Below are positions 1 through 64,000 of a stretch of DNA of 64,000 nt, one piece after another (the stretch's first letter is position 1; every line of letters begins with the position of its first letter). The stretch spans positions 389,229-453,228 of the forward strand of contig KV423916.1 in the NCBI GenBank assembly GCA_001632435.1. Direction: 5' to 3'. This stretch comes from Calocera cornea HHB12733. Lineage: Eukaryota; Basidiomycota; Dacrymycetes; Dacrymycetales; Dacrymycetaceae. A program made the position numbers and the translations under genes. The notes under the pieces were generated by a model that was not told where the DNA came from, did not search any database, and worked only from the letters and a program-made list of their open reading frames with translations.

Positions 1-953
1 ATCCGGACGAGGAGGTTATACATGGTGGTGTAGTACAACGGCCAGCAACTCTTCAGAAGCAGGGTTTTGATGGAGCCAGCAAATTGCAGCTTGAAGTACC
101 AATCCGCTTCCAAGCTGCCCACAGTATCGCATGATCGAACGTGCAGTGTGGATACAGGAGCATGAATGTATTCCAGAAGCGAACGAGACGCGGTGGCAGA
201 AACGCTCATGCGCTCCATTTGAACGTGGCGGACACTGCCCAGCCTAATCACCCGCGTTTTATCAGTACCTTCAGGGTTCGGACTGATGGATATCGAGTTG
301 AGAATCACTTTCTCGAGACTGGTACAGCGTTCGAGAAAATCCAGAAGTGCACTCATTGGAAGTAGGTTCAGACGATATAGTGTCAAAGACCGTATGTTCC
401 AGGTAAAGCCCTTGGGGCCCAGGGCTTGAAGGCGGCATGCGGATGCACGAAGGAAGTTTCCAAAGAGTCGGTATTCTTGGCAGCGCGGAAGAAGGTCGTG
501 GAGCAGCTTTTGGGTGTTAGTATCCCCAAAGTCAACGTGATCATTCGGAAGGTCGAGCGGAAGGTCGAGAGTGAGGCTGATAACAGTCCGTCCACTTCTG
601 CAAATGAGCTCATTCCATTGGCTGGAGGCGCGACCTTTCGGCAGAGGAAGCGTAAGTTGTATATCGGACCACATGACAGGGCTCGTGACTGCGATGCTTC
701 TCCATCGTTGACAGACATGAGAGACGAGGATGCTGTAATTGAGGTACCTTCCGTAGTCCGATCCGAGCTCGAAGATGTAACGGAGAACGTCGTCCGGCAG
801 ACAATGGATGCCAGCATCGAGCGTGAGCAGCTGTTGGCGGAGACGCTCGATACGGAGTTTGCGAGCGGGAGTCGGTCGACTTTGTTCGATCTCTTGGATC
901 TTGCGGGTGATGGCATCCTTGTCTGCGTCGACCTGCGATCGAAAGCGTAGCAT
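1..953 (-). CDS. F-box protein, partial at the window edge
   Basis: Reading the minus strand from the ATG at 953 gives an open frame of 317 codons that runs off position 1. It starts MLRFRSQVDADKDAI and has a coiled-coil-like Lys/Arg/Glu segment at residues about 10-45. An F-box follows at about 50-90, with the motifs LPDDVLRYIFELGSD and VSHVCQRWRSIAV, and then leucine-rich-like strands. F-box proteins are substrate adaptors of SCF ubiquitin ligases; the substrate is unknown. The protein is clearly paralogous to the F-box gene starting at 6726: the two share MLRFRSQ, the LRQQLL-LDA linker, DD-LRYIFEL-SDYG and SHVCQRWR. The two genes point away from each other across the histone cluster. The 3' end and any late introns lie outside the window. 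Confidence 0.85.
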   Translation of the reverse strand, partial: MLRFRSQVDADKDAITRKIQEIEQSRPTPARKLRIERLRQQLLTLDAGIHCLPDDVLRYIFELGSDYGRYLNYSILVSHVCQRWRSIAVTSPVMWSDIQLTLPLPKGRASSQWNELICRSGRTVISLTLDLPLDLPNDHVDFGDTNTQKLLHDLLPRCQEYRLFGNFLRASACRLQALGPKGFTWNIRSLTLYRLNLLPMSALLDFLERCTSLEKVILNSISISPNPEGTDKTRVIRLGSVRHVQMERMSVSATASRSLLEYIHAPVSTLHVRSCDTVGSLEADWYFKLQFAGSIKTLLLKSCWPLYYTTMYNLLVR

Positions 954-2241
<1,288 letters not shown>

Positions 2242-2341
2242 GTCGATGTGGAGTAGTCGAGGAGGGGAGGTGTCGACGGTCGATGACGGTGTGAGTTGGG
2301 GGAGGCGGACGATGATGCGCTGGACAGGCCCGGTGGGGACG

Positions 2342-2348
2342 CTTTATA
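2342..2348 (-). promoter_or_regulatory. TATA box of histone H3
   Basis: TATAAAG on the minus strand, about 95-100 nt upstream of the H3 ATG. The position suits a strong, tightly regulated histone promoter. Confidence 0.6.
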
Positions 2349-3668
2349 GGGCGGGCGCATGTGAACGAATCGCGCGCGCACGGTCCAGATGCACCCGCAA
2401 TCACTCCACCGCCACCCTGTCCCGCACATCGAAACACGGTAAACAGCGCGGGTAATCAGCAACACGTGACCTCAGGGCGCCCTTACCCTCGTTCCCTGGC
2501 GCGTCGCACCCTCTTGACCACCACCCTCCTCGTCGTCGGCGCATTCGTCCTCATCGTCCACAACGTCGAGCTCACGGTCTATGATTTCGATAATGGTACC
2601 AATCGACAGCTGAGTATGACCGCCGACCAGCGCAGCCAAACCGCCTCTCGATTCCGACCGTGGTTTTCGGGCTCATCGACCTCAGCTATCAAGCTTCCTT
2701 CGGAAGTCTCGTCTCAGATTTTCACGGTGACTCAAACTTCACCAGTGTGACTTTACCGCTTGTCTTGCATGCAGGACGCACTTGCGTGTGCTCCTGCATA
2801 TCTGCTGCTTGCTTAGCGGTGACTCGCCGGTCCTCTTAGTACACTCGTCTTGGATGAGTCGCTTGGTAACTCCTTCCTCACCTGGCAGCTATCACTTCAG
2901 TATCACGTCTTCCTTCCACGTAATGCAAACTGTAAGGCGTAGCTATGATTTCTGTAATACACTTGTTATAATTCTACTGCACTGTTACCGTATGAATCCG
3001 CCGTCTTGTTACTATACTTCGATCTCTCGGTACCCTGACTCTCCCATCCCGACGTACAGGTGCTGCACATGCCGCCCGGCATACTGCGCCTTCTTTCCCG
3101 CGCGCGCCGATGTAAACAAACGCGAGACACCTTTCCCATCGGACGCACGCTCATCCGACCAGCTTCCGGCGTTTCGCCCGCCGGCCGATCTACGGTTCTC
3201 CCGCCGCATGGGTTCGCCCGCCCGCCGTACGGCCGTCTCCCCATCCCTCGGTCTCGGTCTTTCACACAATCAATCGTTTCGTCCATCCACGCGTGCTCCC
3301 GCATGTCTGGGAATTCCATACGGAAGGGGAAAGGACGGGTGCCGTCATGTCAACAACGCGCGATTTCGGACCGAGCCCATGTGAGATTGGGCAAGGTACG
3401 GACGGACCCGCTCCACTGCGCGCTTGACGTGCCCCTTCCCCTGTCCCTCGGGACCCGTTCTACGAAGTAAACAAATCAAGCATCGCCCCCGTCCATTCGA
3501 GTAACCATCCGTGCCTGCGCCTGTCCAGCGCACCGGACATGTCCCATCGGATGGTGCATGGTCTCCTCGTGCCCGGCCTGCGAGGGTCCACACGTTCCCA
3601 TCGCCAGGAGGCAAACCTTGATGGATCTGGCTTCTACCCCGCACTTTCATTTCCCTTTGACCCCGTTG

Positions 3669-3704
3669 ACGCGTGCAGACCCAACGTAAACAGCGCGAAC
3701 GCGT
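3669..3704. promoter_or_regulatory. Composite MluI-box / forkhead site
   Basis: Within 36 bp there are ACGCGT (3669-3674), GTAAACA followed by GCGCG (3686-3697) and a second ACGCGT (3699-3704). ACGCGT is the core site of MBF-type G1/S factors in fungi, and GTAAACA is the forkhead consensus. The placement inside a histone cluster suggests S-phase control; this is inferred from motifs only. Confidence 0.4.
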
Positions 3705-4012
3705 CGCGTACGTGAACGTGAATGGTAATCCAAATACAGGGCAAAGCGTTCACAGCTTGTGGCGAAAACCGCAACTGCATCAATCAGTCGAGAGTCGACC
3801 TTTGGCCCATCTTAAATGATTCATGACTCGCGCGTTGGGAAGACAGAGACGGATAATGTAGCGCGAATGGAGGGCACAGATATCGGACTGCATCGATGCA
3901 TGTTCAGATGATGATGCTCTGTGCACACCGTGTATATGGATCCAGAGAGTACAATTAGAACACAAATATACTGTGACAGAAGACAAGGATAATGGAGACG
4001 AGCGCGAGTAAA

Positions 4013-4607
4013 TCAGAGATCCTGGGACTCGGCGGTCTTCTTGCTCTTTGTCTTGGTGGGCAGGAGCTCGGGCATGATGTGGGGGACGACACCACCCTCG
4101 GAGACAATGACATGGCCAAGGAGCTTGGTCAGCTCTGTGAATGCAATCAGAATCGCGGTGGAGGAATACCAGTATGAGTTGACTCACCCTCATCGTTCCG
4201 GATGGCCAGCTGCAGATGACGGGGCACGATACGCGCCTTCTTGTTATCACGGGCACTGGAGAGTCCCATGAGCACAGAAAGCCTTATCGGGTGAGAATCA
4301 GAACATACGCGTTGCCAGCAAGCTCGAGGAGCTCAGCCGCCAGGTACTCGAGGACCGCGGCCATGTATACTGGAAGTACGAGTCAGCATAACCTCCAAGC
4401 TTGAGAGGTACAAGCAGGCTAACCTGGTGCACCGGCACCGATGCGCTGAGCGTAGTTGCCGCGCTTGAGGAGACGGTGGATACGGCCAACGGGGAACTGG
4501 AGACCGGCCTTGGCGGACCGAGAAGCACCAGCCTTGGCAGCATCACCGCCCGCGCCGGCCTTGCCGCCAGCCTTGCCACCGGACTTGCCACCAGCTGCAG
4601 AAGACAT
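4013..4607 (-). CDS. H2A: Histone H2A (four exons)
   Basis: Core histone H2A. Exons are 4607-4424, 4369-4309, 4255-4188 and 4134-4013; the lengths sum to 144 residues in frame. The N-terminal tail is rich in Gly, Lys and Ala ([18 protein letters not shown]). It is followed by the H2A signature [20 protein letters not shown] and by [20 protein letters not shown]. The protein ends [11 protein letters not shown], a C-terminal SQ motif of the type phosphorylated in the DNA-damage response (gamma-H2A). This is therefore the canonical fungal H2A, not H2A.Z. The gene is divergent from H2B, with 462 bp between the two start codons, which suggests a shared promoter and balanced expression of the dimer partners. 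Confidence 0.97.
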
Positions 4608-5069
4608 GTCGATATAAAGTGTTGTTGGAGGGGTTTGGGTGGACGAAAGGTGCCGCGGTGTGTCGGGGTGGTTGTCGAGGACGAGGATGAAGAGACGGAT
4701 CGAGATGTCGAAGGCGCGCGTATTTGTATGCCAACGCGCGGATGGTTTGATTAGACCCCGAGCGGAGCCAGGTGCGACTTGTTTACATGATTAGTTCCCG
4801 GGGACGGGTCACATCACGTGTAACTGTTTGGGTCTGGCGCCAGTTGCTCCCGCTTGCCTCCGCCTCCCGCGCCAGAGGTGCAAGTCACGCTTATCGGCGA
4901 AGCGGAGGGTGGCTCGTGCGTAATCACGTCCGACGCGCGACAGGGCTATAAAGTCTCCGCGTCGTCCCGTTGCCTCCTCTCCATCCCTTCACTCTCTCCA
5001 CCACCTCTTCAGCGCCCCGTCGTCGACACCTCTCTCCACCACAACCCAACCCACCCAACCAACTTCACC
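4608..5069. promoter_or_regulatory. Divergent H2A-H2B promoter
   Basis: 462 bp between two divergent histone start codons. It holds TATAAAG at 4947-4953 for H2B, a forkhead-type site (TGTTTAC, 4780-4786), a CACGTG E-box near 4815 and a pyrimidine-rich stretch just before the H2B ATG. Co-regulation of H2A and H2B from one region is inferred from the arrangement. Confidence 0.6.
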
Positions 5070-5614
5070 ATGCCGCCGAAGTCCGCCGCCGAAAAGAAGC
5101 CTACCTCCACTGCTGGCAAGGCTCCGGCCAAGTCCACTGAGGGTGCCAAGAAGACAGCGAAGACCACCGCGCCTCCCAAGGCCGAGGGTGACAAGAAGAA
5201 GCGTAACAAGGCGCGCAAGGAGACTTACTCGTCCTACATCTACAAGGGTACGCGGACTACACTGTTAATCATTCCACACGATACTGACTTCATGCTCTTC
5301 AGTCCTTAAGCAGGTCCACCCCGATACTGGTATCTCCAACAAGGCCATGTCGATCCTCAACTCCTTCGTCAACGACATCTTCGAGCGGATTGCCGGCGAG
5401 GCATCCAGTGCGTCCTTGTCCTGCCTCAGTCACTTCGATGATGCTAATATACCATGCAGAGCTCGCGTCTTACTCGAAGAAGTCGACGATCTCCTCGCGC
5501 GAGATCCAGACCGCTGTACGACTCATCCTCCCCGGCGAGCTGTCCAAGCACGCCATCTCGGAGGGGACGAAGAGTGTTACCAAGTTTTCCTCCTCTGCCA
5601 CGACAACGAAATAG
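5070..5614 (+). CDS. H2B: Histone H2B (three exons)
   Basis: Core histone H2B. Exons are 5070-5247, 5303-5407 and 5460-5614, giving 145 residues in frame. The basic tail begins [19 protein letters not shown]. The fold follows with [77 protein letters not shown] and [12 protein letters not shown], so the ubiquitinated-lysine region ([10 protein letters not shown]) is intact. The intron before VLKQ interrupts the first helix. The ATG lies in a good context (ccaccaacttcaccatg-type) after a TATA box at 4947. It pairs divergently with H2A. Confidence 0.97.
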
Positions 5615-6725
5615 GCGAGTTGCTATCCCATTCAGCACTGTAATTTGTTCTGACAATCATCTCCAGGTGTGCGGCACGGTCGGGTTTCCTTGCTCTCCCT
5701 CTTGTCTGTCTACTATCGCTGTACTTTGTGCTAATACACCCGTGTTTACATACATGACCTGATCTCGTGTGCGGCTCCTTGTTCAGGATGGATGGCTCAG
5801 TTTCGTCTCCGATTCGTATTTCGCTGGTAACTTCAGCTTGTACCGTTTGCTGAGCGTCTTCGCTTCGTTTTGCTGCGTCGTTGTGTTGTCAGGCATTGTA
5901 TGTGCAGCACAGGTACTAGGCTAGGGACAACTGCTAGACGCGTAAACAACGCGTCGCTCTGCGTGCACAACACCGCGATTTGAGGTGAGGTGGGTGGCGC
6001 TTGCCTTGGTTCGGTCCTACATCGCCATCGATGGTATTAGGCTGTCTTTTGACTCATTCGACCTGACATACGTTCACAATCATGTCATTCAGTGGACTGC
6101 TCGTAGTTGAGGTATTCAGGACTGATTCAATGCGGTTTGGCGAGGCAATTCGAGTTGCTTAGTGGAGAGGGATAATCGGGGGAGATGTTCAGCTTCACCG
6201 CTTTGTCCCCACTGATCTCAACAGCTCGCCGGATCGGCACCATCCAAACACGTCGGCAACCGGTTCGTGTAGTATACGATGTACAGATGATCATTGCCAA
6301 ACGTAAGACGGGTCCGAGTGATGTTTGGATTGTCCTATCTAGTAATCGCTGTCGATACATGCTGCGTTTTCATGTGTGACTCATCGCGTTCCGACTTACC
6401 CAGCGAGTCAATGCAGCAGACGAGCGCAATAGTCTTTACGGGATTGGGAGCAGGTACCAAGTATATGTGTATACCAAGATGTGATGACGGTATATTAGTT
6501 CACATATGTGCATATATTTGGGATGGTTCTGTGGAAAGGTACTCGCTCAGTGGCAAATCCGACCGCACCACTCCGTGCATATATAAATCCGCGGGTGCAC
6601 GCGCCGACCCACCTTCGTTCGGTCCACCACAAACCTTCTCATAAAGTGTTGTCCATCCCTCGAAATACTCGCCGCCCACAGCCGCCTAGAGCTCAGCGCT
6701 CGCCATCCTCACCTTGTCACTCGTC
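5615..6725. other. Intergenic between H2B and the F-box gene
   Basis: No gene is supported in this 1.1 kb. It contains GTAAACA-type sites at 5743 and 5942. A TATATAAAT sequence near 6581-6588 sits about 140 nt upstream of the F-box ATG and is its likely TATA box. Confidence 0.5.
5938..5954. promoter_or_regulatory. ACGCGT-GTAAACA-ACGCGT composite site
   Basis: ACGCGT (5938-5943) overlaps GTAAACA (5942-5948), which is followed directly by ACGCGT (5949-5954). It is the tightest MluI-box/forkhead combination in the histone cluster and lies about 320 bp beyond the H2B stop. A regulatory role is inferred. Confidence 0.4.
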
Positions 6726-8073
6726 ATGCTACGCTTCCGATCGCAACTCGCCGCCGACAAGGATGCCATCAACCACGAGATCAAAGAGACTGAACGAGGT
6801 CGCCCGAACGCCGTTCGCAAAAAACATCTGGCTCGTCTTCGTCAGCAGCTGCTCGTCCTCGATGCCGATGTCAATCTCATGCCCGATGACATACTCCGCT
6901 ACATTTTCGAGCTCGCATCGGACTATGGCAAGGATCTCGAGCGAAGCATCCTCATCTCTCATGTCTGTCAGCGATGGAGATACGTTGCGCTCACCACTCC
7001 CGTTATGTGGTCGGATATAAGGCTTATTCTTCCGTTATCGAGGTGCCGCTCCTCGGCTCCCGTCCATGAACTCATTCGTAGGAGTGGGCACTGTCTCCTC
7101 AGCCTCGCGGTCACTATTTCAAGCCGGCAACGCAACAGGGCACCGCCTGAAGTTTTACAACGTCTTCTCCCACGATGTGCAGAATATCGAATAGACCATG
7201 CGACAAGCGCCTCCTTCAGCCAATCCAGCTCGCTCCTGGACCGCCTTATCCCCCATGAATTGAGCACCAACTTACGCCGCTTAACCTTGTACGAACTCGT
7301 GATCCATCATCAAGGATCCGGGCCCTTTCTGGACTTGATTGAACGGTGCTCCGGACTAGAGATTCTGGTGCTTGAGCGGGTCGTTCTGTTTCAACGAGGA
7401 TCCCCTGACGCAACCGAAAAGAAACGAGTGACTGCTATGGCAAACCTCCACCATCTTCAGGTATCATACGCTGTGGTCAACGATTACTCGTACCATCCTA
7501 TTCTGGCACACATTCAAGCTCCCGTAGCCACGCTCTTGTTACATTCGACCGGAGGCGGTCCAACGTGGGACGAGACGTGGTGCCAAAAGTTGCACTTTGC
7601 TAGCACCGTGCGCACTCTTGATCTTGACAGCGGTTATCCGGTCGCACTGCCTGCGGTATATGGCCTCCTTATGCAGATGCCTCAGCTGGAGAATCTGACT
7701 TGTCACCTGTTACGGGGGGACCAACACACCTCTCAGTGTTCTATTGCTTATGTGTGCAAGTTGAAGAGTGTCGAGATCGCCGGGGTCGTACGGCTCCAGG
7801 CGCAAGTACTGGTGGAGTTCCTGGAGCATCACGGCCTGTCACGCAGTGCAACGGACGGCAAGCTGGAGCTCTCGCTGAGAATCGTGGATCCCGGGATAGT
7901 ATTTCGGACTAGCACGGCGCACATTGGAGAAGAGGACTCCTGGCTGGCAGGCAACGTGCGTACGGTACAGTGGACTTCGACTAGATCTTATGTGAGTCCG
8001 TTCGCCATTTCATCACAGCCATATTGGTGTGACTGAAGGCACTGCTTGAAAGACACAGGGCTGGTCACATTAA
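6726..8073 (+). CDS. F-box protein with leucine-rich-like C-terminal region
   Basis: Exon 1 is 6726-7991. A 67-nt intron (gtgagt...cacag) leads to a tiny last exon, 8059-8073, encoding GWSH and the stop, for 426 residues. If the intron is not removed, the frame ends at 8036. The ATG at 6726 (MLRFRSQLAADKDAI) aligns with the start of the paralogue at 953. Residues about 10-45 form a charged helix, and the F-box is at about 50-90 (LMPDDILRYIFELASD, ILISHVCQRWRYVAL). Repeated LxxLxLxxL-like segments follow, as in basidiomycete F-box/LRR-like proteins. It is a probable SCF adaptor; the target is unknown. Confidence 0.85.
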
Positions 8074-9324
8074 CTAAGTCTCCTATAAAGCAACCCGAGG
8101 CAACGATGGGTGCTCTTCTTTATGACACAGTTTTATCGTGTACAGTCGCTGACTTCGGGACTCGAACAAGCCTATCGTCACATCCCCTTTTCCAACTTAC
8201 CTTTCTCTTCACAAAAGGACCCAGCCATAGTGGCTCTCCATGTAGATGCGCCCATGGTTCAATACGGCATTGAACCCAATAGTAACTAGTACTAGTTATC
8301 TCAGTTAATTGTGACCCCATTTAAATGTACAGCAATGATTCTTGAGAATTGCAAAGGCATAGGCACGATGCCAGTTGCTACCTGGGTTATCAAATCTTTC
8401 CCTTTATGATGAAGAGAGTATCGTTGATAACTTCCAAGAATCATTAGCGCACTTCAGGTATGTACGTACCGAATGAAGGATACGGTGCGGGCAAACAGCA
8501 GCGTCCCACTGCCGACGCCGGGTAGTTCTGGCCGTGACGATGCATTATTTCCCAAGCAATGTACCCTCTGCGGGGCGGCACGCCAGATGCATGGCTTAGA
8601 CCACGCGCTCAGAGCGGCTCAGAGCGCCTCGTCAAATCAGACCGACCAGTCCATCAGTATGTTACTGACCACCTGCATGGGTCATCATTGCAGATCGTGA
8701 AAAAAAGGGAGCGGTGACGAGTCGAATAAGACGCGGTGTTTAGTGTCCATGGTACGTGTGGTACACAAGAGCGCTATTGCGCTGGGCACTTGCTGGATGC
8801 ATGTAGGCTGCATCGGGCAAGGGCAAACTATTCAAGGGAGCACCCGACAACATTCGAAGGCGTAGAATAAGTACTCAACGACTCACCTGCGAAGGGCAAC
8901 CCCACGCTTCACAGTCCCGATCAATGACTGTTGCTCCGGTTACGGTGACCAGTCCCACCCAAATCACATTGCGACAAAGACAGTAGGTACACATGAACTG
9001 GTCGACCGAAATAAAGAGATCAGAAGCATGCATGCAGGACATTATTATATGCACTAGAACTGAGCACCGCTGTTCCTTGAGCAGGTCAGACGTCGATAGG
9101 TTCTAAAGCACAAGGCTGACGTCGACGTGTACGAGAAAGGTGCGGGAACAAAGCGCGACCTGCGTCCCATATTTTGTCAGGTCCCTGACGGCGGTCGTGT
9201 ATTACGGGCCGCTGCTCTCCTCGCCAATTATCCGTCCCGCTATCTTGCCTGTCGACTTGGTTGTGTTATCACACGCTACGGATAGACGTCCAACACGTCC
9301 TACCAGTGCCCTTCTCCACGCACC
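8074..9324. other. Intergenic, no gene seen
   Basis: 1.25 kb without a supported gene. Short frames show no domain and no convincing splice pattern. Confidence 0.4.
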
Positions 9325-10504
9325 ATGTTGCATGCACTCCACAGCTTCAGCCCCGTCTGCAGGCAGGCTTGCTCGGCGCGGAGGCCTGCTCTGCGACACT
9401 ACGCGGCAGCAGCAACGGCAAGCGCCCCTCGTCCAAAAAAAAAGACGGAGGCCGAACGCATGGCCGAGGCAGAGAGGCTGAAGAAGGAGATGGAGGATAT
9501 TGCCCGGAAGCAGCAGATTGCAATGCGTAGGGACAATCCGTTCAACGACCCGATGATGTCTGCGACGGCACTACCGATGATGAGTGAGTCCGCGTTCGCA
9601 GGGTGCTATAGGTTCCGTATTGAACGCATGAACAGCCTTGATTCCACCCGTATCTTGGAGCAGTCTGAAAGGCGTTGGGATCAGGGGACGAATGCAGTGG
9701 GTGTGGGACCAACTGTTCGATCCTTGGGCAAATCACCTCGTGTATGCATCGACTTCCAGTTGTGGTCAGCATGCTCATCCATGACCAGGCTGAAAAAGAT
9801 GGCTCGAGAAGGAGTGCTACCCTTCACTGATTTCTTCGGCCCACGTCTCAAAACACGGTTTTCTTGGTTGACCTGGTGGCCGACAACTCAGAAACCGTGG
9901 ACAGAGGCGTTGAGGAAAAGGGCCTTGGACATGTATATCAAGGTGAACGAGACCATCGCGAGGTACGCCACGCTGTCCTTGTACAGCACAAGACGAAGCT
10001 CATCTCATTCACACAGCGGCAGTGCCAAGGCACTGATACCCTTGTGTCATGGAGAATACCTGGACGATGCGTTCCGGCGACAACGCGCCTATGGGCGGGA
10101 CGCGAGCCTGGAGTGGAAGTTCCATGGGGAGGCGTCACCCACCCGCGTCCTCTCCATAAGAGACGTCAACGTTCCTACGCCGAAAGGAGAGTTCTTTTTA
10201 ACGCATGTATTGATGCGCTTCGACACCATGCAGGTGCGCGGAGTACCCTCGTGACTGCAGCACCACACTGATATCCCAGCAGAGCCTGACGGTGAGGAAG
10301 GCAGCTTCACAAAAGGGGCACCGCCATGGTACACCTGTCCCCGTCGGGCCTCCTGTAGTGGACACACCACCAAAGCGCGTGACAGAGTACATCGTGCTCG
10401 AAGGGCGGCGCATGGACGGCGAGCAGACATGGAAGTTCAGGTTCCAGATGTACGACGACGCGGCGCCGTATCTGCCGGAAGGACTGCGCATGAAGAAAGA
10501 TTAA
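9325..10504 (+). CDS. Mitochondrial MBA1/mL45 (Tim44-like) family protein, probable
   Basis: The protein starts MLHALHSFSPVCRQAC and is rich in Arg, Ala and Ser with no acidic residue for about 40 residues, like a mitochondrial presequence. A basic helix follows (KKKTEAERMAEAERLKKEM), then RRDNPFNDPMM. The C-terminal half has GEYLDDAF, LEWKFHGEASPTRVLSIRDV and the closing strands VTEYIVLEGRRMDGEQTWKF, a pattern like the Tim44/MBA1/mL45 fold that tethers mitoribosomes to the inner membrane. Two introns are clear (9963-10016 and 10234-10279). A first intron starting near 9584 is likely but its acceptor is uncertain, so the middle of the protein is approximate. The family assignment is from memory of the pattern, not from a search. 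Confidence 0.55.
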
Positions 10505-10550
10505 GAATACACAATGTAATAGATCCGGCACCGCTCTATCTAATGTCCAT

Positions 10551-12317
10551 CTAATGCGCGCCCTCCGCCTCACCGGATATTGACATATCCTCAAAGTTGT
10601 TGAGCAGCTCATCAAGCTGGACATCGGGGAAGTCCGGCTCGTCCTCGTCCTCCGTCCCCTCATCCACATCCATCTCGTCCGCGGCAACCTTCTTCTCCGG
10701 CGCATCGTCCGCCTTGTAGAGGTTGACGTTGCCTCTTAGCTCGGGATCCTCCTCCAGCTCCCGCAGGAACATCTCGTAGTCGCGCTCGACCTTGGCCTGG
10801 TCCACACCGCCCATGCGGCCGAGCGCGCCGCGCCCGTGCCCACCGGTAGCAGGGTCCTCCGCCTCCTTGGCGATACTCTTGAGGCGCCAGTTGCGCGTGC
10901 GCACCTTCTTGCGCCGGTTCGGGTACGTCTTCTTCACCAGGACGATGTCCGGAAGCTGGGTGGGGTCGAGCGTGTCGAATGCCGAGTTGTTGTAGTTCGC
11001 TTTGGTGAGGAAGTAGCCTAGCGCGGTGTCGCCGGGCTGGAGAATCCCGCCCAGGTGCGTCCGCGTGTGGAAGATCGCGTCCTGGCCTTCGCCATCGCCG
11101 ACCCACTCGGATGCTTGCCCGCCAACGGAGGAGTTCACGGGCGTCACTTGCGCGTCGGACAGCACAAACTTGCCGCGCTTCGGACCTGAAGGCTCGATGT
11201 CGAGAATCAGGAACTCGACGGTGTCGCTCGCAGTGGCCAGCGAGTCGAACGGCGTTCGCCAGTATACGGGAGAGGTGACGTCGGCTACCTGCAGGGTTTG
11301 CGGATCCATCAGGTGTATTGAGTTCCCGACGCGGGCGCAGACTGTCAGCGGTCTGCAGAAAGGTCGTCAGTGGACATTCGCGATGCGCATATAGACGGCA
11401 CTCACTGGATATTGCTCAATGAACGAGCCTGTTTTGGGGGTATGCAGACAAGGTCATCCTTACATATCGGGATGATCTCGACGGAGTAGGTGAACTTGTA
11501 GCTGGATGTGCCGGAATGGGTATCGGTGCTGAGCAGCTGCTCGCTGCTCTTCGTCCGCACAGGCACGACAGCGCTCAAGAACTCGACCATCTTGATCGCG
11601 TGGCTCCTCTGCGCGTAGAAGAAGTCCAGTCCATCCTTCGCCTCCTTGATGCTGATGGTGTCCTTGTGCGCGTTGTGCTTGAGGATGAGCTGCTCGAGGT
11701 ACAGGAACGTCCGCTTGTGGTTCACCTTCTGCCGCACTTGCACCATCGCCTTCCACGTGTTCTTCGCCGCGAGTTTGGTGCAGTCGGGGCATTGGCCGTG
11801 GACGACGACGTACTCGACTTCGAAGATCTGCTGGATAATGGTTGAGGTGAAGACCTGCTCAAGATAATCAGTACACTATTCTAGCATGGCAGTATGGAGC
11901 ACGCACCTCTTTTTGGATAGTCAGCTTGACCCGTATCCGCTTGCTATGCGGCTCCGTCCAGATGAACCCCGCATCGACAAGCCGGACCTTGTTGAGGCCC
12001 TTGAGCTTCTTCAAGCAAATAGCGAGCAGCTCCCTCGACTCGTGCTCCGCGATCGTCCACGTTGCGGGCGGGGAGAGGTACCGGTCGCAGTTGCGACAGA
12101 AGTTGACGGTCGACTGCTTCGGGATGCCCTCGGTGATGTCGACCGAGTTGCGCAGGCAGGCGATGCAGAGGTTGGCAGAGTTCGGCTCGATGGGCGTGCC
12201 TGTATAAGGTCATGTCAGATTCTTGCGCAAGTGACATGAAAGTGAAAGCGTACCGCAGTCTGCACACAGTACTCGGTGCACTAGTGGTGGAGCGATGTAC
12301 TCCATTCCTCCGCTCAT
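10551..12317 (-). CDS. NMD3: 60S ribosomal export adaptor NMD3
   Basis: NMD3 binds the pre-60S subunit and carries it through the nuclear pore with CRM1/exportin. Exons are 12317-12254, 12199-11907, 11854-11406 and 11352-10551, which sum in frame to 535 residues. The N-terminus carries the expected paired cysteine clusters: CADCGTPIEPNSANLCIACL, then FCRNCDRYL, and later GQCPDC. The central part has TFLYLEQLILKHNAHKDT and DGLDFFYAQRSHAIKMVEFL, both typical of the family. The C-terminus is acidic (VDEGTEDEDEPDFPDV) and ends with a leucine-rich stretch (LDELLNNFEDMSISG) that could serve as the nuclear export signal. The gene is divergent from VPS16. Confidence 0.95.
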
Positions 12318-12999
12318 GACAGGCTATTCAGACAGTAGGAGATTGTGGGCAAAGATGAAGGTGGTCGACAGCGCGGTGCTGCTGCTTGCTTATGAGTGAC
12401 CCTTGCTCCAAGCGCTCGCCTGTGCTGTGGCTGGAGGCAGAAATTTAGAGGGACCCTTGTCAGCTTGATCGGGAGCCATCACTGCGAGTGCATTCGGTGC
12501 TTAGTCATTGTTGCTGTTACAAACCGCCTTAGCAACGCAACGGGTGATGACTAGAAATGACACTGGCTCGCTCTCATACCGTGCGTTGGCAAATAATCTT
12601 GTTGAATACGGGTAGTTACTGTATCTCCAATGCAATGTGGTTGGATCACGCAATGTCAGAACACGGGCCACATCGTAATCTACTTTCCCTGTGTTTATCG
12701 TCTTGCACGGATCTTGGGAGAATCTAGATACATCCTCATCGGATCGATGTCTGCTCAGTGAACGTCGTCTATGAATGTTAATCCACATGCCAGACTCCCT
12801 TGATAGGAAAGATGAAGTCGGTGAGGCGACGCAAGGGTTCTCCTCCATAGGAGTACCTCCGCAGAGACGACGAGCGCGCGTCTCGCGACGACGTCAGCGC
12901 ACACGGAACCGCCGCTGTACTGTGCAAAGCATCCACACAACGGCGTCAGCGCTCTCCGTACAGTTCGACCTAATTTTGAAGGTTTAGGTGTGGTCCGCA
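12318..12999. promoter_or_regulatory. Divergent NMD3-VPS16 intergenic region
   Basis: 682 bp between two divergent start codons. No gene is seen, and it presumably holds both promoters. No TATA box is obvious. Confidence 0.4.
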
Positions 13000-15900
13000 A
13001 TGGCGCCTTCGGATCATCCCACGTCGAATTGGGAGCCGATGCAGGATGGCACCGTGTTCTATCGGTTCGCACTCTTTGTTGCTCGCACAGTACGCATGCT
13101 CACGAAGTTATCGCAGGAAACAAGAGCTCTACTCTATGCAGTGGAAGGTCCAAGACCTGTCGGACTACAAGGTTGTAGGAGCGCGATACGGCGGGCCACT
13201 TGGTGAATATCATAGTCGATATCAACGTGACGGGCACTGATGCAGCACTCGTCCAGCCATTGTACGAGATGAACACAAGGTCGTCGCATTAGGCGGAGGG
13301 CAGCGTTACACCAAGCCCCAAATCCAGCTATACAGCTCCTCCGGTGGCCTGATCTCCACTCTCTCCGTAAGCGCCCCCCCTCCGTTTCTTGCTCTCCCTG
13401 ACCCGCATCACAGTGGGACCAAGGCAAGATGGTCTGCATGGGCTGGACCCTCGACGAGCGGCTCGTGGTGCTTAACGAAGAGGGCCTGTACAGGGTATAC
13501 GACCTGCAGGGGGAGTACGAGCAGTTCTCCCTTGGACAGGAGGCGCAGGAGGAGGGCGTGATGGATGCGCAAATACACGAGACGGGGCTGGTGGCCATTA
13601 CTGGGAGTCTGAACTTCTTGGAGATCAGGGGGTGGGAGGGGGGGAAGGCGCAGACGATGGCTTCGACTGGTGCGTATATGCTATGAATGTTTATATCAGC
13701 GGCTGGCTGATCGTAGAACAGGATTGTCCTCTCCGCCGAACTGCTGGGCCATCATGCCCCCCGAGCTGACGGTCAGTCGGCACGCCGAGGTGCTCATCTC
13801 GACAGAATCGACCATCTTCACCCTAGACAACCTGGAATGCGTGGACCAGGTGCGCCCGCTCTCTCTATTGTCCATCATCATACTGACGCGCATATCCTCA
13901 GCGCGTATCACGAGGCCCCTTCACCTTCATTGCCGTCTCCCCGAACGGCAAAGCGCTCGCCCTCCTAACGAAGGACAACATCCTCTGGGTTGTGTCCTCC
14001 GACTTCCAGGGCGAGCTAGCCGAGTCAGACCTCTCGCTGGAGGGCGTGTCGGGCCCGCCCAAGCAAGTTGTCTGGTGCGGCAACGACAGCTTGGTGCTCA
14101 TTTGGGATATTCTGGTGCTCATGATGGGGCCGTATGGGGATTCGCTGAGGTACGTGATGAGCGGTCTGCTACCTGGATACTGGCTGAAATGGTTGAAGAT
14201 ATTACTATGTGTCTCCGGTACATGGGGTTGGCGAGATCGATGGCGTGCGGATCGTCGGTGCGGAGAAATGCGACTTCTTGCAGCGGGTACCTCGTGAGTC
14301 CTGCGCATGTCGCCGTTGAATATATCTCAAGTGAATTGTAGCATCCACCTACGCGGTCTTCCGACCAGGGTCGACATCACCCGGGGCGACCTTGTTTGAC
14401 GCGATGACCCATTTCGAGAAGAAGTCGCCCAAGGCGGACGAGAACATTCGGTCTATCCGACCGGAGCTCGTTGCGGCCGTGGACGCGTGCATAGATGCGG
14501 CTGCACAGGAATGGGAGCCGTACTGGCAGAAGAAGCTGTTGAACGTGCGTTCTCGTGCATTGATGTGAATCAATGTGGGCTGAACATCGCATCAGGCTGC
14601 TTCGTTCGGACGTGCATTCCTTGACCTATACGACCCCTCCGAGTTTGTCACCGTTGGACAGACTCTTAAGGTCCTTAATGCGGCACGATACTACGAAATT
14701 GGCATACCCATCACTTATACCCAGTAAGATAGTACGGCATCAAGGACGATATCTATGCTGATTCCGTGTCAGATATCAACATACCTCCCCAGAGCATCTC
14801 GTTGCCCGTCTCACATCCCGGAACCTCCATCTCCTTGCCCTCCGCGTATCAGCATATCTGCAGATTAAAGCCGACCCAGTCCTGAAACACTGGGCATGCG
14901 CCAAGATAGCGCAGACGAAAGGCGTCACGATCAGCGAGAAGGACGATGAGGACATATGCAAGACGATCGTTAGCAAGTTCCGCGGTCAGTACGGTGTCAG
15001 CTATGCGGATATCGCCAGGCGAGCATGGCAGCTCGGCCGGACGAGGCTCGCCACACTGCTGCTCGAGCACGAGCCGCGGACGGAAGATCAGGTTCCTCTC
15101 CTGCTGAGCATGAAGGAGGATCGGCTTGCTCTGAAAAAGGCGATCGACAGTGGTGATACCGACATGGGTAAGCGTGTGATATTTGCGTTCTAGCCAGGGC
15201 TGATATTCGTGTCAGTATATCACGTTCTTCTCAGCCTCAAGCGCCGCCTCAACCTCGGCGACTTCTTCCGGCTCATCGAGGATGGTGGACCTGCATTGGT
15301 TCCAGCAGCGAATCTTCTGCAGGTCTACGCAAGGCAGCAAAACCGCGAACTTCTCCGCGACTTCTACTTCCAAGATGATCGGAGAACCGATAGCGCGGTT
15401 CTCAAGCTCCAGGAGGCTTCGGAGGCAACTGTGAGCTCGTGCACGTCTTCGCGTGTCGACCGTTCTGATCCATGGCGGTAGGATATGGTGGACCGTACGG
15501 CTGCAATCAGAGCGGCTGGGAAATCCTTCTCAGAAGACAAGGACAGAGCCTTCGAAGCCAGAGTGCGTTGTCAGTCGTTGCCTATATCATGCATCCTGAC
15601 AAGTCTGCCAGATGATGGATGAATATGCCAAGCTGCTTCTGCTTCAGCAGACCCTAGAGAAGGACGCGGACGGCAGGGTGCCATTCATCGGCCTCAGCGT
15701 GAACGAAACAATCTATAAGTGTATTACGACTGGCCAGTCGAAGAAGGCGGACCGAGTGAGGAGCGACTGGAAGGTGCCCGACAAGAGGTATGCGATCGAG
15801 CATTCACGCTGGAGCTGTATTGACCCTGCACAGATTCTGGTACATCAAACTCCACGCGCTTACAGAATCGCGAGATTGGGAAGGACTGGACGCGTTTGCG

Positions 15901-16219
15901 AAGCAGAAACGAAGCCCAATTGGATACGAGCCATTCGTGAACCACCTGCTTTCGAAAGGCTTCCCAAATCAGGCGAAGAACTTCGTGCCGCGTTGTGATG
16001 CCAAGCAACGAGTCGATCTTTACGTCAAGTGCGGCGACTGGAGGGCGGCTGGGGCAGAGTGCAAGGAGAGGAATGACAAGGCGCGGCTCGAGTAGGTCTA
16101 TCCACCGTTCTGGTCGCAAAAGCTGACGATATGTTTCTAGCCAATTGAGGCGGATGGCACCAAACAACCTGGTTCAGAGGGAGTTAGATCAAATAGCATC
16201 GTCCATGAACACTAGGTAG
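13000..16219 (+). CDS. VPS16: Vacuolar protein sorting subunit VPS16 (HOPS/CORVET)
   Basis: Core subunit of the class C Vps complexes that tether endosomal and vacuolar membranes. The start is MAPSDHPTSNWEPMQDGTVFYR, followed by an intron (about 13071-13116) and KQELYSMQWKVQDLSDYK. The N-terminal propeller reads through RYTKPQIQLYSSSGGLISTL, WDQGKMVCMGWTLDERLVVL, NCWAIMPPEL and ITRGPFTFIAVSPNGKALAL. The Vps16 C-terminal helical region follows (AASFGRAFLDLYDPSEFV, KLHALTESRDWEGLDAFAKQ, PIGYEPFVNHLLSKGFPNQA, RVDLYVKCGDWRAAGAECKE) and ends SSMNTR-stop at 16219. About ten short introns interrupt it; several junctions in the middle are approximate. RSE1 follows 234 bp downstream on the same strand as a separate gene. 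Confidence 0.93.
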
Positions 16220-16452
16220 TCACGATGTCGGAGGGAATGTGGTTATTTGTATTAGTAATTGATAATTTGGCATTGCTTGTCCTTTATGCCCGCCGGAAAA
16301 ACTCGACAAATGCTTCCGAGGGAAGTTACGCGTCAGGAATCTTCAGCCCAGAGAAGTCATCCGCTTCGCCACTCCGTTTGTTGACCAAAAGCCCTCTGCA
16401 GCTTGCATCAATCTCACAGGCCCGACACCTCTTCACTGAGCGATCTCCTGCG

Positions 16453-19400
16453 ATGCATCTGTACAACCTCACGCTACAGCCGCCGACGGCTATCACCCAA
16501 GCCATCGTGGGTAACTTTTCTGGTGTTCGTGCGCAGGAAATCATAGTGTCTCGTGGCACAAGACTCGAATTACTCAAGCCTGATCCGAACACTGGCAAGG
16601 TCTCGACCGTCCTCACGCACGATGTGTTTGGGAATATCAGATCCCTCGTAGCCTTTAGGCTGACGGGAGGGACAAAAGGTACGCGTATGCGCCATGACTG
16701 TGAAGGCTTGAGTTGACCATCGCTAGATTATGCCATTGTCGGATCGGACTCTGGACGACTCGTTATCCTCGAGTACGATCCAAAGACCAACAGTTTCGCA
16801 AAACTGCATCAAGAAACGTATGGAAAGTCTGGTGCACGACGGATTGTGCCTGGGCAGTACCTTGCCGTCGACCCGAAAGGTCGAAGTGTTATGATCGCAG
16901 CCATGGAAAAGGCGAAGCTCGTGTATATTCTAAATCGAGACGCTGCTGCCAACCTAACGATATCGAGCCCGCTCGAAGCACACAAAAATCACGCCATCAT
17001 ACACCACATCGTCGGAGTAGACGTGGGTTTCGAGAATCCATTGTTTGCTGCTCTGGAGGTCGACTACAGCGAGTCTGACCAAGACCCCACAGGACAGGCA
17101 TTTGAGAAGGCGGAGAAGGTGCGCATATATCACAATATGTTTTCCTCCCAGTGCTGACTTCCTCTCAGATGCTGACCTACTACGAGCTTGATCTCGGACT
17201 AAACCATGTTGTACGAAAATGGAGCGAGCCGACTGACAAACGCGCGAGCATGCTGCTACAAGTTCCAGGTGGCCAAACATCGTCCGAAGGAAAGCACGAC
17301 GGTCCCTCCGGTGTTCTGATCTGCTGCGAAGGCTACATCATCTGGCGGCACATGGAGACTGAACAGCATCGCATACCCATCCCAAGAAGGCGCCATCCGC
17401 TGGACGAACGGTCGAGAGAGGTGATCATTGTCGCTGCGGTCATGCACAAGATGAAGGGCGCTTTCTTCTTCCTTCTTCAGAGTGAGGATGGAGACCTGTT
17501 CAAGGTCACCATCGATCACGAGGATGAGGAGGTCAAGGCATTGAAGATCAAGTACTTCGACACCGTGCCCGTTGCCTCCAGCTTGTGCATCCTCAAGTCA
17601 GGCTTCTTGTTCGTCGCATCTGAGTTCGGCAACCAGTGCGTCATTTACTCTGTGCGCTTGACATACAGCTGATTGTTGCCGTAGCTATCTGTACCAATTC
17701 CAAAAGCTGGGCGATGATGACGACGAGATCGAGTACTCGTCGGCCTCGTACTCGGAAAACGGGATGGCCAATCCCCTGCCACAAGCGTTCTTCCGCCCCC
17801 GAGCACTCGAGAACTTAGTGCTCGCGGATGAGCTCAACAGTCTCGATCCGATCGTTGATGCGAAAGTCACGAACTTGCTCAATACCGACACGCCTCAGAT
17901 CTTCGCGGCATCTGGACGGGGCGCCCGGAGCTCGTTCAGGATGTTGAGGCATGGGCTGGACGTCGAGGAAACGGTCAGCTCTGAACTTCCGGGTATTCCG
18001 AATGCTGTGTGGACAGTGAAACTGAAGGCTGAAGGTGCGTTCTGTTGACACATTTCGTTTGACCGTTGCTGATGCAACCTTAACAGATCAGTATGATGCT
18101 TACATCGTCCTTTCCTTCATCAACGGCACACTCGTGCTCTCCATCGGCGAGACGATCGAAGAAGTGTCTGATACCGGTTTCCTTTCGTCGTCGCCGACCA
18201 TAGCGGTGCAGCAAATTGGTGAAGACTCTCTGCTCCAAGTGTACCCTCACGGTATTCGCCATGTCCTCGCCGACCGCCGAGTGAACGAGTGGCGCTGCCC
18301 ACAACATACTACGATTGTGGCGGCGACCACGAACACGCGGCAGGTTGTCATTGCGCTCAGCTCGGGACAGCTCGTGTACTTTGAGCTGGACTTGGAGGGC
18401 CAGTTGAACGAGTATCAGGACAGGAAGGCGTTGGGGAGTGGTGTACTGGCAATGAGTATTGCCGAGGTACCGGAAGGCAGGCAGAGAACACCATACCTGG
18501 TGCGTCACTCGTGAATGGCACAACTTATAAGTCTGACAATATTTGCAGGCTGTTGGCTGTGAGGACCAGACCGTCCGTATCATATCGCTTGATCCGGACA
18601 CGACATTGGAGAACATCAGTCTGCAAGCCCTCACCGCACCTCCCTCCGCCATCTGCATAGCGGAGATCATGGATGCCAGTATCGACAAGAATCAGCCGAC
18701 GATGTTCGTCAACATTGGCTTGCAGAATGGTGTTCTGCTGCGGACTGTATTAGACCCTGTCAACGGCCAGCTGACCGACACCCGCACTCGATTCCTTGGA
18801 TCTCGTCCCGTTCGCCTAATCCGAGTGAACGTTCACGGCTCGCCCAGTATACTAGCGCTTTCTTCTCGTTCATGGCTCAACTATACCTACCAAAATCTCC
18901 TGCACTTCACACCGCTCATCTTCGATCCCTTGGAATATGCATGGAGCTTTTCAGCCGAGCTCTGTCCAGATGGGCTGATCGGGATTAGTGGGAATGTCCT
19001 AAGGTGAGTTTGCGCCGCAAGTCTTTCGATCCTTTTCTATGATGATAACAAGGGATCCCGATGCAAATTGCAAATGGCGACCTTCTTTACATTTAACAAT
19101 TGTTCCTACTGACCCCTCTTCTGCCTTGCTACTATGACTAACAGATATTGACTGCCGTTTACAGGATATTCCAAGTGCCCAATCTCGGACAGAAGTTAAA
19201 GCAAGACGTCATTCCTCTGACGTACACTCCCCGCAAGATGCTGCAACATCCAACCGAACGCTTATTCTATGTGATTGAGTCTGATCACCGTGTCCTGTCT
19301 CCGGAGGCTGTCGAGAAGAAGCTGCAAAAGCTGAAGAGTACAGGACAGCGGGTAGATCAGGAGGTTATCGACCTGCCGCCGGAGATTTTTGGCCGCCCGC

Positions 19401-20540
19401 GCGCTGATGCTGGCTCATGGGCGTCTTGTATACAAGTTGTCGATCCCGTTAACGTAAGCACGTTGTATTTGACGCTGTGTATCTTGACTTATTATCATGC
19501 AGGTTCGAGCAATTCTGGAAATCCCGCTAGATAACAACGAAGCCGCTTTTTCGCTGGCTGTGACGACATTTACGACAAGACCTGGAGAACTCTTTTTGGT
19601 CGTTGGCACAGCACAGGACGTTATCGTCTCGCCCAAGTCATGCAAGAGCGGCTTCTTGAGAACATACAAGATATCCGAGGACGGAACAGGCCTGGAATTC
19701 ATGCACAAGACCGAACTCGACGACGTACCTCTGGCTCTGCTGGCTTTCCAGGGCCGTCTGGTCGCTGGTGTCGGAAAGGCTTTGAGGCTCTTCGACATTG
19801 GCAAGAAGCGGCTGCTCCGCAAATGCGAGAACAAGAGCTTCGCCACGGCCATCGTTACTCTGAACACTCAGGGCTCACGTATCATTGTTGGCGACATGGC
19901 TGAATCGATTTACTACGCCACTTACAAGCCTCCTGAGAACCGTCTGCTTGTCTTCGCGGATGATTCGCAGCCACGATGGATCACAGCCTCAGTCATGGTC
20001 GATTATGACACCGTCTGTGCCGGCGATAGATTCGGCAACGTCTTCATTAACCGACTGTCACCCAAAACCAGCGAACAGGTGGATGAAGATCCGACTGGCG
20101 CTGGCATCCTGCACGAGAAGGGCCTCTTTATGGGAGCGCCACATAAAACCGACATGTTGTGCCACTTTTATGTTGGCGATATCATCACATCGATGCACAA
20201 AGTTTCTCTTGTGGCGGGAGGTCGAGACATCGTGCTGTACACCGGCTTACATGGCACGATCGGCGTCCTCATTCCGTTCATATCCAAGGAGGACGTCGAC
20301 TTCATCCGCACCCTGGAGCAACACATGCGCACTGAAGCTCCCAGTCTGGTTGGACGAGACCATTTGGCCTATCGCGGATACTACGTCCCGGTCAAGGCCG
20401 TGGTGGATGGAGATCTCTGTGAACTGTTTTCACTGTTACCTACGCAGAAGCAACAGAGCATAGCGGCGGAGCTGGATCGTACTTACTCGGAGGTGCTCAA
20501 GAAGCTGGAGCAGCTCCGGGTAACCACCACCGGTTTCTAA
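16453..20540 (+). CDS. RSE1: Splicing factor 3b subunit 3 (RSE1/SF3B130)
   Basis: Largest-propeller subunit of the U2 snRNP SF3b complex, of the DDB1/CPSF160 family. The ATG at 16453 gives [20 protein letters not shown], the conserved start. The body follows the family throughout: [115 protein letters not shown] and [19 protein letters not shown]. The C-terminal CPSF-A region ends [13 protein letters not shown]. The length is about 1,200 residues, as in orthologues. About eight introns are present. The one after NVLR (about 19003-19165) is unusually long for this locus at about 160 nt. Confidence 0.96.
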
Positions 20541-21770
20541 GTGGGACGTCCGACTGTCTTTTCGCCGATTCGGTGTAATTTCGGGTAGTATGCATCTGTA
20601 TTGCGTGTATCAGTAGCCATCTAATGTCACTCTATCTCTGAGAGAACATTGCGGCTACCTGGATGGTTTCAGCCTCTAGTGAAGTAACGTACACGTTGAA
20701 GGCGCGAGGATGTCACCTTTCACAGGCACAAAGCTATTGTGCAAACCCGACGTGCAAACCCGTGCGCGTTTGAGGAAGCGACGTCCACGATGTCTGGACA
20801 AAGATGGATAACAATTGTCAGCTAGCCACACCAAGTCAGATGATCTTTATCTCTTCTGATTGTCCACCGATGTCTGTAGATGACAATGACTGCTAGGGTT
20901 CTTCGGTCTTCGACTCCACACTTCGAGTTTCGGCAGCCGAACGGCATCCGGATCCATTATCTAGTCGGGCCCGGCGCGCTGCGACATATACGCTTGGCGT
21001 CTCCCTCTTTCATCCTCCTTCTGTGTCACGATGACTGGCACGAGCCCTAACTCCTTGCTGGCTTGGTCGGTATCGAGTGGAAGGGTTCGCCATGGAGCGA
21101 CAAATCCGACATTACACGCCGGAAAAGAATCATTTGTGGTCTGGTCCGGCCCGCTCTCTGATTGGCCGAACCGCCAAATGGCCTCCGTGAACGACGGTGT
21201 CTCACGGCTACCGTCCTGTCTACGGTGCTCTCCCAATGCTAGTACACTCTGGGGGGCGATATGAGCAAGTATCTGACTTAGCCTGCGCTCATTCCACAGG
21301 GGAGATAGCACCATCATCGGTGTGGTACAAACCTGCAACAGTTAGGTTCGCAACGGGCAGCCGCGCCCCATGAGCTGCAATCTCATTGGTTAATATGTAT
21401 CCTCATTATCTCAATCGCTGGCTTTGGAATCATAGCCATCTCAAGGGATCGATGATGTGATTTGTTCTTCTTGATCGGGTTTCGTTCCTGCTCATATGCC
21501 AAGTGGTTCTCTTCGACCTCCACATACACCGGTATGCCAGCTCACTCGCACAAATATGGCAGATCGTATCATCAGACCTATGTTCCTTTCATTCGGGCTG
21601 GTTTTCTATAGGCTACCATAAGCGCTGGTCGGAAATGCACCCTTCCTCGCTTGGTCTTCGTATCTGGTATCTCCGGCGTTGTACTGCATATAAACCTTGT
21701 TGCTCTGCCTCAACAGTCACCCCAACGTGGTGTCATGAACTGATCTCTCTGCGGTGGTCGAACACTCAAT
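20541..21770. other. Intergenic, no gene seen
   Basis: 1.2 kb between RSE1 and the first RasGEF gene. It is less GC-rich than the neighbours. No coding exon was recognised, although a 5' untranslated exon of the RasGEF gene is possible. Confidence 0.4.
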
Positions 21771-24722
21771 ATGGCCAGAAGCAGACACGTAGCTTCTCGA
21801 ACTGCGGTTGCTTCACTAAACGGTACGGAGAGTGTTGTCCTAAGGGCGATAAAGGAGTATGTCACCCGGATCAAGGACGGTCTGACCCGAATCACTGGAA
21901 TCTCAACCAGTTTTGTCGAGAATGAGGTGGGTGTACGTTTATATTTCCAGGCCTGCCACTGAAAGAGGTATGGTAGAAAGAGCTTGAATACATCCGAGAG
22001 GGCATACAGTTCATTGAAGACTGTCTGGAACGACACCACCAGGCACTGGTTCGGCCCGCGAACAATGCGGGACGCACAAGGGCCGTGTACATGCGGAACT
22101 CACTGAGTAATATTCGAAACCTGGAACCTGGCGAGCAACGTGACCTCACTCTTCATGTCACTCGGTATATATCGGCCACTCACCTCTATATTGGCCTCAA
22201 TGTGGCTGATATCTTTATTCAGTGAACTCGATCGTATCAGTGACTGGATGGCAGAGTATCACCGCAAGTGGGGTACTGCCACAGGGCGCATCGCATATGA
22301 GGAGGATGCTGCCATCCTCATTCAGCAGATGAGACGTGCTCGAGACAGAGCTGTTGCATATGTGACTGTACGTGCATAGGTCCGAGCTGATCCATCTATA
22401 TAAACATTGATCTTCAAAAAGGGGCTGGGGTCATTCCAAATCCTCCGGTCCAATCCTCAGAACGACCTGGAAATCGAAGCCGATCCCGACGGGTATCTTT
22501 CGCGTGTCTATGATGTAGTACGTCTGGACATCGCCGAAAACAGACTTTCCCGCCTTGAAAATTTTCTTGATGTAAGCTTTCTTCTCATGGACAATAACAA
22601 CAACTGAGAGAAGTCGCAGTTTCATTATCGTGACTTGGTCCGGTTTGGCCCATTCAGGATGCACTCAAAGCCTAGCCTCGATACCCTACGCTCCTGGACT
22701 CCTCGGAGTGACAACCAGCCGCTCAGACTGCAGGCTGCTCATATTCCACTCAGGATTGCGGCTGGGGAACAATCCTCCCTCACGATTGAACCAAGCCCAT
22801 CTCCCCTTCAGAGAAGTACCAATCCATTGAGCCAATCCACCCGCGCAGGAACACCAGTTCTTGCAATCTCTCATCGTGGCCGAGTGTTCCGCGATGGAAG
22901 GGGCGGAAGGGGTCGTGGGCGTGGACATGGACGTGGACGTGGACGTGGACGTGGACGTGGTGGCTCAACACATGATAGCCATTCACAGACAATCGAAAAC
23001 CAACCCGAGAGCATGGCAATCACCCTGATTAATGATGTAGCAACCTCAATCTCTATGTCACCACGTCGAGACGAAAACGAGACCCTCGCACCCAACAACG
23101 GCGCTTCACGTCCTCAGGTGAGTTGACAACACCTGAGCTTTCACATTAGTGACCTTAAATGGACAGCGCTCCTTGTCTCAAACAACCGTCAACTCTGCAA
23201 ATACTACTCTCACGCTTGTAGAGTTGCAGGAGACAGCAGAACACAAGGAGACGGCCGTTGATCTGCCTGAACTGGCTGACATCAGCATTGCTCCCAGTCC
23301 TAGGGAGGCTATGCCACGCGTGGAGGAGGACCTGTCCACGTATGAATGCATAAGGTTGATCCTGCTGGGTGAGGGTGAGTGATTTAGACAGATATGGAGG
23401 AGGCAACAGTTAATGACCATTAGAAACATCCGAGGTCTTCCTGGGTACGTACAGGCCGTACACCACCGAGAAGGCCGTCTTCTCGGAATTCTTCGACATC
23501 GCCAATGGACTTTTGGCTACAGAGACCGAAAACCCCCACAGTAACTCTGATTGTCTCAGAAGGTACTGTGCTTGTCAATACTATCCCAACGGTGTGCTCA
23601 TCATCCGGTTTAATAGGAGGATTTTGGATTTTGTGGCAGTATGGTTACGCCATCTTCATATTGGCGCCAAAGACTGCGAACTGCTTGCTCAGATTGAGCA
23701 CTTCGTAACGAGTGTGGCTGAGCAGCTTTCCCATCCGATTGAAGGTACAAGCGGCCTCATTGTAGCTCTTCAATACGTCCGAAGAAATGCACCAAGCGCT
23801 TGGGTGCCCACTTCGAGCCCCTCATCTGCCGAGTTGATTCGAAGTGAATCCGATGAGCTTGCGACGCAGCTCACCATCCTCATGAGCCTAGCCTTCCGAA
23901 GAATTAAGCCGACTCATATACTTTCATGGATCGAGGATGACCAGTCGATGTGGCCAGGTTCCATTCAAACATTCGTTGATTTGTGCGACAATGTGAGTTC
24001 TTCCCGTACTCTACACACATGACCTCACAATGCTCCTAGACACGCAAATGGGCGGTGGAACAAGTACTTGCCTATAAGAAGGGCAGTAAGGATCGACAAA
24101 CCGCGAAGAAAAAGTTACAGAGCATCGCGAGAGTATGAGTTTCCACATGTGAGGAGAGGACGTCAGAATCTGACATGTGCAACAGCATTGTCAAGGCCTC
24201 TACAACCTCGCCAGCACGATGGCAATCACAGCCGCCCTGCAAGAGCTGGTGGAGAAGAAAGAAATCAAACTCAGGTTTTCGGTGGAGGAGGCCGGACATC
24301 CGATGGGTGGGCTGGTCGTAATGTCTCCAGACGATGATTTGTACTGGAAGGCATTGAAGGGCAAGCCAACTGGCGTCCCATGTGTCCCGCGCCTCAGTAG
24401 GTTCTGTTATCTGATCCCCACACTGCTAGTTCATGGATTCGTAGGCCCGCATCGCTTGCCCTTGCAGACGGCATACGATGAAGTGAAAGTGCGCTGCAGC
24501 CCATCGAATGTTGACATGCCTTCGTGCATCGCGCTCTGGAGCGCAGCCAACGAAGTGCTCGACTACGGCCAACAGCCGTACGACGACCTCCTGGTGTACC
24601 AGAGCGACATGCATTACTTCGAGTACCACCTGCGCGTCAAGCACGAGCACCTCTCCAGGGCCGTCGAGAAGGGCGAGCTGTACACAGATGGCACGAAGGG
24701 CTCGAGGTGGAAGGCGAGATGA
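21771..24722 (+). CDS. RasGEF protein with N-terminal helical region and RGG-like tract (copy 1)
   Basis: Multi-exon gene; exons 1-3 begin 21771-21926, 21983-22164, 22223 and keep frame. The N-terminal 150 residues are almost all helix (LRAIKEYVTRIKDGLTRI, LEYIREGIQFIEDCLERH, LDRISDWMAEYHRK, AAILIQQMRRARDRAVAYV). Next comes a low-complexity part with a Gly-Arg tract encoded by a GTGGAC hexamer repeat. A RasGEF N-domain starts near 23430 (EVFLGTYRPYTT). The CDC25-type domain follows: LATQLTILMSLAFRRIKP, KKLQSIAR joined to HCQGLYNLASTMAITAAL, DDLYWKALKGKPTGVPCVP and ANEVLDYGQQPYDDL. It ends GSRWKAR. The likely role is nucleotide exchange on a Ras-family GTPase; activity is not proven. It is paralogous to the gene at 31127-34057. 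Internal junctions around 22400-22640 are approximate. Confidence 0.75.
22921..22962 (+). repeat. GTGGAC hexamer repeat coding Gly-Arg
   Basis: About seven copies of a GTGGAC-type hexamer, one of them varied. In the RasGEF frame it encodes alternating Gly and Arg, making an RGG-box-like tract. Such repeats are prone to length change and such tracts often bind RNA. Confidence 0.8.
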
Positions 24723-25209
24723 GTGGAGGATGTAGAGCGCAGGTCTCCCAAGGCAGACGGACGGGCGAAGCTGGCTAAGCATGTAGGGGACGAGACGGCC
24801 AGGGTCTGACTTGGGCCAGTCCGAGACCGAGCTCTCGGGCGAATCGGGTGAAAAAGGAGTTCCGGCGAACAAGCGCGACGGACGAGGCTTGTTCCGCCCG
24901 GAAACATGTACGATAGGGCGAGGCTGCTTGTAATGACCCGCGAGGGATGACTGAGGGCGAATGAAGCCAATGTGATGTGAGTGAGATCCGGCGTTCCATG
25001 TCCAGATGTGTCCAGCGTTAGAGTGGTTGATGCAGTGTGCACCATGGTTTTGGCTTAGTGATGGGCAGCGTCCCTACGTCTACCGGTGGATCAGTCCCGA
25101 ATAAAGCACAAACGAAACCAAATATAATGCGAATTCTGATCCAAGGCTACATGTCCAGTGATAACGATAGATGCAGTGTGTACAATCTCGCGCATCTGCG
25201 CGCCTAGAT
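24723..25209. other. Convergent intergenic region
   Basis: About 490 bp between the 3' ends of RasGEF copy 1 and the carrier gene. It contains the 59-nt hairpin element at 24852-24910. Confidence 0.5.
24852..24910 (+). repeat. Conserved 59-nt hairpin element, copy A (3' of RasGEF 1)
   Basis: This sequence is repeated in inverse orientation at 30967-31025 with 55 of 59 positions identical and no gaps. Arms TTCCGGCGAACAAGC and GCTTGTTCCGCCCGGAA can form about 15 base pairs with two single-base bulges. All four differences between copies lie in or beside the loop; the loop core GACGGAC is kept. It lies about 130 nt beyond the RasGEF 1 stop and would be on the sense strand of that transcript. 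Confidence 0.75.
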
Positions 25210-26594
25210 CTACTTGCCGATCTTCCCCTCCCACCTGCACGAGCGTCAGCAACCGACTCCGGAAGGGCAAACGAGACAGAGGCATACAGATCCTGGAACA
25301 GCTTCCACAGCACGGAGAACATGATTCCCTGCAGGCCGTTCGCGAGGATGCGGGTGCCGAGGCCGCGCGCGAAGAGGCTCCACCAGCCGTCGCCCTTTAC
25401 GATGCGGACTGCTGCCTGGTCTGTATACACACAGAAAGTCATCAGTCCAGCACGGAGGCAATGGAGTGCGCGGAGGATGGGATGGAAATGGGACGCACAG
25501 TAGGAGATCTTGCTCTGGTTCACCTGGCGGTACGTTTTGAGCACGCGGAACGAGTTGCTGATCGTGTCGCTGACGACGCTGGCGACGAAGCCGATGAAGG
25601 CCTGCCTCAGCAGGCGGGGGACGATCTCCGTCGCAGGGGGCAGGACCTCGCTGAGCCAGTTGTACGTCGCGAACCAGGGGAAGGAGCCGACGAAGCTCGC
25701 CACGGCCGTCGCGATCGCGCCGTACCACAGCGTGCCGATGCCGTACGCCTTGATGCGGTCGCGGAGGATGCCCATGCCCGACGCGCCTTGCGTCTGCATT
25801 GTGGTTTTGACCGTGTCGATGGGGACGAGGATCATGCGGAAGAGGGCGCCCGCGAGGCTCGCGAAGGCCGTCTTGGCCGGGCTGGGGAGCTTGGCCAGCA
25901 CCGGGTTGGAGCTGAGGAGGGCGAGGATGCCGACGTTCGCGAACGTGTCGGCGAACCGCGCGATCGGGCCCTGGAATAGCGCGGCCGTCAGCCCGGCGTA
26001 GTACCGCGGGAAGCCGCCCTCGCGCCACAGCTCCTTGGTAGAGGAGATCATGCCCCCGCCGAACCGGTACTGGAAGTTCATGATGGTGCGCAGGGGCATG
26101 AGCGCCAGCACTTGGATCACCATCGCCGCTGCGCCGGAGACACCCTGCGTTCCGGAAAAGTATCAGCATATACGTCACTTGTATATGATGGAGGAAGGAG
26201 GACGCACCCCGCCGATAGCCTTCTTCAGGCTGCCCATAAAGTCGAACTTTGCCCCGCCCTTGACGATGGCCAGGACGACGCAGGCGGTGGTGAGCCCGCC
26301 GACCACGAGCCAGAAGACGAGCCACCATATGAGCCTTTTGCGCTGTTCCTCCGGTGGGATGTAGCCCGGCAGGTCCTCGGGGTTGACGCGCACCCCGGGA
26401 GGGGGGTCGTCGTCCGACTTGGGAACCCAGCCGGCCGTCTGCGACGGGTGCAGGAGGGGCGTCGTCTCCGTCGTAGCGGGGACGAGCGCGTCTGGTGCGG
26501 GCCCATCGACAGCGCTCGCCTCTGCCACTGCGGGGTCGGCGGGCTTGCCGTTCTCGGCCAGGAGGGGCTGGGCCTCGACGTCCTCGACGGTCAT
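25210..26594 (-). CDS. Divergent mitochondrial carrier family (SLC25-like) protein
   Basis: Exons are 26594-26208, 26144-25499, 25420-25288 and 25234-25210; the lengths sum in frame to 396 residues. The last intron (GTATGC donor, CTGAC branch, GTGCAG acceptor) gives the C-terminus LFQDLWEGKIGK. Reading through it instead would give a longer tail ending at 25080. The N-terminal 90 residues are a soluble acidic extension with two acidic dileucine-type motifs (EAQPLL, ETTPLL), followed by a hydrophobic helix (LIWWLVFWLVVGGLTTACVV). The carrier part has one good signature (VPIDTVKTTMQTQG, matching P-x-D/E-x-x-K/R), LWYGAIATAVASFVGSFPWF and WWSLFARGLGTRILANGLQG. The substrate and the membrane it acts in are unknown. 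Confidence 0.75.
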
Positions 26595-27122
26595 TGTGTG
26601 GTGCTGCTGCTTGATGGGACTGGGGAGGGACGCGGGATGGACGTCCGCAGCAGGCAATGACCGGACAGCGAGCGACCCAGCACCTACTGTACAGGTTGGC
26701 CGCGGATCTGTTCCTGTAATGACCCGCTGTGGTGCATAGATACGACGCTTACGAGAGCACCCCTTGTTGTTTTGGGTGGGAAACGGGTGAATGGGCGACG
26801 CGCCCTCCACGCGCCTATCGCGTCATGAGCACGCGAGCGGCCCCAGCCATGCAAAGCAGGTCCGATCCCGATTCGCCCACGCTGCACGCACCACGATATG
26901 GGCCCACCGGCGCAGGCGGGTGGCCACACACGGCAGGAACAGCACGGTGGAACACCGACGGACGGGCTGGCTTCGCTGGCTCGCCCTTTGGAACGTCTAT
27001 TTAAGCACAGACGGGGTGACCAGACCGGGTTGGTGTCGCTTGCGATCGCCCTCTGGCCACTTGCTCTCCTCCTGCTCACTGCTTCCCTCCCTGTCTACGA
27101 GCCAGAGTATACTTAAGCCGAA
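26595..27122. promoter_or_regulatory. Divergent carrier-AKR intergenic region
   Basis: 528 bp between two divergent start codons, with no gene seen; probable shared promoter. TATTTAAGC at 26998-27006 is a TATA-like element about 120 nt before the reductase ATG. Confidence 0.4.
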
Positions 27123-28398
27123 ATGCCGTTCCAAGAGATCAAGTGCGTCCTCCCGCTGACCCGCGCTGCAGAGCATGCATGGCTGACAGCCCGCACAGGC
27201 TGAACGACGGGCGGATCATCCCCCAAATCGGGTTCGGTACGGGCTCGGTAAACAAGTCCAAACCGCCGCAAGAGGTTCACGTCCGTGCTGTTGCTCACAG
27301 GAACTTGGAAGATCCCTCAGGAAAAGACGCAGGACAATGTGCTCACCGCCATAGACGTCGGCTTCGACCATATTGACACCGCCCAAGTCTGTACGTCGCG
27401 TGCTGTGTGTCGTATAGACGGGTGGACGTAGCTGATGCACGCAGATGGCAATGAGCTCCAGGTGGGCGAAGCACTCAAGGAGACCGGACTGAAGAGGAGC
27501 GACATCTGGGTCACAGTGCGTCCACCTGGCCTCCACTATACATTGTTATTCACTCGTGCATATAGACCAAGTGGTCCGGCGTCGCCGGCACCCGCCCCGC
27601 GCAGGCCATCAAGCAGAGCTTGGAAAAGCTCGGGCTGTCCTACGTTGACCTGTACCTCGTGAGCAGCATGCATACACTTGCTCTGATCTGGACCTAACCG
27701 CATATAAAGATCCACGTAGGCCGTATCCTCTCGCCCCGAGCTGTATGCTAACAGGGTGCAGTCCCCCCGCCTCGTGCGCCCCAACATCCTGCAGGGCTGG
27801 GAAGAGATGCAGGACATCCACAAGCAAGGGCTTGCCAAGTCGATCGGGGTGTCCAACTTCCTCGTCTCGGACCTGCAGGAGCTCGAGTCGGCCGCCATCA
27901 CCCCGGCGATGAACCAGATCCTGCTGCATCCGTACGTGTACAAGCAGACCAAGCCCCTGCTCGACTACTGCGCCCAGAAGGACATCAAGATCGAGGCGTA
28001 CTCGCCACTCATCCCGCTGACCACATACCCGGGCGGGCCGGTCGACAAGCCCGTGTATGCGATCGCGGAGAGGCTGGGCGTCGCGCCGGAGCAGGTCTTG
28101 TTGGCGTGGATCAAGAGCAAGGGCGCGGTCATCCTCTCTACGAGCAGCAAGAAGGACCGCTTGGAGAGGTATATTGCCGTGGCGGATATCGACCTGACCG
28201 AGGAGGATGTCGGTGCGTACCTTCCCACCACCGTATTCTTCATAGTGTTGTGAACTGACACCCCTCCCAGAGGCCATCGAAGCCGCCGGCGCGAAGGGCC
28301 CCGGCCTCGCCCGCTTCAGGAAGTACGTCAAGCCGCTCGCACTGGGCCTCGCCGCCCAGGCGGCCGTGTACGTCGCGTACAAGTGCCTCCTCGCTTGA
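27123..28398 (+). CDS. Aldo/keto reductase with 6-nt microexon
   Basis: NADPH-dependent aldo/keto reductase. Exons are 27123-27142, 27172-27236, 27301-27390, 27445-27515, 27566-27658, 27710-27715, 27762-28212 and 28271-28398. They sum in frame to 307 residues. Motifs are NDGRIIPQIGFGTWKIP near the start, GFDHIDTAQVYGNE with the catalytic Asp and Tyr, TTKWSG with the catalytic Lys, SLEKLGLSYVDLYLIHSPRL with the catalytic His, SIGVSNFL, and LAWIKSKGAVILSTSSK for cofactor binding. All four tetrad residues are present. Exon 6 is only six bases and encodes Ile-His, the catalytic His; both flanking introns have perfect CTAAC branch sites. The last 28 residues (YVKPLALGLAAQAAVYVAYK) are hydrophobic and may anchor the protein in a membrane. 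The substrate cannot be told. Confidence 0.93.
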
Positions 28399-28872
28399 GC
28401 GGCTGCGATTGCGGCTTGAAAAGGACTCTTGATGGGGCGGGTGTGAACGTGTCTGCGAGCGATATATGCATGTATTGGGGGTTGCGGTATCTATGCAATG
28501 ATATGCTGTGCGAAGAGAGTGGTTATGGTGCAACACACTCAGGCTGTCCCTGGTCGAGATTAGTATCCTTAGAGTCCACAGCGTATCAATCAAACCCATC
28601 CATCCATCAACCGACGCTGCATAAATCCCAGAACTGCCATTGACGAGAATACAGCTCTTCCAGGAGCGTTGTATATTCTCGACTGATCACCAGGCTGCCC
28701 GCCTGCTGCTGATGGCCGGCAATGAGACCCTGCGACAACCACGCCGGCGCCGCGGGGCGGGGCGGGGCGGCAGGGAGCTGATCACCTGCACTGCGTGTCT
28801 TGCGCCCCCTTCGCCTCGCCTCATCTCCTTCCTCTCCCTCCCCTTCCCACTCCCACCAAGTCAGCATACACC
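28399..28872. other. Intergenic
   Basis: 474 bp between the reductase stop and the F-box start. It includes a G-rich tract (28750-28775) and a pyrimidine-rich leader before the next ATG. No gene is seen. Confidence 0.4.
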
Positions 28873-30526
28873 ATGTCGACGCCCACCGCACCCCCGCCCA
28901 GCCCGTCAATGCACGCCCTCTTCAGCATCCACGAGCTGCTCACACACGTCCTCCTCTTCCTCGACCTCGCAGACCAGTACCGCCTCGGCCTGACCTGCAG
29001 GGCGCTGTGGGACGTCGCCGCCCCGAGCGTGTGGAGGCGGGTCGATAACCGGTATGCGGTTTGGAGACTACTGCCTCAGGGGCTCGAGATGGGCAGGGAT
29101 GACCGGAAGGTGCGCTGCGTCGCTGTGCTTTGCACTGCGGTATGGGATGGCGGCTCACGAGCACGGCCGTGTACCGCAGGGATTGTATCTGCTGAAACCC
29201 GACCCGAGCCCGGACGAGATCGCCCACATCGCCCGCTACACGACGCACATCCGGCACCTGACGATCGAGAACAACCGGTTCGCGGACCAGCTCACAACGT
29301 CCTGCCCGCGCCTGCTCGTCGTCCCCATCGTCATCTCGCAGCACCCGGCGCTCCTCCCGGGCCTGCAGTCCCTGCACCTCATCATCCACCGCGACACGCC
29401 CCTCGGCGACCAGTGCACGGACGTGTTCGTCCCCCTGCTGCAGGCACTGCCGTACACGGACCTCACGGTGCAGGTGGACGTGCCGCGGAACACGAGCTAC
29501 CTGCAGAAGCTGCTGCAGGCCGTCACGCGCGAGGCGCACCGGCTCAGGAGCTTCTCCTTCCAGATCGGCGACACGCTCGAGCATTGGAACCAGGACGCGG
29601 CGCTCGAGGCAATCTTCGTGGACCTCCAGTTCAGGTTCTTGCAGCATATCACACGGCTGACCCTAAAGTTGCTCCTGCAAGGCATCACCTTCCTACCGAT
29701 ACTGGCGGCGTTGCCGGAGCTACAGTATCTCCAGCTTGGCACCGTCGTGGACCATACCGAGTTCGCCGACAGACCGGAGCTGCCATACGAGCTCCCTCCG
29801 ACGGCCTTCTCCCAGCTTCGGAGCCTCGTCATTACAGCCGGCGCATACAAGGACTTCCTGGACGTGTCCTTCCTCCTGGAACGAGTCACATCCTCCCAGA
29901 TCGAGCGACTCGAACTGCCATTCAAGACCATCCCGGCGTTGCAATCCAGCATCGCGACAATCAGTGCCCGCTGGTCCGCCACCCTCACGTCCCTCAAGCT
30001 CGTCTCCCGCATCTTCCCCGTCTACAGCATCGCCTTCCCGGTCTTCGAGCCCCTCACACGATGCACAAAGCTCAGGGACGTGTGCTTCTGGGAGTGCAGG
30101 CTGAACTACTCCGACGATCAGTTCCAGAAGCTCTTCGAGTCCTGGCCCGATGTCGAAACGCTCACCATCCGCGATCCGAAGAAATGGCCGCGCGCAACCT
30201 GTGCAGTGCTCGACTTCGTCTCCACTAAGTGCGTCAAGTTATCCGACCTGACCTTGGCCGTCAACCTCGATAGCGGCATGCCGCATCCACCTCCTGATGG
30301 CCACTTTCCGATGACATCGCCCGTAAGACGATACAACGCGGGGTACGCGTCGTGTACGGAGCCGCGCCCGACGTTCGCGTTCCTGCTGCGAACATTCCCA
30401 AGCCTGCAGACCTTCGAATGCGAGGCGCACAAGTGGGACGCGAAAGACATGCGAGGAGTCGTCAACGGGACTAGTGTGGGGCTGAGTGCACTGGCAGTTA
30501 TGACGGGTGCTACTCAGCGGAGATGA
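28873..30526 (+). CDS. F-box protein, leucine-rich
   Basis: Exons are 28873-29109 and 29180-30526; the intron (gtgcgc...accgcag) is phase 0 and joins DDRK to GLYLLKPDPSP. The protein is 527 residues. The F-box is N-terminal (LFSIHELLTHVLLFLDLADQ, RLGLTCRALWDVAAPSVWR). The rest consists of leucine-rich-like strands such as IRHLTIENNRF, LPGLQSLHLIIHRD, ITRLTLKLLLQ and LPELQYLQLG. It is a probable SCF adaptor with unknown target. It is not closely related to the two F-box genes beside the histone cluster: it lacks their MLRFRSQ start and charged helix. The stop is at 30524-30526. Confidence 0.85.
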
Positions 30527-31126
30527 AGCAGGGCGCGGGCAACGGTTTGGTAGAATGGTGGGGCGCTGAGGGTCGCGGAGAGGGAACGCTTTCTTGACTT
30601 TACGATGCATTTGTACACTATTCTCCCAATTATTTGTCATTATCCATTCATATGCCTTGGTTCCTGCTGTATGTACATCTATGGGAGCTTGGTATGGAAC
30701 AAACAACATACGTAGCCTTTGTACGTCCGGACATTGTAAGGTCGCATGCTCCCTGAGAGTATGAAGTAGGCCCTTGCGCCTGGTGTTGGACACTGGAACC
30801 TCGTGTGCTCGCTCCCGAGCTTGTGGCACTCTCCAAGAGCCCTTAGATATACGCACGGCATCTATTGCTATGATTGGGCATGTATCCTTGGGTAGAATCA
30901 ATTGACATTGGCGAACTGTGGCTTCATCTGCCTACTTCTTGTTAACCGGAGTCCGTCGCTCTAGTCTACATGTTTCCGGGCGGAACAAGCATTGTCCGTC
31001 AGGCTTGTTCGCCGGAACTCCTTTTGCTCATCTGTATAAAGCGCAGCGCCTGTCGGCCTCGGACAGCCCAGAGCCAGATCATCTGACTCCGCAGACCAAT
31101 TATACCGCTCTCCCCTCTCGTAAGGC
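30527..31126. other. Convergent intergenic region
   Basis: 600 bp between the 3' ends of the F-box gene and RasGEF copy 2. It contains the second copy of the 59-nt hairpin. Confidence 0.5.
30967..31025 (-). repeat. Conserved 59-nt hairpin element, copy B (3' of RasGEF 2)
   Basis: Reverse complement of the element at 24852-24910 with four differences, all in or near the loop. It begins about 100 nt beyond the RasGEF 2 stop and is on the sense strand of that gene. Sequence outside the 59 nt does not match between copies. Confidence 0.75.
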
Positions 31127-34057
31127 TCAGGGCGCGCGTGCCCAGACCATTGGCTGCGCACCGTTCGTGTACCGCTCGCCCCCATCCTCCAGGTCGGTCT
31201 TCACGTTATAGATGGAAATTCCCAGGCTCGCCTCGATGTACTGTGTGTAGCGCGGTATCTCTTCAAACTTGTAAGGGCGCCGCAGCTCCGCCTCAAGCTT
31301 CTTGACCTTGTCCCAGAGCTCTTTGCACGCTGTGAAGTCGACGACCGCTTCGGGGGTGCAGCGATTTGAAGTGGAAAGCACGATCTTGGTGAGATCGGCG
31401 CGCAGCGCATCCAGATGAAGCTCTGAAGGGCCATGTCAGCTGGTTCAACTGAAAGCTGACGATGTTCCATACTAAGCATCGGCACACCTGGCCCATCGTA
31501 GTCGGTCCGTGCCTCCCAAGTGTTCAGATACTCGTGCGTGCCGTCGGCAAGCGTCAACATATCACCCATTTTCCGCCCAGGAATTGGGCGGGGAGATTTG
31601 AAGCGAGTCTTGCCTTCATACACCGATTGCCAAAGCGCTTCGGTTATCGCCATTGCGGTAAAGAAGTTTCCGGCGTCCTGACACCGCTGGGAGGCGTCAT
31701 CAATCAAGTACGCAGGTAATGATTGGATGACGCACGTAGACAATATCGGTCAAGCTTTTTGTCGCAGCCTTCGGATCAGTAGTGTCCCTTTCCACAATCT
31801 TCTTGGCCCAATCTCGGATCTACGAGAGGACACTCAGTGATGTTGACCCACATAGAACCGGGTATTTCTTGCCTTGAAGAACAACATGTGGCTTCCGAGC
31901 AACGGGAAAGTCCACTCGTCGGGATCCTCTTGAATCAGGCAAAAGAAGATGTGAGGCGCTCTGATAAGCTGGTGGCAGGAATTCGTCACAAGAGAGAGGT
32001 GATCCGCAACAATGTCTGGCTTCAATAACAGAAACCTGTCGGCCGTGATGGGCATGTCAGACCACCACGGCAGAGGCAGCGATCCCCTTGCAAATCGAGC
32101 CAGTCGCAGGATGTCTTCTGTCTGCTTTCTCTGCGCGTCTCCAGTTATGGTGGGATATAATGCGCCAAGGAAGTGGACAAGGGCATCCAGAGCTACTCCG
32201 TCTTCTTGGCTTTTCTGCAGCAGTCGTAGCCACTGGCCGAAGAATCCAAGGAGGCTTTGTCCGGAGAGCAGTCAATGGTTATGCATCTGCTGTAACTAGT
32301 AACGCTACTTACATGTCGATGTTGTTCCCGAACCGCTTCACAAGCTCCCAGCGGCGGATAGCTGCCGATATGAGAGCATTCGACGTCGTGTACGCCTTGT
32401 ATGTTCCCAGGAATACTTCTTGCACCAGGCTCCTGCTGTTGACCTCTACTCGGATGTGAGCCAACAGCGTCAGGTCCATCATAATGGGCACTCTCACCCA
32501 TTCGTGAGTCAAATACATATGCAATCAAGTCGGTGAACTTCGCAGACTCTCTGAGCCTATGCGGAAACAGGACGTCTGTCGGTTTACGGCCCTCTCGGGC
32601 TTGTGAAGTCGCAGACTGGGTCTGTTCACTCGGTTCAGCAAACTGCAGGTCACAACACAGACGGATTGCCTACCCCGGTCCTAGGTGTTGATGGGGCGCG
32701 CGGGCTTGCGATGTACGTGCTACTTGACGGTGAAACAGAGTGGTTTGATGTTGAGCGCTGTTGAGCATGACCCTCGTTACCGGTATGCAGCACGACTGGG
32801 CTGCCAGGTCCCTTATGAAGGGCTTTGGGACTTGGCCGGACCGGCGGACGAGATACCGGCGTATGAATTCCTCTACTTACGCCTGTATTCTGCCGGGCTT
32901 GGGGGCTTGACGGCGGCGTATGGGATCCGTTGTTTATGCTGCGGTTCTGCCTGATTGACGGACTTGATACATCCCTATGAACTCCACCGATCTTATCGCG
33001 GCTTTGTCGGATTGGCGGACTTGGTGCAGGGGTGCGAAGCCCGCTGCTGTTCTTTGCCGTCCTTTGTGGTGTAGCAGACTGCAGGTTTGCCATGGATATG
33101 CTCCTTTTAGGGCTGAGCAATGCCATTCTCTCCACATTGGTGCGAGGGCTTGTGATGTTGCTCTGGTCGATGTCCCTGCGGCTGTAAGGTGCCGGCGGAG
33201 ACTTCCCGTCTCTGACCTCCCAGTTGCGAATAACTTGGAGGCTGGATTTGCGAGTGAGACCGCTTGCATCCCTCTTCTTTAGGACACTTTGGATTTTCTG
33301 CTCGCGGTCAGCCCATTTCAGTACAAGAATAGCTCGACTCAACATTAGTGCAGTCCAAGAGGGTCGGTACGTCATCGGCGTCTATGAAACTGTTGATGAT
33401 CTTTCCGAGCTCCTGGTAGTATTTTCCGGGGTCTTGGACGATTTCTTGTTGAGCAGTACGGGACATATGGAGATTCTTCAAAAGAAGGCCAGACTTCTTG
33501 AAATTAGGGACAAGTGACCATCGAAATAGATGCAAACTCACTAGAAGGTCGGTCATCGCCTCCGTGAGATTGGTCTTGGCATCTTCCAAATTCTTTCCTA
33601 TACCCGTGATGTCCATTCGACGTGCTTTGCCCATGCCCTTCACACGTGTAATGCTCTTTTCAACTTCTTCCAGCTTCCTGCCAAAATAATATTGTACACG
33701 TTGGAACACGGGGTACGAGAAAATCATACTCAATAATGGAGGTTTCGATAGCGTTCAAACCATCAGGATTCAGACATGCCGTATGTCCAGTACCTGAAGT
33801 CATCGATGGCTCGAACAGTCTTGGAGCATATACTTCCAGTATACTGCGCAAGGTATTGCATCTACGAGTGACCGTCTCCAGCTGCACCTGTATAACTATG
33901 GTATGAGTAAGAGAGATCGATCAAACCACGCGCATACCGTCTGGTCCTTGATGGACCCAGTTATACCGATGGTGCTTGTCAGAAGATCCAGACCCCTGTC
34001 GAAGAGCGGCCGTCTGTGCTGGCCATGCCTGACTTCGTTGAGATGCACCTCGACCAT
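31127..34057 (-). CDS. RasGEF protein with N-terminal HeLo/MLKL-like helical bundle (copy 2)
   Basis: Many short exons read from the ATG at 34057 (MVEVHLNEVRHGQHRRPLFD). The first about 190 residues are helical: LDLLTSTIGITGSIKDQ, LETVTRRCNTLRSILEVYA, LNAIETSIIEYD, EEVEKSITRVKGMGKARR, and IGKNLEDAKTNLTEAMTDLL. This spacing resembles the four-helix HeLo/MLKL-type N-terminal domain of fungal signalling and cell-death proteins. A Ser/Pro/Arg-rich linker with about four 19-residue repeats follows (33100-32700). The RasGEF N-domain comes next (VQEVFLGTYKAYTTSNALIS, near 32430), then the CDC25-like part (RCQDAGNFFTAMAITEALWQ, DYDGPGVPML, AVVDFTACKELWDKVKKLEA, LRRPYKFEEIPRYTQYI). It ends PMVWARAP. 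It is a paralogue of the gene at 21771. Exon borders between 33500 and 31750 are approximate, and loss of function is possible. Confidence 0.6.
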
Positions 34058-35995
34058 AGCAAACGAGGGGGGGAAAGCACAAGCGACTGCTTCCTGAAAC
34101 AGGACAGCTTCTGCGAGTCGACGAACAGAGACAGAGAAAAGGAATATGAGTGACCCGTTTCCTTTGAGGTGCACGACAGTACGCTGACAAGTTTATATGC
34201 CCCCAGATAAGATGCAAGGAGGACCGAAGGTGCGCATTTCCGCTTGAGCGCGTATGGTACCGTCTAGAAAGCTGCGAGCCAGGTGCTCACTCTTTCGATC
34301 TGTATGAAATACCGGGTCCAGCAGTACAATTTGAGAGCATGGCCGCAGCTTCTTTTCCGCATATGGACGGAGGGCAGTCAGGCACGAGGCGGAAACCCGA
34401 GCAAGAACCTCGTCTCGGGCCGATACATTGCCCGCTCTGATGCTGGAAGCAGGGCCAGCGTCTGCGGTAATATAATTCATGGATAATGCTGGAGGTACCT
34501 GCGACTCATCATGACACAGAGATAAATGAGCGATACAGACCGTGGGCTGAAAACGACGACAACATACGGAGATAAGCCAGCTGTCAAGGGGTCCATATCA
34601 TGCCGCACATCTTCGTATTCCAGAAGGCAAGGGTGTCATTCGGTTGCCGAGGCTGTCTGTTTCTTGGCGACAATCGATGCTTAACGATGAATCATCTTGT
34701 GGCTTGCTGGTTCCGCATATCTGTGGATAAATGCCTCAACCCCGAGTCACGATTCTCGACCAGTGCAGACGATGACGATCGTGCAGCGAAAATCCATCGA
34801 TGGGATTGGCCCTAGCTGCCTTGGTCCAGACACTGTCAACGAAGCACCTTCAAGCGCGCACGGATTTGCATCTCGGATTTGCAGCGCCTGAAAGCTGACG
34901 GGCTCGCGTTGGCATGTATTCTATCTGTCAGATGCAGAATCCGAGCTGAGCTCCCGTGGACTGATGTAAGTCGACGACGCGAGGTTCATTACTGGACAAG
35001 CCCAATATGGATGTCCAACGGGAACGAAGACCGTCACACGGGGGTGCATGTGGTGCATGAAGTATGTCGTTGAGCAATGAAGCGCCGCAGTGGTACAATG
35101 CGCGACAACAAGATACGGTAATGGGGATCGGTGGAGATCTGACTCCGTGATCGCGAGCAGATAAACTCGGTTTCCTCCCATTTGTTACCGTGCTTCTATC
35201 TCTACAACGGCAGACCAATACTGTATTGACCGCAGCATCCAACTGGGCATTCTACAACACCGCACGTAGAATAGGGACATATCCTTGATCAACACGCAAT
35301 GCACACTACTTGCTCATCTATTCGCATTGATTTCAGCCTCTGGATCGATATTGGACATGCGAGGTGTGGTCCAGTACTACACGACGGCACTCTCGCTGGA
35401 CTCTTGTGGTTGAGGACAACGTTAACCTCTCCATCCCTTGCGCTTAGCAGCCGTCAGTGCATCTGGTTATGCTGTTTACTCAAGCCTGCGGTTGTGTCAA
35501 TACTCTGAAGACTGGTCTATCTCAACGTCCGAGACGCTATGAACGCTAGTGACTTTCGCATACTACTGTCGGCAAGCCAAGCACTGCGGCCGCAACAGTA
35601 TACATTATTAGACAGATGACCCAGAAAGGGCTAGACCAAGGGTCCATATTCTGCAGTCTCGAAACGCCTGATCGAAGTCGACGTGCAACGGACGACACGG
35701 GATGGCCATAACTGTTCATGCGAGTGCTCTGCTGTGGCAGATCAGAGCTAGTCTACATGCAAAAGCGTGAGTGGTTAACTTCGATCTCCGAGAGGCTGCG
35801 GGAAGGCTGAAAACATTCTAGGTCACAGCAGGCTATATTTGGACCTCACGATACATGCATAAATAACAGACGTTGGAGCGAGGGATTCACACAACAAGCT
35901 GCTCGCTGCCTTGTTCGTTGCCGCATTATCTCACCAGGCAAGCACAATTGCGATCACCTGCTAGTCTTTCGTTGATCAGATATAGTCACTCAAAC
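34058..35995. other. Gene-poor stretch
   Basis: 1.9 kb with no supported gene. It must contain the RasGEF 2 promoter. The minus-strand frame at 34193-34480 could be an extra upstream exon, but has no recognisable domain. Confidence 0.35.
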
Positions 35996-36583
35996 ATGGC
36001 TCCGAGAAACCCTACCGACCCCCCAAGCCCGCGTGATCACCTACCTGATACACCGAACCCACCTGCTGGTGGACCGATTGGCGATGTACCGGCTGGGGTG
36101 ATAGGTCAAGCCGTACAGTTTGTCGTACCGGTCGCGATGCCAATCGTCGCGCCTGTTCAAGTCCCCGCGCCCCCGCCCGCTCCCGCTCCGGTGCCCGTTC
36201 AAGTGCATATCATCCTCCAGAACCATCAGCTCACAGTCGTGATCCAAGCCAATGTCGGCCCCAATGATACACGCACGGCCACCGGCATGGAGAATCCCGT
36301 TCCGGTGCCCATTGATGGCCAGCCAAATGCCCCAGCACAGAACGTGAACCGTCAATACACCGGTACTCTTCAAGTCGCGGCTCCTCCCAACCTGGCCGAC
36401 TTGCAGAACAACTACGTAACCGATCTCAACTTCGTTCAGCAGGCGGCTAATCTAAGGATTATACTGTGGAATAACGGTGTCCAGGTGGGATCCATAACTG
36501 TCCAGTATGGGCCAAACGATCAGCCACTCCCGCAGGCCATTACACAGACTTGGGTGCAGCACGTGGTTTGGACGAGGAACTGA
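35996..36583 (+). CDS. Orphan-family protein with Pro-rich N-terminus
   Basis: Single-exon, 195 residues from MAPRNPTDPPSPRDH. The first 70 residues are rich in Pro, Ala and Val (APPPAPAPVPVQVH). The C-terminal 120 residues are strand-rich: HIILQNHQLTVVIQANVG, LADLQNNYVTDLNFVQQAAN, LRIILWNNGVQVGSITVQY and a closing ITQTWVQHVVWTRN. The last part follows the same pattern as the other small proteins of this region, such as the gene at 57288-57644, which ends INAEWFNKDLPVEWSPA. I place it as an outlying member of that orphan family. It has no signal peptide. The function is unknown. Confidence 0.55.
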   Translation: MAPRNPTDPPSPRDHLPDTPNPPAGGPIGDVPAGVIGQAVQFVVPVAMPIVAPVQVPAPPPAPAPVPVQVHIILQNHQLTVVIQANVGPNDTRTATGMENPVPVPIDGQPNAPAQNVNRQYTGTLQVAAPPNLADLQNNYVTDLNFVQQAANLRIILWNNGVQVGSITVQYGPNDQPLPQAITQTWVQHVVWTRN

Positions 36584-36899
36584 GATCATCGGCCGAGTCA
36601 ACTGCCGTTCCATCTGTCATATGTAGATCCCAGAGTTTCAAGATCGATAATGTGATAGGTCATGCAATTGATATCATCTCGAACCATGGTTGAAATTCGA
36701 CTCCTAACCGTGATCGCCAGAAGATCTGGCTCCGACGGTGATCTTCCCAAGATAACCCTACTCGACGTGGGCCTCTATCTCGAGATGTCAATCAATGAAA
36801 CGATACAGTTACAGCACGAGCGTACAACATCACCACTCTCTGTTAGAGAACATCAGCACAAATCGGCCAACGCGGATGGAATAGAGCATATGTACCAAC
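36584..36899. other. Short intergenic stretch
   Basis: 316 bp between convergent orphan-family genes; nothing recognised. Confidence 0.4.
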
Positions 36900-37250
36900 T
36901 CAAGGCGTCCACTTCACCTCAATTGAGTTCCCCAGTACTTCTTGCGGGAGCTCTGGCATTCCAACTTGAAGCTCGCCGACCATCCCTGCCACACGTAGCC
37001 CAGTGGGGAGGTAGAACCTGAGCCATAGGATTGGAGGCAGGGGTGATGCTGGACGCTGGTCGAAAGAGAGTATGGTGTTGAGGTTGAGGAGGTCGCTGAT
37101 AAAGGTGAGCTCCGCTTTGAACCTCAGCCGGCGGTCGGGCACGTTATACAGCTGGCGTTCGCCTTTACCGAGGAGCTCGGCGGTGGCGATCTCAACCATG
37201 ATCTTGTTGTCTCCAGTGATTATGGTGACAAATGCCTGAGTCGTTGGCAT
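36900..37250 (-). CDS. Orphan-family protein, single module
   Basis: 116 residues from MPTTQAFVTIITGDNKIMVE. The order of elements is FVTIITGDNKIMVEIATAEL, then RRLRFKAELTFISDLLNLN, then ILWLRFYLPTGLRVAGMVGE, with the end SIEVKWTP. The same order is seen in each module of the two-module proteins at 40846 and 48988. Relics of this subtype lie at 44640-44822 and 46971-47159. No known domain was recognised. It is the first of a series of minus-strand copies each followed (upstream) by a related non-coding block. Confidence 0.6.
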   Translation of the reverse strand: MPTTQAFVTIITGDNKIMVEIATAELLGKGERQLYNVPDRRLRFKAELTFISDLLNLNTILSFDQRPASPLPPILWLRFYLPTGLRVAGMVGELQVGMPELPQEVLGNSIEVKWTP

Positions 37251-38365
37251 GATGATTGGCTGGCGAACGGGTCGCAGTGCAATAACAGCAGGTTATAGCA
37301 GGATCGTACTCACCTAATGGGTGGGCAGCTCACGGTCAAGGTAGCGCGCTGTCTTGCGCGAGGATCTTCTCAAACATCTTATCGTTTTATGTTCTTGATA
37401 TTCGGCACTCTGTCGACAGTTTGGTCACCGCAAACCCTTCAGATCAGAACCTGACGACACGTGCTTCCATGCCTCAAGCAACATGCCCACGCCAGTGCCT
37501 TCTGCTCGGGTGCCACGATGCTGCATTCCATAAGGTTCGGATACCCTCAGGTGCCTTTTCAGACCGTCTTCTATGCGATTCACTGGTTGACTGTGTGCCT
37601 TAGGATGACACTTCCTTTGCGGTTTGCAAGGTTGTGACACTGATGGTGTGAAGACACGTGTGTAGCCGGAAGTTGCAACCTTGTCACGGCCAGAGTCGTT
37701 TGCGGCTCGAAGGCGCCACAGTGAAGCCATTGGATGGCGAGTGCTAATGGAGCGGGGCAATATGGTGTTGCACCTCCGGTCCTCGGAGCACTCGCCATTC
37801 GCAGAGAGTGTATGCGGCTATCGGTGCGGACCTGGCTCTAAGATTCAGGAACGGAGTTCACAGCACTTGCATATCGGGTGAGTTCGAGACATCGGCAAGC
37901 GATAGGACAATCAACACACCCAGTCGCTTCTGCAGTGCCTAGTTTTGGGGCCATTGACCCGTATTTGTGCGGTGGGAGCACATCCGCTGACTGCAACTAC
38001 ATGTCAGCATGATGTACTCTGCTCATGGAGGATGCGCCGCGTACTGCTTTCAGGAGCTGGCCGTCCCGCCCACTATGCAGTATCCGTTCTCAACCCCCAT
38101 AGCCGCATACTCCGTATTTCAGGGTGGATGTCCGCATGCTTAAATGCGTTGCTGCTGTTGCTGTCGCTGGCCGGAGGAGTTGCGGTTAGACGGTCCAGTG
38201 CTGTGTGGGTGCAGGAAGGCAAGTTCCACAAGTCTCGAGCACGCGTCACCTGAAACAGTCGCTTCGCGCTTCTCTCGCTGGCCTCGCCTAGACCGCACAG
38301 GCGTTATTTCGTCCAAAAGTCATCTTTGGCATACAAGCTATACCATAAGCATTACAATCTAGATG
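37251..38365. repeat. Upstream block, unit 0 (degenerate)
   Basis: About 1.1 kb with no gene. The part at about 37975-38110 (gcacatccgct...ctacatgtcagcatg...gaggatg) resembles 40195-40250 and 42775-42835, so it is the remnant of the block found upstream of the other tandem copies. Confidence 0.5.
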
Positions 38366-39250
38366 CTAATAAGGATCGTCTGGGGTTCCATAGTCCACCA
38401 TACGCAACCAACCCATGCCTGCCAACTGATCGATCACCGTAAGGTCGCGCGGCGTCGCGTCGACTTGTGCGACCATGTAGGCGACTGTTTTGTTGTCGCT
38501 GTGCGCCCACCTGAATGTGTAAATGGGATGCATGTTTTGGGGGAAGCGTAGTCGTGAGATACCAAGGGTGGCACCCACCAAGCTGAGCCTGTATTTAAAG
38601 CGGACTTGGCCCTTGACTTGCTACATCGACTGCCGGGTTACCAGTCCATGGACCATTGGAAGATGTGTTCATATCGGCCGTGATGATATCAAGGTGGTAT
38701 TCCTTGCTAACGTCGATCTATATCGAGATGAGGGCCTCCTCAAATATGACCTGTGTTATGTTCAATCTTCGTTAGGTTGCGCAAGATGACAACGCAGGCC
38801 AATACCTCACCTGCGGAGGTGGTGCGTGATAGAAGGACGAGTGCCGCATGTCCTGGCTCATACAATCGTGAAGCATCTCAGAGCTCTTGCCGTCAAGGCA
38901 CTCCAGAGTGGTGGGTGGCCCGACAAATCTTACACGGTTCGCAAGCACCATTCCAAGTGGGCCATCATTATCTTCGAACGTGACCCTGAAAACCCGGTCC
39001 GTGGGAGCCAATGTGTGCGATTCGCGGAGGGTGAGTGTGGTTAGCCTGCCGTCCCAGAAGTGGTGCACATCCTTGTAGAACATCATCTGCCCGAAGAGCG
39101 CAACCATCTTTCGGTCGAGCAAGGGGAGCGGTCCGAGTTAGCCCAAGCGGAAAGGTGCAGAGTATCAATCTGGACGCGGTAGGTGTGGTTGTCACTACTG
39201 CTGCTAAGCGGAGAGAGCTTCACGACAGCATTTTCGATGATCTCGTTCAT
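38366..39250 (-). pseudogene. Broken two-module orphan-family gene
   Basis: The copy starts at the ATG at 39250 (MNEIIENAVVKLSPLSSSSD), aligned with the intact MEEIIEKAVV start at 49878. After HLSAWANSD the frame is lost, and the homologous sequence continues one base out of frame as PLLDRKMVALFGQMMFYKDV. The first module still ends YHAPPPQ at a splice donor. In module two, the codon matching Trp in SIWID is TAG, and another frame change follows before LRFPQNMHPIYTFRW near the end. At least two frameshifts and one nonsense codon make this a pseudogene of the family represented by 40846-41721. No repaired sequence is implied. Confidence 0.75.
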
Positions 39251-39362
39251 ATCTGCTCAACTGCGAGTTCTGTGAGTCGAGATTAACTGAGCCGTACAGA
39301 GTCCCACTTGCCTGCTGCTAGGCGCGAATGGACAGAATCGCTTCTTATTTGCTCTATGGGGA

Positions 39363-40500
39363 ATGGGTTGTCGTTGCCGAGCAACCTACACAATGGCTGG
39401 TATTTATCTTGATACCGCAGGACGGCCGGGCCCAGCACACGGCAGGGCATGGAATTCCATGAAGACCTCAAGCACGTACGGCCGGTCATTGCAGCCAAGG
39501 GGCGGATCTACAAAGTCAGGGCACGCTAGCGTACGTCGCGCAGTACTTCCTGCTGAGCCAGCCGGAGCAAGACCATATGCCGGCACCAGAAGTGCAAGGG
39601 GCCGCAGCAACAATGCAGGGTACCTAACACATTCTCACCTCCTAGCGCCAGCTGTCTGCCGAACGGTGCTAGCGGGTTTGCCGTTTGTGGGTTCCTCAGG
39701 GTTCTGCACGGCGGAGGGGCACGCCGGGTTTTGCTTTGAGTGTTCCATTACGCGCTCGGGGTTTCACAGTCGCGCTGCATTACGAAATCGCGCATAGCAA
39801 GTGCATGTGCACTACTTCCGATGGGGGCTGATATAGATTTGTACATCCGGACATAGTGAACATCCCGAGGTCGGAGAGATGGATGGAGCGGATGACGACC
39901 ATGGAACTTGAGCCCATTGCAATTCGGCGGGGTCTGGTTGTGCGTTAGCTTAATGCTTCGCCATGGACAGGGCACAGCAAACGCACTGAGAGCCTCAAGC
40001 CGTTGACAGTTCTGAAACCAAGAACGGGCTCTCGTGCCGCAACAGCAGTGGAACAGTCTGGTGCTACGCGGGTCTACCCAGCTCCTATTCCCAAGCTCGA
40101 GCCCCATCCGGTCAGCCTGGCTGATCCATGCGCAGGTCGTCAAACGACGAAGGAGCTCGGTGCTGTTCAGACTTGATGCTTGGGAGTGCGCACATCCGCT
40201 TCAACTACAACGACTTGCTCAGTAGACATGCTCTACAGCCGGAGGATGAGTGAGCGTCATACTGCGTCTCAAGGATGAGCAGTCCCGCCCGCGAACCTCT
40301 AATCACTGTCACCCCCTAAGTCTCATATGCCCATCAAACGCCCACATGCAGTGCTGGGCTGCTGCGTTCGGCAGCCATCGAGAGTAGATACTGGGCAGAC
40401 CCCTTCTGTGTGCGTGGGTGCGGGAAGGCAAATCGTTTTCGCGCCGCGTCTGGCGTACTGTGATCCTGAGACGTCGCGTCGCGTCGTGGTCCAGCAGGCA
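39363..40500. repeat. Upstream block, unit 1
   Basis: Non-coding block shared with 41830-42990, 44945-45240, 46465-46960 and 49985-50620. Shared landmarks in order are ggcggatctac, cacgctagcgta, cgcagtacttcctgctg, cagctgtctgccga, gggtttgccgtttgtg, cagggttctgcac and gtacatccggacata. The region 40430-40475 is the element-free counterpart of the transposon insertion site at 43011. Confidence 0.65.
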
Positions 40501-40845
40501 CTATCAAAGCTAAAAGCTGGGTGTTGTTGTTGTCGGTTTCGGCTAGAACAGAACAACCAGTCAACCAATCAGCATGGCTCCTCCAGTACCACCATCCCAA
40601 GATAGTGTGTGTGTAGAGTGCGCGGACGACGGCAGTAGGAGCTCAAGGGGCGCCTTCCCCGCCGGACTCAAATCCCCGATCTGCGATGACCGGTGCCCCA
40701 CAGCTCGAGCATCATGACCGCACGCCAGTGGGCTATGCACATACTCGGATCCTGGGAGGCTAAATAAATCCAAGTGACATTCAACATCGAAATACACGCT
40801 ATCCTCGACGATGCCATACAATCCTGTAAGCATACAACACAGATG

Positions 40846-41721
40846 CTAATTCTCACGATAGACCGTCATTGCCAACGAACCCAAGCTTTGCAGGTTGTTG
40901 ATCAGAGTGAGATCGTATGATGTGTCAACTTCAGCGGACATTACAGCGACCATTTTGTTGTCCTTCATCCATTTGAACTTGTAGATGGGTTTCAAGTTTT
41001 TGGGGAAGCTTCGCCCGAAGATCGATACAGAGGCACCGTAAAAGTCCAGCTTGTCCTTGCAGCGGAGTTCGCCCTTGAACCTCATCGCCGTATCGACTGC
41101 CGGATTTCCAGTCCATGGACCAACACAATATGACTCCATATCGGAGGTACTGATATCAAGATGGTACTGCTTGCTATCGACCCACATCGAGACAATCGCC
41201 TCTTCAATTATGACCTATGATACGTTCAACTCCCCTTAGCAAGCGCAAGATGACGTCACGAGCAAACACGAATATCTCACCTGCGGAGGTGGTGGCCGAT
41301 GCACGAACGTGTGCTCGGCGTGGTCGCCGGAAGCCTTCATGCAGGTGACCTGGCAGGTCGTACCGTTAAGGCTGTGGAGCTTGTCGTGTGGCCCGTCGAA
41401 CTGTGCATAATCCGTAATCAACAGTCCAAGGAAAGCGTCGTTTCTTTGAAAGACGATGTTGAAAGCAGGGTCCAAGTCCAACACTGAATGCAATATGGCG
41501 AAGGTAATTTTGGTTCGCGGGTCGCCGAAGAAGTGGCCGACATCCTCGTCGAACCGCATCTGCCCGAGGAGCCTAACCGGCTTTGAGTCCAGAAACCACA
41601 TATCCGATTCAATGTCGCCTTTGGCATGCAGATGTAGAGTATCGATGTGGATGCGGTAGCGCTTGTCAGAAGGACTAATCTGCTCGAGCGTCACGACGGC
41701 GTTTTCGAGGATCTCCTCCAT
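40846..41721 (-). CDS. Two-module orphan-family protein
   Basis: Exons are 41721-41281 and 41214-40846, summing in frame to 269 residues. Module one (exon 1) starts MEEILENAVVTLEQISPSDK and runs through YRIHIDTLHLH, RLLGQMRFDEDVGHFFGD, LDPAFNIVFQRNDAFLGLLI and HRPPPPQ. Module two (exon 2) starts VIIEEAIVSMWVDSKQYHLD and runs through GPWTGNPAVDTAMRFKGELR, FPKNLKPIYKFKWMKDNKMV and LTLINNLQSLG to VYREN. The two modules follow the same pattern, so the gene arose by internal duplication with one module per exon. There is no signal peptide or membrane segment. Function is unknown; the strand-rich pattern suggests a small soluble beta fold. It is intact. Confidence 0.75.
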
Positions 41722-41829
41722 GCTTGCTCAACTGCAAACTCTGTAAGTGGAGCACAACTGACTGGGCGTCTCACTTGCCTGCTGATCTTCGGATGCGCAA
41801 AAACGCTGCTTCTCTGCTGCCCCAGGAGA

Positions 41830-42990
41830 TGGGCTGTTATTGTCGAGCAGCCTACCGAATGGCTGCTTTTTATCTTGAAATCGCAAGACAGCCGGGCGCC
41901 AGCACACCGCCGGGCAAGAGACTCGATTAAGACCGCGCTCATGACCTTCCGATCATTGAGGCCACGGTGCGGATCTAGCACCCGCCGGACACACTAGCGT
42001 GCGTTTAGCGGTGCTTCCTGAAGACCACAATCACCTCCTTCGGGTCATCGAAGCCAAGGGGCGGATCCAGCAAATACCGGGCAAGATGGCGTGGGTTGCG
42101 CAGTAAGTACTTCCTGCTGGCCCAGTCGGAGCTAGAGCGAATGCCGATGTCACAGGGATGCGGGACCGCGGCAGGCATACATACATGTGACTCTTCTTGA
42201 CCTCCCAGGGCCAGCTGTCTGCCGAGTGGTGCCAGCGGGTTTGCCATTTGTGAACTCGTCAGGGTGAGGGACGGCGGAGCGTCCAGCGCTAGTCCCGTTA
42301 TGAGCGCTTCGTTCGGCATTCGGATTTGCATAGTCGCGCGGCATTACGAAAGCTGCATAGCAAGAGCATGTTCGCAAGTCTCGATTGGAGGTGATACGGC
42401 TTTGTACATCGGCACATCATGAACATGCGGAAGCCGAAGAGATGCAAGGACCGGATGATGGTCGCGGAGCTCGCGGCCATTGCAGTCTCCCAGAAAAGGA
42501 TAGTGACATCGGGCTCTGACTGTGCGTCAGCTTGATGCTTTACGATGGACCGGACACAACCAACGCACTGTGATCCTATGTATGCTGCTGGCAGATCAGG
42601 TACGGCAACAACAGTGCCAAGCCGGTCCACCGCTGTTGCCATGCCGTTCCACTCAATACCTACTCTCGAATCTCATACTGGATGGACTGTCGTCCAGTCC
42701 ACCTGGATCACCGTACGCAGGTCGCCCACCGGTGAGAAGGATAGCTCGGTACTGACAGACTTGAATCGTAGGAGCGCGCACATCCGCTCCAACTACAATG
42801 ACATGTCAGCATGCATGCTCCGTGGATAGAGGATGAGCCTCATACTGTAAAGCGTCTCAGGGCCGGGCAGTCCAGCACACAACCCACTAACCACTCTCAT
42901 ACCCTTCAGCCTCATATGCCCAGCTCTTTGAAACCAAACGTTCGCACGAAAACTGGGTTGCCATCGTATCCGAAAGTAGTTGGTGCTCAG
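41830..42990. repeat. Upstream block, unit 2
   Basis: Matches the other blocks; 41865-42000 is nearly identical to 50027-50160 (ttatcttgaaatcgcaa...cactagcgtg), indicating recent duplication or gene conversion between units 2 and 5. The block lies directly 5' of the gene starting at 41721 and presumably includes its promoter. It is interrupted on the right by the transposon at 43022. Confidence 0.65.
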
Positions 42991-43021
42991 CAGTCCTCTT
43001 CATGCTTGGGTGGAGCGCGCC

Positions 43022-43090
43022 ACCAAGCCGTCCTAAAAACCAGGGTCCCCCCAGGAGGGGTATTTCCTGCGTCAACCCCAATGTCCTTGA
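43022..43090 (+). repeat. Left terminal inverted repeat
   Basis: Begins accaagccgtcctaaaaacc and pairs imperfectly with the right end. Shared landmarks are GTCCTAA, AGGAGGGGT/AGAGAGGGGT, and ACCCCAATGT/ACCCTAATGT. Confidence 0.65.
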
Positions 43091-44199
43091 AGGGGGTGGG
43101 GTACAGCACAACTGTGTTGTACCCCCGGCTGTAGCCCCTTCTCAGTCTAAATTAGCCCATTTTACATATTGTCCAAGTAGTCTTTATACTAAACAGAGCC
43201 TCACATATGCTCCTACAAGCTCCATTAGCAGTTCTAGTAATAGAAAACCCACTTATACCACTGCACAGCCGCAAAAATGGTGCTGTACCCCCTTTTCTGG
43301 GCCAAATCACCTTCTTTTTGCTTGTAAAATGCATGGGAACATGCCCTGGTATCTTCTTAATCATTCCACCAAGCCATAGAGTGGTTCAAGTTGGGGGAAG
43401 GTGCCGCTTTGCTGCTCATTTGGGGGTAGGGTTTAGCTGAGAATATAGTGTATCCTTATTCTATTTCTACAAACATTATGCCTCATTCAAATTGGCTGGA
43501 AATTGGTGTACATACTGTCCATATAGTACCCAGTCTTCCATTCAAAATTTGTGTAATTTCATAAGTTGGAAAGTTTTGGGTATATGGCCAACATTAAAAG
43601 CAACAACAAATTGTACCCTTTACCATAGTATCATTTGTCTATTCATAAGCAATCACTTCCTACTTATATATCTTTCCCAATTTCTCAAATCTGCTTTATA
43701 TATGTCTAAATATGATTCCTCTCAAGTAGCAAGTCAATCCATACAGCCATTAATATTATATTACTCATTTGCTATTCAGGGTACTATAGGGCCTAACAAG
43801 ACATACATACTCCAACTATAGCGGCATGTGCAACACATTTCTACCTAATCAAATCTATCTGGAAAAGACGTTTGGACCTCTGACTGATGAGATCCTATGC
43901 AATAGCACTGATATAAGCATTGAAAGGCAGTACAGCAGGGGCTGCAGCAGTATATCAGCACATGTTTTGAGAAAATAGAGGCCTTCCCACGGTTAAATAT
44001 CCTTTATTTTTTGCCTCAATCATAACAGAGGGGTCCTAAACACATTGCCAGTATCTAATATACAAGTAGAATAATAGAATTATGTGATTGCAGGGCTGCA
44101 GCAATGCTGCTTTTATTATAGGGGCCCTGCATTTCCGGCCCCTAGCCCATTTTTCCACTGGCTGACGGATCGCTGCAGCAGGGCCCTGTGGCTGTGACC

Positions 44200-44266
44200 T
44201 TCCCAGCCACATTAGGGTCATGTCGGGAAACCCCTCTCTAGGGTCCTTGACATTAGGACCGTGAGC
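44200..44266 (-). repeat. Right terminal inverted repeat
   Basis: Read on the minus strand from 44266 it begins GCTCACGGTCCTAATGTC and follows the order of the left repeat. A second G/C-rich inverted motif (gcagcagggccctgtggc) lies just inside it. Confidence 0.65.
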
Positions 44267-44639
44267 TGGAGCGCGCCGCCTCCCAGGTGCTCACGTGATC
44301 CTGAGACAGACGCGTCGCGCACCCGTCGCGCACTACTGTATCCGATGAGCTGCTCAATGTCTCACCAATGTCCAATGATCAAGCTATCGTCCTCTCACAA
44401 ACGCCTCCCTTCTGAAAACATCAATCCTATCCTCCAGCGAGGATGAGAAAATGTGCCTACATAAATTGAGCATCAAGGTACTCACTATATTGCCCAGCAC
44501 AGGTTGTGGTTGTGCTTCCCTGCTTAATATCCCTGCCATATGGATCCTAGTGGGCAGGTGTGATGTGGGTCATAGGATTGTAGACAGGCAAAATGCCGGA
44601 TGTTGATTGAGAGCACGTGTAGTGTCAAGGCGTGGGACA

Positions 44640-44822
44640 TCACTGATAGAGCCGAGGCCATTTGGGTACACTACACACCTGGCATTCGCCTGTAGCCAGG
44701 AGTGCAGCGGTGACAATTTGGACCTTGATCTTGTTGTTGTCGGTCACTATGACCATAAGGAGCAGATCTAGGGTACTTCTCATGTTGATGCAGAAGCATA
44801 CTTGCCTGCTAATTCTCTGCAT
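44640..44822 (-). pseudogene. Relic of an orphan-family module
   Basis: About 60 codons containing VIVTDNNKIKVQIVTAALLA and GECQVCSVP, matching IITGDNKIMVEIATAELLGK and GERQLYNVP of the gene at 36900. Nothing recognisable follows, so this is a truncated copy belonging to unit 3. Confidence 0.55.
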
Positions 44823-44944
44823 CAGAGGACATCCTTGTGAGGGCGGCGTTCATAGAAACATTTGGGTGCTGTGTGCTGGTGCGTTGTTCTGGCGCTCCTA
44901 CAAAATTTCAACCCGACCCCTGAGAGAAGCTGAAGACTGCAGCT

Positions 44945-45240
44945 ACCTCCCTCCGGCATTGAAGTCATAGGGCGGATCTAACTAGGTCGAATGCAATAGA
45001 TTGAGATGTGCAGTGTTTCCTGCTGCGCAGGCGGAGCCAGAGCAAACACCGGCACCAGGGATAGGGCCACCGACGGGAGGGGTTGAAGGGGTAAGTGACG
45101 CATTCTTCGCCTTCTTTCAGCAGCCATCCGCTGGGAGGTGCCAGCGGGCCTTCCATTTGTGAGTTCGTCCGGGTTCTGCACGGGGAGGGTCCCCAAGCTT
45201 GACAGCTCCGTCGCTCATTTGCAATCAACCAAGAATGCTG
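44945..45240. repeat. Upstream block, unit 3
   Basis: Same landmarks as the other blocks (gggcggatcta, cagtgtttcctgctgcgcag, gccagagcaaacaccggcacc, gtgccagcgggc, gttctgcac). No coding frame is shared between copies. Confidence 0.6.
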
Positions 45241-45334
45241 CTATGCCGGGCAATTGACAAATCGCGCATGCTGTAACGCATTATGAATAACTGAAATCTC
45301 GCATCGCGAGGGGCAGAATGCCCAGAAGAACAGG

Positions 45335-45730
45335 TCACAGTGGCACCATCATATCTCGGCCCATAACCATGGGCACATTTGCGAAATGGTCGAGGATGTT
45401 GCCATTGTCGCTCGTGTTTAGGTCTCCGATCAGTATGGCCGTGGGATGTTCGCCGTGCCTGAACGTGATCTTGATGACCGGATCCAGCATCCCCGAAAAG
45501 CGAGACACTGTGATTGTTGCGAGGCTATCAAGTAGATCGGAAACGTCCTTGTAGCGGATATGCCCATTGACGCGGTATGCCTGAGCCTTCGGTGGACTCG
45601 TAAACCCCATCGCATAATAGGGGTGACCGCATGAAAGCTCGACCTCGGGAGTCTGAATGTTAAACTCAAACCGGGCGACATCGGCACGGAACAAAATGGA
45701 TACGATCGCTGGTCTGACGACGTAGGCCAT
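45335..45730 (-). CDS. Orphan-family protein, divergent single module
   Basis: 131 residues from the ATG at 45730 (MAYVVRPAIVSILFRADVAR). It follows the module order: PAIVSILFRADVARFEFNIQ, AYRVNGHIRYKDVSDLLDSL, LDPVIKITFRHGEHPTAILI and a C-terminal tail ending GRDMMVPL. The GHIRYKDV and LDPVIKITF segments correspond to GQMRFDEDV and LDPAFNIVF in the gene at 41721. The true end may involve another exon. Function is unknown. Confidence 0.55.
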   Translation of the reverse strand: MAYVVRPAIVSILFRADVARFEFNIQTPEVELSCGHPYYAMGFTSPPKAQAYRVNGHIRYKDVSDLLDSLATITVSRFSGMLDPVIKITFRHGEHPTAILIGDLNTSDNGNILDHFANVPMVMGRDMMVPL

Positions 45731-45879
45731 GTACCTGACTGCGTAGCTCGTCAGACATGGGGTCAGATCGAAGCAAACAGATACGCACCTTGAGAGGAAC
45801 GGAAGTTGGTACGGCTGGGTCACGGCGTGGACAGGTGTGGTTGGTTTGATTGCCAGGATAACAGGTGGACAGCTACTTA

Positions 45880-46464
45880 AAAAAAAAATGGGAGAGCTCG
45901 CACAATCGAGCTCCAACAGGCTGCCGCCCAAGTGAGGACCTCAGGACGGGTATACGGAGGTTGTATCTGGAGACCGGCGCTGATAATGACCGGTGATTTG
46001 AACGTGAACCGAGCCGGGTCCTGAATAGCTTAGAATATGCTGTATGCATGGTCGGAGCCCGCACTGCGTCGCCAATGGGAACACAGGGTATCGTGTGCTG
46101 GTGCGTCGTTGTGCTGGCGCCCTTACAGAACTCCCGTCCAACCCCTGAGAGAAGCGTTCGATCAGCATATACAGCACATGCATTCAGGACTAGATGGCGT
46201 ACGATGCGTCTCGCTGGCTCTGTTCTTGGGCTGGAGGAATGCAAAGCCCCGAGAGCGCTGTGTTGGGGCAGTGTGCTGACTGGCGTCAGGACTGTACATG
46301 GCACGCATGTGCCTCGTGCAGTCACTAGCTCTCCTGCCCTCCAAGCTCCCGGGCGAGCCTTCCGCCTCACTTCGCTCATCCACATCTTGGTGAACAAGAT
46401 TGGCACCTCTGGAATCGTAGCTTGAGATGGCGCAAGTCTGATCTTGCTGGAAACGGCAGCTTCT
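45880..46464. other. Spacer between unit 4 gene and block
   Basis: No supported gene. A run of ten A residues lies near 45879-45888. Confidence 0.35.
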
Positions 46465-46960
46465 CACTTCCGATCATTAGAGTTCTGCGGCGGATCTAAC
46501 GAAAGCCGAACACACTAGCGTGAGATGCGCAGCACTTCCTGCTTCGCACTCGGAGCCAGAGCAGATACCGGTGGGAGTACGCGAGGCTTGAAGGATAAGA
46601 CGACGCCTTCTCCGCCTTCTTTCGACAGCCATGTGCCGAGAATTCCAGCGAATTCTCTAGTTTTAGGTTCTTCAGGGTTCTGCACTGCAGAGCGCCAAGC
46701 GCCGGCCCGAGTTCCGGCGTGCCGTTCGGCAACCGGGTTTAAGCAGTTGCGCGGCACTACGAAGCCGCACAGTGTTCACGATTTTCGGCCGGCAGGGGAG
46801 AAGGGGGGGGGTGCCTGTACACATCCGGGCATACATAGCGAACAGCCCGAGGTCGGAGACAGGCAAGGACCGGATGACGGCGATGGTGATCCCAAGACCT
46901 GAGCTGGCTTACATCCTCTGTGAGCTTGATGCTTCTGTATCTATATGGAAGAACGAACGC
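46465..46960. repeat. Upstream block, unit 4
   Basis: Shares cactagcgtgagatgcgcag, cttcctgcttcgca, cggagccagagcag, ttcagggttctgcac and acatccgggcatacat with the other units. Confidence 0.6.
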
Positions 46961-46970
46961 ACTGAGAGCC

Positions 46971-47159
46971 CTACGCAGCTGGGTGTTCGGGCAACGAGAA
47001 GCGGGCGTTTGCGCGGCGACAGGAGTGGAGCCGCCTGAACCTCATTCGGCGCTCGGGCACATGCTGCAGCTCGTGTTCGCGCTTCCTACACAGATCAGCG
47101 GTGATCGTCTCTACCACAGTAATGTTCTTCCCAGTGAGGAATGGTGGTTGCAAACCCAT
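46971..47159 (-). pseudogene. Relic of an orphan-family module
   Basis: The frame contains TGKNITVVETITADLCRKRE and HELQHVPERRMRFR, matching TGDNKIMVEIATAELLGKGE and RQLYNVPDRRLRF of the gene at 36900. The rest of the module is missing. Confidence 0.5.
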
Positions 47160-47479
47160 GCGCGTCTGACTCTAGCCCTTGGTCACCGCTCGTCATAATG
47201 ATGATATGTAGTGGCTACAAAGTATGAGCATGGACTGAGACGATCTTTCGAAAAAAGATTGACAATACCGTGTTACGATGGCGAGAAGGTAAATGCCCAA
47301 ACAAACATGCGGACCAACGGTTCTGCTTGTGCCGCAGGGTTACCGTTCCTGCTACTCGTGAGCGCGTCGCGGTAGAATGCCCAAAAACAGCGGATGTCTG
47401 GGTGCGCATAAGCAAAACAGCTTGGATTGGTGATTGGCATTACGAATCCCTAACAACGGCCTCCCTCTCGCTCGCAGGT

Positions 47480-48587
47480 CTACGCCGCACTCTCTTCCTC
47501 CTGCTCCAGAATCTCCCACCCAAGCCTCTCCCGCTCCGCCTTCCTCATCCGCGCCAACGTCACACTCTCGTAGTCGAGCCCCGCGCTGTTGAAGCCGAAG
47601 CTCGGCATCGTAGTACTAGTTGTCGTCTGATCCGGCTAGAACATCCAAATAAGTCAGCGTGTTTCTATCATTGCACTCAACAGCGAGAGAAAGAGAAAGG
47701 GACAGACGCACCATCTTCGGCGCTTCCGCCAAGGCCTTAGGAACCCACGTCGGCTCCCCAGCAGCCCACTCAACCCTAACGCCCTCCAGCCCCAAGTCTC
47801 TCCGTCCCCAGCCTGGCTCGCAGCCAGCGCGCCCCTCTTGCTCAGGAGCTGGACGACCGCCGTCCCTCCCTTCTTCTCCTTCTCCTTTTTGCCAGGCTTT
47901 GGGGGCTTAGGCGGGCGGAGGAGGAGGGGGCTGGGGTCCAGGGGTCCCAGTTTGGACAGGGAGGCGAGGAGTTCGGCGGCGCTCGGCCGGGGGTGAGGCG
48001 AAGGAGAAGGGTGAGCTCCAGGGGGGTCCACGTTGCCCCCCTCCTATCCCAACCCAGCAGCAGCAGGAGCAGCAGCAGCCTCCCGCCTCCTAGCGAGCTC
48101 CTCAGCCTCCCGCTCCTTCGGCTCGCGCATCATCCGCCCCTCGCGCTTGATCCGCTCCTCCTCCTCCCGCCTCCTGCGCTCCTCCCAAGCACTCTCCGCC
48201 ATACTACGCTTAGCGGCCCGCGCGGCCGCCTCGAGCTCTTCGAGCAACGCACGCTTCTTGCTGGAGGTGGCTGCGAGCTGGGAGGCGCGCACGCGAGCCG
48301 CGCGAGGAGGGAGGCGTTGAGTGCTGCGCGCTTGAGCGGGTCTTTGAGGAGTGCGTAGGCTTGGGTTAGAGCGTGGAGTAGGGCGGACGCTTCGGGTGAG
48401 GGGTTCTATGTATGCTGCGCAGTCAGCATACATCCTCGATCATCATGGTAAGAAGGGGAAACGCACCTTGTCGGGATGCACCCCTTAGGCTCGTCTGCCG
48501 GTACGCCTTGAGGATCTGCTCGTCCGTGCTCTCGGGCCCGACGGCTAGGAGCTCGTAGGCGTCCTGTTCTTGCGCGGGGTCGGCCAT
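47480..48587 (-). pseudogene. Frameshifted duplicate of the DNAJC17-type DnaJ gene
   Basis: This is a second copy of the gene at 51100-52222. It starts MADPAQEQDAYELLAVGPES at the same position, but one extra base just before the HPD motif (within 48481-48484) shifts the frame, so the J-domain catalytic HPD is not read. Further single-base changes break the frame after the segment matching LNASLLAR, before the Leu/Pro-rich middle part, and again after ALAASQAG. The splice donor and acceptor are still recognisable. The similarity extends upstream to about 48731, matching 52383, and then stops sharply where an orphan-family unit begins. Confidence 0.85.
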
Positions 48588-48987
48588 CCTGCCAGTTTGT
48601 GTCGTGCCGGATTAGCAAAGGAGGGGGGAAGCAGGGTGTATGCCACAGTAGTGTACAGTGGTCGTCCAACAAAGCCAGCGGCTAATGCGCTCGCAGTCAT
48701 CGCGCCCATTCCTGACACCTAGTGGCGGTAGTGTGCGTAGAGTGCGTGGTAGGGAGCTCAAGGTTGGCCTGCCAGCGAGTGCCTTCCCCGCCGGACTCAG
48801 ATCCGTCCCCCGATCCGCGATCGCAGGCTGACCGGTGCCCCCACAGCTTGAGCAGTAGGCTTTCTGCTCGACTGCAACGAGGCACCTTGCTTAAATGTCG
48901 TCCCCACCCAAATAACATTCAAAATCGAAACACAAGCTCTCCTCCCTTGTACTTACATGCAATACCGCCAGAAGTACAGCGCAGATA

Positions 48988-49878
48988 CTACCAAAAAGAG
49001 ACTGAGGTACGCAACTCACCCAAGCTTACCAAGTTGTCGATCACAGTCAGCTGAAGTCTCGCGTCGAGTTCTGCGACCATCGTAGCGACCGTTTGCTTCT
49101 CTTTGAACCATCTGAACACATAAATGGGATTCAAGTTCTTGGGGAATTGTTGGGCGGATAAGCTAAGACTGGCATCCTTGAAGTTGAGCTTGTTTTCGAA
49201 GCGGACCTCGCCTCTGAACCTTAGCACCGTATCGACTGCCGGGTTCCCAGTCCATGGACCAGTACAGATCGTATCCATGTCTGCAGTGGTGATATCTAGA
49301 TGATATTGCTTGTCGTCGTCGATCCATATCGACACAAGCGCCTCCTGAATGATCTGTGTCACGTACAATCCCCGTTAGTTTGCGCGAGATGACCACACAG
49401 GTCGACACGAATACCTTACCTGCGGAGATGGTGTAGGCTGAGGTGGTGTGGAAGGAGATGGTGCGGGACGCGTAAACTTGTGCTCGAGGTGGTTGTCGCG
49501 GGCCTTATAGCAAAGCATCTCACAACTCTTGAGGTCAAGGAGGTTGAGGTTGACGGTTGGCCCATCAAACTGTACATGGTCCGCAAGCATCATTCCAAGT
49601 GGAATATTATCCTTTTCGAACGTGATCTTGAAAACCGGGTCCGTCTCAGTCGTTGTTTGCGCTCGGTGCAGGGTGACTTTCGGGTTACGGAAGCGTTCCA
49701 CATCCTCGTCGAACAGCATCTGCCCGAGGAATCTAACCGTCTTTCCGCCGAGGAAAGGCAGTGGCCCAATACGTTCCCAGCCGGACAGATGCAGTGTGTC
49801 GATGTAGAGGGTGTAGTCCTGAGAACCGTTAAAACTCGGAGCGAGCACTACGACAGCCTTTTCGATGATCTCCTCCAT
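48988..49878 (-). CDS. Two-module orphan-family protein
   Basis: Exon 1 is 49878-49420 (MEEIIEKAVVVLAPSFNGSQ to a Pro-rich hinge ending PTPSPQ) and exon 2 is 49353-48988 (IIQEALVSIWIDDDKQYHLD to LRTSVSFW). The two keep frame, giving about 274 residues. Module one has YIDTLHLSG, VRFLGQMLFDEDVERF, TDPVFKITFEKDNIPLGMML and HVQFDGP. Module two has ITTADMDTICTGPWTGNPAV, LRFRGEVRFENKLNF, LNPIYVFRWFKEKQTVATMV and LTVIDNLVSLG. It is intact and the closest relative of the gene at 40846, with a longer proline hinge (PAPSPSTPPQPTPSPQ). Function is unknown. Confidence 0.75.
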
Positions 49879-49984
49879 ATTGGATTAACTACGAATAATG
49901 TTAGTCGCGATGGACTGAGCCGTACAGTGCTGCACTTGCCTGATGATGTGCTCAGATGCGCAGAAATGTTTCTTATCTGCTCTC

Positions 49985-50620
49985 TGGGAGGATGGGCTGT
50001 CGTTGTCAAGTAGTCTACCCGATGACTGCTAGTTATCTTGAAATCGCAATACAGTCGGGCACCAGCACACCGCCGGGCAAGAGACTCGAGAAGACCGCAA
50101 TCATGTCCTTCCGATCATTGAGGCCATGGTGCGGATCTAGCATCCGCCGGGCACACTAGCGTGAGATTGGCGGTGCTTCTTGAAGACCACAGTCACTTCC
50201 TTCCGGTCATCGAAGCCAAAGGGCGGATCTAGCAAACGCCGGTCGCACTAGCCAAAAACGCAATGCTTCCTGCTTCGAAGACGCAGCCAGGGCAAACACC
50301 GGTACCAGGGGTACGAGGACCCGCAGAAAGATCGAAGGGACACTTAACGGCTTCTTCGCCTTCCTGTGCCAGCCGTGTGCCGAGCGGTGCCAGCGGGCTT
50401 ACCATTTGTGGCCTCTCCAGGGTCCTGCACCCCGGAGGGGGCAAGCGCCTGTTTTCAGCGCCGCGTTAGGCGTTCGGGTTTGCACAGTCGCGCAGCATCA
50501 CGAACGCAGCATACCAACTACATCTTCGCGGCTTCGATTGAAGCCGATATGGATTTGTATATCCGGACGTAATGGACATGCCAAGGTCGGAGGGATCAAG
50601 GGCCCGGATGACAGCCTTCG
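49985..50620. repeat. Upstream block, unit 5
   Basis: Best match is unit 2. It lies directly 5' of the gene starting at 49878. On the plus strand 50366-50572 is open, but the matching stretch in unit 2 is interrupted, so coding is unlikely. Confidence 0.65.
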
Positions 50621-51099
50621 GACGACGGACGGCCTGGCGCTGGCGCTCCTTGCAGGATTCACAGAAATGAATGGTGAGTCAGCGAGCCCTGGTCGTGCAT
50701 GAGATGCGGGAACGGCCCCGGGCTGGCCGAGATCACCTTCGGACGTGCGCATGCGAGTAATGCGGCTTGGGCGGCTTGGGCCCGTGCGGACTTGCGAGGG
50801 GACGGGGCGGGTCGCCAGGGACCGTAGTCGGACAGATGGGACCAGGAACGAGAGACGAGAGGGGCCCGTTTGAGCATCAATTTGCGCGGCGGACTGGTGA
50901 TGGTGCGCACGATGCGGATCTGAACGGGCTGGGAGGAGGCCGCTGTCGGTCGTACTGCTCGTGAGCGTGTCCAGATATGGATGCGCAGATACACTGGGCG
51001 GGCCTGAACACACATAAGTAAAGTAAACAGGACAACAGGTTTGGCATTACAAACACCAAGCACGCACGGTCCTTCCTCCCACTTATGGGCCGTATAGGG

Positions 51100-52222
51100 C
51101 TAGTCCCCTCCCTCTTGCTCCAAAATCTCCCGCTCAAGCCTCTCCCGCTCCGCCTTCCTCATCCGCGCCAGCGTCACACTCTCATAATCCAGCCCGGCGC
51201 TGTCGAAGCCGAAGCTCGGCATCGTCGTCGGCGTTGTCGGCATTGTAGAACTAGTTGTCGTCTGCTCCGGCTAGAACATCCCAAATAAGTCAGCATGGTT
51301 CTATCATGGCCCTCAACAGAGAGAGAATGAGAACGAGAAAGGCGAGACTCACCATCTTCGGCGTTTCTGAGAGCACTTTTCGCACCCACTCAGGCTCCCC
51401 AGCAGCCCACTCGATCCTCACGCCCTCCAGCCCCAAGTCTCTCCGTCCCCCCGCCTGGCTCGCAGCCAGCGCGCCCTTCTTGCTGAGAAACTGGACAACG
51501 GCTGTCCCTCCCTTCTTCTCCTTCTCCCTTTTGCCAGGCTTTGGGGGCTTAGACGGGCGGAATAGGAGGGAGCTGGCGTCCAGGGGTCCTAGTTTGGAGA
51601 GGGAGGCGAGGAGGTCGGCGGCGCTCGGCGGGGGGTGGGGCAGGCGGAGGAGGAGGGTGAGCTCTAGGGGGTCCACTTTCGCCCCCTCCTCTCCCAGCCC
51701 AGTAGCAGCCGCAGCCGCAGCCTCCCGCCTCCTAGCGAGCTTCTCAGCCTCCCGCTCCTTCCGCTCGCGCATCATCCGCCCCTCAAGCTTGATCCGCTCC
51801 TCCTCCTCCCGCCTCCGTCTCTCCTCCTGCGCCGTCTCCGTCTTGCTCCGCTTAGCGGCCCGCTCGGCCGCCTCGAGCTCTTCGAGTAGAGCACGCTTCT
51901 TGCTGGAGGCGGCGGCGAGCTGCGAGGCGCGCGCGCGGCGGGCGAGGAGGGAGGCGTTGAGTGCTGCGCGCTGGAGTGGGTCTTGCAGGAGGGCGTAGGC
52001 TTGGGTGAGGGCGTGGAACAGCGCGGACGCTTCGGGCGAGGGGTTCTATGCTGATCAGTCAGCACACATCCTGGATCATCATGGCAAGAAGGGGGAGCGC
52101 ACCTTGTCCGGATGGACGCGCAGGCTCGTCTGCCGGTACGCCTTGCGGATCTGCTCGTCCGTGCTCTCGGGCCCGACGCCCAAGAGCTCATAGGCGTCCT
52201 GCTCCTGCGCGGGGTCGGCCAT
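51100..52222 (-). CDS. DNAJC17/Cwf23-type DnaJ-RRM protein
   Basis: Exons are 52222-52103, 52045-51353 and 51270-51100, summing in frame to 327 residues. The J domain starts at the N-terminus (YELLGVGPESTDEQIRKAYR) with an intact HPD (SLRVHPDKNPSPEASALF). A long basic and acidic coiled coil follows (SSKKRALLEELEAAERAAKR and the RRREEEERIK region). An RRM-like part comes next (GTAVVQFLSKKGALAASQAG, LEGVRIEWAAGEP). The C-terminus is SAGLDYESVTLARMRKAERE to ILEQEGGD. J domain, coiled coil and RRM in this order is the DNAJC17/Cwf23 arrangement, a spliceosome-associated factor. It is the working copy of the pair; the other is at 47480-48587. It is divergent from the Polo-like kinase gene. Confidence 0.85.
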
Positions 52223-52805
52223 CGTGTGTAGCGTAGGCGGATACCAGCAGAAAGGGGTTTGGGGGGGAGAAGCCGGGTATATGCTACAGCAGTAGTAGTA
52301 GTGTACAGCGGTCGTCCAAGAAAGTCAGTGCGGGCAATGGGCTCGCAGTCATCGCGCACATTGCTGACACCTAGTGGCGGTGCCCCCCGCCCCGGAGGCA
52401 ATCCCCCCAAACGGGCGGTTGATATCCGCTCACGTGACCGTCTGCACGACGCGCCGCGCTGAGTCGTGGGGGCGCTCGGGGGGCCTTGCGGCGGACGCGT
52501 GTTTTTGAGGGAGCGCGGGGGGGACAGCCACGGCGGATCGGATCAGCGCAACCTCACAGCAGCGGGCGTTTCACACGTCTGCTTGTTGGCTGTCACCGCT
52601 CCTGCTGTCGCTGTCACTGCCCTTGTCGAGCTTTGCTCGTGTGCGATCCTCCCTCCGACTGGACGACGAGCGGCTCCCCTGGGTTGTCGGCCTGCACTCG
52701 GCATACAGCGACTCTTGTCGGCACCACCCGCACCACCCTCGCCTCCAACACCCCTCCCCACTCCCCCACTCCCCCAACCACCCCCCGCCCCCCTCCCAGC
52801 ACACG
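52223..52805. promoter_or_regulatory. Divergent DnaJ-Polo kinase intergenic region
   Basis: 583 bp between divergent start codons. The left part matches the upstream of the DnaJ pseudogene; the right part has a long C-rich pyrimidine tract (52735-52800) immediately before the kinase ATG. Confidence 0.45.
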
Positions 52806-55800
52806 ATGTCCGCCTCCGTCCTCCCCCTCTCCCGCGCACCCAGCGTCCCCGCCCTAACAAGGTACACCTCCAAGCCCCGCATGGCGCCGCTCTCCTCCGC
52901 CCCTCCCCCACCTCCCAAGCCCTCCAGCCCTCCCCCGCCCGTGCCGTCCAAGGACGACCCAGCCGCTGCGCCAGCCCCGCACCGCGAGAAGGAGAAGGAG
53001 AAGGAGCGCGAGCGCAAGCACAAAAGCAAGGCCGACTTCCGCGACCCGCCAAGGCTCGTCATCGACAAGCAGGGCGGGCAGCAGTACACCGTCCTGTCCG
53101 TCCTCGGGCAAGGCGGGTTCGCGCGGGTGTACGAGGCACGCGACGGGCAGGGGAAGGCCCTTGCCCTCAAGGTGATCAACAAGGGCAAGCTGGCGGATAC
53201 GAAAGCCAAGACGCGGGTGCGTTGTTCTTCTTTGGCCCGTTTCGGCACGATGGTGGAGCAGAGATGCTCATGTGGTGCGGACAGCTGTATGCCGAGATCA
53301 AGATCCACCGCGCGCTGAACCACCCACACGTGTGCGCCTTCGGAGACTGCTTCGAGGACGCCGACAACGTGTACATCACGCTCGAACTATGTCGCGCAGG
53401 GGTACGTCCCTCCTCTACTGCCCCTCCTGCTCGACCGCTGACCCCACCCCCCTCCCCCCGCCTGCAGTCCCTAATGGACTTTGTGCGCAAACGCGCACGC
53501 CTGTCCGAGCCCGAGGTCCGCCTCTACATGGTCCAGCTCGCGGGGGCGATCCTGTACCTGCACACGCACCAGATCATCCACCGCGACCTGAAGCTCGGCA
53601 ACCTCTTCCTCGACGACCGGCTCGAGCTGAAAGTGGGTGATTTCGGCTTGGCCGCCTTGTTGGAGAGGGAAGGGGAGCGGAAGACGACGATCTGCGGGAC
53701 GCCGAATTACATTGCGCCCGAGGTGCTGTTTGCGAGCAAGACACATGGGCATAGTTATGAGGTCGATATTTGGAGTATGGGCGTGATCATGTGCGTCCTT
53801 TTCCCTCACTTGTTCTCGTCCCCTCGCCCCGCTCGGCCTTGGGCTTGGGATCGGCCTTGGGATTATGTTGTGCTGCGGAAATGGTGCTGAACGGCCGCCT
53901 GCAGGTTCACGATGCTCACGGGGAAGCCGCCGTTCCAGACGGACAAGGTGGAGGACATCTACAGGCGCATACGCGACAGCAAGTACGAGTTTCCCACGAC
54001 GTTCGACATCTCCCCGAGCGCGAAGAACCTTGTGCAGAAGCTTCTTTCGCAGAAACCAGGTGCGCGTTCTTGAAAGCTAACGTACGGAACAGTGCTGATG
54101 ATTGGTGATCTTGTTTGCCATTGTTGTTGCATGTAGAGGACCGCCCCAACCCGCAGAACCTGCTCTCGCACCCCTTCTTTACAGAAGGCCACGTCCCCGC
54201 GTGGATGTCGCAGGTCTCTCGCACCTCCGCGCCCAACTTCACCCCCTCCGAGGCGCTCAAAGCGCCCGCGAACCTCAAGGCCCTGCGCAAGCGCGCGCAG
54301 ATCGACGACGTGGGCGGTATCCGCGTCCGGCGCGAGGGCGTCCTCGCCGCTTCCTCGGGCCCGAACGGCGCGAGCAATGCCCAGCAGAACGCGGCGAACG
54401 CGGCGCGCGCGTGGGAGGACGGGGAGCGCGAGTTCGAGAAGGCCGTCAATGTCGGCTCGCCCATCTCGGCGCTGCTCAGGAGCGCCAAGCAGCCTCTGGT
54501 CGTTACAGGCGAGCCGGTTCCGGAGAACCTCATGCGCAAGCTCTCTGTGCAGTCGTTTGCGCCTAAGCGTCCCCAGCAGCAGCAGACCTCCCCGGCCAAG
54601 AGCACCGTCTCGCGTACCTCCGCCCGCACTGCCCGCCCAGCAACTGGCACGGGGCTACAGAAGGTCTCAGAAGAGGAGCTGCGCGGCTCGCGCGCGGCGC
54701 CCAAGCCGACCGCCGCCCTGCGCCGCACGAGAGAGCCGGGCAACTCGGAGAACGTCCCGCCCTCCGCGAGCGGGGGGTTGACCGCCTCCACGCGCACGCG
54801 CCCGGCCGCGTCTGCCTCGGCGCGCAGTGGGCTGCCGGTGCTGAGCCGCGGGCCGAGCCTGACGAGTCTGCACCGGGAGCGGTCGGCGAAGGAGCTTCCT
54901 ACTGACGCGGCTGCGGCTGCGGCTGCGGCTGCGGCGGAGAGGGAGAATGCGTTTGACGCGACGGCACGGACGCTGAACGAGGCGTTTGAGGCGAAGGCCC
55001 ATGGGAGAGTGTGGCGCGAGCCGGGTACGTTGCGTTTGCCCTGTGTGTTCTTTGGAGCTGTGGGGCTGAAGCTGGCTGGACAGCGGTTGACGCGAAATTG
55101 CCTGGGAAGGTCGTGTTCGTGCAGAGCTGGGTTGACTACAGCCATAAGTATGGCATGGGGTATGCGCTCACGGACGGGACGACCGGCGTGTACTTCAACG
55201 ATAGCAGCTCGCTGGTGCTCGCCCCGGACAATGAGTAAGCTTTTGTCGTTGGACGATAGGATATATCTAACGGTGGATAGGCACTTTGACTTCGTAACGC
55301 TCACAACGGACCACCGGCAGTACTCGCGCTCCTCGCGGCTCGTCAGCACGTTCCCCGACTCGGGATCCTCCTCTGGCTTCCCCAAGATGTCCTCCACCTC
55401 GCCCGTCACGTCCAGCAGCAGCGACAGCTCGACCGACCTCAGCACTAAGGTCACCCTCCTCCGCGCGTTCAAGGAGTACATCTACAAGGAGCTCTACCGC
55501 AAGCAGGCGTACACGTACGTGGACATGGACAAGCAAGACGGGATGGACTTTGTCCAGAAGTGGCTCAGGGCAAACAACGTCGTCATGTTCAAGCTGAGCA
55601 ATGATGCCATCCAGGTATGCTCAACCGGTGTTGAACTGAGATCGATGCTAACGCGCTGGCTAGTTCAACTACTCGGATCATACCAAGATCATCCTCTCCA
55701 GCTTGGGCAAGCACGTCACGTATGTCGACAAGAACTATAATCTGCACGAGTACACTCTTGCTCAGCTCATGACCACCGCCCTCGCGCCGCTCAGCAGCAA

Positions 55801-55966
55801 GACGGACGAGGAAGTGCGCAACAACGAGCGTCTGCTCAAGCGCCTCCGCTACTGCCGAGAAGTGCTCAACACGATGCACAAGCGGAACCTGAGCAAGGAG
55901 GAGGGCGGCATCCAGATCGTGACCTCCGGCAGCACGGGCCCTGGCAAGACGGCAGGCCTGCGGTAG
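52806..55966 (+). CDS. Polo-like kinase (Plk1/Cdc5 family)
   Basis: Mitotic Ser/Thr kinase. A Pro/Ser- and Lys-rich N-terminal tail (MSASVLPLSRAPSVPALTRY) precedes the kinase domain. The kinase has a glycine loop with Ala (VLGQGGFARVYEA), the Lys in ALALKVINKG, HRDLKLGNLFLDD, VGDFGLAAL, activation segment RKTTICGTPNYIAPE, and YEVDIWSMGV. A linker rich in Ala, Arg and Ser includes an Ala run near 54908-54938. Polo box 1 has FVQSWVDYSHKYGMGYALTD with the conserved Trp. Polo box 2 has VVMFKLSNDAIQFNYSDHTK, with the His-x-Lys pincer that binds phosphopeptides. The end is GSTGPGKTAGLR, stop at 55964. About seven introns. Confidence 0.96.
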
Positions 55967-56166
55967 CCCTTGGCTCGGACATAACTTTCTTAACCCACTT
56001 GTATTGTTTTGCACGCGACACGCTCTCATTTTCCCTCTGCACGCGCAACATCACGTTTCCCACTCACTCCCACGCTTTATTGACCTCCACAATTGGATTT
56101 GACTACCTAGCAATTTCCTCTCGATCGACATCGCGCAGCCACATATCTCTTGTACATGCACTATTA

Positions 56167-56574
56167 TCATGGATCTGATAGATCTCCCCACCGCCTCGGT
56201 GGACGAAACTCCGGAGGCTCCCTTGCCCACCGGAACCGCATCTCGAACGACTTGTCGATAAGCTCCACAGGGACATCAGCCTGGAATCCGCACAGGATTT
56301 CAGCTACGACCTCGTTCGCATCGTCCATGAAGAGGAAATGGACAGTGGTATGTGATTCGGATGACCTCGTAATGATCCCCGTCAGGCGCCGGTCCACCAT
56401 GTCTTGCCATCCGGTGAACCTGAGCTCGCCAAGGAACCAGAACATGACTGTGAAGTTTCCCTCCCGTGGGACAAAGATAGCGCTGAAGCCGTGGTAGACC
56501 GAATTGCTGATTTCAATCTCAAGCCAGTCCGCGTCGCGTATCAGCTCAATCTCAACCCGCTCTACGATGTGCAT
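56167..56574 (-). CDS. Small orphan-family protein
   Basis: 135 residues from MHIVERVEIELIRDADWLEI. The order is ERVEIELIRDADWLEIEISN, GELRFTGWQDMVDRRLTGII, HTTVHFLFMDDANEVVAEIL and the end FEMRFRWAREPPEFRPPRRW. The LT-x-n-V-x-F-x-F-x-D-x-x-N-x-x-x-AEI pattern matches the genes at 57288 and 58586 and, more loosely, the modules of the tandem array. No signal peptide. Function unknown. Confidence 0.6.
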   Translation of the reverse strand: MHIVERVEIELIRDADWLEIEISNSVYHGFSAIFVPREGNFTVMFWFLGELRFTGWQDMVDRRLTGIITRSSESHTTVHFLFMDDANEVVAEILCGFQADVPVELIDKSFEMRFRWAREPPEFRPPRRWGDLSDP

Positions 56575-57287
56575 GCTGAGAAAGTGTTGTGGTCAGGGGG
56601 ACAACACAAACACCTTGCGTGCTTACATGGGTAGCAGAGCGGTCGCTGTCGTCGCCCTCGACCGTTGTACGTACGGTTGGTGTCTTTGAGGTCTCAGACC
56701 GCTATACCTCCGGCAAGGCACATCTTTTGAGCGGTCCTTGTTTAGGATGTGACAGACTCGTGATCAACGGAAATCGCCGACATCCTGCCTCGTGTCAAGC
56801 ACGTTGCTGACGAGCGGCCATGCAGTCGTTCTCGCAGCTCCGCTCGACAGCTCGGCCCGAACGGTGATTGACAACGGCTCGCGACCACTCAACAACGCAA
56901 GTAAATCGTCGTACCGCGGCATTAGGACGGTCGGTGGCTTGTTTGGCAGAAGATCGGAATACGGATCGGATGCCGATCTTGCTTACATGCTTCCATTTAC
57001 TTCAAGGCGGTGCATCCGTGCAATAAGGAGATACCTTTCGTGCAATACCTGAGGTATGAATACTTGAAGTCCTGCACATGTCTCCCATCATGTTCCATAA
57101 GGGTACCCACTCCAGCCAACATCGATCACTGCACTGGCCATTGTGATCCGCTGCACAAAACACTGCATTATGACCGAGAGTGTGAACGACATTGGAACGG
57201 TACAAGGACATCTGCTACACAGTACAAGGAAGCGATGTCTTTGTGGACCAAAGTTATCGGATGAGAGATGCAGCCCAACCGGTCTGG
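56575..57287. other. Intergenic, no gene seen
   Basis: 713 bp between two minus-strand orphan-family genes. No domain or convincing exon. Confidence 0.35.
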
Positions 57288-57644
57288 TTACGCTGGCGAC
57301 CACTCTACGGGGAGGTCTTTGTTGAACCACTCCGCATTGATTGCAACCGCAGGGACAAAGACGATCTCAGCGAAACGGTTATTGGTGTCGAGATCGAAGA
57401 AGTCGAACCGGACAAGGTTAGGCGCATTACCTTGCATAATGCGGAGCTTAGTAAGCTGATGGTGGTCAAATTGGTCGTATTTGAGGTTGAAAGGCCCTCC
57501 AGCGAAATGGTTGTTAGGGAACCCGATGACGGTCTGTCCGCCATTGCCGTTAACCTCTTGACCCCTGATCTGAATGGTAAGACGTCCGTTGTTTGCTTCT
57601 AGATCAATGTGAACATCCTCATTGAGGCTTTCTTCGAGGACCAT
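57288..57644 (-). CDS. Small orphan-family protein
   Basis: 118 residues from the ATG at 57644 (MVLEESLNEDVHIDLEANNG). The sequence then runs RLTIQIRGQEVNGNGGQTVI, GFPNNHFAGGPFNLKYDQFD, LTKLRIMQGNAPNLVRFDFF, NNRFAEIVFVPAVAINAEWF and ends LPVEWSPA. It is closely related to the plus-strand gene at 58586, which ends DLPVAWSPV. An upstream in-frame hydrophobic stretch (RQVLFFAVVFLGSSPP) has no ATG nearby and is probably untranslated. Function unknown. Confidence 0.65.
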   Translation of the reverse strand: MVLEESLNEDVHIDLEANNGRLTIQIRGQEVNGNGGQTVIGFPNNHFAGGPFNLKYDQFDHHQLTKLRIMQGNAPNLVRFDFFDLDTNNRFAEIVFVPAVAINAEWFNKDLPVEWSPA

Positions 57645-58585
57645 ATTAACTAAATCCGGAGGAGATGAGCCCAGGAACACAACCGCGAAAAACAAAACCT
57701 GCCTGATAGGGAGGAGTGATGCGAGTGTAGAAGGAGGTGTGTTGTTTGGAAGTGCTGCTGGAAAGTGCTGGTCCTCCGGAGCTCCAGTACTTATACAGAC
57801 CAGCCGGACGCGGATGGTTACACAAATCAGTCCAACTTCCAACCAGTGGAACATGGTCCCAACGTCCGTGAGCTTCGGCAATCTACACAAGGGAGATTAG
57901 CGACTGGTGCCAATTATAATGGCAAGTTGGGCGGCAAAGAGGAACGGGTATCTCTTGCGGCCTCCAAGGGTGCTCTGTAGCTCATCCATGCAAGCTGTGT
58001 GATCACCGCAGGGGTAAATGCGGAGCTACTGTGTTGTGCCACGGCATATGCGGTCGCATACCATACAACTTCATCTCTCGTCCCAAGGTGTGGTGGCTGC
58101 GGAGGCGGCCGGGTGCTCTTGATCTGTCGTGCCGGCCGCAACATCAGTAGCTCTATCAGCAGTATGACCCTCTCAGCCATGGTCTCCTGACGTCAAGCAC
58201 CAGACCGCGACTCCAAGTTGCAGCGTTCGCTTGCATGCAACAGATAGAAGTAAACATTGGAAGATTGTCCGCATTGTGGATAGACACTGGAGTCATGTTC
58301 CGTCCGCACATTCCCGCATTTGATATTGGTTCGTGGTCGCCAAACTATGGATTTGCTCAAGGTCGGCTACAAAGCCGAACGTAGGTGGTATGTTGGAGGT
58401 CTAGGGCAATTTGGCCACTGGGCTGCTGATATAAATCCTGGCCCTCTGCGCGGATCCCCACCTCTCAACCAACCCCTCCAGTGGCCTCAAGAAGCCATAT
58501 ACTATAATCAAGCACCAAAAACGTATCAGGCAAGAAGTGATCTTTATGCTTATGCACTCAAGCTGACACGCTGATTACAGTCAAT
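57645..58585. other. Divergent region between two related small genes
   Basis: About 940 bp between head-to-head paralogues. The bases around both start codons are similar (GTYAATATGGTC). A ctgattacag sequence just before 58586 looks like an intron acceptor, so an upstream non-coding exon is possible. Confidence 0.4.
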
Positions 58586-58966
58586 ATGGTCAATGAAAAA
58601 CCATTTCCCAACAGTTCTGGTGTGATCATCGATCTCAATGCCAGGGCTACTCAGTGCACCATTGAGCTCACCACTGTCACCGCGCTCGTCAATGGCCACT
58701 GTGCGAAACAGATCCCCGGTATGCCTGACAACCGGTTCTTTCAGCAGCCACCGGTGACTCTCAAATATGATCACCTTGACAACATAAACACCACTCTCCG
58801 AATCAAGAAAGGTAACTATGCACCTGGTGAAGATGAGACGGTTCGGTTTGACTTTTACGATGGGCACAGCAACCTTCACATTGCCGAGATCGTCTTCAAA
58901 CCTAACACTCCCATCAACCCAGCTTGGTACGACAAGGACCTCCCGGTGGCGTGGTCCCCGGTTTAG
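58586..58966 (+). CDS. Small orphan-family protein
   Basis: 126 residues from MVNEKPFPNSSGVIIDLNAR. The order is CTIELTTVTALVNGHCAKQI, GMPDNRFFQQPPVTLKYDHL, NTTLRIKKGNYAPGEDETVR, DFYDGHSNLHIAEIVFKPNT, INPAWYDKDLPVAWSPV. About half of its positions match the gene at 57288-57644, to which it is head-to-head. It is intact and has no signal peptide. Function unknown. Confidence 0.7.
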   Translation: MVNEKPFPNSSGVIIDLNARATQCTIELTTVTALVNGHCAKQIPGMPDNRFFQQPPVTLKYDHLDNINTTLRIKKGNYAPGEDETVRFDFYDGHSNLHIAEIVFKPNTPINPAWYDKDLPVAWSPV

Positions 58967-59611
58967 TCAGATGACCTAGGCTGTATTTTGTACACTCGTC
59001 AGCTTCCCTGGCAAGGGTATCGCTTCCTTGCACTGTGTAGCCAATATCCTTGTACGGTGCTTACTGCACCCTCAATAAAGTTGCAGTGTTTCCAAGCCAG
59101 GCTGTGACTGCTTAGTGGCTGACATGTCCTGAAGTGCCAACGTGTTGAACACGTGCTTCTCGATGTATTCTGATGAAGATTGGGAGGCGACATATGGGCA
59201 AAGAACCTTGTGAGCAATACAAGCGAGACAACGAATTATCCATATCTCCAGCCACCTCAGTAGACTGGGATCATCTCAGATGCTTTGATGACTGGAATCC
59301 AGATTATCTGGGGAGCGAAGCCATCCTCCCGCGTAAGAGGGATTTGGAGGGATCATCGACCGATATCCCTGAGATTATCCCGGGTCTCGTTCATCAGACG
59401 ACCTTTCGCGTGACGTGCGCGAAGCCTTAACGTGATTGTTGGGGGCGAAGCGATAGATCGCACTGTCCAGCCTGCGAACAGAGTCAGTATACACCGAGGA
59501 GCACCTCTCACACCAGAGCACAATAGACAGGAATTTTAATTAAAAGAATATCTAAACCGTCCCCCTGACTGCTATTCATGAGCCAAACTTCTACCCATCC
59601 AAGCTAGACTA
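58967..59611. other. Intergenic, no gene seen
   Basis: 645 bp between convergent genes; nothing recognised. Confidence 0.4.
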
Positions 59612-61023
59612 TCAGCCGGTCAAGTCGATGACTTCAATCTCCGTCTGTCTGGAATTGCGTCCTCTCTTTATTGGCCTGGGAACGTCATCCATCGCACTCA
59701 ATCTGCGCTTGCGTACGCGTACTGATGGAGACCTACTGAGGACATCTCTTGTACTGTCATCTACAAACGCCTGGTCAGAATGCCCTAGTACCACGTGTTT
59801 CACCAGGTCTGAGAGCCCCGCACCTCTTAGTGATTCCACTCTTGGGCTGGGGCATCTGCTCATGCATCTAAACGTAGATGCATACGTTCTGTCCTCCCTC
59901 TTTGGTGCCGCAGTCGCTACTCCGGTTTTCATCAGACATATACCACAGCGTATGGAGAGAAGATGCTAACCAGATCGACGGTCCAATAAGGGCGTGCGCA
60001 GCTCCGCGTCTGCCGGAGAGTTGCTCAGAACATCGACCAGACCTTCATACTCAAGTACAATTTCCTTTCCCTCAACGTCGCGCACGACACTTTCACCAGA
60101 GCGTAGAAGGACAACTCCTCCTTGAACGAGGGTAAACCCGTCCGACTCGCTCAATCTCAACCAACGTCCACGTGATCGCTGGTAGTATTCCAGCTCGGGC
60201 TGAGGTGTCGAGGAGAGCTCGTGCAATAGCTCCGGGAATGTGAGGGGTGTAAACCTGGCTTTTGGCGGCAACGTCCATTGGATCGGTTCAATAAACGGCT
60301 GTCAAGTGTGTCAGCCAACGTCGACTTCCATTAATATGGAATTACGGAGATCCAAAGGTACACTGTGGCGTTGTTGCCAGAAGTGGGGGACGTTCGAGGC
60401 GTCATGTGAATCGGACTCAGAAGCTCACGTTCAGACTTGGTGCCGAATCCCTGGTGAGTGAAGCTTTTCCGTTTGAACTGGTAGGAACCACCTCCTGGAG
60501 ACGACGAAAGAAGCGGAGAAGAAGGTAGATAGCTGGCTGACGAGGTGGGATGAGGTGGAGACGTTGATATGAACCGGTTTCGATCGTGACCGCTTCGATT
60601 ACAAGGTCCTGGGCAGCAGCCAATGCAAGCCAAGAAAGGGCAAAGCCGATTACCCCATCTTAGACATGCCGGATTGGAGCAATGGATCCGAAAGCCATTT
60701 GTCGGAAAGAGGACCGCATGTGGGGAGGGATCAACTTGTGTGCGGTAGAGCGGTGGGGCTGAAGTCGCTCTGCGCCAAGGTATGTCTCCCCTCCAATGTG
60801 ACCAATGAGAAACACCGCCAAGTTCACCGCTACACTAACGTTTGAAGAGACATTAGATCGCTGCTGAATAATGTCAACGAGACATACGCACTGCCTGGAA
60901 AGAACGTCCTTTGTTCTGAGGAGTCGACGCGACCATGATACGCGGGTCGAGACTGCTTCCACAGATCCGACAGGTCTCCGTAGGGTATGGAGAGCGGTAA
61001 AGAATCTGGGGAGGAGACGGCAT
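59612..61023 (-). CDS. GRF-like zinc-finger protein with C-terminal SUMO-interaction-like motif
   Basis: Exons are 61023-60892, 60834-60364, 60298-59971 and 59916-59612, summing in frame to 411 residues. The N-terminus has ETCRICGSSLDPRIMVASTP followed by QNKGRSFQAC. This resembles the start of a GRF zinc finger (CxxC then GRxFxxC), though the last ligand is not clear. A second cysteine cluster follows (FRIHCSNPACLRWGNRLCPF, LACIGCCPGPCNRSG). A Ser/Pro-rich part and a globular domain come next (FTPLTFPELLHELSSTPQPE, GVVLLRSGESVVRDVEGKEI). The C-terminus is basic and ends TEIEVIDLTG, a hydrophobic core with acidic flank typical of SUMO-interaction motifs. A nuclear role is plausible but unproven; the origin may be linked to the nearby transposon. 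Confidence 0.6.
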
Positions 61024-62465
61024 CTTGAAAGAGTGTGGATGAAGGATGAGCTCCAAAGTTGATAGTGTGAAGTCAGAGACGTGATATGTAGAGCGTTGTT
61101 GAGGCGGTCATGACAGATTCGCGTCCCACATATATAGTCCGGGTTTGGTCGAATGACTTGAGCATCGCCAAGACTCTGTTAGGGATTTCAAGACGGTCTC
61201 TTCTAACGTGAGAAGATGCGCAGAGCTGGGTAACCTACAGGATACCGTGGTATGTCGCAGACTAAGTCGTCACGCTTTGGAGTCTCCAAGGAACCGTGGC
61301 TGCCAGGTTACAATCCATCATTGGAATGAGACGACAGGCCTCAAATCAGAACGGACTCGCTTTTTTTGGTCGCTATAGCGTAATGCGATGGAAAGTGTCA
61401 CCACCGTTGCCCTGCAGAGAAATAGTGGTATCATCAACGTCAGAAAGTGCGTGGTGCGTCTTCACCGATATGTAGTAGCACCGCGGGTCGGGATCTTGGC
61501 AGCTGATCCTTCGAAATAGTCGCAGAAGATGCAAAAACTCGAAAACCACCTTTGATAGAGCCGGAGTGAACGGATGCGCTTCAGAGCAACGTGCGCTCTG
61601 CGGGGGATCACGTCTCCCTCCGTGTTTCACCCCTGCACGTTGAAAGTCGCGATCATGATGCCTGGGAAGAAAAGAAGAATTAGAACAGTTTTCATTTCTT
61701 GACACGCTGAGCCTTGATTGCAATCGCGGTCGCCACTGCGACAAGCGGGAAACAGTGTTGCTGACAGGACTCCGTTGGCGAAAACGGCAAGAATCTTGAG
61801 AACGGTGTTGTGGCGCTCCGCGGTCCGCTGAACGGGAGTTCTGAGAAGATCGGAGCATATGCAACGTGCCGAAACTGCTGAGCGGCTGTAGCCTGGGATA
61901 ACGATTTGTCATCAAGAATTCAGTGCCAGTCACAGAAGATGAGTTGAGCGCATTCGTGGAGCGGGAAAGCAGCCAACCGTTGGCTGCAGTTTACCAACAG
62001 CGGAAACTGTGATAACTGAGATTAGCCTTCCTATGCGACGCGGACACGGAATCAGCCTAACGCGGAGACACCGGTTTGATGATTAATGGCTGGGGGCACC
62101 GCCTTACAGTTGAGACCAAATAACCGTGACAACGCCGATAATCAGTTCTAACTTCTTCGGCCCAGGCGCCGTAAGACGGAGTCGCTGAACTCGCTACGTT
62201 CTCATCGGGTCCACATGACTGATTTGATGTGATGTGTATACAGTATCTTGGCTGATCCGAAGAACGTTCCTGTGCGGAAAGCAGCTTGCAGCATCCGGGG
62301 GTGCGGAGGCTCTTTAATGTTTGGTCACTCTATCTCTTCAGTTCGAGGCAGCTTGCCTTGGATAGATACATGTTGAGATGCTAGACAATCATGATCAAAG
62401 TTCTCTTTTCTAAGACGACAAGAGATAACGTGATACAAGTAGTAGAATAGAGAAGAAGCCGTCAA
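61024..62465. other. Intergenic between zinc-finger gene and KDZ transposase
   Basis: 1.4 kb. A minus-strand frame at 61373-61933 is open for 187 codons but is rich in Arg and Ser, has no domain and no homologue in the window; it is not called. Confidence 0.4.
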
Positions 62466-64000
62466 TCAGCCGGGAATGACTTTGGGACTCAAATAAAGTG
62501 CGAAAAATCTCCAAGCATTCTCTGCAAGTATAGAAAAGACGTGGGATTGTTTCGCCGCGTAAGCAGACCAACCTTTATGGGCACCGCGCTCAAGGTACTT
62601 AGCTTTCGCCGTCTGCCATATGGAGTTGTAGAATTGAAAGAAGACCAGGACTCGTCGCATCTCAACCTCGAGCAACTCCACTTCCTCTCTCCAACGTAGC
62701 ATATCTGCATGCGCACGCCACCAGGTGACCGAGTCAACTACAGATACGTAAGGAGCCGTGACTAGATGAAGCCAACGTTGAGCGCACCTGCCTCACTCCA
62801 AGAGACTGCCTCCTCGTGCAGTTCGGACTGCTTCCCTCTGCGAAACGCGTAGAACCAAGGTCTTTGAGGATGGCTCCGCTCAGGAGCTGCCGGAACCTGA
62901 ACCGTTGATACCCTTGTCAAGTCCTCGTCCAACAGGGGTCGGTATGTTTCGTGCTCCGGAGATAAGCCTAGACGAATCATTGCTTCTCTAGCCCTGCGAT
63001 AGGTGCCAGCGTGCTTGTTGATAACGCGACTTTGCAGCTCCATGGTCTTTCGAGCTCTCGTCTTCAGGCCAGGCACAGAAGCCGACGTTCGAAAACTTCT
63101 TCGGTAGACTTGTTGTAGCTTGAGTTCTTCGATCAGGCGACCGACGGCCTCTTCAGCTTGTGCCATCCTCAGGCGCAACTCGATCTCGGCCAGGTTCTCC
63201 AGATTGAGCGACCGTCGAGCCTGTGTGTCAAACGTTGAAGGTAGTCCGAGCTCTTCGATTTCCGGCTGCAGCTCCTGTATAGACAGAGAAGCGTCCGGAA
63301 AGTGACCTGTTGATAACAATGGCATTTCTCGGAGTTGAAGAACCCGCCAAGCTTGTAGTTGAGGCAAGAGTGTGGTGCGAATGTTGTCTTGTTCTGATTC
63401 ATCGGACTCCAACGTCTCAGCAGCAGTCTCGGTGAAGGCTTCGAGTCGCCTCCGGACAGAGTGTCTGGCTACCCGTCAATTGGACTCCGAGTGGACTTCA
63501 GGGATTCTCACTGATTTTCCTCTAACGAAATACCCATCTGAATGAAAGACACTGCGCTGACTCTCTCCAACGTCTGGGAGACAAGCGCTAGCAGATTGGA
63601 AGACGCCAATTCGTCTTCGCGCAGCCGATCAACAACTGTCTGCTGCGTAGGTACTGAGATGAATCAGTGACAGATATGAGGAGACGTTGACAGCGAGCTT
63701 TACCCGCATCTTCTGGAAATCTATATCGACTAGTGAAGTTGCCGTTGCGCTCGCGAGCATATTCGATTCGGTCTTTCCAGCGACCAATCCTCTCTTCTCC
63801 AAAGGCCCGAGTGAGGTCCTGGAAGCAAGCAATGCGGCGTTGGTGTTGCTCCCGTGCCCGAGAGAGGTTTCGACACAGGGAAAACACTACAAGAAGTCAT
63901 TCGAATCCAGAAGTCAATATTTGTAGAGCCAAACACGCACCGATGTCGCGCTGCTTTCTCCAGTTCCAGTCGGAGAAGTGGGATTCCAAACAATCACGTC
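62466..64000 (-). mobile_element. KDZ (Kyakuja-Dileera-Zisupton) transposase, 3' part
   Basis: Minus-strand coding sequence entering from beyond the window. Recognised pieces in order are WNWRKQRDIG, REQHQRRIACFQDLTRAFGE, LAEIELRLRMAQAEEAVGRL, INKHAGTYRRAREAMIRLGL, YRPLLDEDL and SVTWWRAHADMLRWREEVEL, with the end KVIPG. This follows the C-terminal region of basidiomycete KDZ transposases (helical LAEKEARLRLAQA-like and RYRAARAAL-like parts, then RW-EEVELL-EEMRRVL). Introns include 62738-62787, 50 nt, between GAG GCA G and TT GAC. The catalytic region lies outside. Whether it is a full or decayed element cannot be told from here. Confidence 0.75.

What the first reader, a model, noticed from the sequence alone, without database searches (positions are those of the whole stretch)
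35996..58966. Locally expanded family of small unknown proteins, several with two modules
At least six apparently intact genes (35996, 36900, 40846, 48988, 57288, 58586), two likely ones (45335, 56167), one clear pseudogene (38366) and two relics (44640, 46971) share one order of elements. The order is an opening strand with a charged turn, an R-F-x-G-x-x-x-F segment, a LDP-x-F-K-I-x-F-like strand, an A-x-x-x-D/E strand, and often a closing W. In 40846 and 48988 two such modules lie one per exon. I recognise no known domain. A lineage-specific, fast-evolving tandem family with live and dead copies is the pattern expected of genes in a conflict or recognition role, but no function is shown.
Basis: partly seen in the sequence, partly recalled or inferred. 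Interest (0 to 1): 0.75.

Follow-up and report, generated by a model that had tools for sequence, protein, structure and literature searches.

The report
Fungal family with bacterial Vap fold
A cluster of fast-changing small genes in what looks like a fungal genome is predicted to make tiny protein barrels of the same unusual shape as the Vap virulence proteins of the bacterium Rhodococcus equi, sometimes two barrels in one protein; what they do is untested.

The parts
36900..37250 (-). single-module gene, 116 aa, intronless; bridges the two branches of the family
   Evidence: open frame; leave-out profile reached by 0 of 1000 shuffles; aligns to both branches
38366..39250 (-). two-module pseudogene (block A copy)
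   Evidence: matches the 48988 protein in both modules with stops inside and frame changes
41281..41721 (-). two-module gene 40846, exon 1 = first module plus short proline-rich linker
   Evidence: 66-nt GT...AG intron 41215-41280; profile test reached by 18 of 1000 shuffles
40846..41214 (-). two-module gene 40846, exon 2 = second module
   Evidence: profile test reached by 0 of 1000 shuffles
44483..44759 (-). relic of a 36900-type module
   Evidence: weak matches, E 0.045 and 0.066, one stop; 88-nt repeat family D11
45335..45730 (-). single-module gene, 131 aa
   Evidence: open frame; profile test reached by 0 of 1000 shuffles
47031..47141 (-). relic of a 36900-type module
   Evidence: E 0.0027, 37 residues
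49420..49878 (-). two-module gene 48988, exon 1 = first module plus proline-rich linker
   Evidence: profile test reached by 0 of 1000 shuffles
48988..49353 (-). two-module gene 48988, exon 2 = second module; this module was modelled (pLDDT 91.6)
   Evidence: profile test reached by 0 of 1000 shuffles
56167..56574 (-). single-module gene, 135 aa
   Evidence: open frame; profile test reached by 0 of 1000 shuffles
57288..57644 (-). single-module gene, 118 aa, second branch
   Evidence: open frame; 47% identical to 58586; by itself not significant against the other branch (117 of 1000 shuffles)
58586..58966 (+). single-module gene, 126 aa, second branch; modelled at low confidence (pLDDT 60.5)
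   Evidence: profile test reached by 7 of 1000 shuffles
41722..42930 (-). upstream DNA duplicated with the genes (block B; partners 39251-40340 in block A and 49879-50620 in block E); CAAGATAA stands 156-162 nt before the start codon in all three
35996..36583 (+). candidate member with proline-rich N-terminus, 195 aa; membership not supported by sequence, structure not tested
   Evidence: 78 of 1000 shuffles score as well; hhalign E 0.12-0.67; best other match in the genome E 0.06

Best explanation
This is a local, tandemly duplicated family (fungal by inference) of small proteins, apparently without signal peptides, built from one or two copies of an eight-stranded beta-barrel of the Vap type (the fold of Rhodococcus equi VapB, VapD and VapG). 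Shown by computation: family relationship, module-per-exon architecture, duplication with upstream DNA, one pseudogene, frame-keeping gaps, fast divergence. Strongly suggested by models: the Vap fold, most firmly for the branch of 48988. Inferred, and the weakest step (about 0.3 on its own): the barrels act in the cytosol as binding proteins that meet a lipid membrane or another non-self surface, in a recognition or defence task (for instance against animals that eat the fungus or against competitors), which would explain copy turnover and fast change. Two-barrel members would bind with two sites.
Confidence: 0.55

Rival explanations
1. The barrel is Vap-like by convergence only: an unrelated orphan family that reached a similar eight-stranded barrel, so nothing about Vap function carries over.
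For: No sequence signal to PF05526 or to Vap chains in the PDB; Vap-type glycines absent.
Against: The Vap strand order was described as unusual or not observed before when solved (PMC4089522, PMC4118825), and both models single it out in VIA-align with a gap to other barrels. A review states that Vap homologues occur in bacteria of different phyla and even fungi (PMC6852188, passage).
Confidence: 0.3
2. A lineage-specific family in birth-and-death drift under weak constraint, with no conflict role; fast change is relaxed selection.
For: dN/dS 0.59 (0.40-0.82) over the two-module pair; by module 0.489/0.619 in the first and 0.330/0.789 in the second (NG86); one pseudogene and two relics among ten copies in the window; one paralogue elsewhere.
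Against: Six of 6 exon gaps keep the frame and splice sites and frames are intact after about 0.3-0.4 changes per upstream site; for 57288/58586 dS (2.67, saturated) exceeds dN (0.47).
Confidence: 0.35
3. Acquired from a virus or bacterium and then amplified in this genome.
For: Foldseek against viral models gives one strong hit, an uncharacterised 121-aa protein of lymphocystis disease virus-China (E 2.5e-4, probability 1.00, TM 0.64); the Vap review proposes horizontal acquisition of the ancestor gene.
Against: No relative confirmed by tblastn in viral contigs (alignment of three members; 48988 second module), in bacterial and archaeal contigs (the same three) or in phages (58586); these reach close relatives only. 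A spliceosomal-type intron lies in the two-module genes.
Confidence: 0.12
4. Barrel acting as an enzyme inhibitor or small-molecule carrier, like lysozyme inhibitors, avidins or lipocalins.
For: Lower-ranked structural neighbours include lipocalins, fatty-acid-binding proteins and avidin-like chains; such neighbours are also discussed for VapB.
Confidence: 0.15

Closest known systems
Vap family of Rhodococcus equi (VapA, VapB, VapD, VapG; Pfam PF05526)
   Same: Predicted eight-stranded barrel with a helix between strands 4 and 5 and a nearly full-length structural alignment; tryptophan near the end of most members; a local multigene family with pseudogenes, as described for vap genes (PMC6852188 and PMC11703076, passages).
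   Different: No detectable sequence similarity; no clear signal peptide and no glycine-rich last strand; two-barrel members with one barrel per exon; extra helix before strand 8.
Vap-like single-copy proteins of other bacteria (and, by a review, fungi)
   Same: Whittingham et al. report homologues without recognisable signal peptides (PMC4118825, passage).
   Different: Those keep 27-42% identity to the R. equi Vaps and the glycine-rich end followed by tryptophan, and appear as single genes; ours is a sequence-divergent tandem family.
Cytoplasmic fungal defence proteins against nematodes (lectins, cytoplasmic lipases)
   Same: Fungal proteins located in the cytoplasm (PMC10512399, abstract and passages); ours also lack a clear signal peptide.
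   Different: Activities were shown for them; nothing is tested here. That their folds differ is recalled.
COG5400 beta-barrel-like protein of Brucella abortus (PDB 5uc0)

Membership tests
R. equi Vap family (PF05526) | matches the family's sequence profile | tested here: not met
   PF05526 listed for 0 of 11 members at E<=10, within HMMER's filters; no match in the whole genome at E<=10, though no control genome rang either, so that search is weak; no Vap chain among PDB sequence matches up to E 10
R. equi Vap family (PF05526) | eight-stranded antiparallel barrel with helix between strands 4 and 5 | tested here: met
R. equi Vap family (PF05526) | strand order 4-1-2-3-8-5-6-7 | tested here: inconclusive
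   model coordinates were not at hand to read strand pairing; the near full-length alignment only implies it
R. equi Vap family (PF05526) | glycine-rich last strand ('bald' patch) | tested here: not met
   glycine 3-8% and at most one glycine in the last 12 residues of each of the ten frames examined, likewise the C133 protein
R. equi Vap family (PF05526) | tryptophan in the C-terminal strand | tested here: inconclusive
   near the end of 36900, 48988, 56167, 57288, 58586 and the C133 protein; missing at the end of 40846 and 45335
R. equi Vap family (PF05526) | signal peptide and disordered N-terminus (R. equi members) | tested here: inconclusive
   only Kyte-Doolittle windows were computed: no 19-residue window above 1.35 (1.75 in 35996), but ten-residue windows up to 2.16 near the N-terminus; no signal-peptide predictor was run; homologues in other bacteria lack signals
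R. equi Vap family (PF05526) | binds or permeabilises membranes | not testable with these tools
   needs protein; shown for VapA in the literature
Cytoplasmic fungal defence proteins | toxicity to a fungivore or induction by it | not testable with these tools
   no expression or assay data at hand

The most novel reading that the evidence does not exclude
Fungi carry a hidden, sequence-unrecognisable branch of the Vap superfamily, which here has been turned into a rapidly turning-over arsenal of single- and double-barrel cytosolic proteins, so that a fold known as a bacterial tool for disarming phagocytes also serves in fungal conflict with animals, competitors or viruses.
Probability: 0.2. 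Interest if true: 0.8.

Novelty: new variant of a known kind. Interest (0 to 1): 0.55.

Why it matters
The Vap strand order was described as unusual or unique, and a 2019 review still called the exact mechanism of VapA unknown, although later work points to membrane permeabilisation. A tandem eukaryotic family with the same predicted barrel, including natural two-barrel versions, would give an independent system in which to ask what the barrel binds, and would show that Vap-like proteins can be missed by sequence searches.

Tried and rejected
Known domains: Pfam, NCBIfam (best E 0.13), PHROGs (best 0.015), PADLOC (best 0.033) gave only weak matches, in the alignment scans each to 1 of 11 members; PDB sequence searches gave nothing better than E 0.95. 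Relatives elsewhere: 5.8 billion proteins returned only two proteins of this window for the profile (2 at E<=1 among 673 candidates) and one for the two-module protein (1 at E<=10 among 538). As a positive control the splicing-factor 3B-3-like gene at 19497-20537 returned 735 proteins at E<=1e-10 among 5212 candidates, the best 74% identical over its length, so other eukaryotic, in part fungal, proteins are in that database, but no near relative of this organism shows. The first search could not return proteins over about 220 aa. All these searches need short shared words, so fast-changing relatives can be missed.

Gene-artefact idea rejected: codon-position G+C against flat upstream DNA, frame-keeping gaps, conserved splice junctions. 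A first pairwise alignment with loose gap costs gave many short exon gaps of mixed length; I used the MAFFT block alignment instead, where 6 of 6 exon gaps are multiples of three. The loose result counts against over-trusting that figure. Positive selection over the whole 40846/48988 pair is not supported. Upstream identity includes one 179-column stretch at 89%, perhaps gene conversion; without it the upstream difference is 0.31-0.32, near the exons. dS for 57288/58586 is saturated and YN00 failed there.

Genome searches used 48988, 58586, 35996, the C133 protein and 36900 as queries; 40846, 45335, 56167 and 57288 were not used. Matches not counted as members: C112 at E 3.5, C54 and C1 at E 0.06 and 0.12 to 35996.

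Not achieved: a profile-profile comparison with PF05526, because I had no Vap-family sequences; a structure for 35996 or for whole two-module proteins; naming the organism. Papers: searches listed no paper devoted to fungal Vap proteins; the paper behind the review's remark on fungi was not held.
Full report
WHERE IT IS. The window is positions 389229-453228 of contig C3 of a 32.1-Mb, 302-contig genome; C3 is 453,228 bases long, so the window's right end is the contig's end. G+C is 55%.

IS THE FAMILY THERE? All-against-all comparison gives two groups: the modules of 40846/48988 with 45335, and 57288 with 58586. Leave-out profiles with 1000 shuffles per query are reached by 0 of 1000 for 36900, 45335, 56167, both second modules and the first module of 48988; by 18 for the first module of 40846, 7 for 58586, 5 for the C133 copy and 117 for 57288. 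Profile-profile comparison ties the 57288/58586/C133 group to 36900 along 97 columns (E 3.7e-5), and to the rest plus 36900 along 103 columns (E 3.8e-4); without 36900 it is only 42 columns at E 0.026. So 36900 is the bridge. Gene 35996 fails (78 of 1000; hhalign E 0.12-0.67), although its pattern looks similar by eye.

HOW MANY COPIES. Searching the whole genome with 48988, 58586, the C133 protein, 36900 and 35996 found this locus and one gene on C133 (89534-89890, 119 aa, 38% identical to 58586), about 0.5 kb from a gene of the major royal jelly protein family (Pfam MRJP). Other matches were weak (E 0.06 or worse). A profile search of the genome was not accepted, so distant copies may be missed.

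ARCHITECTURE. The two-module genes have one module per exon, a proline-rich linker at the end of exon 1, and a 66-nt phase-0 intron with GT...AG ends. The pseudogene keeps the same junction. In a tree of 10 modules the two first modules form a clade with support 100/99, the only starred one of 7 inner branches; this fits a fusion before the duplication.

DUPLICATION AND RATE. Blocks A (38.3-40.3 kb), B (40.8-42.9 kb) and E (48.9-50.6 kb) align over the gene and its upstream DNA, A and B over about 1.1-1.2 kb, E over about 0.7 kb. A CAAGATAA element stands 161, 156 and 162 nt before the start codons of A, B and E. Between B and E, identity is 271/429 in exon 1, 248/363 in exon 2, 46/66 in the intron, 538/733 upstream and 56/81 downstream. 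The upstream figure contains 179 columns at 89%; without them it is close to 69%. Exon gaps are 3, 9, 30, 3, 3, 3; upstream gaps are multiples of three in 1 of 10, one of the ten (463) being an alignment end. dN 0.42, dS 0.70, median bootstrap ratio 0.59 with 0.40-0.82 (300 replicates); first module 0.489/0.619, second 0.330/0.789; 57288/58586 0.474/2.67, saturated. The proteins change almost as fast as non-coding DNA while frames are kept. That fits weak constraint or a mix of constraint and diversification; it does not show positive selection.

WHAT THE LITERATURE SAYS. PMC4089522 (passages) and PMC4118825 (passages and section 15): Vap barrels have strand order 4-1-2-3-8-5-6-7, unusual or not seen before, with a helix between strands 4 and 5 and a core tryptophan near the end; homologues in other bacteria appear as single genes without recognisable signal peptides. 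PMC6852188 (passages): vap genes multiplied from one ancestor, and homologues occur in bacteria of different phyla 'and even fungi'. PMC10903876 and PMC10100859 (passages): VapA interacts with membranes, binds phosphatidic-acid liposomes and permeabilises membranes. My searches listed no paper devoted to fungal Vap proteins; the library lacks most subscription journals, and the paper the review cites for fungi was not held.

READING. Fold: Vap type, about 0.85 for the branch of 48988, less for the other. Homology to Vaps: likely but unproven, because the sequence tests failed and the glycine signature is absent. Location: no long hydrophobic stretch (19-residue windows at most 1.35, or 1.75 in 35996), but short ones near the N-terminus and no dedicated predictor run, so a cytosolic protein is likely, not shown. 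Cytoplasmic fungal proteins are a known defence class against nematodes (PMC10512399, abstract and passages). I put recognition or defence at about 0.3 and drift at about 0.35.

VERDICT. A real, unusual local gene family, correctly spotted from raw sequence apart from 35996. It is best read as a sequence-divergent, partly two-barrel variant of the Vap kind rather than a new kind, with an open function.

Noticed in passing
47494-48729 and 51108-52381: A neighbouring unrelated gene is also duplicated (83% identity), flanking the 48988 block; one copy keeps a 251-codon frame, the other looks frame-broken. Pfam gives only a weak DnaJ hint (E 0.17).
   Followed up: partly
41929-42112 and 50090-50252: A repeated stretch of roughly 70-90 nt lies upstream of the two-module genes, twice in blocks B and E, with a further copy at 46467-46541; the B/E stretch is 89% identical over 179 columns, above its surroundings, suggesting gene conversion or a regulatory element.
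   Followed up: partly
BFVD Q677V4 (not in window): An uncharacterised 121-aa protein of lymphocystis disease virus-China appears to share this barrel (Foldseek E 2.5e-4).
   Followed up: no
52463-55966: Polo-like kinase gene: Pkinase domain and POLO box.
   Followed up: no
L011 (C133:88034-91390): The one family member found outside the window sits about 0.5 kb from a major royal jelly protein-type gene and 2.2 kb from a contig end.
   Followed up: partly
3-959 and 6690-8036: Two similar open frames on opposite strands, with the same kind of start (MLRFRSQ...), look like paralogous F-box-type genes (impression from the translation; Pfam gave none for the second).
   Followed up: no
43001-44000: A G+C-poor island (0.416, against 0.55 overall) between copies of the family, perhaps an insertion.
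   Followed up: no
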